Shown here piece after piece: positions 1 to 64,000 of a DNA stretch of 64,000 nucleotides. This stretch comes from Cenococcum geophilum 1.58. Its lineage: Eukaryota > Ascomycota > Dothideomycetes > Gloniales > Gloniaceae. The position numbers and the translations under genes were made by a program. A model generated the notes under the pieces. The model was not told where the DNA came from. It made no database searches and saw only the letters and a program-made list of their open reading frames with translations. The stretch covers positions 5,060,130 through 5,124,129 of the forward strand of contig KV748177.1 of NCBI GenBank assembly GCA_001692895.1, written 5' to 3'. Within the stretch, counting starts at the first letter, position 1. Each line of letters opens with the position of its first letter.

Positions 1-885
1 TAAAGTTAACCTATATAGCGCTAAGGATGGCTTTAACCGTTAAAGTAAGTGTAGTCTTTAGCTCCTCGCCTTTTTATAAGGGATTTTCCTTTAAATATGT
101 TCTTAGATTTTAATCCTTTGCTATTTTATACAATTTTTTATTTATACTAATGTCCCTTACTAGTTTATTTCTACTTTCTATATTTTGTTAGAAATATATT
201 ACCTATCTTATTATATCTATACCTATATCTATTCCACTTAGGTACTATTTATTAAGCATATAAAGGCGTAAAACGGTATTACTAAGTAGTATAAGACATT
301 TGTTTCCTTCCGTTGGCCCTTTAATATTAAATTATAATTTAGAAGTATCTGCTATAAGGAAAACCTAGCCTAGCAAAGCCAAGTTTTTAAAGTAATAGTT
401 AATTCTATCTTATAACGAGTTATAGTTTAATATTATTACTTTCTGCTAAAGGATATAGGGTAAGTAGGTTATAAAAATCTGTAACTTGTATATATATAAT
501 GGGAAACGTAATATGCTATTAATTGGAAGACTAAAAGATAAAAAAGAATAATGACTTTACCTTATTGTAAGAGGCTTTAGAGCCTTACTATATATACTAA
601 ATAGGTGATAAAGACTAACGTTAATACTAACGTCGATTTGAAACTGTTACCTTATTGCTACTTAATTAACATTGCTAATAGGTAATAAAAAGGTAATAGA
701 AATAGTATAAAGTTATAAGGTAATAAGCAACTAGAATAGGAATAGGATAATTATTAAAATCTAACTAAGTCCTAGCTACGTATAGTAGATTCAGCTTAAG
801 TACCCTATAATACTCTGCTTTAAAAGCGGATTAACTCCCGGCTTTAGAGCTAAGAAATAGTGTTATATGCTGATATTCTTTTAGA
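1..885. other. RIP-degraded DNA, no gene recognised
   Basis: The stretch is AT-rich with dense TpA and stops in every frame. I see no protein family, RNA gene or clear repeat before the minisatellite that follows. Confidence 0.5.
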
Positions 886-1003
886 GGGGTCTGTGATATA
901 GATATAGGGGTCTGTGATATAGATATAGGGGTCTGTGATATAGATATAGGGGTCTGTGATATAGATATAGGGGTCTGTGATATAGATATAGGGGTATGTT
1001 ATA
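886..1003 (+). repeat. 21-bp minisatellite, five units plus a partial
   Basis: The unit GGGGTCTGTGATATAGATATA is repeated five times without a mismatch (886-990), followed by a partial diverged unit. The copies are identical and keep TpG dinucleotides, although the DNA around them is heavily mutated. This suggests the array expanded after most of the RIP, or was too short to be a target. It lies just before a long direct repeat that recurs near the right end of the window. Confidence 0.95.
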
Positions 1004-1010
1004 CTATAAG

Positions 1011-1281
1011 TTAGGCTGTATTGCGAAGTTTAATAGTTATAAGAACTGGTTGGGGTTAGGGAATTTTGGTGCTTTTAAGTTGACTTAGTAACTTCGCCAT
1101 ACTAAACAACCTTTGCTTATTATTATAGCCGAGTTTAGTACGTAAGACTAATAGAAGGGCCTATAGTTAGTGATATTAGTAAATACGGCGGTGCTTATTT
1201 GCTATAATGCTAAGTTTATTACTGTTATTAGTCCTAACGCTAACTACAGCCTACTTTCTCTACTTATACTTTCTCTATTTA
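1011..1281 (+). repeat. Long direct repeat, left copy
   Basis: This segment matches 63439-63637 in the same orientation. Shared stretches include TTAGTAACTTCGCC against TTAGTAACCGCGCC, CTATAATGCTAAG, TAACGCTAACTA and a closing run of TTTCTCTAC motifs. The left copy has roughly 80 extra bases in the middle. At the right copy the repeat lies between the start of a PD-(D/E)XK-like relic and a TPR relic, so it may be a duplicated upstream region. Alternatively it is part of a dispersed element. Confidence 0.75.
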
Positions 1282-1572
1282 CTAACCTTAAAAAGTTAAC
1301 CCCTATTTATTAAGATGTGTCCGCTAAGGCGACTGCTAAGAGATCTGCTTATAGGTGGGGTAAAATCCTAGCCATATAAGAACCCGACTTTATAATATAC
1401 TGTAAAAGATTAAGAATTGGCATTCCTTAACTACCGAAGATTAAAAAATATGTACTCTTATACTATCTACCTACCCCTTCTGCTAAATAAGAGTTTAAAA
1501 TCTTAATTATTAAATTAAGCCTACCCTAGCCTAGTGCTACTAAGCTTTATAAAGTCTACTATTAAGGTTCTA

Positions 1573-1897
1573 ACTTTGTAAATACCCATACGGATTCCTT
1601 AGTTGTGGTTCGCTATCCTTATCTTTATAGCAGCCGATAGTGGAGCCGGTAGTGGCCTTATACATAATTTTAGGATTGGTTTTCTGTAGATATTCTATTA
1701 GGATACTTAGTCTCTTGCATAAAGCAACTTATAAATTTTAATAAAAGATAAAACCAGCCTAATAGAGTTCGGCTTTCGTTTTCGCCTCTTTAATACCTAG
1801 ATAGAGCACTAAATAACTAATAATAGCTTTTTTAATGCTCTTTAACTCGTTAGCTTTATACCACTTCTTATATTAGTCTACTACCTTATACCTTTTA
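1573..1897 (-). pseudogene. Unassigned protein relic
   Basis: The minus strand can be read for about 100 codons with a handful of TAG/TAA interruptions. It has plausible protein composition, with pieces such as ELKSIKKAIISY, LGIKEAKTKAEL and KATTGSTIGCYKDKD. I do not recognise the family. The start and end are not visible. It lies downstream of the left direct repeat but on the opposite strand. The evidence is only the low stop density and an ordered amino-acid pattern, so it may be a chance open stretch. Confidence 0.35.
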
Positions 1898-1899
1898 CT

Positions 1900-3238
1900 T
1901 AATACACTAGAAATAGCTTTAAAAAGGAAACTTAGAAGAGAAGATAAATATATAACCTAAAAGTGTTAACATTAGAAAGGATAGAAAGTAGAGGATTTTA
2001 TATATCTTTAACTTGTTAGGCTTTTAAAGGCCTAGTTATATAACTATCTTGCTTCCTAAGGATTAAGTATTATAAATAGAAATACAACCTATAAGTAGCT
2101 AGGAGGAAAAAGGATGTTTAGAATACAAAGAGATATCTTCTATACTAGTTTTACGCCTCGCTATACTATATAATAGAGCATAGAATTTAGTTAGTGTAAT
2201 ATTCTACTAGTTTGAATTAAGTGAAGATAAGAGTGTTAGCGATGTTAGGTGTTAGTGATAATAATAATATAGGATTAAGTGGCCGAGTTATATACTAGCG
2301 CTATATAGTTATAGGAAATTGGAGTTATCTATAGGCGCTAGTATATAAGGAGCCGTGCCTATTATTCCTATAATAAATAATATACGCGTTTTGTAATATC
2401 TCTTTATAATACCTTTATAATACATAGAAGTCTATTCTCTTAAACCGTCTATTTATATCAAGTATAATATATAGCTACTACATAAATATAACAAAGTAGT
2501 AATGTTAGCAGAATTCCATTATAAGGCTAATAAACGGAGCAGATCCTTTAAAGGTTGTTATATAGTAGAGAACATAGGTATCTAAGCTGTTTACAGGCGG
2601 TAGACTCTAGGGGGTAGGCGGAATAATTACTAGAGTAATATTTATTCCCAGCGTTAGTGATTTTATAGTTTATAAAACTGTAATAGAATATAGTATATAT
2701 GATATAATTAGCAAGCATAAGCGCGGACGGTACTCTTCTATCTAACATTATTAGGGTTTTAAGTTAGGCGGAATTATAAATACTATTACCCCGCTATATA
2801 GTAAGTACGTAACCCCATTATTTAATTCCTAACGCTAGTAAGAGAGAAATAAGATTATAATCTAGGAGCAGAGCGAATTATATTATGCTATAAGATAGTA
2901 AGGTTTAGCTATATATAGCTAAAGACAAAAAGTTACAAGTTTAATCCTATTCTTAGACGTATTTAAAGCTTTTAAAAAGGACATGTTGCTAATAGTAAGG
3001 CCGGTTTAGGCGCTTATAGCTAGGCATGCGATACTTAACTAAATTTAGTTTAGCGGACTTTGGTTAAAAGTAAAGGAAAACTTCTAATAGCGCCCTAAGG
3101 TAGAGGCCAGTTTCGCTAATAATTATAGCTATCCCTAAGAGGTATCTAATAAAATAGAAAACTTTACCTAAATTTTGAAATTTCTAGGATTATGTTGCCT
3201 GAGAAATTTGAGGGACATTAAAATAAGGTATAATAGTA
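1900..3238. other. RIP-degraded DNA, nothing assignable
   Basis: Stops are dense in all frames and TpA is very abundant. A 66-codon open stretch on the minus strand (2548-2748) has no family resemblance and looks like chance. I see no clear repeat or RNA. Confidence 0.4.
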
Positions 3239-3739
3239 ATATTATAGTTTTCTTATCTACTGCAACTCGCTTCCACATAAAAGCCTCCTATATTAAAATA
3301 TTGTCTTTATATACAAATTCGAATATAAATCGAATATAATTGTATGCGTATACTTTATTAACTCTATTTCTTTACTATAAGCCTAAGGCTTCCTTCTACT
3401 ATATTTGGCAGATTTGCGTCGCCTTATACTACGGCTAGGCAGGGTATAGCTAGTAAGGGGGGAGGCTTATTAAATAATTGAGTACGGCATTTGCCTATTA
3501 CGCCCTTATTACACCGTCCTTTTAGCTTAATAGGATTGCAATTTAAGTAGGCGATACCTGTTAAGACTTAGTAATAAAGAGGCTAGTAAGAAATAGAGTT
3601 TTATATATTTTAAGTAAAAAAAGTACTACATATACGATTATATACGATTTATATTCGAATTTATATATAAAGACGATATTTTAATATAGGAGGCTTTTAT
3701 CTAGAAGTAAGTTGCGGTAGATAAGAAAACTATAATATC
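3239..3739. mobile_element. Fold-back / MITE-like DNA element with long inverted repeats
   Basis: About 115 bp at 3239-3352 recurs inverted at 3624-3738. Matching blocks include ATATTATAGTTTTCTTATCT, AAAAGCCTCCTATATTAAAA and ATTCGAATATAAATCG. The arms enclose about 270 bp with no coding signal. A TA lies next to each arm (3237-3238 and 3740-3741), which would fit a Tc1/mariner-type TA target-site duplication. Most differences between the arms are C/T or G/A, as expected if both copies were mutated by RIP. It is probably non-autonomous. The exact ends are uncertain by a few bases. Confidence 0.85.
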
Positions 3740-4303
3740 TAATAGGGCACCCAAAACTGTAGTAACCCTATACTGCTAACTTTTCTCCTTAACTAACTCC
3801 TTTATATAGATAGGTTCTTTTTTATAGGCCTATTTTTCCTAAGGGCGGACCTTTTTATCCCTAAAAGTTATCCGTTTGTTCCCCCCTAGTTATTAAGAGA
3901 TTAAGTTTAAAGTTAATAAGCTCCCGTACTCTTAGTGAATATATTCTTTTAGTAATCTATTTAAACTAGCGTTAAATCTACTTTAATTTTTTAGTCTAAA
4001 TATAAGTTACCTATATAGGCTAATCCGCCATTTTATATCTAATTGGCGCGAGTATAAATCGCTCTATTCTTCTATACTATTAACCCTAAATATCTTATTA
4101 GCCCTTTATACCTATCCAGTAAGCTCCTTAAGATAGATAAAAGTAATTTCTATTGTTTTACCTTTATATTTATTCCGGTCCCTATCGCGTATAAAAATCC
4201 CTTAGTTACTAGATCGCCTCCTAAACTTAAATCTACAAGATTTAGTTTAGTTATTGCTCTAAAATTTATACTAAGCTAAATTTTAGTATCTTTAACGGTT
4301 AAA

Positions 4304-4880
4304 ATGAGTTTTAGCCTTTTTAATCTTATAAATAAAGTTTCTAAATATGTTAAGGCCGTAGAGGTAATAGAGAAATTACCTAAGTAGAACCTCCGGGTAA
4401 TTTACTATAGTTTAGATAGAAAAGTTATTAAAAAGTTTATAATAATCGGTAAGGATAATTTAATTGTAAATATCCTTAAGAATATTAATACTTAAGATAT
4501 AGTAAATTATATTATGGGAATAGAGCGGTAAAGAGTAGGATATATAATAATATTAATTGGAGAAAAAGTATAAAAGTAGGTGCTAAAGCGTTTAGTACTA
4601 GAGGAAAAGGTAGAGATATTAAAAAGGATTAAAGACTATTAGGAAGAGTTAGAATGTTAATAACTAGATAGGATTTTTAAGGAATATATTAAGGTTAAGA
4701 GATTTCTAGAGTATTACCTAAAAATAATAAAGAAATGTATAGTATATAAGGGAGGGTATTTATTAGGGGAGTTAGTACTAATAGCAAACTGCTAGAAGTA
4801 TAGCTTTTATAATAGATGCTGTTAGGAGGATAAAGTATACCTAAAGTGTAAGGAGGAGGAAAGTAACCGTAGCTCGGAAT
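4304..4880 (+). pseudogene. Unassigned Lys/Glu-rich, coiled-coil-like relic
   Basis: From the ATG at 4304 one frame can be read for about 190 codons through roughly a dozen TAA/TAG codons. The sequence is rich in Lys, Glu, Ile and Leu in heptad-like spacing (VLEEKVEILKRIKDY, YLKIIKKCIVYKGGYL), and ends with clustered cysteines (YNRCC, VYLKCKEEE) that could be a zinc knuckle. I do not recognise a family. The next relic, with F-box and ankyrin pieces, is on the same strand about 300 bp further on but in another frame. The two could be exons of one gene, but I see no splice sites that join them. Confidence 0.45.
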
Positions 4881-5195
4881 AGTAGCTTTTATCCGCTAAT
4901 ACCTTAGCCCTCTATCTTCTACTAGGTGCTAGTTTTAATCTTTATCTCTTATATATATAAGAGAGTATATTATATAAATAAATAATATTATTAAAGTAAG
5001 CGTGTATACAATTATCGCTTAAAGGGAAATTATCTATAAACTATTATAAGCGTTCGGATATTGTCGGCTAAAATAGTATATAACGCTGCTAATAACTAAA
5101 TATTCTAACTTTAGCTTAACACTCTAAGGACTTAAAAGGAGGGGAAAACTAGCCTACTTCTGCCATTCCTTAAAAAGTATTCTTAACTATTAAAA

Positions 5196-6089
5196 ATGTT
5201 TATACTTTATCTAACTATTAAATTAATTCTTATAATAGCGGAGTATCTTAAACGTGTATGCGATGTTAATGCTCTTATTATTATAGGTTATTACTTCTAC
5301 TATATATTAAATAATGAGCTTTATAAACGCGATAGCAGCTCCGCAATATATTAGGCAGCGAAGTTTAGGTAGGCTAGCACTGCTTAGAAGGCTGTTCCGT
5401 TTATTAACATTAACGACCTTATTAAGCCCTTACTATTAGCCGTAGAGGAAGGCTATATAGATATAGTTTGCCTACTACTAAAATGGGGCGCGCCTATTAA
5501 CGTGCTAAGAGAAGGTAAAAGTGTGCTTTTAAAACTTTCGTGGAGAAGCAACGTAGAAATTGTTAAACTATTGCTTAAGTATAGGGCCGAAGTCAAGCCT
5601 GCTAATGGACGTATCCCGTTAAATATAGCCATTTCCTATAGCTAAAAAGAGATTATATATATACTATAGGATGCTAGAGCACGACTAAACCCCTTTATAT
5701 GAGAGGCAGCTATATATAACCTGGTTAAGATTGCTTTTATTTAACTATTACTTAAAGAAGGCGTTATTCTTTATAAAGAGGACTTTAAGCCACTTTATTT
5801 CGGCTCGTGATTTCGCCTAAAATAAAAAAAGGCTATTATAAACTTGCTACGCCGCGAATAAATAAAAAGAGTTAGTAAGTACTAGGTCGAGCTAGATTTC
5901 TAGGCTTTGCTTATAGTATATATATAGTTTTAAGATTCGTATTACTGGTATTTTAGAGATTACGACTATAAAGCTAGCGAGAAGTTAAGGATAGAAGTAT
6001 AGTTATATTGCCATAGCCTCCTTACTAGAGAGCGAGACGAGGGTACCTATGATTTGTTAAGAAGGATTAATATAACTCCTAAAGTTTAA
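5196..6089 (+). pseudogene. F-box / ankyrin-repeat protein relic
   Basis: One frame runs from an ATG at 5196 to a TAA at 6087, about 298 codons. The N-terminal 60 residues resemble a fungal F-box followed by the usual linker (LILIIAEYLKR, then YKRDSSSAIY*AA, where families have SSALlWAA). Two good ankyrin units follow: KPLLLAVEEGYIDIVCLLLK with GAPINV, and SNVEIVKLLLKYRAEVKPAN with RIPLNIAISYS. The second half is more degraded. Most interruptions are TAA/TAG, and two are TGA. F-box/ankyrin proteins are usually substrate adaptors of SCF ubiquitin ligases and are highly expanded in fungi. The assignment to ankyrin is firm, and the F-box is less so. Confidence 0.75.
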
Positions 6090-6099
6090 TAGATTAACT

Positions 6100-6948
6100 C
6101 TTAGCTAATAATATTAACTTAAGTTAGCTTGCTATTAACGGAGACTACTTATACTATATATGTATTATTATATAACCGGTAAATTTGGTTTAGTAGTTGT
6201 TTAGGTGGATATAAAAAACCTAAAAGCTACCTAAATGCCACGTTATAATAGCTATTGCTACCTTTTTGGCGAGGATATAGGGATAGGGTATAAACTTCGA
6301 TCTATTCTATATCTCTCTTAAATAAAGTACACTTTTATACTTAGCTAGGTAACGTAATAGCTCTTTATACTTATAAGCGGGCCTCCTAATTGTTTTATTG
6401 CTTTTAGTTAACCTTTATAGCATACCCTTTTAGAGCTTTATAAGTTGATATTTATAAAGCTTAAAATCCCTAAAAGAGTATATAGTTTTTAATCCTTCTT
6501 TTAAAGTCTTTTTAAACTTTTATAAGCTTTTTAGTAAAGCTTAGCATCCTTATTTATAGAAAATTTCTTCTATCTAAATCTAGCCCTTTTATACTTTCTC
6601 CTATTCTGATTATATTTTAGGTTTTAAAGCTTTTAAGTTAAGCTAATTACTATATTGTAACCGCCCAGCTCTGTCTAGAGTAGTAGTTTTCTTTACCTCC
6701 CTAGGAGACTTCCGGCGTATAAAAGACTTTTGGCGTATAGGAGATTCCGCGAAAGGGATAGGAGCGTTAAAGTCCTCTTTAATAAGGATTAGATAATCTA
6801 CGTAATTGTTAATATATATATAGTATTCTTTTTTTACCTCTTCTTATATTTTGGTATACCTTTAGAAGATCTAAATAAACCTTAATGGTTATTTTTAAGG
6901 TTTTGCTCTAAATTTAGGTATTACTGCTAGATAAGTTTACCTAGCTGC
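6100..6948. other. Degraded DNA, possible second exon of a minus-strand relic
   Basis: Between about 6680 and 6948 the minus strand has short plausible coding pieces (LEQNLKNNH, RSSKGIPKYKKR) in a frame different from that of the relic starting at 7575. They may be its continuation after an intron or an indel. The rest (6100-6680) shows nothing I can assign. Confidence 0.3.
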
Positions 6949-7575
6949 TTATAATCTTCTATATCCATCTACTCCTCTTTTATAGACTTTAATTAGTATT
7001 TGTTAGGGCTAATATAAAAGAGCGTGTGTTATATTACCTTCGTTAGAGTAAACTTCTATAGTATTAGTGTAAGTATATAGCTTAGTCGTGTTTTCAGAGC
7101 TAAAACCTTCCGTAGGCACGTACTATTTAAACTCCTTTATTATTTGGCCAGCCATTATTATGGAAGTATTTGCTATTTTAGAGAAGTAGCTGGAGTAGCA
7201 GAAAATCTGTTTAAATTGGGTATTATATACTTAAACGTCCTTTGGCATAATTTTGTTGATAGAAGGTTTAGGGTTAAGAGAATCGGTTATGGCTAAGCCT
7301 TACCCGCTACTAATTAAGAAATGCTTTAGGTAGGATATAGGGGATTTGCTTATAAGCTCTGTAGCCACTAGGCTGTTAGTAGTAAATATTATAGGAATTA
7401 CGTAAGTCTCTCTATTTAGAGTTTTATTGGCTTTAAATCCCGTAAAGGTATCTTTAAATATAAGAGGAATAGGACCGGTAGAATTAAGTATAGAATCTAC
7501 CTATGCTAATCTTAAATAAGTGGCTTTGGAGATGGAGAAATGCTTAGAAGGATATTTAAAGTTAGAATAATCCAT
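6949..7575 (-). pseudogene. Unassigned protein relic, possibly secreted
   Basis: From an ATG (minus strand, 7575) about 209 codons can be read with only around eight TAA/TAG codons. It begins MDYSNFKYPSKHFSIS and contains RETYVIPIIFTTNSLVAT and SPISYLKHFLISSGQ-like text with a stop in place of the Gln. The low stop count and ordered hydrophobic segments argue for a real gene. There is no obvious signal peptide at this ATG. I do not recognise the family. It may continue to about 6680 in another frame. Confidence 0.5.
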
Positions 7576-7699
7576 TGCTAATATATGCGGTGGGTTTGTT
7601 TAAAAGGAGATAGGGTTATTTAAGAAGGGAGATAGGTTTATTTAAAAAGTGCAAATACTGGGGTTTAAATACTACTCCTTACTATTCTATATAATATGG

Positions 7700-10600
7700 G
7701 TTTCCGCTTAAAGATAGGGTAGTATTAGGGGATGTTCTTAACTAAGGATTTCTGCTTTATGTTATTAAGCCCCTAATCTAACTATATAAGATAAACTTAG
7801 CCTAGGTGGTTCCTAAGCCCAGATAAGACGCTTCGTGCCGTTTACCTATATAGTAGAGCCTTTAGAGCCCTTAGTATAAGCTAATTAACTACTCCTACTG
7901 CTGTCTATTATGCTGTATAAGGTATATCCTAAATTGCTAAGGCTTTAAGGCCTCGCGCCGGCTTCCGTTCCCCCTATAATAGTGGCACTTTTATATATAG
8001 TTCCGCTTAGCTAATTTATAAGCCTTAGCCGTAAAAGTTGCTTTAGGTTATTTAAACTAAAGGCCGTATAACCTTCTCTCTTAAGGTAGTAGATATTTTA
8101 GGTTAAGGGATATAGATATACGCCGCCTAATATAATACTTATACGTAACGGTCTATTTTAGGTGCTACGCCTCTAGGGTATAGTAAGGGCACGCATTATA
8201 TAAACCCTTCTCCGGTTTAGTAGGGTAGGGGCTACTATAGTGTAGCCGCGAGGTATATTATTAATATAGCAATATTGGGGCCTTAAAGATGGGATTATAT
8301 ATAAAGGTATAGTCTGCCTATATACCGTAAGTAATAGGAGGTAGTAAAAAGGTTTTATAACTTAACCTAACTTATATATTATCTCTTAGGTAAACTCTAT
8401 CCTTTACTTAGTTATTAGAGTTCGGGTATTAACTATATACTTATAGCTACGCTAAACAACTAAGGATATAGGCGTGGAGTAAATTTTAGCGTTGAAATGG
8501 GCTAAAATAGGGGCGTGGAGATATTGGCGTAAGGGAAGTATTAGCGTAATTGCAGTGCTAGTAATGGTAAGGGGTCTCCTTCGCTCTTTTTAGTTAAGCG
8601 ATCCTAAGAAGTCTCTTACCCATAGCTTCTGCTATTAGATTTTAAAATAATTACACCGCGATTATAGAAGTAATGTTATTATAGCCTTTATAACTATACA
8701 AACTAAAAGAGGCTTAAACTATTACCGTAATGATGTTTTTTTTAGTATGCGTTAGATACTAGCAAAACTACTTTCTTACGAAACCTTTAGTGAAGTGTAG
8801 GTTTGCGCGCTACGCTAGGTTATAGAAGAAGTCTTAGAAATAGAGGCCGGTTAAAAAGGGGATTAATATAGGAGACGCTTATATTTATATTATAGGCTAT
8901 ATTAACTGCGGTTATAATAGAGGAAGACTTATACGCGAGGGAGGCTTAGTGGAGCGTTAATTACCCTTTCTATACTTTGGGGGTCTGTAGCGTATTATGC
9001 CTTTTTACCGGGAATTACGCCGGAGAACTAGATATATATATTTGAATAAAGCGGTTTTGGTTACATAAGTAGCTGGTCTAGTATAGGGATATTCTATTAT
9101 GGCTTAGCTAGTAGCGCTAGTATTATAAGTTTGGAAGTTACCACTGGTGCCTATAAGAGGGTTAGGATATATAAGCTAGTGGATAAATAATGCGGTAACC
9201 GCTAGTAGGGGGTAGTTTCTATAAGAGGATAAGCCCTTAAGATGTCATTATACTTATTAGGCCTATACGCAATAAGGAAGTATATATAATTAAGATCCAC
9301 GGTTTAATTTAGGGCTCTATATATGCCGTATCCTAATTGCAGATTATATTGGTTCTTATTCGCTAGATAGCTAAATTTAAAGCCTAAACTAGGTAATATC
9401 GGCCCTAGGCTAGATTTTTTAGCTATTGATTTGTTAAAGGGGGTAGAGGCTGTAAATAACCGCCTTACTGGCCGCACCTATGTCGCTATATTAAAATACT
9501 TAGAAGATATAGGGTAATATAAACCATTATCTTTAATGTAACTATTGTGTGGAGGTATAGTAAGGTTAAATATGGATAGAGAGGGGATTAAGCCCCGTCT
9601 GTAGTTGTATCTTAACGCATTTATAATACGACAGTTATATTATTAAGTTAGTATATCGGCTTAGCCTTTAAGCCTTAGCTTTCTAGGTAGAGCTAAGTAG
9701 AGCCTATATTTAGCTCTTTTATAAGTTATATAAGAAGAGTAGGACATATAATCAACAGTAAGTGATTTAAAGGTAAAGGTAGGGGATAGCACGTTATATT
9801 TAATTAAGGTGTGCCTTATTTTTAACTCTTTAATAAGGTACTGCTAATATTGCTAAGCTATACCGTTTATCCTAAAGCCTAAAGGCTTAGATAATGCCTT
9901 TAACGCAGTAAAGTAGGTACATTAATAGTGGTTTTTAAGTGGCTTTATTATTTACTGGCTTACTAATATAAATAGAGTATTTTATCAGCTATAGAATGTA
10001 AGAATAATTTAGGGTGTAATAATCCTAGTATAGAAGAAAATAATGGCGTAGTAAAGCCGCCTAAATGTACTTTATCTTAATACTACTATTTATTAGAGTC
10101 CTTAGACTCTGGTTAGGGTATAAATTATACCTAAATAAAAAATTAAGAGCCTTAAAAGAAGCCGGAATGAGACTTTAGAGTGTATAGGTAAATAATATTA
10201 GAGAGGCTGAAAATGAAATTATAGAATATAAGCGGAAAAGGATACAGATGAGCTGCCTTTTAGTGTTTAGCCTTGGAGTTATTATAATGTATTATTTGTT
10301 TATAAAAGACGCTTTATATATAGGATTAGAGTTAAATAGTTTGCACCTTTATGGTGTTTATATCCCTGCTAATAATTTAGTTAGTAGGTGCTTTAGTTTC
10401 TATAGCGAACTAAAATTATATTACTAAGTTCGGACCACCTCTTGCACATTATTACCTCTTATATACTTTTTCTTACTAAAAAATACTAAAATAAAGGTGC
10501 GCTAAGCCGCTTTCTACCTATAACACTTTAGATATATAGTTAGTGCTTCTTATATACCCTAAGACCTAGTATAGGAAGTAGGTGTGCTATATATTAGGAT

Positions 10601-10789
10601 ACTTATAATGCTTTACGTTTAATAAGCTAATTAGCGGATTTTAAGCTTCTTTATTGTTAAGCAGTATAGAATAGACGTCGACCCCTTATAGCTGTATTTC
10701 CCACTAAGCTATAATAGATGTATAGGGACGTCTTATATTATAGAGCTTATTTTAGCGTTTTATATTTTCTAAGTATAATATTTTTATCT
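7700..10789. other. Long degraded interval with ambiguous coding pieces
   Basis: Several stretches can be read for 60-100 codons with few stops, on both strands: minus about 7760-8130 (SATIIGGTEAGARP, YSIIDSSRSS), and about 9250-9560 on either strand (minus: SSLGPILPSLGFKFSYLA; plus: LDFLAIDLLKGVEAVNNRL). Because both strands read equally well I cannot assign a direction or a family. No repeat array, RNA gene or mobile-element end was recognised here. Confidence 0.35.
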
Positions 10790-13574
10790 ATGGATACGTA
10801 TAAGCAAAGCTATAGATATGCTTTGGATTTTAGGTAGAAATAGCCTATCTAGTAAGCAACTAGTATAGCTATGCCGCAATACTAGCAACCCGGAAGCCAA
10901 CAGCGCCCGCTATCCAAATTTGCATTTATAGTGTAGCTATTTTCCTTAGGCGTACTTATAATATCGACTTAGATATTAGCTTTCTGTAATTATTTATTAT
11001 AAGCCTATAATTTCGCATTTATGTGTCTTAAAGCTTAGGTAGGCATAGTAACTAATAATAAGCTAGAATATTACTTTAGTCCTTAGAGCCACCTTTGTTC
11101 CTATAGGTATAAGGTCTAAGATATAATACGCTTAAAAATAACTAGCTTTGCTATACCGTCCTTCTAATAGAAGGTTAGGCCTGGTGTAATCGCCATTTTA
11201 AAGAGATAAAGTCTCTAAATATAAACTGGAAGCAAGCTTAGCAGGAAGCCGATAATATTAAAGGGCCCCTTAATTTTGACTCCGCTAACTAGAAAGTGGA
11301 TAAGTTGTGTTTAGTTATTAATCTAAGAAGGTAAATTAGTGTACGCTTTTATAGGACTAGTAGTAATACTACTGACCGTATTTAGTGGATTATAAAACTA
11401 AAATAAGATATATAGGCCTTTACTAACTGGAGTTTAGGTAGGTTTTATGCTATAAGTATAATAAAGCCTAATTAGGTACTTTCTTTCTAATATTATACCT
11501 AGGGCTGAGCCTTGCCGAAACCGACCTTTTAAAGATAAAGATAGTAACGCTAACCACTCTCTAAAGCATCCCCGATAATAGCACTATTATAGTTTTAAAG
11601 GATTTCTACGCGGGCTTCTACGCAAGCACCGTCTGTTAGCTTTATAAAATTGTACTAGACCTTAACGACTCTCTACTAAAGTGTAGCGCTGTAAGTTTAG
11701 ATTTAAGACCTCTGACGCCTAAGGATGGTGGTACTAATATACTGCGTAGCTGGTTTTAAATTATAGTATTTAATAAAAGCGACCCTAAGGTGCTCGAGTA
11801 GGTAACTAGAGTAGTAAGTATTAATAAATTCCTAAAAGGTCTCTACGCCAACTAGGTAGAGACTTACGTTGACTTTTTTAAGAAGGTATAGCGTCCGTAT
11901 GCTCTTTAATATCTTAGGGTTACCATCTGGGTATAAACGCTTGCCGCTCTTAAATTTAAGAATGTGAGAATTCTAGGCGGCGTTATTCTATCTAATATAA
12001 AAGGCCTAAAAATGATTAAGCCGTGCTAGGATATACTCTATTAATGGCTCCTAAAGCTCCTTACTCCTTAGACTCTTTTAACTATCTATAAAAGCTTTAA
12101 AGATTATAGCTCTATTTATAAGCTATTAATAATAGGATTATATAATAAATATTGGTGTGACCTAAAAAGCCTTCTACTTAAATATACTGCTATAGTGTAT
12201 CTTGGTTTTATACCTTCTAATAAGGTTAACTATAAGAGCTTCCTACTTTCCATAAACCTAAAGGATAGTTTAGTTTCGCAAGTCTAGTATTAAAACTATA
12301 TAATAGAACAGATAGCTATAGGTGATTTATTAACCCGTTAGCTTTTAAATAAATTATAAAAGCGACCTGACTGCCTATTACTTATTATCTATAAAGGAAC
12401 TAATGTTAATAATACGGTCTATCCGTCTAAAGACGATGCCCCTATTAGGCGGCGCCGTTTAGCGAAGACGGAGGAGGAACTTAAGAACGTTAAGTAAATA
12501 ACTAAGGTTACTTTAGAAGATATAAAAAATACTTTAAGGAAAGACTCGATGTATAATCCGCTAGTGGTAGACTTTTAGTAATTTATTATTATTAATAAGC
12601 AACCTAGCTTACTATTCTTACTTTTTAATATTATCTAGGACGCTTTACTAATGCTTATTAATAACCCCTCCCTAAGGCAACTAGCTAGAAAAGTTATTTA
12701 AGACGTAATACTACCTGTGGTTTAGGAGATATTTTAGGAGGAAATAACCCTATAGAATACCTTTAATTTAGAATACCTACCCCCTTAGGATATTAAATAT
12801 AAGGGAAATAGATTTAGGTCTTAGGACTTAGATAAAGGATTGCTTATAAGTTGCTAGTTTAAATTTAAGAAGTCTTATACTAGAGATAAAGATCGGTTTA
12901 TTATATACGTCGTTTAGGATATGGAAAAAAGAGGTATAATTAGTTTTAATCCGGAATGCGGACCTACCTAGACTCGGCTATTAGTTATTTAAGGTATAGA
13001 TAGAGGCCTTAACCTATACTTCCTATACGACTTTAGAGAAAAATTACTAGAGTTATTAGAGTCTATAATATTCTATAGAGCACTCCCTTTACCTAATTAT
13101 CTCGTTAAATTTGCGGAGACCTTTAAAGAGAAGCATCTAAATACGTTTATGGCTAAGGGTTCTATCTAGACCTACTACTATACTTGGCCTATACCGGCTA
13201 TTGAACAACTAGGGAAGGCTAGGCTTAATTTCGGTACCTAGTAAGGACACGTCTATTATTAGGGATTTATGCCGTTTAATAGACCTTAGTTGGAGCGAAT
13301 ATGGTAGTACTATGTCCACTACTATATAAACGTAAAATACCCCTTTATAATGTTCTACCTTATAAGCTTTATTATTTATGCCACTAATAAGACTAATATT
13401 TAAGATATAATGGCTGCTATTTTAGATAAAGCGGATACACATAGCTAGAAGCTTATAATTCCACCCCCCTATAATTAGACTTTGGATATCTAGAGTTTAA
13501 ATTTAGATAGAACTTTTTATGGAATTAGACCTATATAGTGGTGTATTTACAGCGGCTTCGTTTTAAGCGTTTAA
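10790..13574 (+). pseudogene. Long unassigned, probably membrane-anchored protein relic
   Basis: It starts at an ATG (10790) with a Gln/Pro-rich N-terminus (MDTYKQSYRYALDFR, then PQY*QPGSQQRPLS) and a hydrophobic segment (FAFIV*LFSLGVLIIST), suggesting a signal anchor. The frame changes near 11200, probably at an intron. A second frame is continuous from about 11535 to the TAA at 13572, some 680 codons. Internal landmarks are DDAPIRRRRLAKTEEELKN (basic/acidic linker), NPECGPT*TRLL and IIPPPYN*TLDI. The interruptions are TAG/TAA. I do not recognise the family. It is the longest relic on the plus strand, and the next entry may be its C-terminus. Confidence 0.6.
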
Positions 13575-13734
13575 TAATAAGATAATATAAAATTGTTAAA
13601 AAAAAATTTATAGATAGGATATATACGGCATATAGGTTGCGTACCACGTATATTGCATATTAATGTACTATGAGGGTTATGGGGAGTTTAGGATGTACTT
13701 AAGTATATATAATCCTTACCTAGATATCTTCTTT

Positions 13735-14165
13735 CCTTTATAGTTAATTTGGCATTTATTAGACGATAAAATACATATTATTTATCGTGAATTATTACTA
13801 TATAACCTCTTGCCCACTAACCCGGAACGCCCTCGCTATAAGTTAGTTAGGCTTAACCGTATAATACTAGCCGGTTTAGTAATAGTTTATAATGCTACTA
13901 AAGTGTAACTAATAATAAAACTATGCCTAGGGATGCTAATAATAGGATGGACCCGCGACTAAATAAGGGAATTGGCGGACAAGGTGAGCATTATTAGGGA
14001 AAATCTAAAACAACCTAAATAGTTAACTGTAAAGTTTCTATGTGGGGATGCACCTTTATTAAATATTAAGTTAATGGCATTACGGAGACCTCTTCGGCCT
14101 CCTATGGCTATAGTTATTTAAACTATAGGTCTCTGCGAACTACTTATATATCGACTTACTTTAGA
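13735..14165 (+). pseudogene. Unassigned relic, possible C-terminus of the upstream gene
   Basis: About 140 codons read with four or five TAA/TAG interruptions: IHIIYRELLLYNLLPTNPE, KLVRLNRIILAGLVIVYNA, IRELADKVSIIRENLK. It lies 160 bp after the long plus-strand relic and on the same strand, so it may be a further exon. The minus strand of the same stretch is also fairly open, which weakens the call. Confidence 0.4.
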
Positions 14166-14762
14166 ATAAAGTCGCAGATAAGATAATTCTTAAATTTAAA
14201 ACTGGTGGGGGAATTAGGAACGTTACTAAAATAACATTATTATGGACTTAATATATTAAGGAATATGGTAAATATAAATTACCTTTCTACCTTTGGTTTA
14301 ATAATAAAGTAAGGCTTATAAATGTTATTATATAAAGTGCAGAATAGAGTACTCCTAAGCAGAATTAAGTAGTATCCCTTATTTCCATTCTAATATCCAA
14401 GCCTAGTAAGTAAGCGTTAGAGTATATAGAGTGTAATATATAATAAGGGAAAGCGCAAACAATATAGAATATAGTTGCGTTTACTATATAAAGGATAATA
14501 AGGAATAAGTTCTTTCTGCTAACCTAAACCTGCCTATATAGTATTTGTAAATTAGAGAGAATAAACGCTAAAATACACTAATAGTAAAATGTAAGCACTA
14601 TGCTAATAATTAAGCAACCCGTAATTGTCTTATAAAGGAGTCTAGCTAAGGCGTAATCTAGGTAATTAAGGTGATTAGAAGAATAGGAAATTAGTAAGCT
14701 AGCTAATAATTTAGAAACTTAAAGAGGAAGTAGTTTATAACTTATATAGTTTGTATAATTTA

Positions 14763-15015
14763 TATAAAAGTATTTTATTCTAACCATTATATTCTAAGGA
14801 ACTTGGTAATTATACTCTGGAGGTAAAAACTAAATATAAGTATTAGTAATTAAAGGCACCTAGTTAGACTTATTTATATTAACCTATAAAGTAAAAGCTC
14901 CGGCCTTTTCTCTTTTCTTATCCGTAACTATTACTAAGATAATTCCTATTAATCCTATTCCGGCGTATGCTATAGTAATATATACTGCTTTTAAGCATAT
15001 TATATCTAGCTGCAT
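14763..15015 (-). pseudogene. Small single-pass membrane protein relic
   Basis: From an ATG at 15015 (minus) about 84 codons run to a TAG near 14794, or on to about 14763. A clear transmembrane helix (VYITIAYAGIGLIGIILVIV) is followed at once by a basic stop-transfer cluster (TDKKREKAG) and a short soluble tail with four TAG codons where Trp or Gln is likely. A membrane-proximal piece of a longer protein is also possible. Family unknown. Confidence 0.45.
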
Positions 15016-15324
15016 CTTTTAGAAGTAGTTGGTTTTGGTAAGTAGCTAAGAATATAATAGACGCTGGTAGATTTAGGAAGTGTAAGTACTATAAGGTTAA
15101 TATAATATATAGCGTAACTTTTAATATAAAAGAAAGGTAATAAGTAGAATAAAAAAAGCGAGTAGGGGCACGCAAGGAAGGCTAAATTTAGGTAAGCCGG
15201 CACTTAGTTTATTAATATAGTTCTTAGTTTTACTAAGCTAACTTTATAAGCTAGTTTTATATTATTTTTAAAGGAAGACCGCTAGAGGTGCTAATAATTG
15301 CTTAACTAATGGCTGGTGTAGCCA

Positions 15325-15400
15325 AGGTAGATAATATAGGTGAGGTGGATAGTATAGATAAGGTGGATAATATAGGTAAGGTGGATAATATAGGTAAAGC
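15325..15400 (+). repeat. 18-bp (9-bp-based) tandem array
   Basis: Units of the type AAGGTGGATAATATAGGT occur about four times, with the sub-motif GGTGGATA. Related GGATTAGGT-like arrays occur at 18680, 22016, 24930, 35345, 43847 and 47155, in both orientations. Confidence 0.85.
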
Positions 15401-15639
15401 TAATAAGGCTAAGTAAGTTATTGACGTTAACTAAACGCTAAGGAGTAGCATTAGCTAGTAGGATGAGGATAAGAATAAGGAAGAAGAACGTATAATATAA
15501 CATAGGACGGTAATAAGTAGGATGGAGATAAGGATATCTAATACCACCCTATTATTACCTTTAAAGGCTACACCGTACTTAAAACGGTTAATAATAGTAA
15601 AATCTGTCCTAACGCTTTCTAGTCTAATGCGACTATTAG

Positions 15640-16914
15640 GGAATTTTACTTAAGTAATCTATCTTTTGTCCTTTCCTATACTACTTAGGGTTTTTTCCTT
15701 TTTACGTTCTTGTTCTTCTTCTAGCTCTTTAGATATTAGTGGTTTAAAATAATAGAATTCCTATAATCTCTTAACCCCTTCCACTATAAGAAAGGATATG
15801 CTCCCCTTAACCCCATTTCGCTATTCCTTTACTCCCGGTTATAAATATTTGTTAAAATCGGCGTCCCTGTCCTTATTCTCCTCTCTCTAGCCTCCTTCCT
15901 ATACCCTTCTACTAAGGATGCCGTAATATAGTATCTCGCTATATATAGGCATATTTCTAGCATCGTCCACTATATATATATATTAAGAGGGATTCGGATT
16001 CTATAATTAATATACACTTTACGTACTTCCTATCCCTATACGCCTTAGTTATGTATATTAAGCCGTCTAAGATCTACCTCTATACTGACTATAACTAAAC
16101 TAAGATTAAGTCCGCTATTAAAACGGGGAATATATAGACTTATAAGGTCTTTACTACCTTCCTAAACCTCCTTTAAATTAACTATGTCCGGGTTCTGTAG
16201 TTCGCAGGCCCTAATGTAATAAAGCCTGTTAAAGCCATTTAGTATAAGTTAGACGTGCTACGCTAGGAAGAGGTCTCTAAGATTGGCGGTATTTATATAA
16301 ACTAGGACGTTGTGCCGCTTAAGTCCCTAACTCCGCTGTAGAACGCGGGGTTTGCCTTTATTACTAGACGATAGTATAGCGGCGTAGAGGAGGACGGCAC
16401 TATTAACGGCACGATTAATAATGGAGTTTTCTTAATAAAGCCGAATAGCGCCTTAATAAGACTTATGGTGCGCGAGTAGATAGCTACGTTTAATGGCGCC
16501 TAGGAATTTAATTTATAACTACTAACGTAAATCACCGGGCGCCTTATTAGTATTCTAAATGAAGTCCTTATCCTAGACTAGAACGCATTTACGCCAACGT
16601 ACTAGTTCTAGGATAGTAAGGACGCCCTCTTTAGGATATACAGTACCATATCTCCTAAGCCTATTATTACTAATTTAACGGATCCTATTATCTGCTATAA
16701 TATTATTATTAAAAACTGAAGAACGCGGAAGGACTGGGAGATGGATTTTAGTGCTATATATCTGCTATATGCTTTTAGACAGGGGCAGTATAATAAATAG
16801 ATTACGCCTAAGAAGATTCTAAGTCGGATAAGCAATTATAGAGTTATAACTTGGCCGATTGTTAAGAAGATGGTAGTAGATAGGTTGGTAGCGGGAATAG
16901 AGGATAGCGACTAA
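15640..16914 (+). pseudogene. GT32-like (DXD) glycosyltransferase relic, type II membrane protein
   Basis: One frame is continuous to a TAA at 16912. It opens with a signal-anchor helix (YYLGFFPFYVLVLLLAL, about 15693-15732), then a variable stem, and then the fold of fungal sugar-binding DXD glycosyltransferases: YIKPSKIYLYTD, EEVSKIGGIYIN*DVVPLKS (the GGIYxDxDV DXD site, with a stop where Trp is expected), NNGVFLIKPNSALIRLM, GRLISILNEVLILD, DALFRIYSTIS and DWEMDFSAIYLLYAF. From the DXD region on there are about 18 internal stops, all TAG/TAA except one TGA. Such enzymes normally act in the Golgi on mannose- or galactose-type glycans. The exact start is not visible. The family call is firm and the substrate unknown. 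Confidence 0.85.
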
Positions 16915-16989
16915 TTGATTTCCTTTATGTACTTATATAGTCTACCGGTTTATAGGATTTTTTTCTTTTATAATTAAGAGCATTATGTT

Positions 16990-17110
16990 AATTCTCTTGC
17001 GACCCCCGCGTATATAAACGCGTCCCCTCCTTGGCTTAGTATCTTCGATAGTTGCAATCTATAAGCTTTACCTTAGAGGCATTTATGCGTGCCGTTACAG
17101 CACCTCGCCG
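16990..17110 (+). repeat. Dispersed repeat family A, copy
   Basis: The core GGCTTAGTATCTTCGATAGTTGCAATCTATAAGC, then CTTAGAGGCATTTATGCGTGCCGTTA, is shared with copies at 18790, 47210 (minus), 53870 and 59520. The copy at 53870 adjoins a pogo/Fot-type transposase relic, so the family may derive from the end of that element. Confidence 0.75.
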
Positions 17111-17418
17111 AAAATTAAACAATATTATATTATTATTGGCTTGCTTATAGCTACTTAATAGAGAAGCTAATAGGGAGGGGGGTAGCCCGTTTATAATAAC
17201 CCCTAGGCTACTAGTAAACCCTAGCTTACTAAACTCTATTTAGGTTTATAAAGGCACTAGATAAGCAGAATATATTATTGTTAGGAGGATATGGTTAGTA
17301 CTAACGTTAAGTTCCCTTGTTAAAGGCGGCCATATAGAACTTATAATAAAGTTTTTTAAATAGGTTTATATATATAGCGTATTAAATGCTAATAATTTTT
17401 CGTCAAATCCTAGATAAG

Positions 17419-18330
17419 GCCAAATTGGCTAGTTCTGTAACTGGAAATCGAACTATTAATAAGTGTATAAAAGACCAGGCCTTTTATTAGTATTTAATAT
17501 TAATATAAGGCCGTATTGGAATTAATATTAAAGCCGAATTTAGTATTAAAAGTTTACTATTAAAGAAGGACGATATAAAAGCTGCGGTATACTAGGATAG
17601 ATATAGGAAGCGCTAGATAGAATGGAACTAGTAGAGCCTAAGAACTTTAAACTTTAAGGCTATATATAGCATATAACTAATATATAAGATAAATAAAGTA
17701 TACGAAATTTTGTTGCTAATAAATGCGCACTTTATATAATCTAGGAAGGAAGAAGTATTAGAAGTAGTAGCAGAATATAAAACCAGAAGCTTAAGTGAAC
17801 TTATAATTATACCTACGTTCTTATACACCGCTTAGAGTCTAGCGTTTTAGAAGGCCTGGGTTTATCCACAGCCAGTAATATATAAACTTTGGTATATTGG
17901 TGCAATTAGTGCTTCCGTTAAGATAATAGTAACTATATATAAAATAACGGCACGATAAGTCGTTTGTAGACAACTGATCCTTATCTGTAGACTAAGTATT
18001 AAAGTTAAGGGTAACGGAAATATCTAGCTGCTCCTAGCCTTAAAGACCGTAATAGGTAAGTATAAAACTCTGGGATATATAAAAATTTAAAACGTTATAA
18101 GAGAAAAAGTTGTTATTAAATTCTGTCTAAGCCATATCCCCTTAATAGTTAGGCTCCGTCTAGGCATAAAGTTTAATTGGGCTATAAACATCCTATATAG
18201 AGTTAGGAAAAGAGTTTTTAAATCCTAAGGAATTTTATACCCGTCGTTTAGTGGTTATTATTTTGCGTTTAGTATAGTGTAGACTTATAGCTTTTAGAGC
18301 TCTAAGTATAAATGGACTAATTAAGTATAA
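17419..18330 (+). pseudogene. Unassigned protein relic of about 300 codons
   Basis: One frame runs from near 17419 to the cluster of stops around 18325. Landmarks are KDDIKAAVY, EVLEVVAEYKTRSLSELII, YPQPVIYKLWYIGAISASV, RLSIKVKGNGNI*LLLAL and RLRLGIKFNWAINILYR. Interruptions are TAG/TAA only. A central hydrophobic or beta-rich region is followed by a basic C-terminal part. I do not recognise the family. The consistency of the frame over 900 bp supports a former gene. Confidence 0.5.
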
Positions 18331-19119
18331 TAGTCTTATATTAAAATATAAGTGTCGACTGGAAATCCTAGGTTAGGAACGAACTTGTATATAGATTAAT
18401 TTACGCAGAAAATAAGGCTATATATATATGGTGGATAAGTTATAGGCACCCCTAATCTAACCTTAATATAGTAGTAATTAGTACTAAGTTAATAGGAAGT
18501 TTCTTTAGTTTAATAAAGCTGGTAATTAGAAAAGCTTTTTTTATATTATAAGAATTAATAACTCTAAAAGAAAAAAAATACTACATAATTAATTTTGCAG
18601 ATCTGCGAGTAATGCTGTATTTTTGGGCTTATTTGACTATAATCTTCCTTATATAACATTATATAATAGAACCTTATCTACCTCTACCTTATCTACCTTA
18701 TCCACCCTATCTATCTTTAAGCTATTGTCTACTATACTATTTGCATCTGCCCCGCGTACTAGCGGCACGCTTCGGCGCCCTATTACTAATCCCCTTCTCC
18801 TTAGCTTAGTATCTTTGTATTATAAGGGCCTAATAAATCTAAGGGTTAGTATGCTAAAAAGCGGAGCCACCTTAAATAAGTCCTTTTTTTCTAAAGCTAG
18901 GCTTCCTAGCTTTTATAGTAGGGATATTCTCCTTAAGACTTAGACGTGTTATAATAATGGCACCAGCTAGTTTTAGAGTTGTAGTATTATACTAGCTTCG
19001 CTAAGTAATAATTATAAATATAGTATCTACTCCTAAAAATTATTAAAGCCATAATTTATATCTTAGTAAAGGACTAAAGCTAAGCCTTTTTAGAACTTAT
19101 ATCTCAGCTCTATACTCTG
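18331..19119. repeat. Degraded stretch with a 9-bp array and a repeat A fragment
   Basis: At 18680-18712 a CTTATCTAC/CTTATCCAC array (reverse complement of the GGATAAGGT-type arrays elsewhere) is followed at about 18790-18830 by a repeat A core (CTCCTTAGCTTAGTATCTTTGTAT). A 106-codon open stretch here (18623-18943) is formed largely by these repeats and I do not regard it as a gene. Confidence 0.6.
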
Positions 19120-19345
19120 CTAGCGACTTAGTTAATCGAGGCACGAGTATAGCAGGAAGGACGTACGCAAGCCTATATGATTAGATTGTCTATTAACGAG
19201 GATCTAAAGCTAAAGAAAGGAAAGGAGAAGAATAGTAGCGCCGCTTGAAGTTTTATACAATCCTCTAGTTATGTAACCGCAATCTACCGCAATCTGCCGT
19301 TTTCTGCTAGTACCGTAACATGCTTAATAAGATATAGTAATATAA
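19120..19345 (+). repeat. Dispersed repeat B, first copy
   Basis: The segment GCGACTTAGTTAAT, then GTACGCAAGCCTATA and TGTCTATTAACGA, recurs at 46925-47030 in the same orientation. At both places an A/T-rich spacer and a CTGCCGTTTTC-like or CAAATTGCGGCAAATTGCC motif follow. It is a degraded dispersed element of unknown class. Confidence 0.65.
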
Positions 19346-19759
19346 ATTATAATAATATAAAGGCCACCAAACTAATAAAAAGAAGTGTATAATTGGATAA
19401 AAGGTATTTTAAATAAATTTTAAGATCGTTTAGTTTAGGTATAGTCTTAATCTCTAGAGACTCTAGATTTGGCACAATATTATTGTTTAGTTTAGGTATA
19501 GTTTAAATCTTTAGAGGCTTACTAGACTTAGTACGGATCTTTATATCTGCATAGAAAAATTCTACGCTTATATCCTCGCTTTGGGAATAGACTATAATAT
19601 ATTATTTGTATATAGAGCCCTTTAACCAGACTGCTGACGGTTTATAAGCCCTCGTAATTAACGAAGAGTAGAGTTCGCTTGGAATTTAGACTGCTGAGAG
19701 TTGATCGAAATCTTGGTCATTATTCTATTACTTTAAGAGGTTATAGAGTATCTTTGGAT

Positions 19760-20108
19760 TTCTTTTGCTATATATTAGAGAGAATATTATAAAAATATTT
19801 GTAGGGTATTAACGTACTTAACTATATTCCCTTAAAAGGCAAGTTTAATAAGAAGTGCTAGTATATTGCCTGGAATGTAGAGTAAGGGGGCTCTATAAAT
19901 GGTTTCTGTATTCTTTTAGGTTTTAATAAGGGATTTTAAATTGGACTTGACGACAGGCACTGCGATAAATTGTATAGGGGCTTTAGGACTACTAGGTATG
20001 AGGTAAATATGCCCTACTATGTTGTCTTCTACTGCGCTAGGCTAAGAGGCCGTAGTTTGAACTGAGCTAGTATTATCCGTAATAGCAACCATTTTGAGTA
20101 TTGGAGGC
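19760..20108 (-). pseudogene. Unassigned protein relic
   Basis: From an ATG at about 20102 (minus) the text begins MVAITDNTSSVQTTAS and continues through AVEDNIVGHIYLIPSS, APIQFIAVPVVKSNLKSLI and YIPGNILALLIKLAF with few TAA codons. Low-complexity Ser/Thr/Gln N-termini like this occur in retroelement gag-like and in many hypothetical fungal proteins, so I leave the function open. A second minus frame over the same region is also moderately open. Confidence 0.4.
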
Positions 20109-20109
20109 T

Positions 20110-22015
20110 TTGGAGTTTAGAGGCTGTGTTTAGAAAGAAAGCGTAAACTAAAAGTTACGAAGTTGCTAGAAGTGCGTAGGCTAAAAGCTTAAAAGGCTTC
20201 GTAGCTAGAGAGACTCTAGTTATATAGTTTAGGGGTTAGGGCTATATAGGGAGCAGTTAGAGGGTAAGTGTAATATCTAGAAGCGGATATCCGTAGTAGG
20301 ATATATACATTTTGGGTTAAGTAGTATAGGGCTGAAGATTATAGGTCTTAGAGGCGTTTAAATTACGTAAGTGTGTCCTAAAATAGCCCGAAGACGTAGG
20401 ATATGCACTTACTGCGGCCCTAACTACAGCTAGATATTATATTCTACCCATATCTTTTTGGTAAAAGCGAAGGCAATATAGACCTAAAATCTCCTAGAGC
20501 CAAGGTAGACTCGTTAGCTTTTAAGCTATAGAAAAAGATCTAATATAATTTAGTATAGGCAGCCCTAAGATATAGATATATTATAGAATAAGCCCCTTTA
20601 TATAGATATGGTCCTCTAGATTAAACTATAAGGCGCCTACACTTTTAGCGGAGTTTTACTAAGGTAGGCTTGGCCTAAAACTGCTTTAGTTAAGCTACTT
20701 TAGGGATAATAAAGCGCTTCGGGAATGTGACTATATAAAAATATTCTAAAAAAGCATATAGATAGAGCTATTCCCATCGTCTTTTTCTCTTTTAAAGGTA
20801 TAGCAATACGATATATTACCTTATGTTGTAGTCGGTTATGGGCTATAAAAAGCCTACAATAGTGGAATAGGGTTGTAATAATGGAAAAGAAGTAAATGGA
20901 TAACGTAGAGGAAATTTGTAGACTTTGGATTGCGTACAAAATGCGATTCATTAGATATCCCCTTAAACGCTAGTATAGGGCTATATAACTAAGTCTAAGC
21001 AAATATATCCGCTCTAGTCTTAGAACTATTTATAGGTTTTAAGGGAGCCTTTGCTACTTAATAAGGCAAAGCTAGGTATAATAGTTAGATCTTAAGAAGC
21101 TAGTAAACGGACTATGTTAGGCAGTAATAGTAGATTATATTCATAGTAATCTTTTTAGACTAGGTTAAAGTTAAAGTAGAGTGGAGTAAAGTGGACTACT
21201 AGCCTTAATAGGTAAGTGTTAATCCTATTTAGGAATGAGTTAAACTATAAGTGGAGTAAATTTGAGCTTAAATCTACTCTACTTTGGTTAAAAAAGATCA
21301 CTAGAGGGGAATAAGGGAAGAAGAGGTTATATTACCATTTAATATACAAATAGATGTAATGCTTTATATCCTAAAATGATATTTTTACTATCTATCTAAA
21401 AATACCGGTCTTAAACTGGAGTAAAATATTATATAGGCATCTATATAGGATCTACTATAAAAAATCCATTTGCTATAGGAGTTCTATATATAATAAATAC
21501 TCCATTACTTATGTGTTAAGAGGAGCCTAAAAATTAAAACGTAAATAAGCCTTTTTTTAAGTGAAATGCGGTATAAAAAGGAGTTATTTTGGGTCTGCTA
21601 TACCTTGCTTAGTATTTACCCGCTTTTCCCTAGGCTTATACCTTTACTAAATACTATTTAACTACATTACAATTATAAGGCTGTTTAAAATTATAAGAAT
21701 AATCTTAATAATAGTAAGGGCGGGTAGCGATGCGCTATAATGGTTATTTTTATAGGTCGTTGACATGGCTACTCTAATGAGGAGTTTATAGCTATGTCTA
21801 TTAGTTAATTTAGCCGTAAGCTAAGAAATATGCCTTACTTTAGTTTTTTGAGAATTTAGCGCAGTTTAGCAGCTCTATATATGGTAGTAGGTGGTAATCG
21901 AATTTATATAGATAAAGTTTAAAAAATATTAGCAGCTAATAGAAGTATATAAGGTAACTTTTATATCTAGGGTTTAATAGGATATCTTAGCCGTTATATA
22001 AGATATTAGTAGGGA
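20110..22015. other. Degraded interval, no firm gene
   Basis: An 83-codon open stretch on the minus strand (20700-20951) and its Gln-stop continuation are hydrophobic but match nothing I know. Apart from the small inverted-repeat element at 21147-21300 I see no structure. Confidence 0.4.
21147..21300. mobile_element. Short inverted-repeat (MITE-like) element
   Basis: AATCTTTTTAGACTAGGTTAA with AAAGTAGAGTGGAGTA at the left is mirrored by TAAATCTACTCTACTTT with GGTTAAAAAAGATCA at the right. The interior is about 90 bp and non-coding. The inverted match is imperfect, as expected after RIP. The class is unknown. Confidence 0.55.
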
Positions 22016-22070
22016 TAGGTGGATTAGGTAGATTAGGTGGATTAGGTGGATTAGGTGAATTAGGTAAATA
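22016..22070 (+). repeat. 9-bp tandem array (GGATTAGGT)
   Basis: About six units of GGATTAGGT and one-base variants. The same unit is found at 43847-43922. No coding context. Confidence 0.9.
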
Positions 22071-22429
22071 ACTAGGTATAAATTAAGTGGATTAAGGGGA
22101 TGACGGACTAAGTGGGTCGGTATAAGGTCCATGGTTATAGGGCTATAGTAGTAGTTAGATTTACGCCACTTTTTTAAGTGCGTAGGAGAGATATGTGGGG
22201 CCTAGAGTGCCTCGCGTTTTAAGACTCTCTTTTTTTTAGGCCGACTTTAGTATTTAAGCCTTCTATTCCGAGGTAGACTTCTATATCTCCTTACTAAGAA
22301 GAGGCCTATAAAGCAAGTACACTACGCTCTTATAGAAAAAACTATTATAAACTGTCTTATTTTATATAGAACTAATAGGTAAGACTTTTATCTAAGTTAT
22401 TTTTTGCAAACTTGCCTTATATCTAAGTC

Positions 22430-23120
22430 ATCCCTAAACTTCTAGTCTATTACTACGCCCTTAATCGCCATAACTCCTATTAAAATCCCCGCCGAACTAG
22501 CTGCGATCCCGATTGTTTTGAGTCCTATCGGAATTCCCGCTAACTCTACGCCTACCGCCCTAAGCATTATAACTTCTACTAAAAAATCCGCTGAACCTAT
22601 CGTTATGAATAAGCACCCCAACTTTATTGTCTATTAGCCACCAACTATACGTGCTATTACTGGAAAATCTGTCTTCCTTGCTGGTAGTATTAAAAATAGT
22701 AGAGCGATAGAATGGCAAAAGGATATTATAGAGCTCCTTAAGCTATATAGGATTATAGTTCTAAACCTACGGCGTAACGACTGGAATAGTTCTCTACTAT
22801 AAGATAAACTTAACGGAGAAGTGTTAAAGTAAATTTAATGGGAGTTTAACGGCTTAGAGCACGCTATGGTAATTGCTATATTTTTTAATCCGAATACTAT
22901 ATCGCTGATATTTTTACTAGAGCTTAGCAAGTACGTAAGAGATAGGAAGTTAGTAGTTTGTTATCCGAAGGGATATTTTAGGTAGACTAATGTGTAGTTT
23001 ACTTATTAGAAATATAGGGTGAAGTAAGTAGAGACGCTAGAGGAGCTAGCTAATGAGGTAATTAAAAGGATGGGGAGCAGTAAGGAGTGTGGTAATTATA
23101 ATGACAAACAAGTCTTCTAG
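22430..23120 (+). pseudogene. Nucleoside 2-deoxyribosyltransferase-like protein relic
   Basis: The core from an ATG at 22605 to a TAG at 23118 follows the fungal nucleoside 2-deoxyribosyltransferase-like domain in order: KSVFLAGSIKNSRAIEWQ, VLNLRRNDWNSS (family NPRRxDWD), *WEFNGLEHAMVIAIFF (WELxGLExADV), NTISLIFLLELSKYVRDRK (family SPIxLLELG), LVVCYPKGYF, and an ETLEELANEVIKRM tail. About eight internal stops are all TAG/TAA. A Ser/Thr/Pro-rich N-terminal extension is open in the same frame back to about 22430. The family hydrolyses or transfers the sugar of (deoxy)nucleosides and is often found near defence or stress genes. It is dead here. Confidence 0.85.
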
Positions 23121-23555
23121 GTTAATTATTTAAAAGTCCTGGTATCTAAGTAATGCTAGGGGTAACTTATCTCGCTTAGACTGCTAAAGGGTTATAAACT
23201 ATAGTTATTATAAGGGCTTAGAATATGTCTATTTATAGTAATAATCTTTTATAGTTTTAAATAAAATTATATTTGTCTAGAGAAATGATTTATACCTTAA
23301 TACTACTACTCTATTTCTATCGTTGTTACTCTTTCTTAATTAATATTTTTAGGGCCGTTTACTTGTATTTGGTTAAAGGAGTTTCCATTTAAGGTTAGAG
23401 TAAGAAGGTAGGCATTTTCTTGCAGCCATTAAGTTTTAAAAGTAATAGGTGCTAAAAAAAAAGGGCGGTCTCTACTTATATAAAGCCCGAACTATATACG
23501 CGAATTTATCTATATCTTACTATTAGTTAGACTTAGTATAGCCTCTACTAAAGAA

Positions 23556-24160
23556 ATGCAAAACTAATTGCTAGAAGAGGATAAAATGGATATAGCTATT
23601 AAAGGCTGGCGACTATTTAGTTTAACTAAACAATACCTAATCGAATACGGCTTAAAAAAGGCCCTAATCTATAGGCTTATCTTATCTGCGAATATACCTA
23701 AAGAATTGCTAGTAGACTATAATGATCCGGCTAAGGAAGATATTAGTGACCTAGAAAACAGCTACTGTGAGAAAATAAATAACGGGGAATTACACCTCAC
23801 TATATAGAATCTTGGCGCTATAATAGAAATTGCGTAGTCCGCTAAAAGAGGAAGAGGGGAACCTAATAATATTAACCCTAAGAAGTTAGACGTTTATCTA
23901 AAAGATATATTTGTCTTAATAAGATGGATAATAGAGGGTACTAGAGAGGGTACTAGAGAATAAAAATAGGAGAGTACTATATCTCTAGCTAAGATCTGGC
24001 AGCACTATAAGGATATTTAGATATATTTATATTTGTGGGCTTAAGAAGCCAAGAGTAGGTATAAGTTAGAGAATTATAGTAAACCTTAGCTAGCTATAGG
24101 AGATAACCGTAAACGGCATCTTTGATTTATTGAGATTTTTATACTATTCTCTTAGGCATT
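23556..24160 (+). pseudogene. Unassigned protein relic
   Basis: From an ATG at 23556 about 200 codons can be read with few stops: EEDKMDIAIKGWRLFSLTK, YGLKKALIYRLILSANIPK, ISDLENSYCEKINNGELHL, INPKKLDVYLKDIFVLIR. The first 80 codons have a single stop. It looks like a mostly helical soluble protein. I do not recognise the family. It follows the deoxyribosyltransferase-like relic on the same strand after about 430 bp. Confidence 0.5.
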
Positions 24161-24476
24161 GAATTTCCAGCTTTATTTTCGCGTTGATTTACAGGACGTA
24201 GAATATAAGATAGTAGTAAGCTTAGAACTATTTTAAATATAGTACAGCTAAATTCTAGTTGGTTTATAATGTTAAGGCAATAAATACTACTAGCGTTATT
24301 TAACTACTACTATATATTCCAAAGATAGCCCCAATTGAATCTTAAAGGCCGTTTATTTAAATGCCCTACGGGTTTATCTTACTCCCTTCTTTTCTATTAA
24401 CATTAAGACTTAAATATTCGTTAGTTATCCTATATTAACTTAGGATTAATAGGGTTATTAAGTTACTTACTCCCAA

Positions 24477-24800
24477 ATGTCTAAAGCTAGTGCAGTAAAG
24501 GCCGAACTCATTGCTGAATAAGTTGTGCGCGAAGTATTAGATGCTGCTAAAGAGGTTAAAGTAGTTGGATTTGCTAAAGCCGTTAAAATTACTAAGTTTA
24601 TTAAAACCGTAACTGGTGAAGTGGTTTGCGCTAGGCCTTTTTACTATATATAAAGGATGATATAGTTATCGCAAGGGATATTAAGAGAATTACTACGGCC
24701 TTAATAGCCGCGTCTATAATTTATATACGAGAATATGGCAAAGTTATTTATTACGACGTGAGGATTACTTAGAAGATTTTGAGGTAGAGTTATAAGTGCC
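24477..24800 (+). pseudogene. Small unassigned protein relic with one frameshift
   Basis: From an ATG at 24477 the frame MSKASAVKAELIAE*VV, AAKEVKVVGFAKAVKITKF, KTVTGEVV is nearly stop-free. After about 60 codons the reading continues in another frame (YIKDDIVIARDIKRITTAL, SIIYIREYGKVIYYDVRI), so an indel or an intron has intervened. It is an Ala/Lys/Val-rich protein of roughly 110 residues. Family unknown. Confidence 0.5.
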
Positions 24801-24929
24801 TAAAAATTAAATACTACTACATTTATAAGTTGTAATGCTTATATCTATAAATATTAAAATAAATCTTATAATTCTGGTAAGCTATTTATAATCTAAGGAC
24901 TGCTTATAGATAATTTAACCTACTACTCT

Positions 24930-25065
24930 TGGTAAGGCGTAGATAGGTAAAGCAGATAGGTAAAGTAGGTAGGTAGTGCTAAGGATAATACTAGGATAAA
25001 GGGATAATATAGGGGATAATATAGGGCATAATACCGGGGATAAAGCAGATAATGGGTAGGGGATG
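24930..25065 (+). repeat. Two short tandem arrays
   Basis: GTAGATAGGTAAAGCAGATAGGTAAAGTAGGTAGGTA is followed by several GATAATATAGGG-type units. Both belong to the same G/A-rich 9-bp-based style as the other arrays of the window. Non-coding. Confidence 0.75.
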
Positions 25066-25214
25066 AGTTACTATTAAGAACTCTATAGGGAATTTAAAAA
25101 TAGTAAATTTAATATTTTTACGCATGACCTCGCCTCCTAATAAAAATATAATATTTCGGCCTTATCTTGTAAAGGCAAATAATACTAACTAAGTAAAGAT
25201 ACTCTAACGGTGTT

Positions 25215-28200
25215 TTTTGCGAAAGCCTCTATTAAAGTGTACTAACGGCCTCTTTCGCGTCGGAATACTTGGGATAGAGTAGTTATACTTATAATAAAAG
25301 ACTTCCTTAGGGTTAGAATGGCTAGGTTTGCTAAAGTCGGCATTAAGTCTCTATCGCTTAATAAACTAAGTGATTAAATTGGGAAAGCTACTAATCTTCC
25401 GGCGGTATAACTGATTTAACTATAAGGATATAGTTACTTTTTGGCCAAGGTAATAGACGGGGAATTTAACGGCCTTATTATAGATTCTATAATCTATATA
25501 TAGATTACCCTTATTTAGATTACCTAAGTTAGTATTTTAATTAGTTAAGAACTGGGTAGACGGGAATTTTTATGCTAAATCGCAGACTAGCGCTTAGGCA
25601 TTTAGACTCTAACAATATATAGATCTACAATATTTATACTAACGCCCTTAAAAGCTTAGCATCTCGCTTAATTTAAAGAAGAAAGAGGCCGACTGTAGTG
25701 CTTATTTAATAGCTAGAAGGATGTGTTGTTATAACTAAAGATATAGATGCGTTTCCCTTTAAAGATCTGCCATCTTACCTATCTCGTCTAGTGTGGGCTA
25801 GTATTTAAAGGGTATGTTAATCCGAAAGTAGCTTCCTAGAGCTTCCTTATCCACTAGTAGTGACTCGAGTCGATTTAAATACTTAATGTGGTTATTTTAA
25901 GTTACTAGTATAGTTCTAAACGACCTTAGGAGCTGAGGTATAGAACTATTTTAAAAACTATATTATGTAGACGGGGCTTTAGGGGAACTAGGCTGTTAAG
26001 CAAACCCTAAACCAATAGATATAGTCAGATTAGGGTCCGCGTTAAAGGCAATACGACTCTCCTAATAGATTGGATCTATAGGGTTGTTATACTTTCTAAT
26101 ACCCCCATCTTAAATGAAACCAATAGTAGGGATAAACTTGGCTGGAAAGATACTAGATAAATTTGTTAGAACTTTAACAGAGTAAGTAAGAGTATATTAA
26201 ATATACGTAGGTGTAGTAGATATAGCTTATGCACTATAAATTGTTAGTCTATATATATAAATAAGATAATTAAAACTTACGCTTACTATGTTAATACTTT
26301 ATTATAAGGATTAGTCGATCTAACGTGCTTATAACCTAGCTATATATTAGGATAGAGTTTAAATAGCTTAGGTTAAATTTACTGCAATCTTTTCGACGTT
26401 CTAATACGCTATTATAATTCGATAATATGTATAGCGCGCCTTTGGATATTATTATGGCTATTATAGCAACTTTCGTACTAGACGTCCTAAACTTTACTAT
26501 ATTAAACAGCCGGTTATTTATTCCAAATGCATCTTTAAAATAGAACTTAAGTTTAGCAACCTTAGAATGGCTTTTAGTGAGCTAAGAATCTAAAAACGAA
26601 ATCATATAAAAGCACAGTAAAAGCCTAGCAAGACGCTGTATAGCGAAAACTCGTTCAGCCAGCGTTTTAAACATAAAAATGCAATTTTAGATGCTTTGTT
26701 ATATCTAGAAAAGCTAAAGAACAGTAAGGCCTCCTATAGAAGTTAGTTTATTCTATATTATTGTATAATTAAACTTTACCTAAACTAGTACCTAGAGCGA
26801 AGTCGAAATCATCTTAAAGGGGATATAGGAGGTCCCAAACTTGCTCTAGATTTCTTAGTATTAGTAGTAATAGCTCTCCTTAGACGCCGCCTCCGTTAAT
26901 CGCTAGTAAACGAGTACTAGCAGTTAGTAGAAGGAGCTTTACTCCTAGCGGCCCTTTAGATTAATATAATATACACTTAGAGACTTTAAAGTAATATTTA
27001 ATGCCTTACATCGGCGTGCCGTATTTATAGACGTAAATATTACACATTAAATGTCTATAAATAAGTGTATGTTCTGGTTTTTTATAAAGGCAGAATAGGT
27101 AAGTTCTATTTAACTTTAGTCGGGGAATGCTCTGTTTAAGTTCCTATAGATTCTGCTAGTATAGCTAGAAAGAAGGGATATTATCTATATCTAAATTAGA
27201 TAGTATAGTTATGAGATTATCCTTTATTAAGCGACACTAGTTATAAGCTAATAGGTGCTAAAGATAATGCTATTTAAGATATACTGCTTAGCAGTAATCG
27301 TAATAGAGAGTTCGGAAAAGGGCTTTAGGATAAAAACCTTATATATTTAATAACTAGCAGGAATTAAGGGTTTTAAAATCTTATAATGTATTTTAGGGGG
27401 AGAACTATCTATAAGAATAGCTAAGGCAATATATATAGCGGCGTTATTAAGGGAGACTTTATACTAGTAACAGAGTTATAGGAATAAGCCTAGGTGGGCG
27501 GAAAACTAATTATTAATGTCATTTCCTTCCCTAGACGTATGGAAGAAACTAAAAGGTAGACTTGTAGTTGTAGTGAAATGAATTAACGCTTTATGGAAAA
27601 ATGCTTAAAGGTAAGTTGCGGAGAATAGTGCCTGCTTAGTAATTTTTGCTCGTTAAGTATAGTTAGCCTCTTGTAGTAGAGCATCTTTAAGTAAAAAGTA
27701 GTGTATAGTTGGTAATACTTCTATAGCATCTAGTAAGGCTATAATTGTTACGCTAGAGAAGGATTTTAATACGTCTAGTAGGCTCTTAATAAAGTTTATA
27801 GAGTTGACTATTTATATAACGATAATAATAATATATAGTCGACTTATTACCGATTCCTGGCCTCGTTCTGCCCATCTATAAAGAAGATTTAAAACCTCTT
27901 TTAAACTTAAGAAATCCTTTATAAAAAGGCAAAAGACGTTAGTAAAGGGGAGAAGTAATAGTAAGTAGATCCTATTAACTACATCTCTAGTCTTAGGCTT
28001 AGGATATTAGTTGCTAACCTAGTTAAGCCTATACCGCTTAGTCTTATAATAGCAGTCTGCCGTTTTACTAAGTTTAATAGAAAGGTTTTCTAGATTAGCC
28101 TTAGTGAAGAGCATTGGATTTTCAGCGCCTGCGGTAGTTAGGTTAATATTTAGCCTAATTATACCTTAAACGCTACGCCGTTTGTGGTTAATCGCGGGAA

Positions 28201-28260
28201 AGAGAGCTCTTAGTGCTTGTTTTTTATTCTTCTTTCTAATAAAAAGGAGTAAAGATAAAT
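25215..28260 (-). pseudogene. Patatin-like phospholipase (PLP) relic, nearly full length
   Basis: About 1000 codons can be followed on the minus strand, with frame changes. The N-terminal fungal PLP region (ENPMLFTKANLENLSIKLS, RIYLLLLLPFTNVFCLFI, LLYRWAERGQESVISRLYI) is followed by the patatin domain: RLLAINGGGV*GE (the GGGxxG oxyanion loop), DDFDFALGTSLG (nucleophile region, where families have GTSSG), and F**DGG-type IQDGGIRKYNNPID with an intact catalytic Asp context. Next come LTISIGLGFA and the C-terminal YRRKISSFPNLIT signature. These enzymes release fatty acids from phospholipids and, in fungi, mediate heterokaryon incompatibility and cell death. Interruptions are mainly TAA/TAG. It lies just downstream of DUF3723 on the same strand. 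Confidence 0.9.
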
Positions 28261-29039
28261 ACTAAGTGTCTGCGTGTGTTATATCGGCTATAAGTTTTTA
28301 AAGTCGTCCCTTATAGGTTATTGACTACTTATTATAATCCCTATAGAGTTTTAACTACTTATTATGCGGATAGGTAATTATATTGGCAGAAACGGGTTCT
28401 AGGACGAAAGCTAATCTTTAGGCTAAATGGAATTTTTCTATTTTATATTGCTGCGTGTGTCTTTAGTTACTCTTTTCTAATAGCATAATTAATTAGCCGG
28501 CCACTACCTTTCTACTACTAACCTACCTAGCTATATCCCCGGACTATAATAAAGAGGATTAAAATTTTAATACAATACTTGCTAAGCTTAAATTCTCTAT
28601 ATATTGTATAAAATACTTTATAAGGCCTTATCCGCCATAAACTTATATAAAGAGGTGTGCGTTCTTAAGACGATTAAGGAAGAAGAATTAGAATCGTGTA
28701 ATTTTGGTTAATTGGCTAATTATAGATCCTAATCCTTATATCTAGCTGGGTAGGGAGTAGAGCTATAGACCCCTTTTACTAAATAGCCGTAGCAGTTGTT
28801 AAAAGTTTAACAGAGCGACGCTATAAGGTCTACTAATTGGAAGATTAGCAAATATAAACTAGTAGCAAAGACAATATAAGTGTGGAGTTATAGTAAACTT
28901 CTAAGAAGATAGTAATGTTAGTAAACCTATTATGCTTACGCCTCTATCCTAATATGATACTTAAGCCGACGTTGTATGTTCTTTAATCCCTTTAGGTTAA
29001 TAATTAGATAAAATTAAGCGCTTATACTAAAATCCTTGA
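28261..29039. other. Intergenic degraded DNA between two minus-strand relics
   Basis: It separates the DUF3723 and PLP relics. A minus frame reads for a while with many Gln-type stops (VARGKPTFISIKKYYII, VSIIGLLTLLSS) but matches no family. It may be the untranslated or poorly conserved tail of the DUF3723 gene or the PLP upstream region. Confidence 0.4.
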
Positions 29040-31842
29040 CTTAAATTTCTAGTAATATAATATTTCTTTATAGATATAAAAGTCGGCTTTCCCCTCGCTA
29101 CATCCTAATTCGAGAAATTCGCACTTACTAAATTTCGTCCATATCTTTGTTAGACGGGCGAAGTTTGGGCCCAGTTTGCGTTTTAGGGGGTAGCGTAGGC
29201 TAGATTTCTTATTAAATAAGTCTTACGCTTTTTATAGAATTGTTAGGAGTTAGTAGCTAGTCCTTTAATGCTTTTTATTTTATAGCCTTACTACCGTAAA
29301 ATAGATCTATATATTGAGAAAAAGGCTTTTTAAGAAACCGTATATCTAGTAACTTAGATCCTTTATCTAGAATAAAAATAACCTACGGAAAATTCGTGTT
29401 TGTTAAATTAGCTCTATTATAGATATTTATAATATTTATTAACTATAGAGAGTTTGTAATAACGTATCCGAATTTCTAAGGCGCTCTAATAAAGTTATTG
29501 TTAAAATATCCGTCTATAATTTCGGAAGCTATATTTTTTATAGCAAAGCTATCGTTTCCTATCCTGCTATATTTTAAGGTTATAATTTAAAAGAAAGCAA
29601 CCTAATTTATAATCTTGTATTTATTAGATAGAGATTTAATAGTAAAAAGGGCGCTTTAAGTAGTTGTTATAGTAGTTTTAGGAGGTTGCTAGACTATAAG
29701 GTAACCCATTTAACTTTACTTATTGCTTCCCTGCTGCTGCTCGTAGCTCTACTACTGCTTGTAGCTCTGCTGCTGCTCGTGGCTCTACTGCTGCTCGTGG
29801 CTTTACTGCTACTTGTGGCTCTGCTACTGCTCGTGGCTCTACTACTACTCGTAGCTTTGCTGCTGCTCGTGGCTCTACTACTGCTTATAGCTCTACTGCT
29901 GCTTATAACTTTACTGCTGCTTATAGCCCTGCTGCTGCTTATAGCTAGCTAAATAAGTACTCTTGGGCACTTCCGATACAGGTGCTTGTATCTCTTTTAT
30001 CTAAAGGTCGGAATCGTTTGTATCCCTCTACCTAAAAAAGCAGAAGAAAATAAATCGTTTAACTGCGAATAATGTAAGCATAGCTTTTGGACTAACTATA
30101 TTATCTATACTATATAATATAGGTAGGAATAAAAGATTCTTATTAGAGATATAGGAAGCCTATAGCGGTTTACCGCATCTATAATTAATAAGCTTACTAC
30201 TAAAATTAACGCTTAGAGTAAGAGTGGGGTTTAGGAGTATTTGCTGCTTAAATTTGGCATAAAGCACTTCTAGTTAGCGGTCTACCTCTAATTTAAAATC
30301 CTCGTCACTAATTTTATATAATTCTTTAGGTCGCTAATTATAAAGGGAAACCCGGATTTCTGCTTTATTAGGGTCTTCCCCTAAAAGTTCCTTAATAGGC
30401 TTTAACTTAAACCCGAGATTACTAGCTAGCCTCGTGAATTTATACTAAGCCCTCTTTTTAGCGGAGTTATTGCTCTTTTTACTACTTTTAATGTTATCCT
30501 TCTTACTTCTTTTGTTTACTAATGGAGATATATCGGTTATACTAGGAAAATATCGTAGTGAGTATAAGTAGAGTTGATGATAGCGAATAAGTAATCCTAG
30601 GGTGTTTGGTATATAACGCTCTCTATTTAAACTAAATTAAACTAAATAATAACCGTCGTGCTCTAATAACCCTATATAGCAATGCGTAATTATCTCTCTT
30701 ATAGAATCTTTATGGTTTAGCGGTAGTATTCCCCTTAAGATTATTATTACGGGTTTGAGATACTTTAAATCTTTAAAGAATGTTTTAAATATTAGGATTA
30801 TGCCCGGTACCTTAAGTAACTAAATTAGGACCTTTAGGCGTAGCAAATTTGGTATATTAGAAAAAACCTAACCGGTATTTACTAATATTATTACTAGATT
30901 TTTGTTATTAGAACACGCTAATGGTGTAAGGGATTATAGGCTCCGGACCGTACCCCCGTTAAAAAAAGGCAGTATTAACTTATTATTGTTGGTAATAAAC
31001 TTTTAAACTTGCTGTATATGCCTAATATAGTAGCAGATTTCCTATTATTTGTAAGTAATATACTAAAAAATCTTAATTACAGGAAGTAAACCTCTAGGCA
31101 CTTCTAACTCTATATTATAGGAAAACATCTAAGTTTAAGGTCCCCCTATAACCCTATATACGGCAATAGCGTATTTATTATATAGCCTAACTATTTATAT
31201 TTAGGTTGTTGGATCCAGTTTATAACTTTACCCTACTTATTGTCACTTAGTTAAAGGAGCCATCTTTATTTACCTAACGTATCCCTATGAGATTAATAGA
31301 AGCGGACTAGTCGGTATACTTCGCTGTTAGTAGCTTTTTAAGCGTATAAATACCTTTCTTAAATATATGTCCCTGTTCGCTTAGATATACCTATCCCTAT
31401 TAGATTAATTAACCGTAAATAAAGCTATAAACAAACCTAATAAATATAGGTCAGTACACTATTATCTATCCTCTAAGAAGAGTATATTCTAAGCTGCTAT
31501 AATACAATACCTGCCATGCAAGTAAAGTAAAGACGTGTTGTTCTATATAGGGAGCCTCGGTAGTTCTTAGTGAAGTAGTTTTAGTAGGTGTTTTCTAGTA
31601 CTAGATTTCTAGACCAATATATCGAATTTCGCAGGGTTAATAATTATAGGGATGTAATTCCCTAGATTAAGTCGAGCGCAATCCTATTTAAAAACTTTTT
31701 CTAAATAAGAGACATGGTTTAGATCAAGATACTCTTTCTTAGGCCTATGAAATTTTAGATACTATAGAGCAATCTTTACTATACTAAGAAAGTGTTTCTA
31801 TAGGTCTTTAGAAATAGCTTTATCCTATAATATATTTGCCAT
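29040..31842 (-). pseudogene. DUF3723 family protein relic
   Basis: It starts at an ATG at 31842 (minus) and can be followed for about 930 codons with some frame changes. N-terminal landmarks are FHRPKKEYLDLNHVSYLEKV, LNLGNYIPIIINPAKFDIL and the family signature YLHGRYCIIAA*NIL (HGRHRIxAA in relatives, His to Tyr here). The middle has IILIFKTFFKDLKYLKPVI, then GLLIRYHQLYLYSLRYFPS and TRLASNLGFKLKPIKELL, and LTLFAVKRFIFFCFF matches the xSFFVRRS-xFxxFFG block. A Gln-rich hexapeptide array (entry below) and a C-terminal region follow. Function unknown. DUF3723 genes are among the most regular cargo of Starship elements. The 17-bp minisatellite begins about 45 bp upstream of the start codon. Confidence 0.9.
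29731..29945 (-). repeat. 18-bp minisatellite encoding a Gln-rich hexapeptide array
   Basis: About a dozen 18-bp units lie inside the DUF3723 relic. In its frame they read S-Y/H-E/K-Q-Q-Q, with some third Gln codons turned to TAG. On the plus strand the same DNA gives an open LLLLVA repeat (29686-29952), which is a shadow. Many CAG/CTG steps survive, unlike in the flanks, so the array has partly escaped RIP or has been homogenised since. Confidence 0.9.
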
Positions 31843-31887
31843 AATTATAGGTTATAGAGGAATTAGCTAGTATTAAATCTCTTTATA

Positions 31888-32985
31888 CCTTCTAGCTAGT
31901 TTATAGGATTACCTAGCTTATACGATTTACTAGTAGTTATTTTTAACTTTATAAAGGCAGCAAAACAGGCTTATACTTAGACCCTACTATTACCTAGCTT
32001 ATATAATCGCCTAGCTTACGCAATTACCTAGCTTATAGAATTGACTAGCTTGCAGCTAAGCGTTAATAAAGGGCACTAGATTATAATTACCTAGCTCTTA
32101 CGATCTCCTACGAGCGCCTAGCTCCTATAAGCACTTAGCTTATACGACCACCTAGTTTATAGGATTGGCTAGCTCCTACAAGCACCTAGCTTATATAATC
32201 GCCTAGCTTGTAGGATCGGCTGGCTCCTACGAGCACCTAGTTCGCATAATTACCTAGCTTATATAATTACCTAGCTTATAGGATTACCTAGCTCGCAAGA
32301 TTACCTAGCTCGTGGAATTACCTAGCTTGTAAAATTACCTAGCTTGTAAAATTACCTAGCTTATAGAATTACCTAGCTTATAAGATTACTTAGCTTATAG
32401 AATTACCTAGCTTATAAGATTACTTAGCTTATAGAATTACCTAGCTCGCAAGATCCCCTAGCTCGTAAGATTACTTAGCTTATAAAATTACCTAGCTTAT
32501 AAGATTTCCTAGCTTATAAGATTACCTAGCTTATAAGATCCCCTAGCTTGCAAAATTACCTAGCTTATAAGATTACCTAGCTTATAGGATTACCTAGCTC
32601 CTACGAGTATCTAGCTCCTATGAGCATTTAGCTTATACAATTACCTAGCTCGTATAATTACCTAGCTTACACAATTACCCAGCTTATAAGATTGCTTAGC
32701 TCGTAGGATTGAAGCCACAAAGTTGCTAAACCTATTAATATTTTATTTGTACGCTAGGCGTTAATTAGAAGGCGCTAGGTTAGATTACCCTACTTATACA
32801 ATTACCTAGCTTATAGGATCCCCTAGCTTTTATAAGCGCCTAGCTTATAGGACTAAAGCTATAGCCGCTAAATCTGTTAAAATCCTAGCTATATGTTTAG
32901 AGGGCGCTACGCTTATCTACCTAGCTCGTACGATTACCTAGTTTGCATAATTATCTAGCTTATACGACCACCTAGCGTATCTCTT
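31888..32985. repeat. 17-bp minisatellite of about 1.1 kb with interspersed spacers
   Basis: The unit CCTAGCTTATAAGATTA and variants (CTCGTAGGATT, CTCCTACGAGCG, TTGTAAAATTA) are repeated dozens of times. The dense block is about 31990-32712 and a second block about 32785-32985. Two unrelated inserts of 60-80 bp that resemble each other (from 32712 and from about 32855, both containing GGCGCTA) break the array. Seventeen is not a multiple of three and stops occur in all frames, so it is not coding. It sits immediately upstream of the DUF3723 start. Confidence 0.95.
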
Positions 32986-33539
32986 TTTATAATTTACTAT
33001 AAATTCCACGTTCTTCTAAAAAAAATTCTATACGCTCCTAGGTAGAATGCCTTAAATCAATTGAAGTTTAATTCTAGAGCTGCTTAAGGCGATTTATATA
33101 TTATCGACCTAAATCGGACTTGTTTTACTACCGTCTTACTTTAGTATAATATAACTATCTAGTTCGACTTAGGAGTCTCTAAGTATGTAAATATATATAA
33201 TAATTAGTATTAATCCATATAAGGTATAGCAGGCTTTATAAGATAATTTAAATATTATCCCGTGCAACTATATATAAAAACTTAGAAAAGAATATACCCA
33301 AGCTCTAATACTTTAATATTAAATAGAAGATTAAGAATAAGAACTCTATCGAATTATAAGAGGCTCTACACTCCTATAATATACACTAGGATCTATATTA
33401 AAACACCCCTAATCTATCATTAATTAAATAGTAATTAACCCTCAGCCGACATTTAATCTGTGACTTAACTATAGTAGTTTGACCGCTAGCATACCACAGT
33501 AGCTTTAGGGATGCTTAAGGCCCTATAACTACTACCCTC
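32986..33539. other. Degraded DNA, nothing assigned
   Basis: Between the minisatellite and the end of the next minus-strand relic I see no repeat and no family. Minus-frame pieces near 33300-33540 may be its tail. Confidence 0.4.
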
Positions 33540-34905
33540 TATAATACTTAGCTTGGATATAGGAGTCTACAATACCGAGCTTAGGTAAGATGCCATATTT
33601 ATTAAAACAGTTAGTGTAGAATTGCTAAAGGAGATATTAGCTGTTGTATATATATCCCAAATTTCTAGTATTCTACTATATAGCCTTAATATCTACCCCC
33701 TAATGGTTTTCTAGGAGCATCTGATATAATCCTAGTAGAGGATTAAGCCAGGTCTCCTTCTGCCACTAAGCTATAACCTACAAATTATCCCAGAACTGCT
33801 TTAGTATTTTAGCCGATTATCCCTCTCTTTACGGAAATAGTATAAATAGGGATTTATTATCCCCTATTTTATAAAGTTCTAGCGCCGCCTAATTCTCCAC
33901 ATATTAATATCCTCAAACCTTATACTTCTCTTTAGCCGCTTAGACATGTAGGGTCTCTACTCTACGTAACTAAGTATATGCCTCCTTCCGCTAGGAGGGT
34001 TTAGGGTATAAATATACCGCTCTAAGCCCAGAAATAAAACATTAAACTTAACTTAAATAGAATTGGAGGATATTATAGAAAGGAGTTAACTAAGGGATGG
34101 CTATATTAAATATTAATTACACACAAACCCTACTCTTTGCGCTCTTTCCTTTAATTACCTTAAGTGTTTCGCTGCCTCGGTCGTATTTATCTAGCCTATT
34201 ATAATTATTTTCGTGCTAAAAGGAAAAGGTTAGTAACGTCCCTAGATGCTATAATCCCTTCCTGTTATGTAAGACCTAGATCGTCTTATGTAATCCTTAT
34301 AGGTTATAGTTATATCAATAATAGTAAAGATTGGCGAAGAACTGCCGTAACTAAATATAAGCGTTATGCTCCTTATCTTCCGTAGTCTTATAGACAGGAT
34401 TAGGTAAGTCCATTTTATCTATATCTCTATCCTAATAATTATTCTAACTAGATATATCTTGGTTAAATAAGAACGCGGTTCCGTTAAAGGTATACCTAGC
34501 GGATATATCTAGGCCCTCGCTATATTCTATAAAATAAACCTTTTCTTAAGGATACTTTTCCATTAGGGTATTAAATTCTTTAGACTTAGATATGTATTAT
34601 AACACTTTTATATTTATCTTAAACTTTTAAAAGCTTAATTTTCGGACTAGTGACTATATTGGAGAGGTCCACTGTATACTATAGCTTAACTTTATCTTAC
34701 TAAGCATTCTAAAAATGCCTTTAATATCTACTTGGATATAGAAGTTAAAATTAAAGTATAGCTTAGCAGAGCCAGGTATAAAGTAGTTTGTAGCGCGAGA
34801 ACCTAATATATACGCGTTGCTCTTGGCTATTGCGTTAAGAAGGCCCTTAGGATTAGTAAAGTGGGGTCTTAAGTAACGTATAGGGTTCTTTCTCTCCCTA
34901 TACAC
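33540..34905 (-). pseudogene. Fungal nucleotidyltransferase-like protein relic
   Basis: From an ATG at 34905 the frame is stop-free for 83 codons and then continues through TAG/TAA codons. NAYILGSRATNYFIPGSAK with FNFNFYI matches the GSRALxxFxPGS and SDWDFYV motifs of an uncharacterised, expanded fungal family whose N-terminus resembles nucleotidyltransferases. The aspartates of the SDWDF motif read Asn here. The C-terminal part (CFISGLRAVYLYPKPS, EKYKV*GY*YVE and NKSLFILF) matches its conserved VQCFISG, EKYK-RGF and QSLFVDYG blocks. Function unknown. The frame changes around 34300. Confidence 0.65.
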
Positions 34906-35339
34906 CTTTAACGCGAGTGTTAGTCTATTTACTGTGCCGCCCTTACCTTTTATATATAACGTAAGCGTGAGATTCTTATAGTTTGAGATACTTATAACCT
35001 TATAGAGTTTATAGAAGCCGTTTAAGTATAACGTATTAATGTTTGTGGGGGGAGTATAATGACGTCGTAAGATTAAGCGGAGGATTGAAGGAAGAGAAAG
35101 ACTTAATAGCTAATAGCGAAATATTGATATTAAGACTTTTATTATGTTTGTTCGATCTCAAACAAGATTAAAGAAGTTGTTAAATAGTATTATTTTCTTA
35201 ATCCTATAAATTATATTAGAATTAAATATATAAAAAAGGAATGTAGTATTAGGATTGAAAATCCTATACAGGTAATATAATTAAATCTTTAATATTTATC
35301 TAAATATATCTAAGGCACTAGAAACTAATAACACTATTA

Positions 35340-35410
35340 CTATATATATTTAACTACCTTATCTACTTTACCTACCTCACCCACCTTATCTGCCTTATCT
35401 GCCTTATCTG
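35340..35410 (+). repeat. 9-bp tandem array (CTTATCTGC/CTTATCTAC)
   Basis: About seven units of CCTTATCTGC-like sequence in the opposite orientation to the GGATTAGGT arrays. It lies just beyond the 3' end of the retroelement relic. Confidence 0.85.
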
Positions 35411-35454
35411 CCTCGCGCCCTAGCATAGTTATATTACCCCCCTCTTTTAAAAAA

Positions 35455-35985
35455 GCCTGCCCTTAGGTGTTGTTTAAGCTCCTTATTGTCGTCTAAATTG
35501 TCGTAATTGTCCAACCCTTCTTCTTAGCATTTAATCCAGTTTTCTAGTTTACGTGGTGGTCTGGGGAGGTCTGGTTAGGCTAGGTAGAAATCCTGTAGCT
35601 TATAGGGGGAATACTTAAAATTAAATACAGGATACCATTCCGGGTCTTTATTATGGCTTACCTAGCTTGTATAGTATTTCAAGACATTACGGTCCTTTTT
35701 AACTGCTAGGATTTCTTCGACTTCTTATTCCTCGTCCTCTATAATCTAGATTAGTGGGGGGGGGCCGTTATACTGTCCAGATAATGGGTTGTTTATAGCC
35801 TTTTATAGTCGATCTGGGGAGAAGATAGGGGAACTCTAAATTTTAAGGAAGTTACTCTCGATAATAGATATGCCTTTTGTTTTTAAACCTAGCTAAAACG
35901 CCTTATAGAGACTACCTCTAGGAGTATATAGTATCTGTACTTAGAGTAGGTACTTTAGGATAAGGGTCATTATAGCTATAAAGAG
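35455..35985 (-). pseudogene. 3' end of a Ty3/Gypsy polyprotein with chromodomain
   Basis: On the minus strand SSPIFSPDRL*KAINNPLSG, the end of the integrase module, is followed by a poly-C frameshift (nine G on the plus strand at 35757-35765) and then by a chromodomain: EVEEILAVKKDRNVLKYY, VSHNKDPEWYPVFNFKYSP and YKL*DFYLA*PDLPRPPRKL, ending DNYDNLDDNKELK. This matches the C-terminal tail of fungal chromodomain-containing Gypsy polyproteins. Upstream I see no reverse transcriptase or integrase core, so the element is a truncated 3' fragment. No LTR was recognised. Confidence 0.85.
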
Positions 35986-36204
35986 TATAGATTAAGCTTA
36001 AATAAGCTGACTAAGGGGATAAGGTGGCTACTAGGGAAGAAATTACAAGCGTAAAAAAACTCCAATTAAGGCGATATTAGCAGCTAAGATAATACATATC
36101 GGCATAGCTATAAACTACAAATTCTCAGCCATTTAAGTATCTATGATTGCGGAGAGGGTGGTTAAGTAGGGTAATAAAGGTGACTAAGATAACGACTAAA
36201 CTTT

Positions 36205-36312
36205 TTTTATCCCTTATACCACCCCTATCCCCTATATTATCCTCACCCCCTATATTACCCCTATCCCCTATATTATCCTTACCCCCTATACTATCCTTAC
36301 CCCCTATATTAA
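36205..36312 (+). repeat. 18-bp pyrimidine-rich tandem array
   Basis: About five units of CCCCTATATTATCCTTAC. The plus-strand open stretch 36147-36344 (PILSLPPIL repeats) is only this array being read and is not supported as a gene. Confidence 0.9.
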
Positions 36313-37849
36313 CTACTACCCTAAAAAAGCTAAGGGCATTATAGAGCCTCTAATTACTAAATTTGGTGTCCCCGGATATTTTAACATTTTATTAATTAGA
36401 TATCCGTGTACCGATTATAAGAAAAGAATAAGGACTTTGTCTATTAAATATAGCTTTAAGAGCCTCTATATATATATAAGAAAGGTATAAGAAATGAGAA
36501 TAAGAAGGGGGGAGGGGGGTGGTAATGAAAATAAGGGGTAGGTGACCGAGTCAATGACTAAGTCAATAACTAAGTCAATAGAGGTAGCTAAGTCGGTGAC
36601 AAGATAACCTAATTTAGGTCGACATATTTATATATACAATTCTGCCGCAGCTATAGATTAAGACTATATAAATTATAAGTAATATGCAATCACGTTTTAT
36701 AAGAGAATTTTATAATAAAACTATTTAAGGGAGGTTGTTTTATATGATTAAGAGGATATACTAATAGTAGAACTACAGCTTATTAAGTCGATAAGAATAA
36801 TATACGGATTTTCCGGCGGAGTTAAGGCGTTAAATTAATCGATTGCGCTAGTCCTATTAGAAAGATAGCTATATATATAGCAGTTGATTAAAGAAAGAGG
36901 AAATAATTCTAAGACTTGCGGAGTGACTGTAAGAGGCGTAGTAGTTTTATATCTAATAGCTATCCCTATAACTTATAGAGAAAAGGCTAGTTAAGGAACT
37001 ACTAAACTATATAACGCAGAATTTATAACTATTAGCTTCTAAATTATTTTAAAAATATAAATAAGAGATGCTAGTTCTACCTCCCGCTGTAAAATAAGGT
37101 TAGGTGTTGTTAAAAGGTACCTTATAATCCCGGTAAAGCAATAGGCTAAAATTCTATATAGAATTCCTTCCCCCTTAATTTGCAGTAATAAGTACAGTAG
37201 GCATTTTATCTAATATATAGTTTTAGAGCCTAAAAGCGGTCGGAAAAAAGAATACTAGGGAGAGTAGTAATTTATGCATTATAAAAGTTAGTCTTAGAAT
37301 ATAGCAGTAGAAGATAGTACCTGCCTCTAATATAAACATAAACACGGCACTTTAAGAAGCAGTTGCTACCTAAAATTTAATAAATAAGTTAACTGGGCCT
37401 CTAGTAACACTAATCTATCGCTATAACCTAACTTACTATAAGGGATGCGCCTGTTAATACGTTATAAACAAGCCGCCGCAATCTTATTTACTAAAACGGA
37501 AGTACTATTAACTTACTTTGGTACTTTGCGCTAGCTTATATATTAGAGAACGATAAATAATATATCTAAACTCCCGTATATATTATATAGTATTAAATAG
37601 TAGAGCTAAAACGTATCCCTAGATTGGAAAAGGGCGAGAAATAACTGGCCTTTTTATATTTATCGTGCCCTATTAGCGCCGCCTATATTGCCTTAGTAGT
37701 AATATAATCGCGGCTACGAAGGCTAGTATCTTAGCGATTGTACTAAGACTAACCTTAATACTCTTAGCCTTTACTATATAACTCTGTAAAGAATTACCAA
37801 ATAGAGTGCCGTTATTTAGCACTTATGTCTGCGTAGTGGTAGAAGCGGT
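36313..37849. other. Degraded interval without a firm gene
   Basis: At 36543-36600 short GACTAAGTCAATAACTAAGTCAAT units repeat about four times. Further on (37380-37840) a plus frame reads with many Gln-type stops but no family resemblance. Four N bases lie just after it (37850, 37852, 37859, 37866). Confidence 0.4.
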
Positions 37850-37869
37850 NTNATACTTNTTATTANAGG

Positions 37870-39745
37870 AAATAATAGTACGGAAAGAAGTAACTAGCGT
37901 ACTAGGTTTATCTAAGATCTATAAGCTTGTCCAAGCTCTAGAGTAGCTCCTACCTATAGCTATACTTAATAGAATAATTTCCGAAGTTAATATAGGAAAG
38001 ATACTAAGAAGCTTAGCACTTAAGGACCCTAAATCTATTATTGAGGTAGCTAGTATAAAATTTGTCGTGCTGCTCTAGTCTATTTAGTCCTGTCTAGTTA
38101 AACCTGGTAGTAAAACCGCAGCTATTTCTTTGGCTAGAATTGCGGAACTTAAGGAAATTAAGGAACTAGGAGCGATATCTAAAGTGCTTAAAAATCATCT
38201 AAGTGACTATAGCGTTGTTAGGGAAGTTGGAATTATCCGTATAAGCGCATATATAGTAGCTGTAACTTTTATAATATAAAAAGAAGAGATAGAGGTAGAA
38301 ATAGAGGCTGTGGGATCTAGAGATATGTATAGAAGTCTAATAGCAGAGCTTATAGGATTTGAAATAGATATGGTGTTAGTTAAAACTAAAATGGATATAG
38401 TGCTGGTAAGAATTAAGATAGATATAATGCTATTAGAAACTAAGGAAGATGTAACGCTGGTAGGAATTAAAATGGATATAGTGCTAGTGGGAACTGAGGT
38501 AGATATGGTGCTGGTAGAAGCTAAAATAAATATAGTGCTAGTAAGAACCGAGATAGTTTTGGTGCTGATAGGAACTAAAATAGGTGTGTTATAAGTTAGA
38601 ACTAAGATGGCTATAGTACTGGCGAGAACTAAAATAGATGCGTAGTTTATAGAATTTGAGATAGATATAGTATAGCTGAATATAAAAGTACTGCTAGCTA
38701 TTATAAGGCCCTCCCCGTTTATAGGCCGTGTTAATAAAAAAGAGAGCAGCTGTATGGATTTGGAAAGGGTAGTTGAAATACTTAAATATCTGTTTAAACT
38801 TGGGATTAAACTTATAAACTGGGAAGCTCTACTAAGGGAATCTAGAGAAGTGTATATTAACCTAGATATCTAGCTTAAATCTAATATAAGCGGCAGTACC
38901 GTAGAGCGCAATAGTCCGTTAAAGGGTTATGTAATAGTTTTAACCGTCCCTAGGGAGTTAACGGATCTTAAAGTTAGATCCGTTGTGGTGCTTATAAGAA
39001 AGATCTAGGGATTGGCTTTAGTATAAGCTATAGTAGCGCTTTAAAGTTCTATAGGGCTATTACTCTTTAAGGAAATCTAAAGACTATTTAAAGTTTAAAC
39101 ACCATTTAAAATTTCTATAGTAGTTATAGTTGCCCCTACGGAATTAATAGATATTAAAGTTAAGTTATTCCTAGTCCTTATAAGAGAGAGCTGGAATAAG
39201 GCTTTAGTATAAGTTATACTAAGGCTTTAAGAGAGGATAAAGCTAGTGCCCTTTAAGATAATTAAAAAGCTTTCTAAACGTAATAATCCGTTCGGATTTG
39301 CTATAGTCGTTACCGTCTGTTAGAGGTTAGTGGGTGTTAGAGTTATATCTGTCCTAGTGCCCGTAAGAGAAAGCTAAGATTCGATTTTAATATAAATTGT
39401 AATACTACTTTAAGGCCCTATAAGACTAGTAGCTATAAAGAGAATTAAATAGCTTTTTAAAAGTAGAGGTCTATATATATTTATAATCGTTATTACTGCT
39501 AATAGTAAGGTAGTAGATATTAAACTTAAGTCTATCCTAGTACTTATGCGAGAATAATAGGGTCCAATATTAGAAGAGGTTGTAATGGTTTAAGGCTCTA
39601 TAAGGCTAGTGCTCTTAAAAAGGATAGAAGAGCTTTAAAAATCTATAGGACTGTCTGATAAGCTAATAATAGTGCGAACGCCATCTTTGGAAGTTAACTT
39701 GTTAGTCTAAGTTTTTTAGATTATAGTCTATGCCGAAAAATAAGC
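37870..39745 (-). pseudogene. Ser/Thr-rich surface-protein-like relic with two kinds of internal repeat
   Basis: On the minus strand one frame runs through four similar modules of about 57-60 residues (39690-38930). Each has a pattern like SLIEP*TITTSSN or SPIEL*SATIAYTKANP, then TRTDLTL-type strands and a TVTTIANPNG-type end. Stops are TAA/TAG. The modules are followed by a 27-bp array read as TSTISILVP-like nonapeptides, then a Ser/Leu-rich tail (SSLISLSSAILAKEIAAVLL). The composition and tandem modules fit a fungal cell-surface or adhesin-like protein. No signal peptide or GPI site could be placed. The plus-strand open frame through the array is a shadow. Confidence 0.65.
38364..38600 (-). 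repeat. 27-bp tandem array inside the Ser/Thr-rich relic
   Basis: About eight units of the type GATATAGTGCTGGTAAGAAT with TAAAATG (plus strand). They encode a nonapeptide repeat on either strand. The minus reading (TSTISI) fits the frame and composition of the surrounding relic. Confidence 0.85.
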
Positions 39746-40179
39746 AGCGAAGTCGCTAGGTAGCGTCAAAGACGTTCTTTTTATAGTAGTATTTTACCAC
39801 CTAGGAGCCTATGCAATTATTATAACCGCGGATAACGTTGCTTTAACGCTATTATAATCTAAAAAGAAGTAAGGGATAAGAAGAAGCAAAAGACCTACGA
39901 TAAGATTTGTTACTATCTTTATACTTATTAATATAAGGAAAGTCGTAGGTGCATTACTTGTTTTCCGAGTGTTAATACCGCTTGCTAAATAATATTAGTG
40001 TGTACCTTATTGTTACCCTTAATGGCAGGTATAAAGTTAAGGGATTTACTAAATAGGAAAGGGTTTACCGACTTTACTATCGATATAATCGCCTATTACA
40101 TATTTAGTTATTATAATACCACTCCATAACTATTAACTCGAGACGGGTGTTAACTACTTTAATACCTCCCTTTATTAGA

Positions 40180-40562
40180 CATAACCGATAGAAGCTAATA
40201 ATAATAGCAAGACTATAGAAGAAAATAAGACTTAGGGAGAAGGGACTTGCTTATCTGATTTAAATAAGTGTATTAGCAGGGAGGCGATCCGCCGACGGAG
40301 AGAAACACTTTTTAAAAAGGCGGACGAGTTAGGAAAAATAAGTGATGCGTATATCTACCTTCTTGTATATAATGGGGGGAGATACTACTTATATTTATTT
40401 AGAGATAAGCCTTTCTAGCCGCCGTCTAAAGAGCATATTGTATACCTTACTTACCCTCTTAATATAGTATATACTAATAAAATGCAGAATCAAAGCTTCC
40501 TAGTACCTAAAAAAAGAACTCCGGCTGATTTTAGGCTAAAGTATAGGGGAATAATGAAATAA
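40180..40562 (+). pseudogene. MADS-box (SRF-type) protein relic
   Basis: The plus frame ending at a TAA (40560) reads SREAIRRRRETLFKKADELG, KISDAYIYLLVYNGGRYYL and PF*PPSKEHIVYL. This is the pattern of the short MADS-box proteins that are expanded in fungi (RRxTLxKKAxEL, then a DAxVYLLVxxNGRYY strand and WPPSxEQI). One or two TAG codons replace Trp. A basic tail (VPKKRTPADFRLKYRG) follows. MADS proteins bind CArG-like DNA. Length about 125 codons. It lies 690 bp before the TPR relic on the same strand. Confidence 0.85.
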
Positions 40563-41250
40563 ATTTGCAGATACATTGTATGGCTAGACTAGTTAAAATA
40601 AATATTATTTCTATACTTGGATTAATTTATTTAATTTCTTCTATTCGCCATTTTATATCCTTATAACCTTAAAATGCAGACTGCTAAATTTTATAAATAC
40701 TGCGGTAGGTTTACTAATTTATTTATAAGAGCCCTGCGTGTTTAAACACAAGATTATCCCTAGTATTAGTTAAGCTAGGTATACTTAAGGTAGTACGCGA
40801 GCTTTACCGGGGAGCTAACCCCGGCTAGGCTATAGCCGAAATTAATACTATTAATATATTGTGTCTGCCGCCTATAAAGGCTTTAAACCCTAAGGATCTA
40901 TTAATTTGCTTTATATCTAGCCAATTTAAATATATCTTTACCCCTAACGTATAACTCTTATACTTAAGTTTTATTAACGCTTAAGTGTTCTCTTTAAGGC
41001 CCTTTTATCTATTTTTAGGCCGTTTTTTATTTTAATATCTATAAAGGCCTCCAATTTCGACTAGATACCTAAAAAGTATCTTATCCAAGATGTTGCTGGA
41101 ATTGGCACTAAAGAATACTGCTATATATACTTTGGGAAGTTACCTAGCGGAGATAATATTATCTGGCTATAGTGTTGTATTAACTGGTTATATAAAGCTT
41201 ACTTACCAAAGGTATGCTAGTGTTAACATTATAGAGTTTATAAAAAAGAT

Positions 41251-41949
41251 ATGGCGGAGTATAATAGAGTAAAAGAAAAGATAGAACTTATTCCTCTTCT
41301 AGTAGAGATATATTTTAAAACTGGCCGAATTATAGAGGCTGAAAAGTACTAGGTGCGGCTAGTAGAGATAATTAGGAAACTAAAAGGGCCGGAATATAGG
41401 GATACTTTAAAAAGTAAAATCTACTTAGCTTATATCTACGTTAGGTAAAAACGGCTAACCAATGCTAAAGAGCTACTGCTATAGTTACTAGAGACTAGTA
41501 ATAGGGTATTAGGCTAATACTATTTATAGATATTAAGTATAATGGCCGTCTTAGCAGAAGTCTATTATTATTAAAAACGGTAAACGGAAGCCGATAAGCT
41601 GGAAACTCAAGTAATAGAGATAAGAAAGAGAATTCTAGGCCTATAGTATCCCGAGACTTTAAAAAGTATAAAAGAGCTAAGTTTTAAATACTGTATAAAG
41701 AACCGACTTCTAGAAGCGGAGGAGCTGTAGAAATAAATAGTTAAGATAAAGAGAGAGATTTTTAGTAATAACTATCTAGATACCACTAGCAGCATAAGTA
41801 ATTTAGCATTTATATTCTATGAGTAAGGACGAAAGGAGGAGGCTTAAAAGTTAAACATAGAGGTAATAAAGACGAGAATTGATGTATAGGGCCTGGTGCA
41901 CCTAGATACGCTTATAAGTATAGCTAGACTTCTAGCTACTAGTTACTAA
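41251..41949 (+). pseudogene. Tetratricopeptide (kinesin-light-chain-like) repeat relic
   Basis: From an ATG at 41251 a single frame runs to a TAA at 41947 through about 13 TAA/TAG codons. It shows four or five 42-residue TPR units: TGRIIEAEKY*VRLVEIIRK, TNAKELLL*LLETSNRVLG, TEADKLETQVIEIRKRILGL with YPETLKSIKELS, NRLLEAEEL*K*IVKIKREI, and GRKEEA*KLNIEVIKTRI with HLDTLISIARLLA. This is the TPR_12 type found at the C-terminus of fungal NLR and patatin proteins. No NB-ARC or NACHT P-loop was seen upstream, so the owner is unknown. Confidence 0.85.
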
Positions 41950-42164
41950 GACAGCTAATTTCAAGTTAAATAGTGAAGAAAGGAAAGTACCTAAGGTATA
42001 TAGACTTGTTTAATTATTTTATATTAACTAATTTCTTCTCCGTCTTATTATTAACGTAAGGAAATTGTTTTTTTCCCTTCCTATTCCTCTATAAAACGTA
42101 TTTAAGTTACTTAACTACAAATTTAACACTTAAGATCTAGTCACGATTGAAAAATTATATTTTA

Positions 42165-42590
42165 TTATATTTTTACTTTACGGTACGCTGGATGTAAAGC
42201 TTTTAATTTATAAGGGAGTACTATAGTGCCGCCCTTATCTAAACTAGATGATCTTTTTCTGCTAATATAGATAAATAAGGCGCCTAGGAGCGTAAGTGCT
42301 ACTATAACGCTAACGACTATTCCTACTACTGCTGCACTGGAAAGGTCTTAGGAAGGTAAAGGCAGAACTAAAGTTATAGACAATAAGGCGCTATTAGTTA
42401 TCGCGGTTGACGGGGAGGTTAACGTAGGCGCCTAAGTTAAGGTGATTACGCTTAAGGCTTTAGCTGGGAATAGTTCGCTAGGGTTTAGCATAAAGGTTGA
42501 ATTTTTAGTATATACCCTCTATATGGCGATAGTTTTGGTCTTATTCTGCATCTACTTTTAGTAGGCTAATCTAAGATAAGATGTATATGG
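42165..42590 (-). pseudogene. Single-pass membrane protein relic (Ser/Thr-rich ectodomain and tail)
   Basis: The minus frame ends at a TAA (42165-42167). A Ser/Thr/Pro-rich part (TLTSPSTAITNSALLSITL) precedes a classic transmembrane helix (AAVVGIVVSVIVALTLLGAL, then FIY) and a basic stop-transfer (SRKRSSSLDKGG), with a short cytoplasmic tail (TIVLPYKLKALHPAYRK). The layout is that of fungal WSC/MID2-like or similar surface proteins, but the extracellular domain upstream of about 42590 was not recognisable. Only two or three stops interrupt 130 codons. Confidence 0.65.
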
Positions 42591-43116
42591 CTTTTAAAAT
42601 AGTAATAGCAATAACAATAAAGTAAAAAAGGAGGGGGGGAAATAGTAAATAATTTATCCCCTTATAGGATTTATTACTCCTATTATTCCTTATTAAATGT
42701 ATAATCTAGAAGCTAAATAGTAGAAGAATATTAGCGCGGTATCATTAATGGTGAGGTTCTATGACGGCGGCTATTAAAATATAAATTACTGATTAAATAA
42801 AGCGGATATGTTAAAAATGGAAAAAAGATACCTTTACCTCGTTGGATACTATATCTATTAGATGAAATCTAGAGAAGAAGCCAGTTTTTTGCGGCCCCGT
42901 TATCTTATAAGGAACATACGGGTCTTTTTTATATTAGTTTAGTAACGAAGGTATAGAGGGAACTAATATAATTTAGACTTATATTTATACTTAGCGCGAA
43001 CTACGGAATAGTTAGGCGGGAAGAATTAGAAATAAATAATATCTTCTATATTTGCCGTTATAGTGTCCAGAATAAATCGCTAAGTCAGCTTCCTAACCGT
43101 AACGATGTAGAGTTTT

Positions 43117-43424
43117 ATGTTATTACCATTAGCAGTAGTTATAGAAGGGCTCGCTAAACTCGGTGTTGAAGAAGGTAAAATTAAGATTAAAGGTGGAATG
43201 GAAATTAAAGAATATCTTTCTTTAGAGGAGCTTATACCCGAAACCTATGCGATAAATTAGATAAGGGTAAGAAAGGTCGTTAAAGCCTTAGGGGTTATTT
43301 AAAACATAATAAATAAAATAAAAATTAGGGTGGAAAAAAAGAAGCATTAGATTAATTTAAAACTTAAGGATAGTAGGGTATAATTTAGCTTTAGCTCGGA
43401 GTTGCTAAAGTCTACCCAATAATA
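43117..43424 (+). pseudogene. Unassigned small protein relic
   Basis: From an ATG at 43117 the frame MLLPLAVVIEGLAKLGVEEG, KIKIKGGMEIKEYLSLEEL has no stop for 47 codons and then three TAG/TAA, up to a TAA near 43422. The tail is very basic (KIKIRVEKKKH). It ends exactly where a small inverted-repeat element begins (43418), so the element may have truncated it. Family unknown. Confidence 0.5.
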
Positions 43425-43629
43425 TTAACGGTTAGGTTAGGTTAAACCAATAAGAAAAGGCTAATTGGTTAAAATTCTTAACTAGTTTACTAGCTTATAT
43501 AGGCTTAGCATTTACTTAATTTAGTAATTTTATATTAGTTTAACCGGTTTAACTGGTTAAATTACTAATTTAATTGGTTTAGTTAAGGGCTAAAATTTAC
43601 AACCTAACTAACCTACTTGTTAATATTAC
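43418..43629. mobile_element. MITE-like element with inverted ends
   Basis: The left end AATAATATTAACGGTTAGGTTAGGTT mirrors the right end, which in reverse complement reads AGTAATATTAAC, then GTAGGTTAGTTAGGTT. The inner parts (GGCTAATTGGTTAAAATTC against TTTAATTGGTTTAGTTAAGG) are also partly mirrored. It is about 210 bp long and non-coding. No firm target-site duplication was seen. Confidence 0.65.
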
Positions 43630-43846
43630 TTAGTCTACCTTGGTCATTCTTTACCAATTTATTATGGTTCTTTAGTATTTAATAAACTAAGCCTTATTAA
43701 GTACGCCTTGCCATAGAGGCATTAATGGAAAAAGAACTCGTTTCCTAGCGGTACTGTCCCACCGTCTTAAAATCTATATTAATTAGTGTGAGGCGTAATA
43801 GGGAAGCGTAGGTATTACTACCTAGAAGGATTGAAAGGACTAGGTG

Positions 43847-43922
43847 GCTTAGATAGCTTAGGCGGATTAGGTAAATTAGGTAGATTAAGTAGATTAGGTA
43901 GATTAGGTGGATTAAGTAAGTT
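43847..43922 (+). repeat. 9-bp tandem array (GGATTAGGT type)
   Basis: About eight units such as GGATTAGGT, AGATTAGGT and AGATTAAGT. Same unit as at 22016-22070. Confidence 0.9.
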
Positions 43923-44361
43923 AGTTTAATACGCTAAAATAACTAGCTGTAAAGAATACGCTAAACTAAAACATAGTTTATATTAAGGCACTATAAATAA
44001 AGACCTATAGAGATTTCCTATGCTTTTTGTAAATCGTGGCAATGCCCTATAGGAATTTATATTTATAAAGAATCTCGTATTTAATAGGAGGTAAAATTTT
44101 AAATGTGAGGCTTGTGATATAAATAATACTAAAGAATAGTTTTGTTTATAGTATAGTTATTTTATAAATAAAGAAGAGAAAGTATAATAAAGGAGAGCTA
44201 TAAAACAAATAAAATTTAAATAAGAAAACGCCCCCCTTTTAAGTTTCTTTTTTTGTCTTTTGTTTTTAAACTATATAAAAAATAAATAAAGAACTATTGG
44301 GGGAAAATTAGATAGCTATTGCTATATACCTTGCCTTTTTTATCTTCTATACGTCAATCTA

Positions 44362-45645
44362 TTATACCCTACTTATAGTGTTAAGTTCGTTAAAACTATT
44401 AACCCCGGCTAGCTCGCAGTAGAGTTCCTTAAAATCTTTAAGAATAGCGTTTAATATAGCCATCTTAGCTGCCCCTATAGCTAGAGTAGGAGTTTTAGTT
44501 AGAGCTAGAGTTCTAGTTAGAGCTAGAGTTTTAGTCGGAGCCGAAGTGCCTAAAATTTCGCGGAACTGCTAAGACGTTGGGTAGAGAATACTAGGTATAG
44601 GAGATCTGTTTATAGCCGGGCGTATATTAGCTAAGTACTACTTAAGTCTTTTTTTAAATTGCTAAGCTATATTATAAATGTTTTTATTAGCTAGTTTGGT
44701 GCCCTACTTATTTTAAAGGGTTCCTCTAGTCTCCTAACACCGTTTTAGTTTATTGTTTGTATTCTAGTTAACTAGAATATATATAGTAGGAAAACGTTTT
44801 ACTAGCCTCTCCGCTTTATCCTAATAAATTAAATTTAAATCTTCTCTAGGGTTTTCCGGGTACTGGGATTTCTACGTAACTACGCGAAGGTAAAAAATAT
44901 GTTTATTAGTGTATAGAAATTTACCATCTAGTCTTCTTATATCCCTAAGTCTGTAGATAGGGTTAGTATATTTTTTCTTAGGAGGAAATGTATAATTATC
45001 CTCTACTCCCCCTCTTATAATTCTATGGATAGATGCATTACGCGGACCGTAGCAGTTAATGACTTCCTTTTAATTACCTACCTATGCAATAGTGGTCCTA
45101 TAAGGAGTATTATAATTAGGTTACATATTCGCGGCGATATAAAGTAGCTCCCTATAGATTTTATCTTATAACTTGCTTTTTATAGTAGGCTCTAACCCTA
45201 TATACTTTTATTCCAAAGACTCTTATTTTATAGGCGTTTATTTTACGCCCTAGGGGTCTGCATTCTGTAGCTCTTATAAAACAAAAAGCGGCTCTCTCTC
45301 TTTATTAGGCTTTATGGACTCTATAGGCCTTTTATTTACGTCCTTAGAGCCTACGCCGTTTTTACCATCTTCGTTATCTAATTCTATTTGGTTATCCCGT
45401 ATAAACTCCTATAACTCTTTATCTTAATTGGCGATTTCTTAGGCCAATTCTTTAGTTTTTTTTTAATCCTCTTCACTCTGCTCGCTACTCTCTTCTCCAC
45501 TATTCTTCTTCTCTATAGCCGCTAATTAAAGTCTTAAAGCTTTAATTTCATTTTACTACTAAATAACCTTTTGCTGCTGAATAACCTTGGCTTTTCCTTC
45601 CTTTAGTTAGGAGCGAGTTCCTTTCTTAGCTTTGGCTTTTGGCAT
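44362..45645 (-). pseudogene. Unassigned coiled-coil / Gln-Lys-Glu-rich protein relic, 428 codons
   Basis: From an ATG at 45645 (minus) one uninterrupted frame runs 428 codons to 44362, and every stop is TAA/TAG. The N-terminus is a long charged helix (MPKAKAKKGTRS, AIEKKNSGEESSEQSEED). The middle has EPTIKSKL*DKIYRELLY, VINCYGPRNASIHRIIRGG and FPPKKKYTNPIYRLRDIRRL. The C-terminal third has a short Thr/Leu repeat (TKTLALTRTLALTKTPTL, an 18-bp array at 44480-44540). The absence of indels makes it one of the best preserved frames of the window. Family not recognised. It could be an ORF of a mobile element. Confidence 0.6.
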
Positions 45646-45699
45646 TTTTAAGAAAGAGGGCCTATTACTAAATGTAGCCTTCTTACTAATGTATTTATT

Positions 45700-46920
45700 A
45701 GATTTGGCCGCAAAGTCACCCTAATATATAGATAGTCCTCGCAATGTTAACATTTAGACTATTCTATACTTGCTAGCTACTATTTTGTACTAGGCTTATA
45801 GAAAAGGAAGAATTGGTTAGGGATTACTTTTATAGTGACCTCTTATTTAGGAGGGCCTAGATATTAGTTATTCGCGGTAAATCTAAACTCTACTTAGAAC
45901 ATCTCCGGACTAAGGCAAATTAGCCACTCTCTATTTCTGCTTATCCTTTAGTATAAATATAACTACCGCATTATATCTATTTAATCTAAATATATAAGCA
46001 TTTCTTGGAATTTTTGCTGTAATGCTATTTAAATTAATTACCTTTTTATGTATAGTTGTTGTGTAAGTGACCTATAATTGTTTAGATTCCCAGTTAATAA
46101 AGTAAGTAGCGTTTTTAGAATTTTTAAAAAGTCCTACTAAATATAACTAGGACTGTATTTAAAACTTTACTTTACTATATAACCTGGACACAGCTCGCCT
46201 CCAAAACGGGAGTTCTCTATTTGGACATAACTATTACCCTTAGTGGTAATGGCTACTTAGTTATAGGTACTATAAATATGCCTAGTGTTGTTATCTTACC
46301 TGAACCAAAATGGCGTAATATAACCCCTTTGGAAATTCCGTTAGGATATCTATAAATAACTAGGGAATTTACTCTAAGTTTATCTCCCTTATCTATAGGC
46401 TTGGCATCGGCCACTTACCCAGCTTTTTAATCTTTAGTATTAATTTCTATGCGCCGTAAGCTGCACTTTTTAATATTTGCCGTTATTATAGTAATAGGTC
46501 TGGTTGTTATATACGGTCGCTAGATATTTTTCCTATATTACTACTTAGTTGCTAAATACCGTGTGGATTTGTAGTTGTATATATAAGTAGAAAGTTTATA
46601 GGTGGATATTACTAAGATTAAGGCTTAGGTGTAAGAGTTAATCTAAAGAATAAAGCTTAGGCTCGCCCTTATAGGAACTTAGGCTACGCTGAAAACGTAT
46701 ATCTTTATAGAATGCTTCTTAAATTACATTTATAGAGTGAATTTAGAGACTGTTATTTGTATAATCTATTATACTCCACTAATAAAGGCATTAGTATAAT
46801 ATATTATTTATTAAGATCTACTAATAACAGAAATACTATAATTTATTATAACCTACCTGTAACCCGCTTATATTATATAGTAGTAAAAGGCGTTTCATTC
46901 TAGAGGGTGTCTTTTTATTA
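45700..46920. other. Degraded interval with an ambiguous open stretch
   Basis: At 46180-46600 the plus strand reads about 140 codons with four stops and a hydrophobic segment (HFLIFAVIIVIGLVVIYG), but the minus strand of the same DNA is also fairly open (PNGISKGVILRHFGSGKI). I cannot choose a strand or a family. Confidence 0.35.
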
Positions 46921-46924
46921 GCGA

Positions 46925-47445
46925 CTTAGTTAATTAAGGTATAAGTACGGTAAGAGGGACGCGTAAGCCTATACGATTGGTAGTCTATTAACGAAAATAT
47001 TAAGTTAAGGACTAGAAGAAGGTTAAGGAAAGGATACGTTTATATATATAGCGCTAAGGCTCCAGCTAAGCCCCTAACTAGAGTCCGTATTAGTGCCGTA
47101 GTTGTTCCGTAATAGTGCCGTAACACTCTTTTTAGGGGTTGCCTAAGCGGGTGATAAAGTAGATAAAGTGATTAAACCGGATGGATGAGGTAAATAAGAT
47201 GGGTAAGTATAATGGGCTTATATAAATGCTTCTAAACTAAAGCTTATAGATTGCTACTATATAAGAATACTAAGCTAAGGAGAAAAAGAAGATTGGTAGA
47301 GACTGGTAAGATATAAAGGGGTTGTTAAGGCGCTAGTAGTAAGTGAGCTAATAGCGACTTGGTAGAATTTGGTAGAATTTGGCAGATTGCCTAGAAAATG
47401 GCAAATTGCGGCAAATTGCCTAGGAAACGGCAATATAGCAGGTAA
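46925..47445 (-). repeat. Composite of dispersed repeats B and A, with a 9-bp array
   Basis: Repeat B (46925-47030, like 19120-19230) is followed by GATAAAGTAGATAAAGTGATTAA units (about 47155-47210). A repeat A copy in reverse orientation follows at 47210-47410 (GCTTATAGATTGCTACTATA, ACTAAGCTAAGGAGAAA). Then come TTGGTAGAATTTGGTAGAAT and GGCAAATTGCGGCAAATTGCC short duplications. No coding signal. Confidence 0.7.
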
Positions 47446-47869
47446 TAAGCTCCAGCACCGTCATAGTGAGATAGGTAAGTTAAATCATTTTAATCCCTCC
47501 TTCGCTTAGTTGTATCCTTAGGTGCGTTAGTATTGGTATTAATACTTTAACACATCTTAAGTAGAATATAAATTAACTATTAGGATTCTTGTTTTCTAGA
47601 GCGTTTATAGATTCCTACTTATATAATAGTATATAGATACAGCAGCGGTACATTTTAGAACGGACGCTATCCCTACCCGATTTCTCTTATCTAAGCTATA
47701 AATACTATAGCCATTTCTATAAAAATAAAGATAATAGTCATAAGAGCCTAATAAAGAAATCCTCTAAGCACTTACTATATCCCTATTATTTATATCTATC
47801 TACTAAGACTCTGTAGTACTTGCTATTAATTTACTTAGGGAGCCCTTTATAAGAGAAATCGAGCTATTT

Positions 47870-49895
47870 TAAATAGCTATTTGGAGGCTGAAATTCTAAG
47901 TTGACTAGGCGTAAATCCTAATAAAGGTTATAAGAAACGTAATTCCGGATTTTATCCCAAATATCTATTCTCGCACTAACTGGATATAAAATTAGCAGCT
48001 TTAGTATAGGTTTAACGTAGACTTGCTACCTAATATTACTGTTTTTCCATTAAGTACTGCTAATTTCTCTTGCAGAACATTTGCAATATTTAGCCTCCCT
48101 TGTATCGCCTTGATTTTCTTACTATATTCTTTTTTAGGTTCCTCTATCTAAGGAAGATATATTTTAACCTTAATATTTTATTAATTTACTTAGGTTTGCT
48201 TTTATATATATAGAGTGCTACTTATATATTCCTTAGTATTATCTATTAGTAATTAATCTATAAATGGTTTTACCTATAATTACTGACCTAGTTTAATAGT
48301 ATTAGCATTTAATCTAGTCTAATTTAAGGTAAATGTACTATCTGCGTCCAGCTTCTATATAAGTACTATCCGCCTTGTTTTAACTTTGTAACGTCTATAG
48401 CCTTGGATAAGTTTATTGATATATACTAGGTAGCTAGTAACTCCAATACTAGTTGCGAATATTAGTACTGTTCTAAAATTGCTAAAATTATATCTAACCC
48501 TATATGGCCCGTTAATAAATGCCGATATTAAAGTATTTATATAACTCGTAAGCTTTCTAGTAAACCCTCGCCGGGGTTTAATAAGTAAATGTATTTTTAA
48601 TCAATCTGAGTTACTATCCCAGCCTGATATTACAAAAGGGTGGCGTTAAAAGATAGACTAGAAGCTAGCTTTAGAAATAGAAAGATAAATATATTAACTA
48701 GCTTTTACTTTTTAGGGTTTAGGTATATAAACTAAGACGTAAAGGGCTCTACTTTCTTATATTACTTCTGCTTTGGTTTAAGATCTATTCTAAGAAAAGT
48801 TTAGGTATAAGCAGAATATCTATTTAAAGGTTGTGAAGAAAGCCCATGCAGATACCCTAATAAGTAGATATATTTCTGCTATCGGGTTTCCCTTAATATA
48901 AAGCTAAAGAGCGAAGATAAGGATTTTAGAGAGAAGTATATGGAATTAAAAGAAGAATTTATAAATAGCCCTCTGAATAAAACCAGTAGAAAGAAGGCAT
49001 ATTAATGCTAATGATAAGCCTCCCTAGCATTAAAGTTAATTTGCTTTTGGGTAATAGTTTAAAGGCGGGCTAAATATATAATAAGCCCCCAAATTCCTAA
49101 TAGATTTAGTGTAAATGGTTATTAATTTATAAATGGAGTAATTATATAGACTAATCCTTATAGAAAAGTGACTATTCCTATATATATATAGATTTTATAT
49201 TACGTTTACACGGAAACGCTAAGGTAATTGGTAATTATATTAAGCGATTCCGCTATAACCGGGATTATATTAGCAAGGGATATTATGCCTATATGTGTTC
49301 CGATCTAAGCAAAGGATCTAACTCTAATGGTTATATATAAAACGTTGGCAATGACGTATAAGGTGACGCTTAAAAGAAAAATTCGGGTTGGCCTCTTAGG
49401 TATAGTATTTCCTCGCCAAATATAAGGATAAACAAGATATTTTAAAAGGAAGAAGGTAGATAAGGTATAGAGAAAACGTATAATATAAGAGATTATGCGG
49501 TATAGCAGTAGAAGCGTAAAGCCGCCCACTAATACAGCCGTATATTATGTGGTAACGTTTATTATAAGTTGTATTTTTTTACCTTTATGTGGCGCGGAGT
49601 AAAACTTAAATGTAGCATTACTTAATATAGCATTAAAGACATTATAAGCTAAATCTGAAGGCAACGAAGTGTAAGAGATAATGCCCGTAATTCCCTAAGG
49701 GCAGTAGTATCTGGTTGCCTTAGCTTATACCTAGGTGTAGGGTGTAAAGCCGTCCTAGGCTAGGTAGGTAAAAATTTATAAAGAAGTAAGTGCCTAATCC
49801 TAGCATTAACCCTAAAAATTATGGTAGATAAAAAGAAAAGAGTAGTCTAGGAATTGTTCCGTAAACGTTAGAATAATTTCCTTTAGAGAGCCCAT
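47870..49895 (-). pseudogene. Ferric reductase (FRE) relic, full length
   Basis: From an ATG at 49895 (minus) one frame continues past 49305, and later parts need small frame changes; total about 675 codons. Transmembrane helices (GGFTLLLLYRIISYIIRFLY; RIFLLSVTLYVIANVLYI) lead into the ferric-reductase core (VRSF, IGTHIGIISLANIIPVIAE, YKIYIYIGIVTFL*GLVYII, where haem-ligand His codons now read Tyr). The FAD domain (YIYLSISKASF*SIF*RHPF) and the NAD domain (GPYRVRYNFSNFRTVLIFAT, then SIGVTSYL) follow, with the tail EEPKKEYSKKIKAI. The family moves electrons from NADPH across the membrane to Fe(III). FRE genes are recurrent Starship cargo. Confidence 0.9.
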
Positions 49896-50054
49896 GAAAT
49901 TGGCGCGCAGTATAGTGCGAATATATATATTTTTATTTATAGGCAGGGTAAATACTATATATATACTTCCACGCTACGTACCTCCTGGCCTTTTTTTATA
50001 GAAGAAGTAGTAATATACTTTCTTACCTTCCTGTATATAAAGCTAACTATTTAT
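49896..50054. other. Spacer upstream of the FRE relic
   Basis: Between the divergent starts of FRE (minus, 49895) and an unassigned plus-strand relic (50055). If both were genes this was their shared promoter region. No motif can be trusted after RIP. Confidence 0.3.
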
Positions 50055-50470
50055 ATGGTAGCGTCGTCATTTGCTAGCCCAAAAGATATTATTAAACTTC
50101 AGCCCTAGCACGGCTGAAAAGAACCCATCAAAGGGAACACTTACTAAATTAGCGCCTCTTAAAAGGCTGTAAAGGCCCCTAATACTAAAAGGCGTCTTAA
50201 TTAGCCCTTATTTATATATCTTTTAGCTAGGAAGAATAGCGGTAGAAGGTAAGGGGGCGGATGGCGACAGGCGCCCCTTAAGAGCATTATAGTAGTAGAG
50301 CGAAAATTTAAAATACTAGCGCGTCTATAGGCAGTAGCGGTCCCTAAAGAGATTAAAGGTAAGAATATAGAGGATAGGCAACTTGTAGGTACTATATAGG
50401 TGGGGCCTAATGGCGGAGATAGAATACGGGGTTTTCTTAGACGGAGTTTTCTCCCTATATATATATAAGG
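50055..50470 (+). pseudogene. Unassigned protein relic
   Basis: From an ATG at 50055 the frame MVASSFASPKDIIKLQP, KAVKAPNTKRRLN*PLFIYL, IIVVERKFKILARL*AVAVP and VGPNGGDRIRGFLRRSF shows about ten stops (mostly TAG/TAA, one TGA) in 140 codons. The region keeps some CpA (CAGCCCTAGCACGGCTG, CCCATCAAAGGGAACAC) and so looks less mutated than its flanks. Family unknown. It is divergent from the FRE relic. Confidence 0.4.
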
Positions 50471-51606
50471 TGTAGTCCGTATAGGCCTAATAGGGATCCG
50501 CTTTAGTAGCTATAATTTATATTACTAAATTGCCTTAAACCTAGCAGACTGGCCCCTAATCTTACTAATATTGTACTTATTAACGTCCCCTACTATAAAG
50601 TAAGACACACCGAGCCGGAATATATAAGGGGTACTTTAACTTTTAGTAACTCAATCTCTTTATATATATTAATATTTGCTATAGTTCTGTATATACTTTA
50701 TACTATAGCTATTTATAAACGTTAAAGACCTCTCCTACCTAAAAATTACGATTATATTATTACTATTATGCTTAAGTTACGGAGATAGTTCTTATCGCGT
50801 AAAATAGTGTTCCTTCGCTATAGGACTACTTATAAGCTCTAAACACTTAAAATATATAAAGAGAGTATTACCTAAACCGGAGAGTCTAAAAACAATATAG
50901 TGAGCTATTATTAGCCTAGTGTTTGCTATCGCACGCAAATTTATATAAGGTTGCCACCCCTATAACTAAATATGCGTAAGCAAGCCAAGGTTAACCTATA
51001 GCTTACGCCTATAGTTTGTAGTATATATAGCTGGTATTTCTTATAACCTTAAGGCTAAGCCCTACGCGGTTTAGAATGGTAAGGACACCTAGCCTAACGC
51101 CATTAAGCTTAAAGAATGCTGTAGGCTGTTTAGTATGCCACCTTAAGTTTTAAGGTAGCGTTAATAGAGCCTTAGTAAAGCCTCCTATTCTTTAACCGCA
51201 TAGACACGAAGCTACCTCTACCGCCGCCTCCGAGCATCTTTAATAACGCGCTTAATCTGCGACTTCTTAAGGCGCGACTTGTGGTAGACCGTATTGGCTG
51301 TAATAAACTGCTTATAGTATTTAATAGACCACATTGTCTCCTAACTACGTCCGCCCTGTCTTTAAGCTTGCTGCCGTCTACCCTATTCTATAATTGCGCC
51401 TCCCTATTACGGACTAATAAGCCTTACTACCTTCCTTAAGCCACTTCGCTGCTATAACTATATTCCCTAATACGGTTTTAGTAATAATATCCCTCTCTTA
51501 ACCCTTTTATAGAAGAATTATACCCTCTAGTAATAAACAGCTGCTTATATAAGCTATACGAGTTATATTAACTTAGGACCGCCCTTACTCCTCTACCGCA
51601 TAACTA
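50471..51606. other. Degraded DNA before the kinase relic
   Basis: More GC-rich than most of the window. A plus frame reads with many stops and no family resemblance. It may hold the N-terminal exons of the kinase, but I could not join them. Confidence 0.35.
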
Positions 51607-52354
51607 AAAGATAACCGCTATTAGATTTTTAACCGGGTTTAATATAATAAACTACCTTAACTCCGGACTTACGAGCATAGTATACCTAGACTCCTCCTTT
51701 AATACTATTATTAAATATCCTTACTAAGTAGAAGAAGAGCCCGCTGTTAAAGTTAAGAGATAGATCTATAAGCGGTTCTAGTAATACGGCGGGCATAAAG
51801 GTTTGCTAAAGTTTTATAGTACCTTTGGATTTGGTATCTAGCTAGAATATATAAGTAAGAATAGACTCCGCCAATATATTTAAACCTATAAGATTTATAC
51901 TAAGCAACGCCTTTAATGGGCTTAATAAGTTACTAGTGCGCTTGCCTTTGTTTATTTAATAAATGTTATTTATACGGATTTAACGTGCGGCAACATTTCC
52001 TTAGACGACAGCCTATACGTAAAGCTCCTCAACTTTAGTGGCTCCTTATTAGATGGCTTTAAGCCATCTATTATAGTAACTGCGAGCTATAAATATCCTA
52101 GAGCTAACCTGAAATTAACTTAGGCAGACCTGTTTGCCCTTAGCTCTACCCTATATAAAATCTAGATAGGCAAACCTCTATACTTTGAGCTTAGGCTTAA
52201 AGAGATAGAAATTACTAATTTGTTTAAACAATCTAAGTTTCCTAAGATAAAAAGTCTAGAACTAATGGGCGATATTATTATAGGGTGCTAGTAAAGCAGG
52301 TTTATAAGTGCAGATAATATTCTTAAAGGTGTGCTACTTATTAATCTCCCTTAA
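51607..52354 (+). pseudogene. Fungal protein kinase relic
   Basis: A single frame ends at a TAA (52352). The kinase landmarks are in order: the ATP loop and beta strands (NSGLTSIVYLDSSFNTIIKY, with the VAIK-type Lys), the E of helix C (EEEPAVKVKR*IYKRF), the hinge (GI*LEYISKNRLR*YI), *WA**VTSALAFVYLINVI, the catalytic loop YTDLTCGNISLDDS (HxDLxxxN, with RIP-type His-to-Tyr change), LLNFSGSLLDGF (DFxGS in relatives), ADLFALSSTLYKI*IGKPLY and FPKIKSLELMGDIIIGC*. Interruptions are all TAG/TAA. It resembles the small Ser/Thr kinase-like proteins that are amplified in filamentous fungi. No extra domain was seen. Confidence 0.88.
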
Positions 52355-53329
52355 CTATTATATACTAACGCCGTTTAGCTATTAACTTTTGTGGTAGAAC
52401 CTATCCCTTTATTTATTCCCTCCTTAAGACAACTATTACAGTTTTAGTTTTTGGCTTGCTCGTGTTTCTTACCTATAGATTAGTAAGGCGATAATAAATT
52501 AGGAGGACGGGGCTATATAATAAGCGTAGAGCGGGTATTTCCTAGGCTTCTTAGAACTACTAAAGGTAATTATTTATCCGTTTACCCCTTTAGCCGGTAT
52601 GGGATTGTTATAAGGGCCGGTTGCCGTACTGCCATTCCGGTAGTAATTATATAATTATTTAGGGAAGGTGTGGTTCTGGTTATATTTAGAGTATAAGTAG
52701 GGGTTGTTAACGTAGGTATATATTTTGCTTAAGTTAAGGTGCGTCTCTATACTTAGGGACAGATATTAGATAAGCTAAGTTAGCTATTTTATACCTAAGA
52801 GTATTGGCTTTAATAGTATGCCTCTAGCTAGCTCTTAACGCTGATAACACGGGGCGCCTGTATTGGTTAGCTAGGATATAGTATATATTAAGTGTCTACA
52901 GGTTGCTAGATTTTAGAGATGCGATTACTATATACATTAGTAGCTGCTTAGAAAACCCCGCTAGTTAATATACGTCAATAGCACGTTTTTGAACGAGGGC
53001 AGGAGGGTATAGTTAGATTTTATTAATCGTATAATAAGCTAGTGCGTTAGATTAGGCCGCTTTAAGTGCACTTTATGGTCCTATTAACCATTCTTTTATA
53101 AGTGTACTTGGCTTATTACCCGCGCGCCACTAATAAGGCCATTACTAACTTCCCGTGGCTGTTAGGGCCATAGTATTATAGAACCTTTCCCCCCTGCGGA
53201 CGCTTAGAATATATAAAATCTGCTTTAGTAACTATAACTAATAAAAGCTAGTGACTGCTAGATACGCCTCTAAAATTCCTATATAATCTGTATAACTCCT
53301 AGCGTAAGGTACCTATACTTTAACAATAC
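52355..53329. other. Degraded DNA, nothing assigned
   Basis: Downstream of both the kinase (plus) and the pogo transposase (minus). Both strands show scattered short pieces but no family. It may contain the 3' part of the pogo-type element. Confidence 0.35.
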
Positions 53330-53920
53330 TGTTTTAATATATCCGTACTACTAGGGCTCTCTAAGGCTTTGGCTCTGGCTCTAGCTCTAGCTTTAGCTCT
53401 GGGTCTAGCATATCCGCCTCCGGCGCAGGATTCTTACGCTTACAATTACGTTTTGGCTTATTTGCGGTAGCTTTGTCCTTCTTAGCACGCTTTACTTATG
53501 CCTCCTTAAGGTCCTTAAAGCTTATTACCTTTGCCTTACCTAGGACTACTTATTAGGTTAATCGGCGAACTTTAGCTTTATTATTTATCTTATATAAGAA
53601 TTGATTTTAATCTTAAAAAAGGGAATATTTAGTAAAGGATATTTGGGCGGCACTTGCGAGCTTCTATATATGCCTCTATAGGCGCTGTTTGCTTTATTTA
53701 TTAAGCGCAGAAGTGTCCCGGTTAATTAGATTATATAATAACGTAAGAGCCTTTGGTGACACTAATATTATAGGTATTTATAGTACATTGTCTGGTAAAT
53801 AAGGCACTTTATCGGCTTTTGGAACTGTTAGTTAAGCTAGTGGCTTAGGTGTTATAACGGCGCTATTATATATTACTGCTAAATTCTACTATATTCTGCC
53901 GACTTATAATTGGCTCGCCT
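53330..53920 (-). pseudogene. C-terminal part of a pogo/Fot-type DDE transposase
   Basis: On the minus strand YKINNKAKVRRLT**VVLGK and AKVISFKDLKEA*VKRAKKD match the tail of fungal Fot1/pogo transposases (NNxAKVRRS, VLGKAKVMSxEDLExARAKRA). A basic stretch (KPKRNCKRKNPAPEAD) and an acidic Pro/Glu run (LDPELKLELEPEPKP) follow. Upstream (53640-53920) a coiled region (ALTLLYNLINRDTSALNK) also fits. The DDE catalytic core was not found, so this is a fragment or the core is beyond recognition. A repeat A copy overlaps the upstream side. Confidence 0.7.
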
Positions 53921-54070
53921 AAAGCTAGCGCCTTAGCGGCTTATTTTATATATTTGTTTACATCAGTCCTAGTAACCCCTTTTCCTTCTCCTTAGCTTAG
54001 TATCTTTATAAGATAGCATTTTATAAGCTTCGGTTTAGAGGCGTTTATGCAAGCCATTATACTACGCAGT
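53870..54070 (+). repeat. Dispersed repeat family A, copy next to the pogo relic
   Basis: AAATTCTACTATATTCTGCC, GGCTCGCC, CTAGCGCCTTAGCG and CTCCTTAGCTTAGTATCTTT, then GCTTCGGTTTAGAGGCGTTTATGCAAGCC. The same order is found at 59520-59775, and reversed at 47210-47410. It lies at the 5' side of the pogo-type relic (minus strand), suggesting that repeat A is the terminal part of that element and that the other copies are MITE-like or solo ends. Confidence 0.75.
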
Positions 54071-54528
54071 GGGGGACGTTACCTAGTTTAATAGTATCTC
54101 TAGCCTACTCGTCCATTCCCTTAGCAAATTCCCTATTATTAAATAGTACGATTAAGAGTGAGAACTCTATTGATTAAAGCTGACTTTAGAAGGTCTCTTT
54201 ATATATATAAGGTAGGTATAGGCAACAGAAACTAGTGGTAAGTAATATGGTAGTAAACTGCCTATAGCGGAAAGTTTAATAGAATATTCTGTTATAGTGT
54301 AAAAACGTAGCAAGTTGGCTTAATTTAATTTCCCCCTATAACTAAAACCCTAGCCGTTGTCTATACTAGAACGCTTTAAATAAAAACAAAGTAGTGTTTA
54401 ATAATAGAATATTCTAAAATCCCCTTACCTTATCCATATTTTTATAAAGACTGATAAATTGCTATATAGAAGGGATATGGCGAGTCTGGGTTTATATAGA
54501 AAATCTCAATAAGTAAATAAGTCGCAGC

Positions 54529-54948
54529 GCTTAAAATAGTAGTAATAGTTAACGTTATAACCGCGTCCGAACTAGATAGTATAGTAGTTACTATAGAAAT
54601 ACTACTCGTCTATAACGTGCTAGGGGAGATTATACTAGAGTCTATTAATTATAAACACAATCTACTAGTAGGTAAAAAAGAGTTAGAAGTAGAAGTATTT
54701 ATAACCTAAGTACTTAATATAGATGAAGTTAGGGAGCCTTGTTGCTTAGAGGTAAAAGCAAAAGCTAAAGATTCTAAGAGAGGAAGGACTAAAAGTACTA
54801 AGTGAGGAAATATTAACTCTAATAATAGGCGGGAAGATGCATTGGGGGGGGAGGTAGAAGACGATAGTAGAGAAAGAGATAAAGATAACGAGGGAACTAG
54901 CGGCGAAGCCTCTCCCTGTGATGCCTGCGGATATGCATTGCCTATATA
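54529..54948 (+). pseudogene. Unassigned protein relic
   Basis: About 140 codons with only three stops: KIVVIVNVITASELDSIVV, YKHNLLVGKKELEVEVFI, LEVKAKAKDSKRGRTKSTK, EDALGGEVEDDSRERDKDN and SPCDACGYALPI. The order is a hydrophobic beta part, then a basic linker, an acidic linker and a Cys pair at the end. The low stop count and charge organisation argue for a former gene. Family unknown. Confidence 0.5.
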
Positions 54949-55038
54949 AATTTACGGTGGTAAGTATAGCCCTTAGAAAATCCAGCGGATAGTCTTACTT
55001 TAAACTCTACTCTAAAATGCCCTACTTTGAAGCCCTCT

Positions 55039-56023
55039 TTAAAGCGCCTTCACCATATTTAAATTATTAGAGGCGTAAACAAGATTTTCCCCTCCTAGAA
55101 AGGGCATAAGATTTAGCGCCTTTGGCACTTATATAACTGGGTTATATCCTTTATATATATCTAGGTAGATAATAGCTGTCGAATCATCTATATAATAGCT
55201 CGCCTAAATTTAATCATTTATAAAAAGAGCGGAAGGATTAGCTTGGAGATTAGCAATTAGTAGTGGCGAACCCTAAGGTATAACCAAAACGGACGCTCTA
55301 ACCCCTATTATTTTAACGGGAGAGCACAATATATAGAATTCTCAATTTCTAGTGTTATTAATCTAGGTCCTAAAATTATTATTATTAATCTAAGCACGGT
55401 AGAAATAAAGGCCTTACTATATAACAATGACGTTATCTTCTAAAGGAAAATCTTCAGGGATTATAAAATGGTAGTCTTGGTTTATATTATAATAATTAGT
55501 TACTATCCCCTCTTTACCCTTTCTAACCTAGGGGCAATTTCCCTTAAAGTTCTAAACTATAACCTATGTTATGCCTTAATTATAGGAGAATAAAATTTGA
55601 TATAAACCGCCACTATAAGCGGCTCCCTTTATTTGGTTTATAGTAGGGCTTATAGTATTTATAGAATTAAACAGTCTAATACTGAGTGTTAGTAAATATA
55701 TGTTAAGTCTTACCACTAGTTTGTTATATTGGAAGGTGACGTTCTGCCTAGCCTGCTATATAACTCCTAGTTTATTAGTAGCTTTGTTATTACTAATATA
55801 GTGCCCCTTACACGGGAAAGGCTGCTGGCTATAAATCTTAATCCCATTTATTAGCATAACTAATTGCGTAATATCGGTAAATTTACTCTATTAGAAAGGC
55901 GGCGGATTGCCTATAAAGAGGTGCGACTAAGTAAGATAAAAGATGGATAAAAGCGCTATAATAATGCTCGCTGCTATAGTTAAAGTAATATAGTAAGAGT
56001 AAGATAGAGGTAAAACTTGACAT
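55039..56023 (-). pseudogene. AA11-like lytic polysaccharide monooxygenase relic (secreted)
   Basis: A signal-peptide-like N-terminus starts at an ATG near 56023 (with one frame slip), and then one frame runs 315 codons to 55039. The mature start TxSHLFIGNPPPF carries the N-terminal His of the copper histidine brace. QPFPCKGHYIS (FPCKG motif), IKGAAYSGGLY*ILFSYN*G (family GxAxHxGGxCQ; the second brace His reads Tyr), NFKGNCP*VRKG, DYHFIIPEDFPLEDNVIVI and EFYILCSPVKIIGV follow the AA11 order. AA11 enzymes oxidatively cleave chitin. The Cys of the GGxCQ motif is also lost. It is near another secreted-protein relic of the same orientation. Confidence 0.82.
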
Positions 56024-56469
56024 TTATAGCTAGCCTACCTACGTACGCTAATTATTTGTATTTAGTATAGATGTATAAAAGTAATAGCTACTATAAAATA
56101 GTTAGGCCTAAATATATTGCTAGTACTATACTAGCTCTAGAACTAGCGAGTTTGCCCGCTAAGTAAGTCTCTAAATTGCGCCTATTTACTTAGTGACTTA
56201 TTATATAATTAGCCCTAAGTAAAGGTAAGTTTTAGTTTTAGTTTAGGTTAAATAATTAATAAATAAATATAGAGCAAGATTTTCTAGCTATAAAAGATTT
56301 ATATTTTCTACTATAAAAAGCATATATTAAGCTATAATTGATTCCTATATTGAGGGTAACTAAATAGTAAATTTAATTTATGTTTTCTTAGTAAGATATT
56401 TAAGATAGTTCCGTAATAAAGATTAGCAAAGAAATGTAGGACTAGATAATTACTAAAGCATTTTACTTA

Positions 56470-56970
56470 CTAGTACGAAAGCGGAAGAGTTTCGGTGTAT
56501 AGATAGAGTGATATATTAGAATTCCCACTATAAGAGAGAGTATTTTCATTATCATTTAGGTTATTATATGCGCCCGCGTAAATAGGTACGCTAGTAATAT
56601 AGCTACGAGTTAGGCAGCCTAGGCTACTCTATATATACAGTCTATAGGGCTAAAAAGGGTAGGAGTTGGTTACACAATTGATATTTAATATATTGTACCA
56701 AATTTTGCCTCCTACTAGAGTGTATTTAAATTGGGTAATAAGGGTAAAGTTCGTAGTTATTTCCGTAATTAAGAGTTTTAACAACACGCCGCCACGACTA
56801 GGTACTTGGTATGTCTTATTATAGATATCGGCAGGCTAAAGAGTAATTATATTAAACGAATGGTCCGCAGTAACTAACTAAAGGTAGACTTTAAATAAGC
56901 ATTTATTGTAAATTTTGGCTTAAGCAGCTTGTATAATAGGAGTGATAGCTAGGATAGCTACGGAAGCCAT
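56470..56970 (-). pseudogene. BYS1 / antigenic thaumatin-like secreted protein relic
   Basis: ATG at 56970 (minus), 167 codons to a TAG at 56470, with five internal TAG/TAA. The signal peptide MASVAILAITPIIQAA is followed by the BYS1-domain order: IYNKCLFKVYL (TNxCxFxVYxW), KTYQVPSRGGVLLKLL, ITQFKYTLVGGKIWYNI, NINCV, NSYPF (family CPF), LGCLTRSY, NDNENTLSYSG and LYLYTETLP. Several family cysteines read Tyr or Ser. Such proteins are small, secreted and often antigenic or expressed at host contact. Length matches the family. It lies 450 bp upstream of the LPMO relic on the same strand. Confidence 0.87.
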
Positions 56971-57464
56971 AGTAAGAAGTTATATTTTGAGTATTATTCC
57001 GCTAATAGAGTTAATGTTCCGCAGATTATTTCAAATTGTTCTCTGCTAGGGTGTAAGGATTAGCGCGTTATACTAAAAGGTTCTAGCATAAGGCTAGGTT
57101 ATAATGGTTAAATATTATTTTTTCACCCTTAGCTGAAAAGTGATGTGTTACTAGTCTTATCGGTCTTATTAGTCTTACCCCCCTATTATATAAACCCTTT
57201 ATTAGAATTACGCGGAGTCATTCTCCTTAAAATATCAAATTTCTTTAGTAGGAGTTTTAGTAAGCATGTTCTTGTCTTTCTATATTAGGATAATTATAAT
57301 TATCCTACTTGCTTAAATCTTTATCCTCTTAAAGATCTAAATATATATATTATTATCCTTATTTAAAACATAACACTAAGGTAAGTCCGTTGTTGTTGTA
57401 TATAGGTTCGCATTTCTTAAATAGGCCACTAGGCCTTTTACTAGGCCGAAGATATACTAGAAAC

Positions 57465-58104
57465 GCCTATCGCAGCTTCATCTCCACCTTTATATAACTT
57501 AGCCTCTGCGCCATTATACCTTTTTAAAGATCCCTTAGATAATAGACTAGATAGATATAAAGCCAGAATAGAGAATACTGGGGAGGATTTATGGGAGGAT
57601 TTATTGCTAAATAAAGGCTAATATAAGCATTAAAAAGGAAGGTTAAAGAAGTAAATGGCGCTTAAATGTTTGTATAAACTCTCTATAAGTATAGTAATAC
57701 ACTTTAGAATTTGAATATTGTGTTCTTTACGTACTATTTAACCTATGGCCTAGTACGTGGATGCGTTATCCCTTACAACTGTAAAATATGTCCTATAATT
57801 ATTGAACTAATTGGATTAAGCCAAGGTGTTTCAATTATTATTTTATTAGTACATAATTACTTAGTAGTAGGACGCTACCGTTACAAGGGATAGTGTACCC
57901 CTTTTAAAGGCAATAAGAAAATTAATGGATTTTCTTTATACTGCTTGCTTACCTAGGACTATTTATACTAATGTAGTATTAATTACTCTATTTAAAGCTA
58001 AAGAATGTACTAGCTAGTTAAATAGGAAGTTTAGATACTTATAGGGTTTAATTTCGTCCTTTATTTACTTATCTGTTTATAAATTGCACCTAATAAAATC
58101 GTAA
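57465..58104 (+). pseudogene. Unassigned protein relic of about 210 codons
   Basis: One frame from near 57465 to a TAA at about 58102: TPIAASSPPLYNLASAPL, RLDRYKARIENTGEDLWED, MALKCLYKLSISIVIHF, DALSLTTVKYVL*LLN*LD and SVPLLKAIRKLMDFLYTA, with about 14 stops, nearly all TAA/TAG. The helical, Leu/Gln-rich pattern suggests a soluble protein. It converges with the minus-strand relic that ends at about 58085. A 60-codon open stretch in another frame (57711-57893) is a shadow. Family unknown. Confidence 0.5.
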
Positions 58105-59086
58105 ATTAATTGAAACAGCTCTAAACTTATCTAGCAATGCCCTAAAATTCTCCCTACCTATATGAAATTCAATTTCCTACACCTTATACTAATACGCCTA
58201 CCTATTACCTTTAAAGGTTACTAGGACGTAGCGAATTAAGGATATTAACTAAGATATAAGGCCGATTATCATTATTCTGCTAGTCTATGCTTTAAGGTAT
58301 TTCTACAACTAGCAAAGGATAACGTTTTTCGGAGGTGTATAGACGGGACATTTATTCTTATTATTATTAGGTCTGTATTGCTTATAGAAGGAATAAATAT
58401 AACAGTCTGCAGACTATATAGATTCCCCTATACTATGAACATCTTTGCACTAAGCGTATATTTTAGATAACGAACCGGTCGCAATTAATGGCGAAGGAGC
58501 CAGCTGCTTTGCTCCTTTTTTATTACGGATAGTTATAATTAAAATTGCTCTTTCCAACTCTGCCTAGCTTATATCCTTTAAGAGTTCTATATAAAGTGGC
58601 TCTTCAAGCCAACACAATGTAGTCGAGAAATTCTGGTCGTTTATTAGGTTGAAGGCTGATATCCTAGCCTTATTATTAGCTATCTGCGTAAGCAATTTGG
58701 TGCGAGTAGCATTATCTATAAGTATAAGTGCCTCTTTTTTGTCTAAATTAGTATAGAGACGGGAGTATAAATTATAGCAAGTATTATGCTCTATATTTTT
58801 AAAGACAACTTTATAATAAACTGCATTTAATTAATAATATAGGCGAAAGCGCGTATCTAGGTTATCGCAGCTATAAAACTCTTCTTTAAGAGTATCTATT
58901 CTGGAGCTAGGGAAGGTATATTTATTAGGCGTTACTTATGAAATTTATAGAAATAGAAGAAGTATGCTTAAATATCTTAGCGATTAACTAATAAGTTAGG
59001 TCTTTTATAGTAAATCTACTTTTTAGAGTAAGTAGTAATTTTAAGAAAGCGGTTGCATAAGGCCCTCAATTTTTAGAGGGGAGCAT
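58085..59086 (-). pseudogene. Tandem paralogue, copy 1 (unassigned family)
   Basis: ATG at 59086 (minus): MLPSKN*GPYATAFLKLLL, SRFTIKDLTY. Later, after a frame change, come LYSRLYTNLDKKEALILIDN, FSTTLCWLEEPLYIELLKD, ELERAILIITIRNKKGAKQL and NKCPVYTPPKNVI. It aligns along its length with the next copy (60830-59835). Comparing the two shows conserved blocks and C/T differences, as expected for an independently RIPed duplicate. The C-terminal piece is about 330 codons in. I do not recognise the family. The N-terminus could be F-box-like. Confidence 0.6.
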
Positions 59087-59519
59087 TTTATTAGTGTAAT
59101 GGGTATTTTTAGGCACCTAAAGCATTGGCGTAAGCGAGGTCGACGGCTAGGACTGCTAGTTGTGATATTATCGTATATATCTAAATAGGTTTAAGTATAT
59201 ACTAGCGGATATGCTCTATAGAGACTAGGAATATCTTCGCGATAATTAAATGCGCATCTATATCCCGAGAATTATATAGTTATATATTAGCCTAAGGATA
59301 TTCTAGAACCGCAGTAGTTATTTACTCTACTATAAAACTTACTATAGAATCTAAATCTAAATCGTATTTTCTCTTATATACCATCTTATCTATATCTAGG
59401 CTGTGTAGATATATTAACGTAAATTGTTACTTTAAGTTAATAAGGAACTAATTATTTTTTCCTTATACTAGCTTATATACTTAAGATCCTCTATATTAAT
59501 ACTATGACGGTGCTAGGGC

Positions 59520-59775
59520 ACGTTACCTATTAAATCCTACTAAATTCTGCTAAATTCTGCTGACCCTGACGTCTACTAACTAATTAGGATTTTCTATGCT
59601 GGGCATGGAAAATCGCTATTGGCTCGCTTACCACTTAGTACCTTAGCGACCCCTTTATATTTGCGTTAACCCCTAAGGGCCTTCCTCCTCTTCTTTTCTT
59701 TAGCTTAGTATCTTTGTATAGTAGCAATCTACAAGCTTCGTCTTAAAGGTATTTATATAAGCCCGTTACAAATGC
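59520..59775 (+). repeat. Dispersed repeat family A, longest copy
   Basis: Located between the two tandem paralogues: CTAAATTCTGCTAAATTCTGCTGACC, TTGGCTCGCTTACC, ACCTTAGCGACCCCTTTATA, CTTTAGCTTAGTATCTTTGTATAGTAGCAATCTACAAGC and GTATTTATATAAGCCCGTTACA. The order is identical to 53870-54070 and to the reverse complement of 47210-47410. Confidence 0.8.
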
Positions 59776-59834
59776 AGTCTTTTATAATTTCCATTAAAGG
59801 ATATATTAGCTATTTAAGTAGGCATCTACTTATA

Positions 59835-60830
59835 GACTATACTTTATAGAATCGTAAATTAACCGGAAGAGAGTTAAAAACTTTAAGATTATCTGTAAAT
59901 ACATTACCGAAATAACTTTCTAATACCTACGCCTTATACTAATATATTGGCCCGTCCTCTTTAAAGAGTACTAGGGCGTAACGAATTAAATTATTTGGCT
60001 AAGAGATAATGCCAAGTACTATTATATGTGTAGGCTTAATTGCTATAAGGTAATCCGACGATTAATAAGAGAGAATATTCTTTAGAGGTATATAAATCGG
60101 GCATTTATTCTTATCTAACTTATATCGCTAATGGATGGTATAAACCTTACAATCTATAATCTATTGAGTTTCCCCTAGAGAATATATATTTTTACAGCTA
60201 TCGTATTATTTAAATAATAGATCGACCGCAACTAAACACGGATAATAATAACGACTTAGATTCCGCACCTTAAGAATTGCAGTTGCTCTTCCTAACTCCT
60301 ACTTACTTATATAGTTAAGGACTCTTATATAACGTAACTCTTTAAGCTAGAAAATTGAAGTTATAAGCTGTTAACTAGGTATTAGGTTAAGGGTTAATAT
60401 AACCTCCTTATTAGTTATGCCTATAAGCAGTTTATTATAAATAGTATCGTCTATAAGTATAAGCGCATCTTTTCAGTCTATATCGCTGTAGAGGTGGGAG
60501 TATAAATCGTAGCAAATATTAGGTTCTATTACGTTAAGAGCATCTTTACGGCAAGTTGTATCCAATTAATAATATAGGGTGGGGCGTGTCTTAGAATTAT
60601 TGTAACTGTAAAACTATTCTTAAAGGATATCTATTCTGTAATTGTAAAAGATATATATACTAGGTGTTACTAGTAAAATTTATAAAAATAAAAGAAGTAT
60701 ACTTTGTATAGGTAATTATCTTTACGATTTATTAATAAATTAGGTCCTTTATAGTAAATCTGCTTTCTAGGTTAAGTAGTAATTTTAAAAAAGCAATTAT
60801 ATAAGGCCATTAATTTTTAGAGGGAAGCAT
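59835..60830 (-). pseudogene. Tandem paralogue, copy 2 (unassigned family)
   Basis: ATG at 60830 (minus): MLPSKN*WPYIIAFLKLLL, SRFTIKDLIY. After a frame change: VIEPNICYDLYSHLYSDID, WKDALILIDDTIYNKLLIGI, YIRVLNYI*K*ELGRATAIL, NKCPIYIPLKNILSY and LIRYALVLFKEDG. Same orientation and order as copy 1, about 1.75 kb away. Both copies share a frame change at the same place, which suggests a common intron there. Stops are mainly TAA/TAG. Family unknown. Confidence 0.6.
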
Positions 60831-60889
60831 TTTCTTAATATAATAGGTATTTCCAGGGGCCTAAAGTAGCTTTAGTATCGGTTAGTAGT

Positions 60890-61182
60890 AGCTATTAATA
60901 GTTATAGGCGTGCGCGTAGTTAATAGTCTCTAGGAGATAGCTAGGAAAGGAAGGGTTAAGAGGTTTACTATTAGGCGTTCTTTGTACTGCTGATTATAAT
61001 GTCCTTAACTAAAAATCCCTAACTCCAACTCCGTATTTTAGCGCTCTTATCCCCTCTAGTTATATTATGCCCTATAGTAGTTTCTAAATTCTCTTTTAAG
61101 GTCTAATATAACCTTAAATAATTAAGCATAATATCTAAATAAGTTCTATATTTAAGAAATTGGAATAAGTTATAACATTATA
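60890..61182. other. Degraded spacer between divergent relics
   Basis: It lies between the start of tandem copy 2 (minus) and the start of the secreted relic at 61183 (plus). No element was recognised. It probably held both promoters. Confidence 0.35.
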
Positions 61183-61923
61183 TATATATCCATTATTATC
61201 CTCCCTATTATCTCCCTCCTTCCTTCCGCTACCGCCGCCCCACTTACTATGGATGTAGGTCCTATTTAAAGCTATACTATACCCGGCCTTCTGCTGCTTA
61301 GTAGCTATAATACTACCTTAGATAATATATGCAACCAATGGTTCCCCTTTAGTATTAATAAATATGCTAGAGGGCCTTACCTTGTTTATAATAACCTTAC
61401 CTCCCTAAAGGTTAACTAAATAGTGCCAACTTATAATAGCTAGACGGCTATAATAGGTTTCTAATTTTGGTTTAATGGGACCTTACTAAGTAAGGATTTC
61501 TATACTACTTGTTTCGCCTATACCTAAGGGCTAGAGACTTTCTATAATATAAAAAACCAAGTAGTTATTATATAGAAAGCTTAGATAAAGTTTAATACTC
61601 TAGGATATATAGTGTAAATATATACACTAAGTGTTAAGAGCTAGCCTATCTACCTTTAAATGTCTAAGTATTAATTATTGCTCTATTATTTTGTCCTATA
61701 TCCCTCTAATACAACCCGCCTATAATTTAAATCTTTAAATGGATTATATAATGTAAATTATAGATATTTTATAGGTAGAATCATTTCGCCTTATATAGCA
61801 ACTCCGCTTATTAGTTTTAGATTAATATAGGTTACTTATTATAAGTAATTTGTTATAGCCCCTTACCTAATAGGGGGTATTCTGGAGCTTAGGAGGCGGA
61901 CACTTAAGATACGCTAGAGATGA
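61183..61923 (+). pseudogene. Secreted orphan protein relic
   Basis: One frame with no indels runs from about 61183 to a TGA at 61921, around 246 codons with about 14 TAA/TAG. The N-terminus is a good signal peptide (YISIIILPIISLLPSATAAP). The start codon itself is probably an ATG turned to ATA. The mature part has NxT/S sites (YNTTLDN, YNNLTSL, FNGTLLS), few cysteines (NICNQWFPF, YTTCFAYT) and a beta-strand-like pattern (YLVYNNLTSLKVN, AIIGF*FWFNGTLL, FYNIKNQVVII). No family recognised. It would be listed as a candidate secreted protein. Confidence 0.6.
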
Positions 61924-62192
61924 AGGCTGTAGAAATAATAGTGAGATGGAAGGAGTACGAATAAAGTACGAATAAAGTACGGATGGAAAGTTTTTGTAAA
62001 TGCTGACTGAGCTAAGCGGCAGTTAAATCCTGGCTATGTATAGCGGATTGTTTCCTAGCTCTATAGGGGGTCCGGAATATTACTGCCAAATGACTTAATA
62101 TTATAATAAGGAAGTAGGAATTAGTGCTAAAGTACCTATTTTAACGCTAAGATGTCTAATAAGATGGTTATAAATTGCGAGTAAATTGTCTT

Positions 62193-63429
62193 TTAGTCTG
62201 ACGAAGAACTTCTTATTAATGTATTCTTATAATTTAGGTTATCGTCTGCTATACGCTTTGCTGCTCTTTCCTTTTCCTTAATATACCTCGCTTTATCACC
62301 AGAAGTAATTTAGTCTAAAGGTGTCTCTAATCTTTTGCGCTTCTTAAGCCTAGGAGCAATTAAATACTCACTAAGTGATTTTAGCCGTCCTACTATAGTC
62401 TCCGCCGTATTAAGGTATTCATAGAGTTGCTAAGTAGAGATAACTAGTTCTTAATCTTTATCTCTAATTTTATTATATACAAGTTCTTTATAAGCAAAGT
62501 CTTTTAGCTAAAGTCGCAGGCTTAGATAATTGGTAGGGTTTCCTTAGTTATTGCGGAATGCCTATAAAGAATATTAGAGTAAAGAAGAAAGAGTAGTGTC
62601 TTAGAATAGTATATATATTATCCATAACTTCTTAAACCACTCTTAACTTATCCCTATTAGCAGTATTAACTATATAAGTTCGCTATACTAATAATATTGC
62701 CTTACGCGACCCCTTTTTGCCGTATTTAATGTCTAGGCTAATAATAACTTATACGCTAGCATTCGAATCTAGAAGATAATCTTTAGCTAGTCGGCTTAAC
62801 CTTTTCCTTTTCTGCGAATATACGACTTTAATTATAACCCTAGGGTATCGTGCATCTTTATGCTAAAAAGAAGCATCTGGCTTATGTTTCGATATTATAC
62901 TAGGCGGAGTATCAACTTAAAAATAAACTTTAGTAGAATAGGCTAGGCGTACCTTTTATATAAAGAGTGCCGCCCTATCTAATCCGTTGCGAATTAGTTT
63001 TAGCTGACTTTAAATTATATTTTTAACGCTATTAATAAAGAGCTCGTATACGCTAGTCGGTATACAAATAATAAGTTAATTCTTCCTTCTGTTATAGTTA
63101 TATTTATCTAATTTCTATTATTAGCTGGTCTCTCTATCCTTTTTAGGGGTAATGTACTGTATCTTGTCCTTAATATATCTAAATAGTAACTTGTCTCGCC
63201 TGAGCCGATATACTAATTCCTTATATTCCCCTTACGCAAGCTAGAACTTTATCTATAGGTATTGCTTAATATATCTTCCAGCTTAGATATCTTTAAAAAG
63301 CGTAATAACTTAAGGAGTTTAGGTAAAGGCTTTTTTATCAGTTGGCGGAGGCGTTAAAGGCGCATTTATAAAGCTCGAAGGCGGTATAATATATTAATGT
63401 TTTTTTAGAGGAGCCTATGACGTAGACAT
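62193..63429 (-). pseudogene. Relic of an expanded fungal family with a PD-(D/E)XK-like core, one intron
   Basis: ATG at 63429 (minus): YIIPPSSFINAPLTPPPTDK, CIPTSVYELFINSVKNII, then ISKHKPDASF*HKDARYPRV, IIKVVYSQKRKRLSRLAKDY and LLDSNASV*VIISLDIKYGK. The PDxSF...YPxxIxEVxYSQK pattern is that of an uncharacterised family with many copies in Dothideomycetes. The D and the E/K-V-x positions suggest a restriction-endonuclease-like fold, and the expected Glu reads Lys here. At 62617-62562 an intron-like 56-bp stretch ends in TTTATAG, after which the frame continues (NPTNYLSLRL, DFAYKELVYN, KKRKRLETPL) to a TAA at 62193. Confidence 0.8.
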
Positions 63430-63438
63430 AGCCGTATA

Positions 63439-63637
63439 TTAGGCCGTATTATAAAGTTATATAATTAACGTCGCGAGAACTAGTTAGGGTTTAGGGAATT
63501 CCGGCGCGCTCCGGTTAACTTAGTAACCGCGCCGCCTTAGCTAGCGGCGTGCTTACCGCTATAATGCTAAGCTTAAGACAGTTCCTGGTTTTAACGCTAA
63601 CTATAGTTACCTATTTTCTCTACTTTCTCTATTTTTT
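63439..63637 (+). repeat. Long direct repeat, right copy
   Basis: Partner of 1011-1281, same orientation, lacking about 80 bp of the middle. It separates the ATG of the PD-(D/E)XK-like relic (minus) from a TPR relic (plus), and so corresponds to a divergent upstream region. It is more GC-rich (GGAATTCCGGCGCGCTCCGG) than the left copy. Confidence 0.75.
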
Positions 63638-63642
63638 AAAAA

Positions 63643-63915
63643 TATAAGTCTGCAGAGGAAGTAATTTATAGATTAGTGGAAGGTTGCCGAATTATAAACG
63701 GAAACGATAACATTAACACGCTTGATGCCTTAGGGCTTCTTAGATGGGTTTTAGACCGTTAAGGACTCTATACTAAGGCTAAGAAGCTACACTAACGAAT
63801 ACTTAAGTTTAGAAAGGCTATATTAGAAGAGGAGTATTTAAGAACATCTTTATAATAGTTGGCCGCGGTATCTTCACAAATAGAAAGGGATGGAGGGTTG
63901 CTTCGTATATTCTTC
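63643..63915 (+). pseudogene. TPR (kinesin-light-chain-like) repeat fragment
   Basis: The frame reads SAEEVIYRLVEGCRIINGND, NTLDALGLLRWVLDR*GLYT, KAKKLH*RILKFRKAILEEE and TSL**LAAVSSQIERDGG. This is the typical TPR_12 pattern (TLxALxxLGxVLxRQGKYxEAExLHxRxLxxRE) with Gln codons turned to TAA/TAG. It covers one and a half to two units and then fades before the end of the window. It could be the tail of an NLR-, kinesin-light-chain- or patatin-type protein that started elsewhere. Confidence 0.75.
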
Positions 63916-64000
63916 CCTACTTATTAGCCTAATATTATATATATATAGTATAGTTATTACTAAAAATCTATAAGAAGGGCTAATATATTTCTATTCCTCC

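Follow-up and report, generated by a model that had tools for sequence, protein, structure and literature searches.

The window, the whole stretch of 64,000 nucleotides analysed here, corresponds to C2:5060130-5124129 in a host genome of 177 Mb, and a window position is the contig position minus 5060129. It carries remnants of genes, with only two stop-to-stop frames of at least 120 amino acids (151 and 220 aa) and observed/expected dinucleotide ratios of 0.32 for CpA, 0.52 for TpG and 1.46 for TpA. This RIP-like decay bears out an earlier, sequence-only reading of the same DNA, according to which its genes had all died by one type of mutation. The features are the following.

1..64000, plus: inner part of a larger element, which extends past both window edges (-3297 to 140645)
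5424..5689, plus: ankyrin-repeat remnant (Ank_2, 6.4e-10; position from local search)
16246..16332, plus: possible DXD glycosyltransferase remnant, weak (Gly_transf_sug, E 0.019; position from a motif)
22665..22976, plus: nucleoside 2-deoxyribosyltransferase-like domain, entire profile covered (PF15891, 1.6e-17)
26645..26936, minus: patatin-like phospholipase (PLP) remnant, nucleophile-elbow region in two frames (genome homologue on C83; patatin consensus)
29734..29939, minus: 18-bp array encoding S(Y/H)(E/K)QQQ repeats, downstream of DUF3723 and in the same frame
30034..31415, minus: DUF3723, profile positions 82-507, two exons (PF12520, 6.3e-58 and 3.1e-7)
40263..40403, plus: MADS/SRF-like remnant (SRF-TF, 3.8e-5; 23.5 bits, below the cut-off of 26)
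41299..41940, plus: TPR array (TPR_12, 1.3e-17; TPR_10, 1.9e-16)
48349..49005, minus: ferric-reductase (FRE) remnant (FAD_binding_8, 4.4e-6 at 48529-48732; genome FRE homologue)
49827..50084, plus: second MADS-like remnant, resembling 40257-40511 (self-comparison, 5.9e-6)
51842..52207, plus: protein-kinase remnant (Pkinase, 5.4e-6)
56680..56961, minus: Bys1-family remnant (PF04681, 1.3e-12)
58039..59122, no strand: tandem duplication copy 1, no known domain, 67% identical to copy 2
59794..60866, no strand: tandem duplication copy 2, no known domain, 67% identical to copy 1
63640..63816, plus: marginal TPR stretch (TPR_12, E 0.045-0.055)

Cargo gene remnants

Starships are giant fungal transposons of tens to hundreds of kilobases that carry a gene cargo and a DUF3435 tyrosine recombinase, the captain, and their typical accessory genes are DUF3723, FRE, PLP and NLR. 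The sequence-only reading had placed members of all four families in the window. Its DUF3723 gene, assigned to 29.0-31.8 kb on the minus strand, is firmly identified by the PF12520 match, and the genome-wide DUF3723 search also recovers it, as C2:5090163-5091170. The reading frame changes near profile position 180; since the same change with a gap of about 44 bp recurs at other loci of the genome (e.g. two on C75), it looks like an intron, and a frameshift was rejected. In the adjoining 18-bp array, 13 of the 36 Q codons are now stops. The first eight DUF3723 loci fetched from the genome showed no DNA similarity to the window over 100 bases and therefore represent other subfamilies.

The FRE gene, reported at 47.9-49.9 kb on the minus strand, is equally firm. 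Besides the FAD_binding_8 match, a ferric reductase encoded on C33 of the same genome aligns with 48349-48594 (2.3e-8), and a second, colinear match to 48625-49005 is weak (0.021). When two other FRE queries were compared with the window, one gave 0.0097 and the other nothing, and in a whole-genome search the Ferric_reduct Pfam model matched none of the element copies described below.

For the PLP gene, said to span 25.2-28.3 kb on the minus strand, strand and family are supported indirectly; the recognisable part is only about 0.3 kb long and has no Pfam match. A patatin-like fragment on C83, itself slightly below the Pfam patatin cut-off (26.7 against 27.7 bits), finds its best target in the window at 26769-26936 on the minus strand (3.9e-6). 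A patatin consensus gave two colinear matches, 26909-26775 and 26743-26645, with a pair score found in 0 of 150 dinucleotide shuffles. Three stronger patatin queries from the genome matched nothing in the window, Pfam patatin matched neither the window nor any of the six copies (60 matches in a whole-genome search), and a PDB sequence search with the minus-strand translations of 25.0-28.5 kb, in all three frames, returned only a chance match (E 0.75).

Of the TPR arrays proposed at 41.3 and 63.6 kb, the first is firm and lies on the plus strand, opposite to PLP, DUF3723 and FRE, and the second is marginal. No NACHT or NB-ARC match was obtained when the window was cut into 144 six-frame pieces and scanned with Pfam, nor with a generic NACHT query, and the NLR label is unproven for what appear to be TPRs only. 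Three of the four typical Starship accessory families are accordingly present, DUF3723 and FRE firmly and PLP with support, with the NLR represented as TPR only. Such families also occur outside Starships, and patatin and FRE have relatives elsewhere in this genome, so that a decayed accessory or dispensable region, which had gathered them by chance without any element, could be envisaged. This is extremely improbable given the exact common ends with TTAC, the captain close to one end and the six copies at unrelated sites documented in the next sections.

Ends and captain of the element

The window lies entirely within one element, C2:5056832-5200774, of 143,943 bp including the TTAC at both ends. 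Its limits were taken from the ends common to six copies, and its GC/RIP profile is flanked on each side by normal-GC DNA; the decayed block is hence 144 kb long and fills the whole window and more, rather than the 25 kb originally proposed. At the 5' end, four of five fetched copies begin to align exactly at C2:5056831/2, and in a genome-wide search with this end (23 of 23 candidates scored) six copies of at least 90%, the C2 element included, start at the same base. At the 3' end, 13 of 16 long non-self matches terminate at query positions 496-500, i.e. at C2:~5200774 (40 of 340 candidates scored). The search for TTAC-like target sites that the sequence-only reading had proposed was rewarded, with TTAC at both ends in all six full-length copies. 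Short terminal inverted repeats are absent from some Starships; here, TGTCCAGG occurs inverted near both ends, a weak signal since 8 bases were reached in 21 of 5000 shuffles. Two similar stretches 62 kb apart, 1011-1285 and 63439-63639, had been considered as element ends and were rejected, the true ends being located elsewhere. Joining the C2 and C5 flanks in silico produced no gene across the site (longest frames 61 and 73 aa), which is uninformative either way.

The sequence-only reading had seen no captain, and we agree that the window holds none: the Pfam scan of its 144 six-frame pieces, at E up to 2 with HMMER filters that discard most matches above 0.1, gave no DUF3435. It had also suggested that a DUF3435 recombinase be sought at one end of an extended contig. 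The spacing between captains and DUF3723 elsewhere in the genome led us to forecast, before the search, a position of about 5,058,000, and a DUF3435 captain was found at C2:5058328-5059473 on the plus strand (window -1801 to -656; Pfam PF11917, 1.2e-32; a local HMM built on five captains of the genome, 5.6e-210). It lies 1.5 kb from the 5' end of the element, 0.66 kb outside the left edge of the window, and it reads into the element. A cut-out window alone can therefore hide a captain only 0.7 kb past its edge. By profile it is a tyrosine-recombinase domain, of whose 382 codons 33 are stops; the captain stretches of the five other copies, which lie on the same side and also point inwards, contain 19-25 stops each.

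The genome is very rich in DUF3435 (at least 165 matches from 100 of 346 candidates), which makes it conceivable that a small separate element, of which the cargo block is no part, landed at the edge. We consider this very unlikely, because a convergent captain-to-DUF3723 layout, with the two genes 29.9-40.1 kb apart, was found in all six copies and because the 5' end and the captain belong to the sequence that the copies have in common.

Six copies and their RIP-type divergence

Starships usually occur in one or a few copies per genome. In addition to the C2 element, five full-length copies of about 143-174 kb, on C5, C16, C21, C35 and C62, have both ends in common with it, so that the six together amount to ~0.91 Mb, or 0.5% of the genome. 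In all five, the cargo is colinear (captain, PLP, DUF3723, MADS/TPR and FRE regions and right half) at sites with unrelated flanks. Near-identical blocks of this size on six contigs might also reflect segmental duplication of a 143-kb block rather than transposition. However, homology ends at the same base on each side, at TTAC, in all six, and the outer 60-base flanks are merely 0.23-0.37 (5') and 0.18-0.35 (3') identical between pairs, which leaves segmental duplication extremely unlikely. The copies are structurally unequal, those on C5, C35 and C16 being longer by 8-30 kb. In the 3' terminal ~2.5 kb, C2 groups with C16 (91-96%) and is 68-83% alike to the other four, and the copies may well differ by a swapped 3' end.

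Divergence was read from five copies over about their first 3 kb, from one copy over a 6.3-kb stretch of cargo, and from the ends. Ten copy pairs differ in the first 3 kb by 243-300 transitions and 0-7 transversions; between C2 and four copies, 178-228 of 259-300 transitions fall in a CpA/TpG context, and within this 3-kb stretch 0.38 of the C/T sites are followed by A. For the PLP-DUF3723 stretch of C2 and C5, the ratio is 538:10 over 6,301 aligned bases, with 345 transitions in CpA/TpG context and 193 outside. Since the compared stretches differ almost only by transitions, the copies must have been near-identical at the time of their spread, and the mutations came later. This is the behaviour of RIP, a process that targets duplicated DNA ahead of meiosis. 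The term fossil applied earlier is appropriate for function, which is dead, and not for age: with 0-10 transversions per copy comparison, an ancient fossil was rejected. Age is evident in the tandem duplication at 58.0-60.9 kb, whose two copies differ over 1,095 bases by 214 transitions and 150 transversions; it could speak for a single ancestral spread followed by slow ordinary mutation instead of RIP. This duplication can, however, predate the spread of the element, and slow decay would yield many transversions in the copy comparisons, against hundreds of transitions; we regard slow decay as a very improbable account.

Three results obtained on the host genome, namely the captain at the end, TTAC in six of six copies and an unchanged order of the cargo at six sites with unrelated flanks, support the Starship reading. 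The window very probably represents the left-middle section of a Starship of 143.9 kb with a DUF3435 captain, an element that integrated at TTAC, spread in several copies and was then hit by RIP. The captain would have carried the element to several sites in the lineage while its copies were almost identical; RIP would then have detected the repetition and mutated the captain together with the cargo, with the result that no open captain is left in the copies read here.

Known systems and Starship proliferation

The element resembles known Starships in its inward-facing captain at the 5' end, TTAC at both ends, length of 144 kb and DUF3723/PLP/FRE cargo. It differs from them in its six full-length near-identical copies per genome, which we find its most striking aspect, in the decay of both captain and cargo and in TPRs for which no NLR domain was found. 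With the RIP-decayed AT-rich retrotransposon blocks of ascomycetes it shares CpA loss, TpA gain, a GC content near 0.33 and sharp edges; in contrast to them, no reverse transcriptase, integrase or transposase domain was found in the 144 six-frame pieces, and the composite RIP index is higher in a RIP block nearby, C2:5.004-5.032 Mb (1.29-1.45), than in the window (0.89-1.22). Neither a tRNA nor an Rfam match reaching the gathering score turned up in the window. Cryptons and other tyrosine-recombinase elements likewise combine such a recombinase with short or no terminal repeats, but are small and lack such cargo.

Starships carry adaptive genes between fungi. From the at least six near-identical full-length copies, followed by probable RIP silencing across captain and cargo, we lean towards the view that a Starship may act as an ordinary multi-copy transposon, in which case copy number itself would keep Starships rare in RIP-competent fungi. 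With six exact RIP-mutated full-length insertions, ends and target sites are available in replicate, together with a record of the changes between copies, and such a family permits a direct test of whether RIP limits Starship proliferation and of the way in which cargo and 3' ends are swapped. Further bursts in the same genome are suggested by a second captain-DUF3723 arrangement, in which the spacing is nearly constant at ~10.8-11.2 kb.

Captain and ends of the element

The reading of the decayed block as a fossil Starship is supported by a DUF3435 tyrosine-recombinase (captain) gene close to one end, TTAC at both ends and colinear cargo in all five other full-length copies; for the NLR part of the cargo only TPR was seen. 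Its copy number and its uniform decay are unusual features for a Starship.

DUF3723 matches in the genome numbered at least 88 (85 of 174 candidates scored) and were merged by hand into 64 loci; DUF3435 matches numbered at least 165 (100 of 346 candidates scored). At five DUF3723 loci, on contigs C5, C16, C21, C35 and C62, a DUF3435 match lay 30-40 kb away in convergent orientation, and on C2, the contig of the window, a captain was therefore expected on the plus strand near 5,058,000, at the left edge of the decayed block. This prediction preceded the search. An HMM of five other captains, run over 264 kb, found the gene at C2:5058328-5059473 (E = 5.6e-210; runner-up, E = 0.75), and Pfam also matched it (1.2e-32). 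As the sequence-only reading had noted, no captain was found in the window itself, and the flank extension that it proposed led to one at the element's left end. Among the matches listed, 18 of the 64 DUF3723 loci had a DUF3435 match within 60 kb (2000 random placements: mean 7.2, maximum 15), a comparison that uses incomplete lists, contig extents approximated from the matches and the window's own captain, which was absent from the listed DUF3435 matches. A second convergent arrangement, with 10.8-11.2 kb between captain and DUF3723, was seen once each on C9, C45 and C52 and twice on C5, and is probably another element family.

At the 5' end, alignment to the C2 locus starts at one and the same base in four of five fetched copies, and six copies (at least 90%, C2 included) start there genome-wide (23 of 23 candidates scored). 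Among the 40 of 340 candidates scored for the 3' end, 13 of the 16 long non-self matches break off inside one five-base interval. Each of the six full copies begins with TTAC[C/T][A/G]GTATAACTCTATGT and ends in TTAC, with unrelated bases outside, so that the TTAC-like target sites suggested as a check are present at both ends and the element spans C2:5056832-5200774 (143,943 bp). An 8-base inverted match close to the two ends is a weak candidate for terminal inverted repeats; 21 of 5000 shuffles gave a match of that length. By match coordinates, the other full copies measure ~143.0 (C21), 143.1 (C62), 151.6 (C5), 153.7 (C35) and 173.6 kb (C16), and the six together make up about 0.91 Mb. All five other full copies carry PLP (patatin-like phospholipase), DUF3723, MADS/TPR, FRE (ferric reductase) and 4 kb of the right half in colinear order, some of them in two pieces. 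The window's first 6 kb are matched throughout in C21, C35 and C62 and partly in C16 and C5; partial relatives occur on C20, C3, C43, C94 and others.

Gene remnants in the window

For the Pfam scan, all six reading frames of the window were divided into 144 pieces in which X replaced stops; the scan was repeated at E up to 2, and targeted scans served to place the hits.

Gene remnants in the window, with Pfam values
30034-31415, minus strand: DUF3723, 6.3e-58, unmistakable
Deoxyribosyltransferase-like domain, 1.6e-17
Plus strand: TPR array, 1.3e-17
Bys1, 1.3e-12
Ankyrin, 6.4e-10
Protein kinase, 5.4e-6
FAD_binding_8 of ferric reductase, 4.4e-6
MADS-like box, 3.8e-5, slightly below the family cut-off
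Glycosyltransferase, weak, E = 0.019

None of the 144 pieces matched DUF3435, reverse transcriptase, integrase or transposase. The decayed gene set first read from the sequence alone was confirmed for DUF3723 and for FRE, which a ferric reductase from elsewhere in the genome also matched (2.3e-8), and within limits for the other two genes. The TPR array stands, but the NLR is reduced to it. The patatin, placed at 25.2-28.3 kb, had no Pfam match in the window; a remnant is nevertheless supported by a patatin-like fragment of the same genome (3.9e-6) and by two colinear pieces that match a patatin consensus, equalled by 0/150 dinucleotide shuffles, although it is recognisable over only ~0.3 kb. 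No match to the window was obtained with three stronger patatin sequences from this genome, so the remnant may represent a particular type of patatin.

On C83, a patatin-like fragment lies 2.6 kb from a DUF3723 fragment (C83:621874-622005 and C83:624605-625159), neighbours as in the window. A second deoxyribosyltransferase-like domain (Pfam 9.1e-18) was found in the right part of the element. An open 151-aa stretch at 34654-35109, minus strand, had no Pfam match and carries a GSRA...PGS-like motif, like that of a common ascomycete family.

RIP-type decay and divergence between copies

In the host assembly (177,193,698 bases, 162 contigs), the decayed block runs from ~C2:5,057,000 to 5,200,500, with normal-GC DNA on either side (100 kb read per flank). 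The window (C2:5060130-5124129) has a GC content of 0.30-0.37 from end to end, is depleted in CpA (observed/expected 0.32) and TpG (0.52), is enriched in TpA (1.46) and retains only two stop-to-stop frames of at least 120 aa. An 18-bp array 3' of DUF3723, in its frame, encodes S(Y/H)(E/K)QQQ and is a direct view of RIP-type damage: TAA or TAG now stands at 13 of 36 glutamine codons, and histidine/tyrosine and glutamate/lysine alternate as expected from CpA-to-TpA and TpG-to-TpA changes. A long decayed 17-bp tandem array (31893-32980) also adjoins DUF3723.

Pairwise comparison of five copies over their first 3 kb (ten pairs) gives 243-300 transitions and 0-7 transversions; between C2 and C5, the 6.3 kb of PLP-DUF3723 show 538 transitions, 345 of them in CpA/TpG context, and 10 transversions. 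This excess of transitions indicates that the copies were almost identical when mutated, and thus points to spread first and RIP second. The halves of a tandem duplication at 58.0-60.9 kb differ by 214 transitions and 150 transversions, evenly across codon positions, and 7/8 indels are a multiple of three; it is much older and presumably predates the element's spread.

Copies also differ in structure. C16, C21, C35 and C62 carry ~2.4 kb at window ~41995-42122 that C2 and C5 lack, and ~300 bp missing from C2 alone at C2:5157118-5157122, where the matches overlap by 5 bases, resemble a small insertion with target duplication. Over the last ~2.5 kb (C2:5197929-5200774), C2 is 91-96% identical to C16 versus 68-83% to the other four, a grouping at odds with the internal indels. 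Together these differences speak against one simple burst; one possible explanation is that copies have exchanged their 3' ends.

Several repeats were also noted. A ~100-bp repeat inserted near the 3' end (C2:5200229-5200330) is hardly mutated and is 95-99% identical at many genome places. A 0.5-kb palindromic repeat (window 3239-3738; 112-nt arms, 90% complementary) is related to sequences within other copies as well as at C3:3534404-3536303. Related ~0.26-kb stretches, 69-75% identical, lie in direct orientation at 1011-1285 and 63439-63639, and a short dispersed repeat occurs in both orientations at four related places (17027-17099, 47206-47467, 53876-54063 and 59501-59768).
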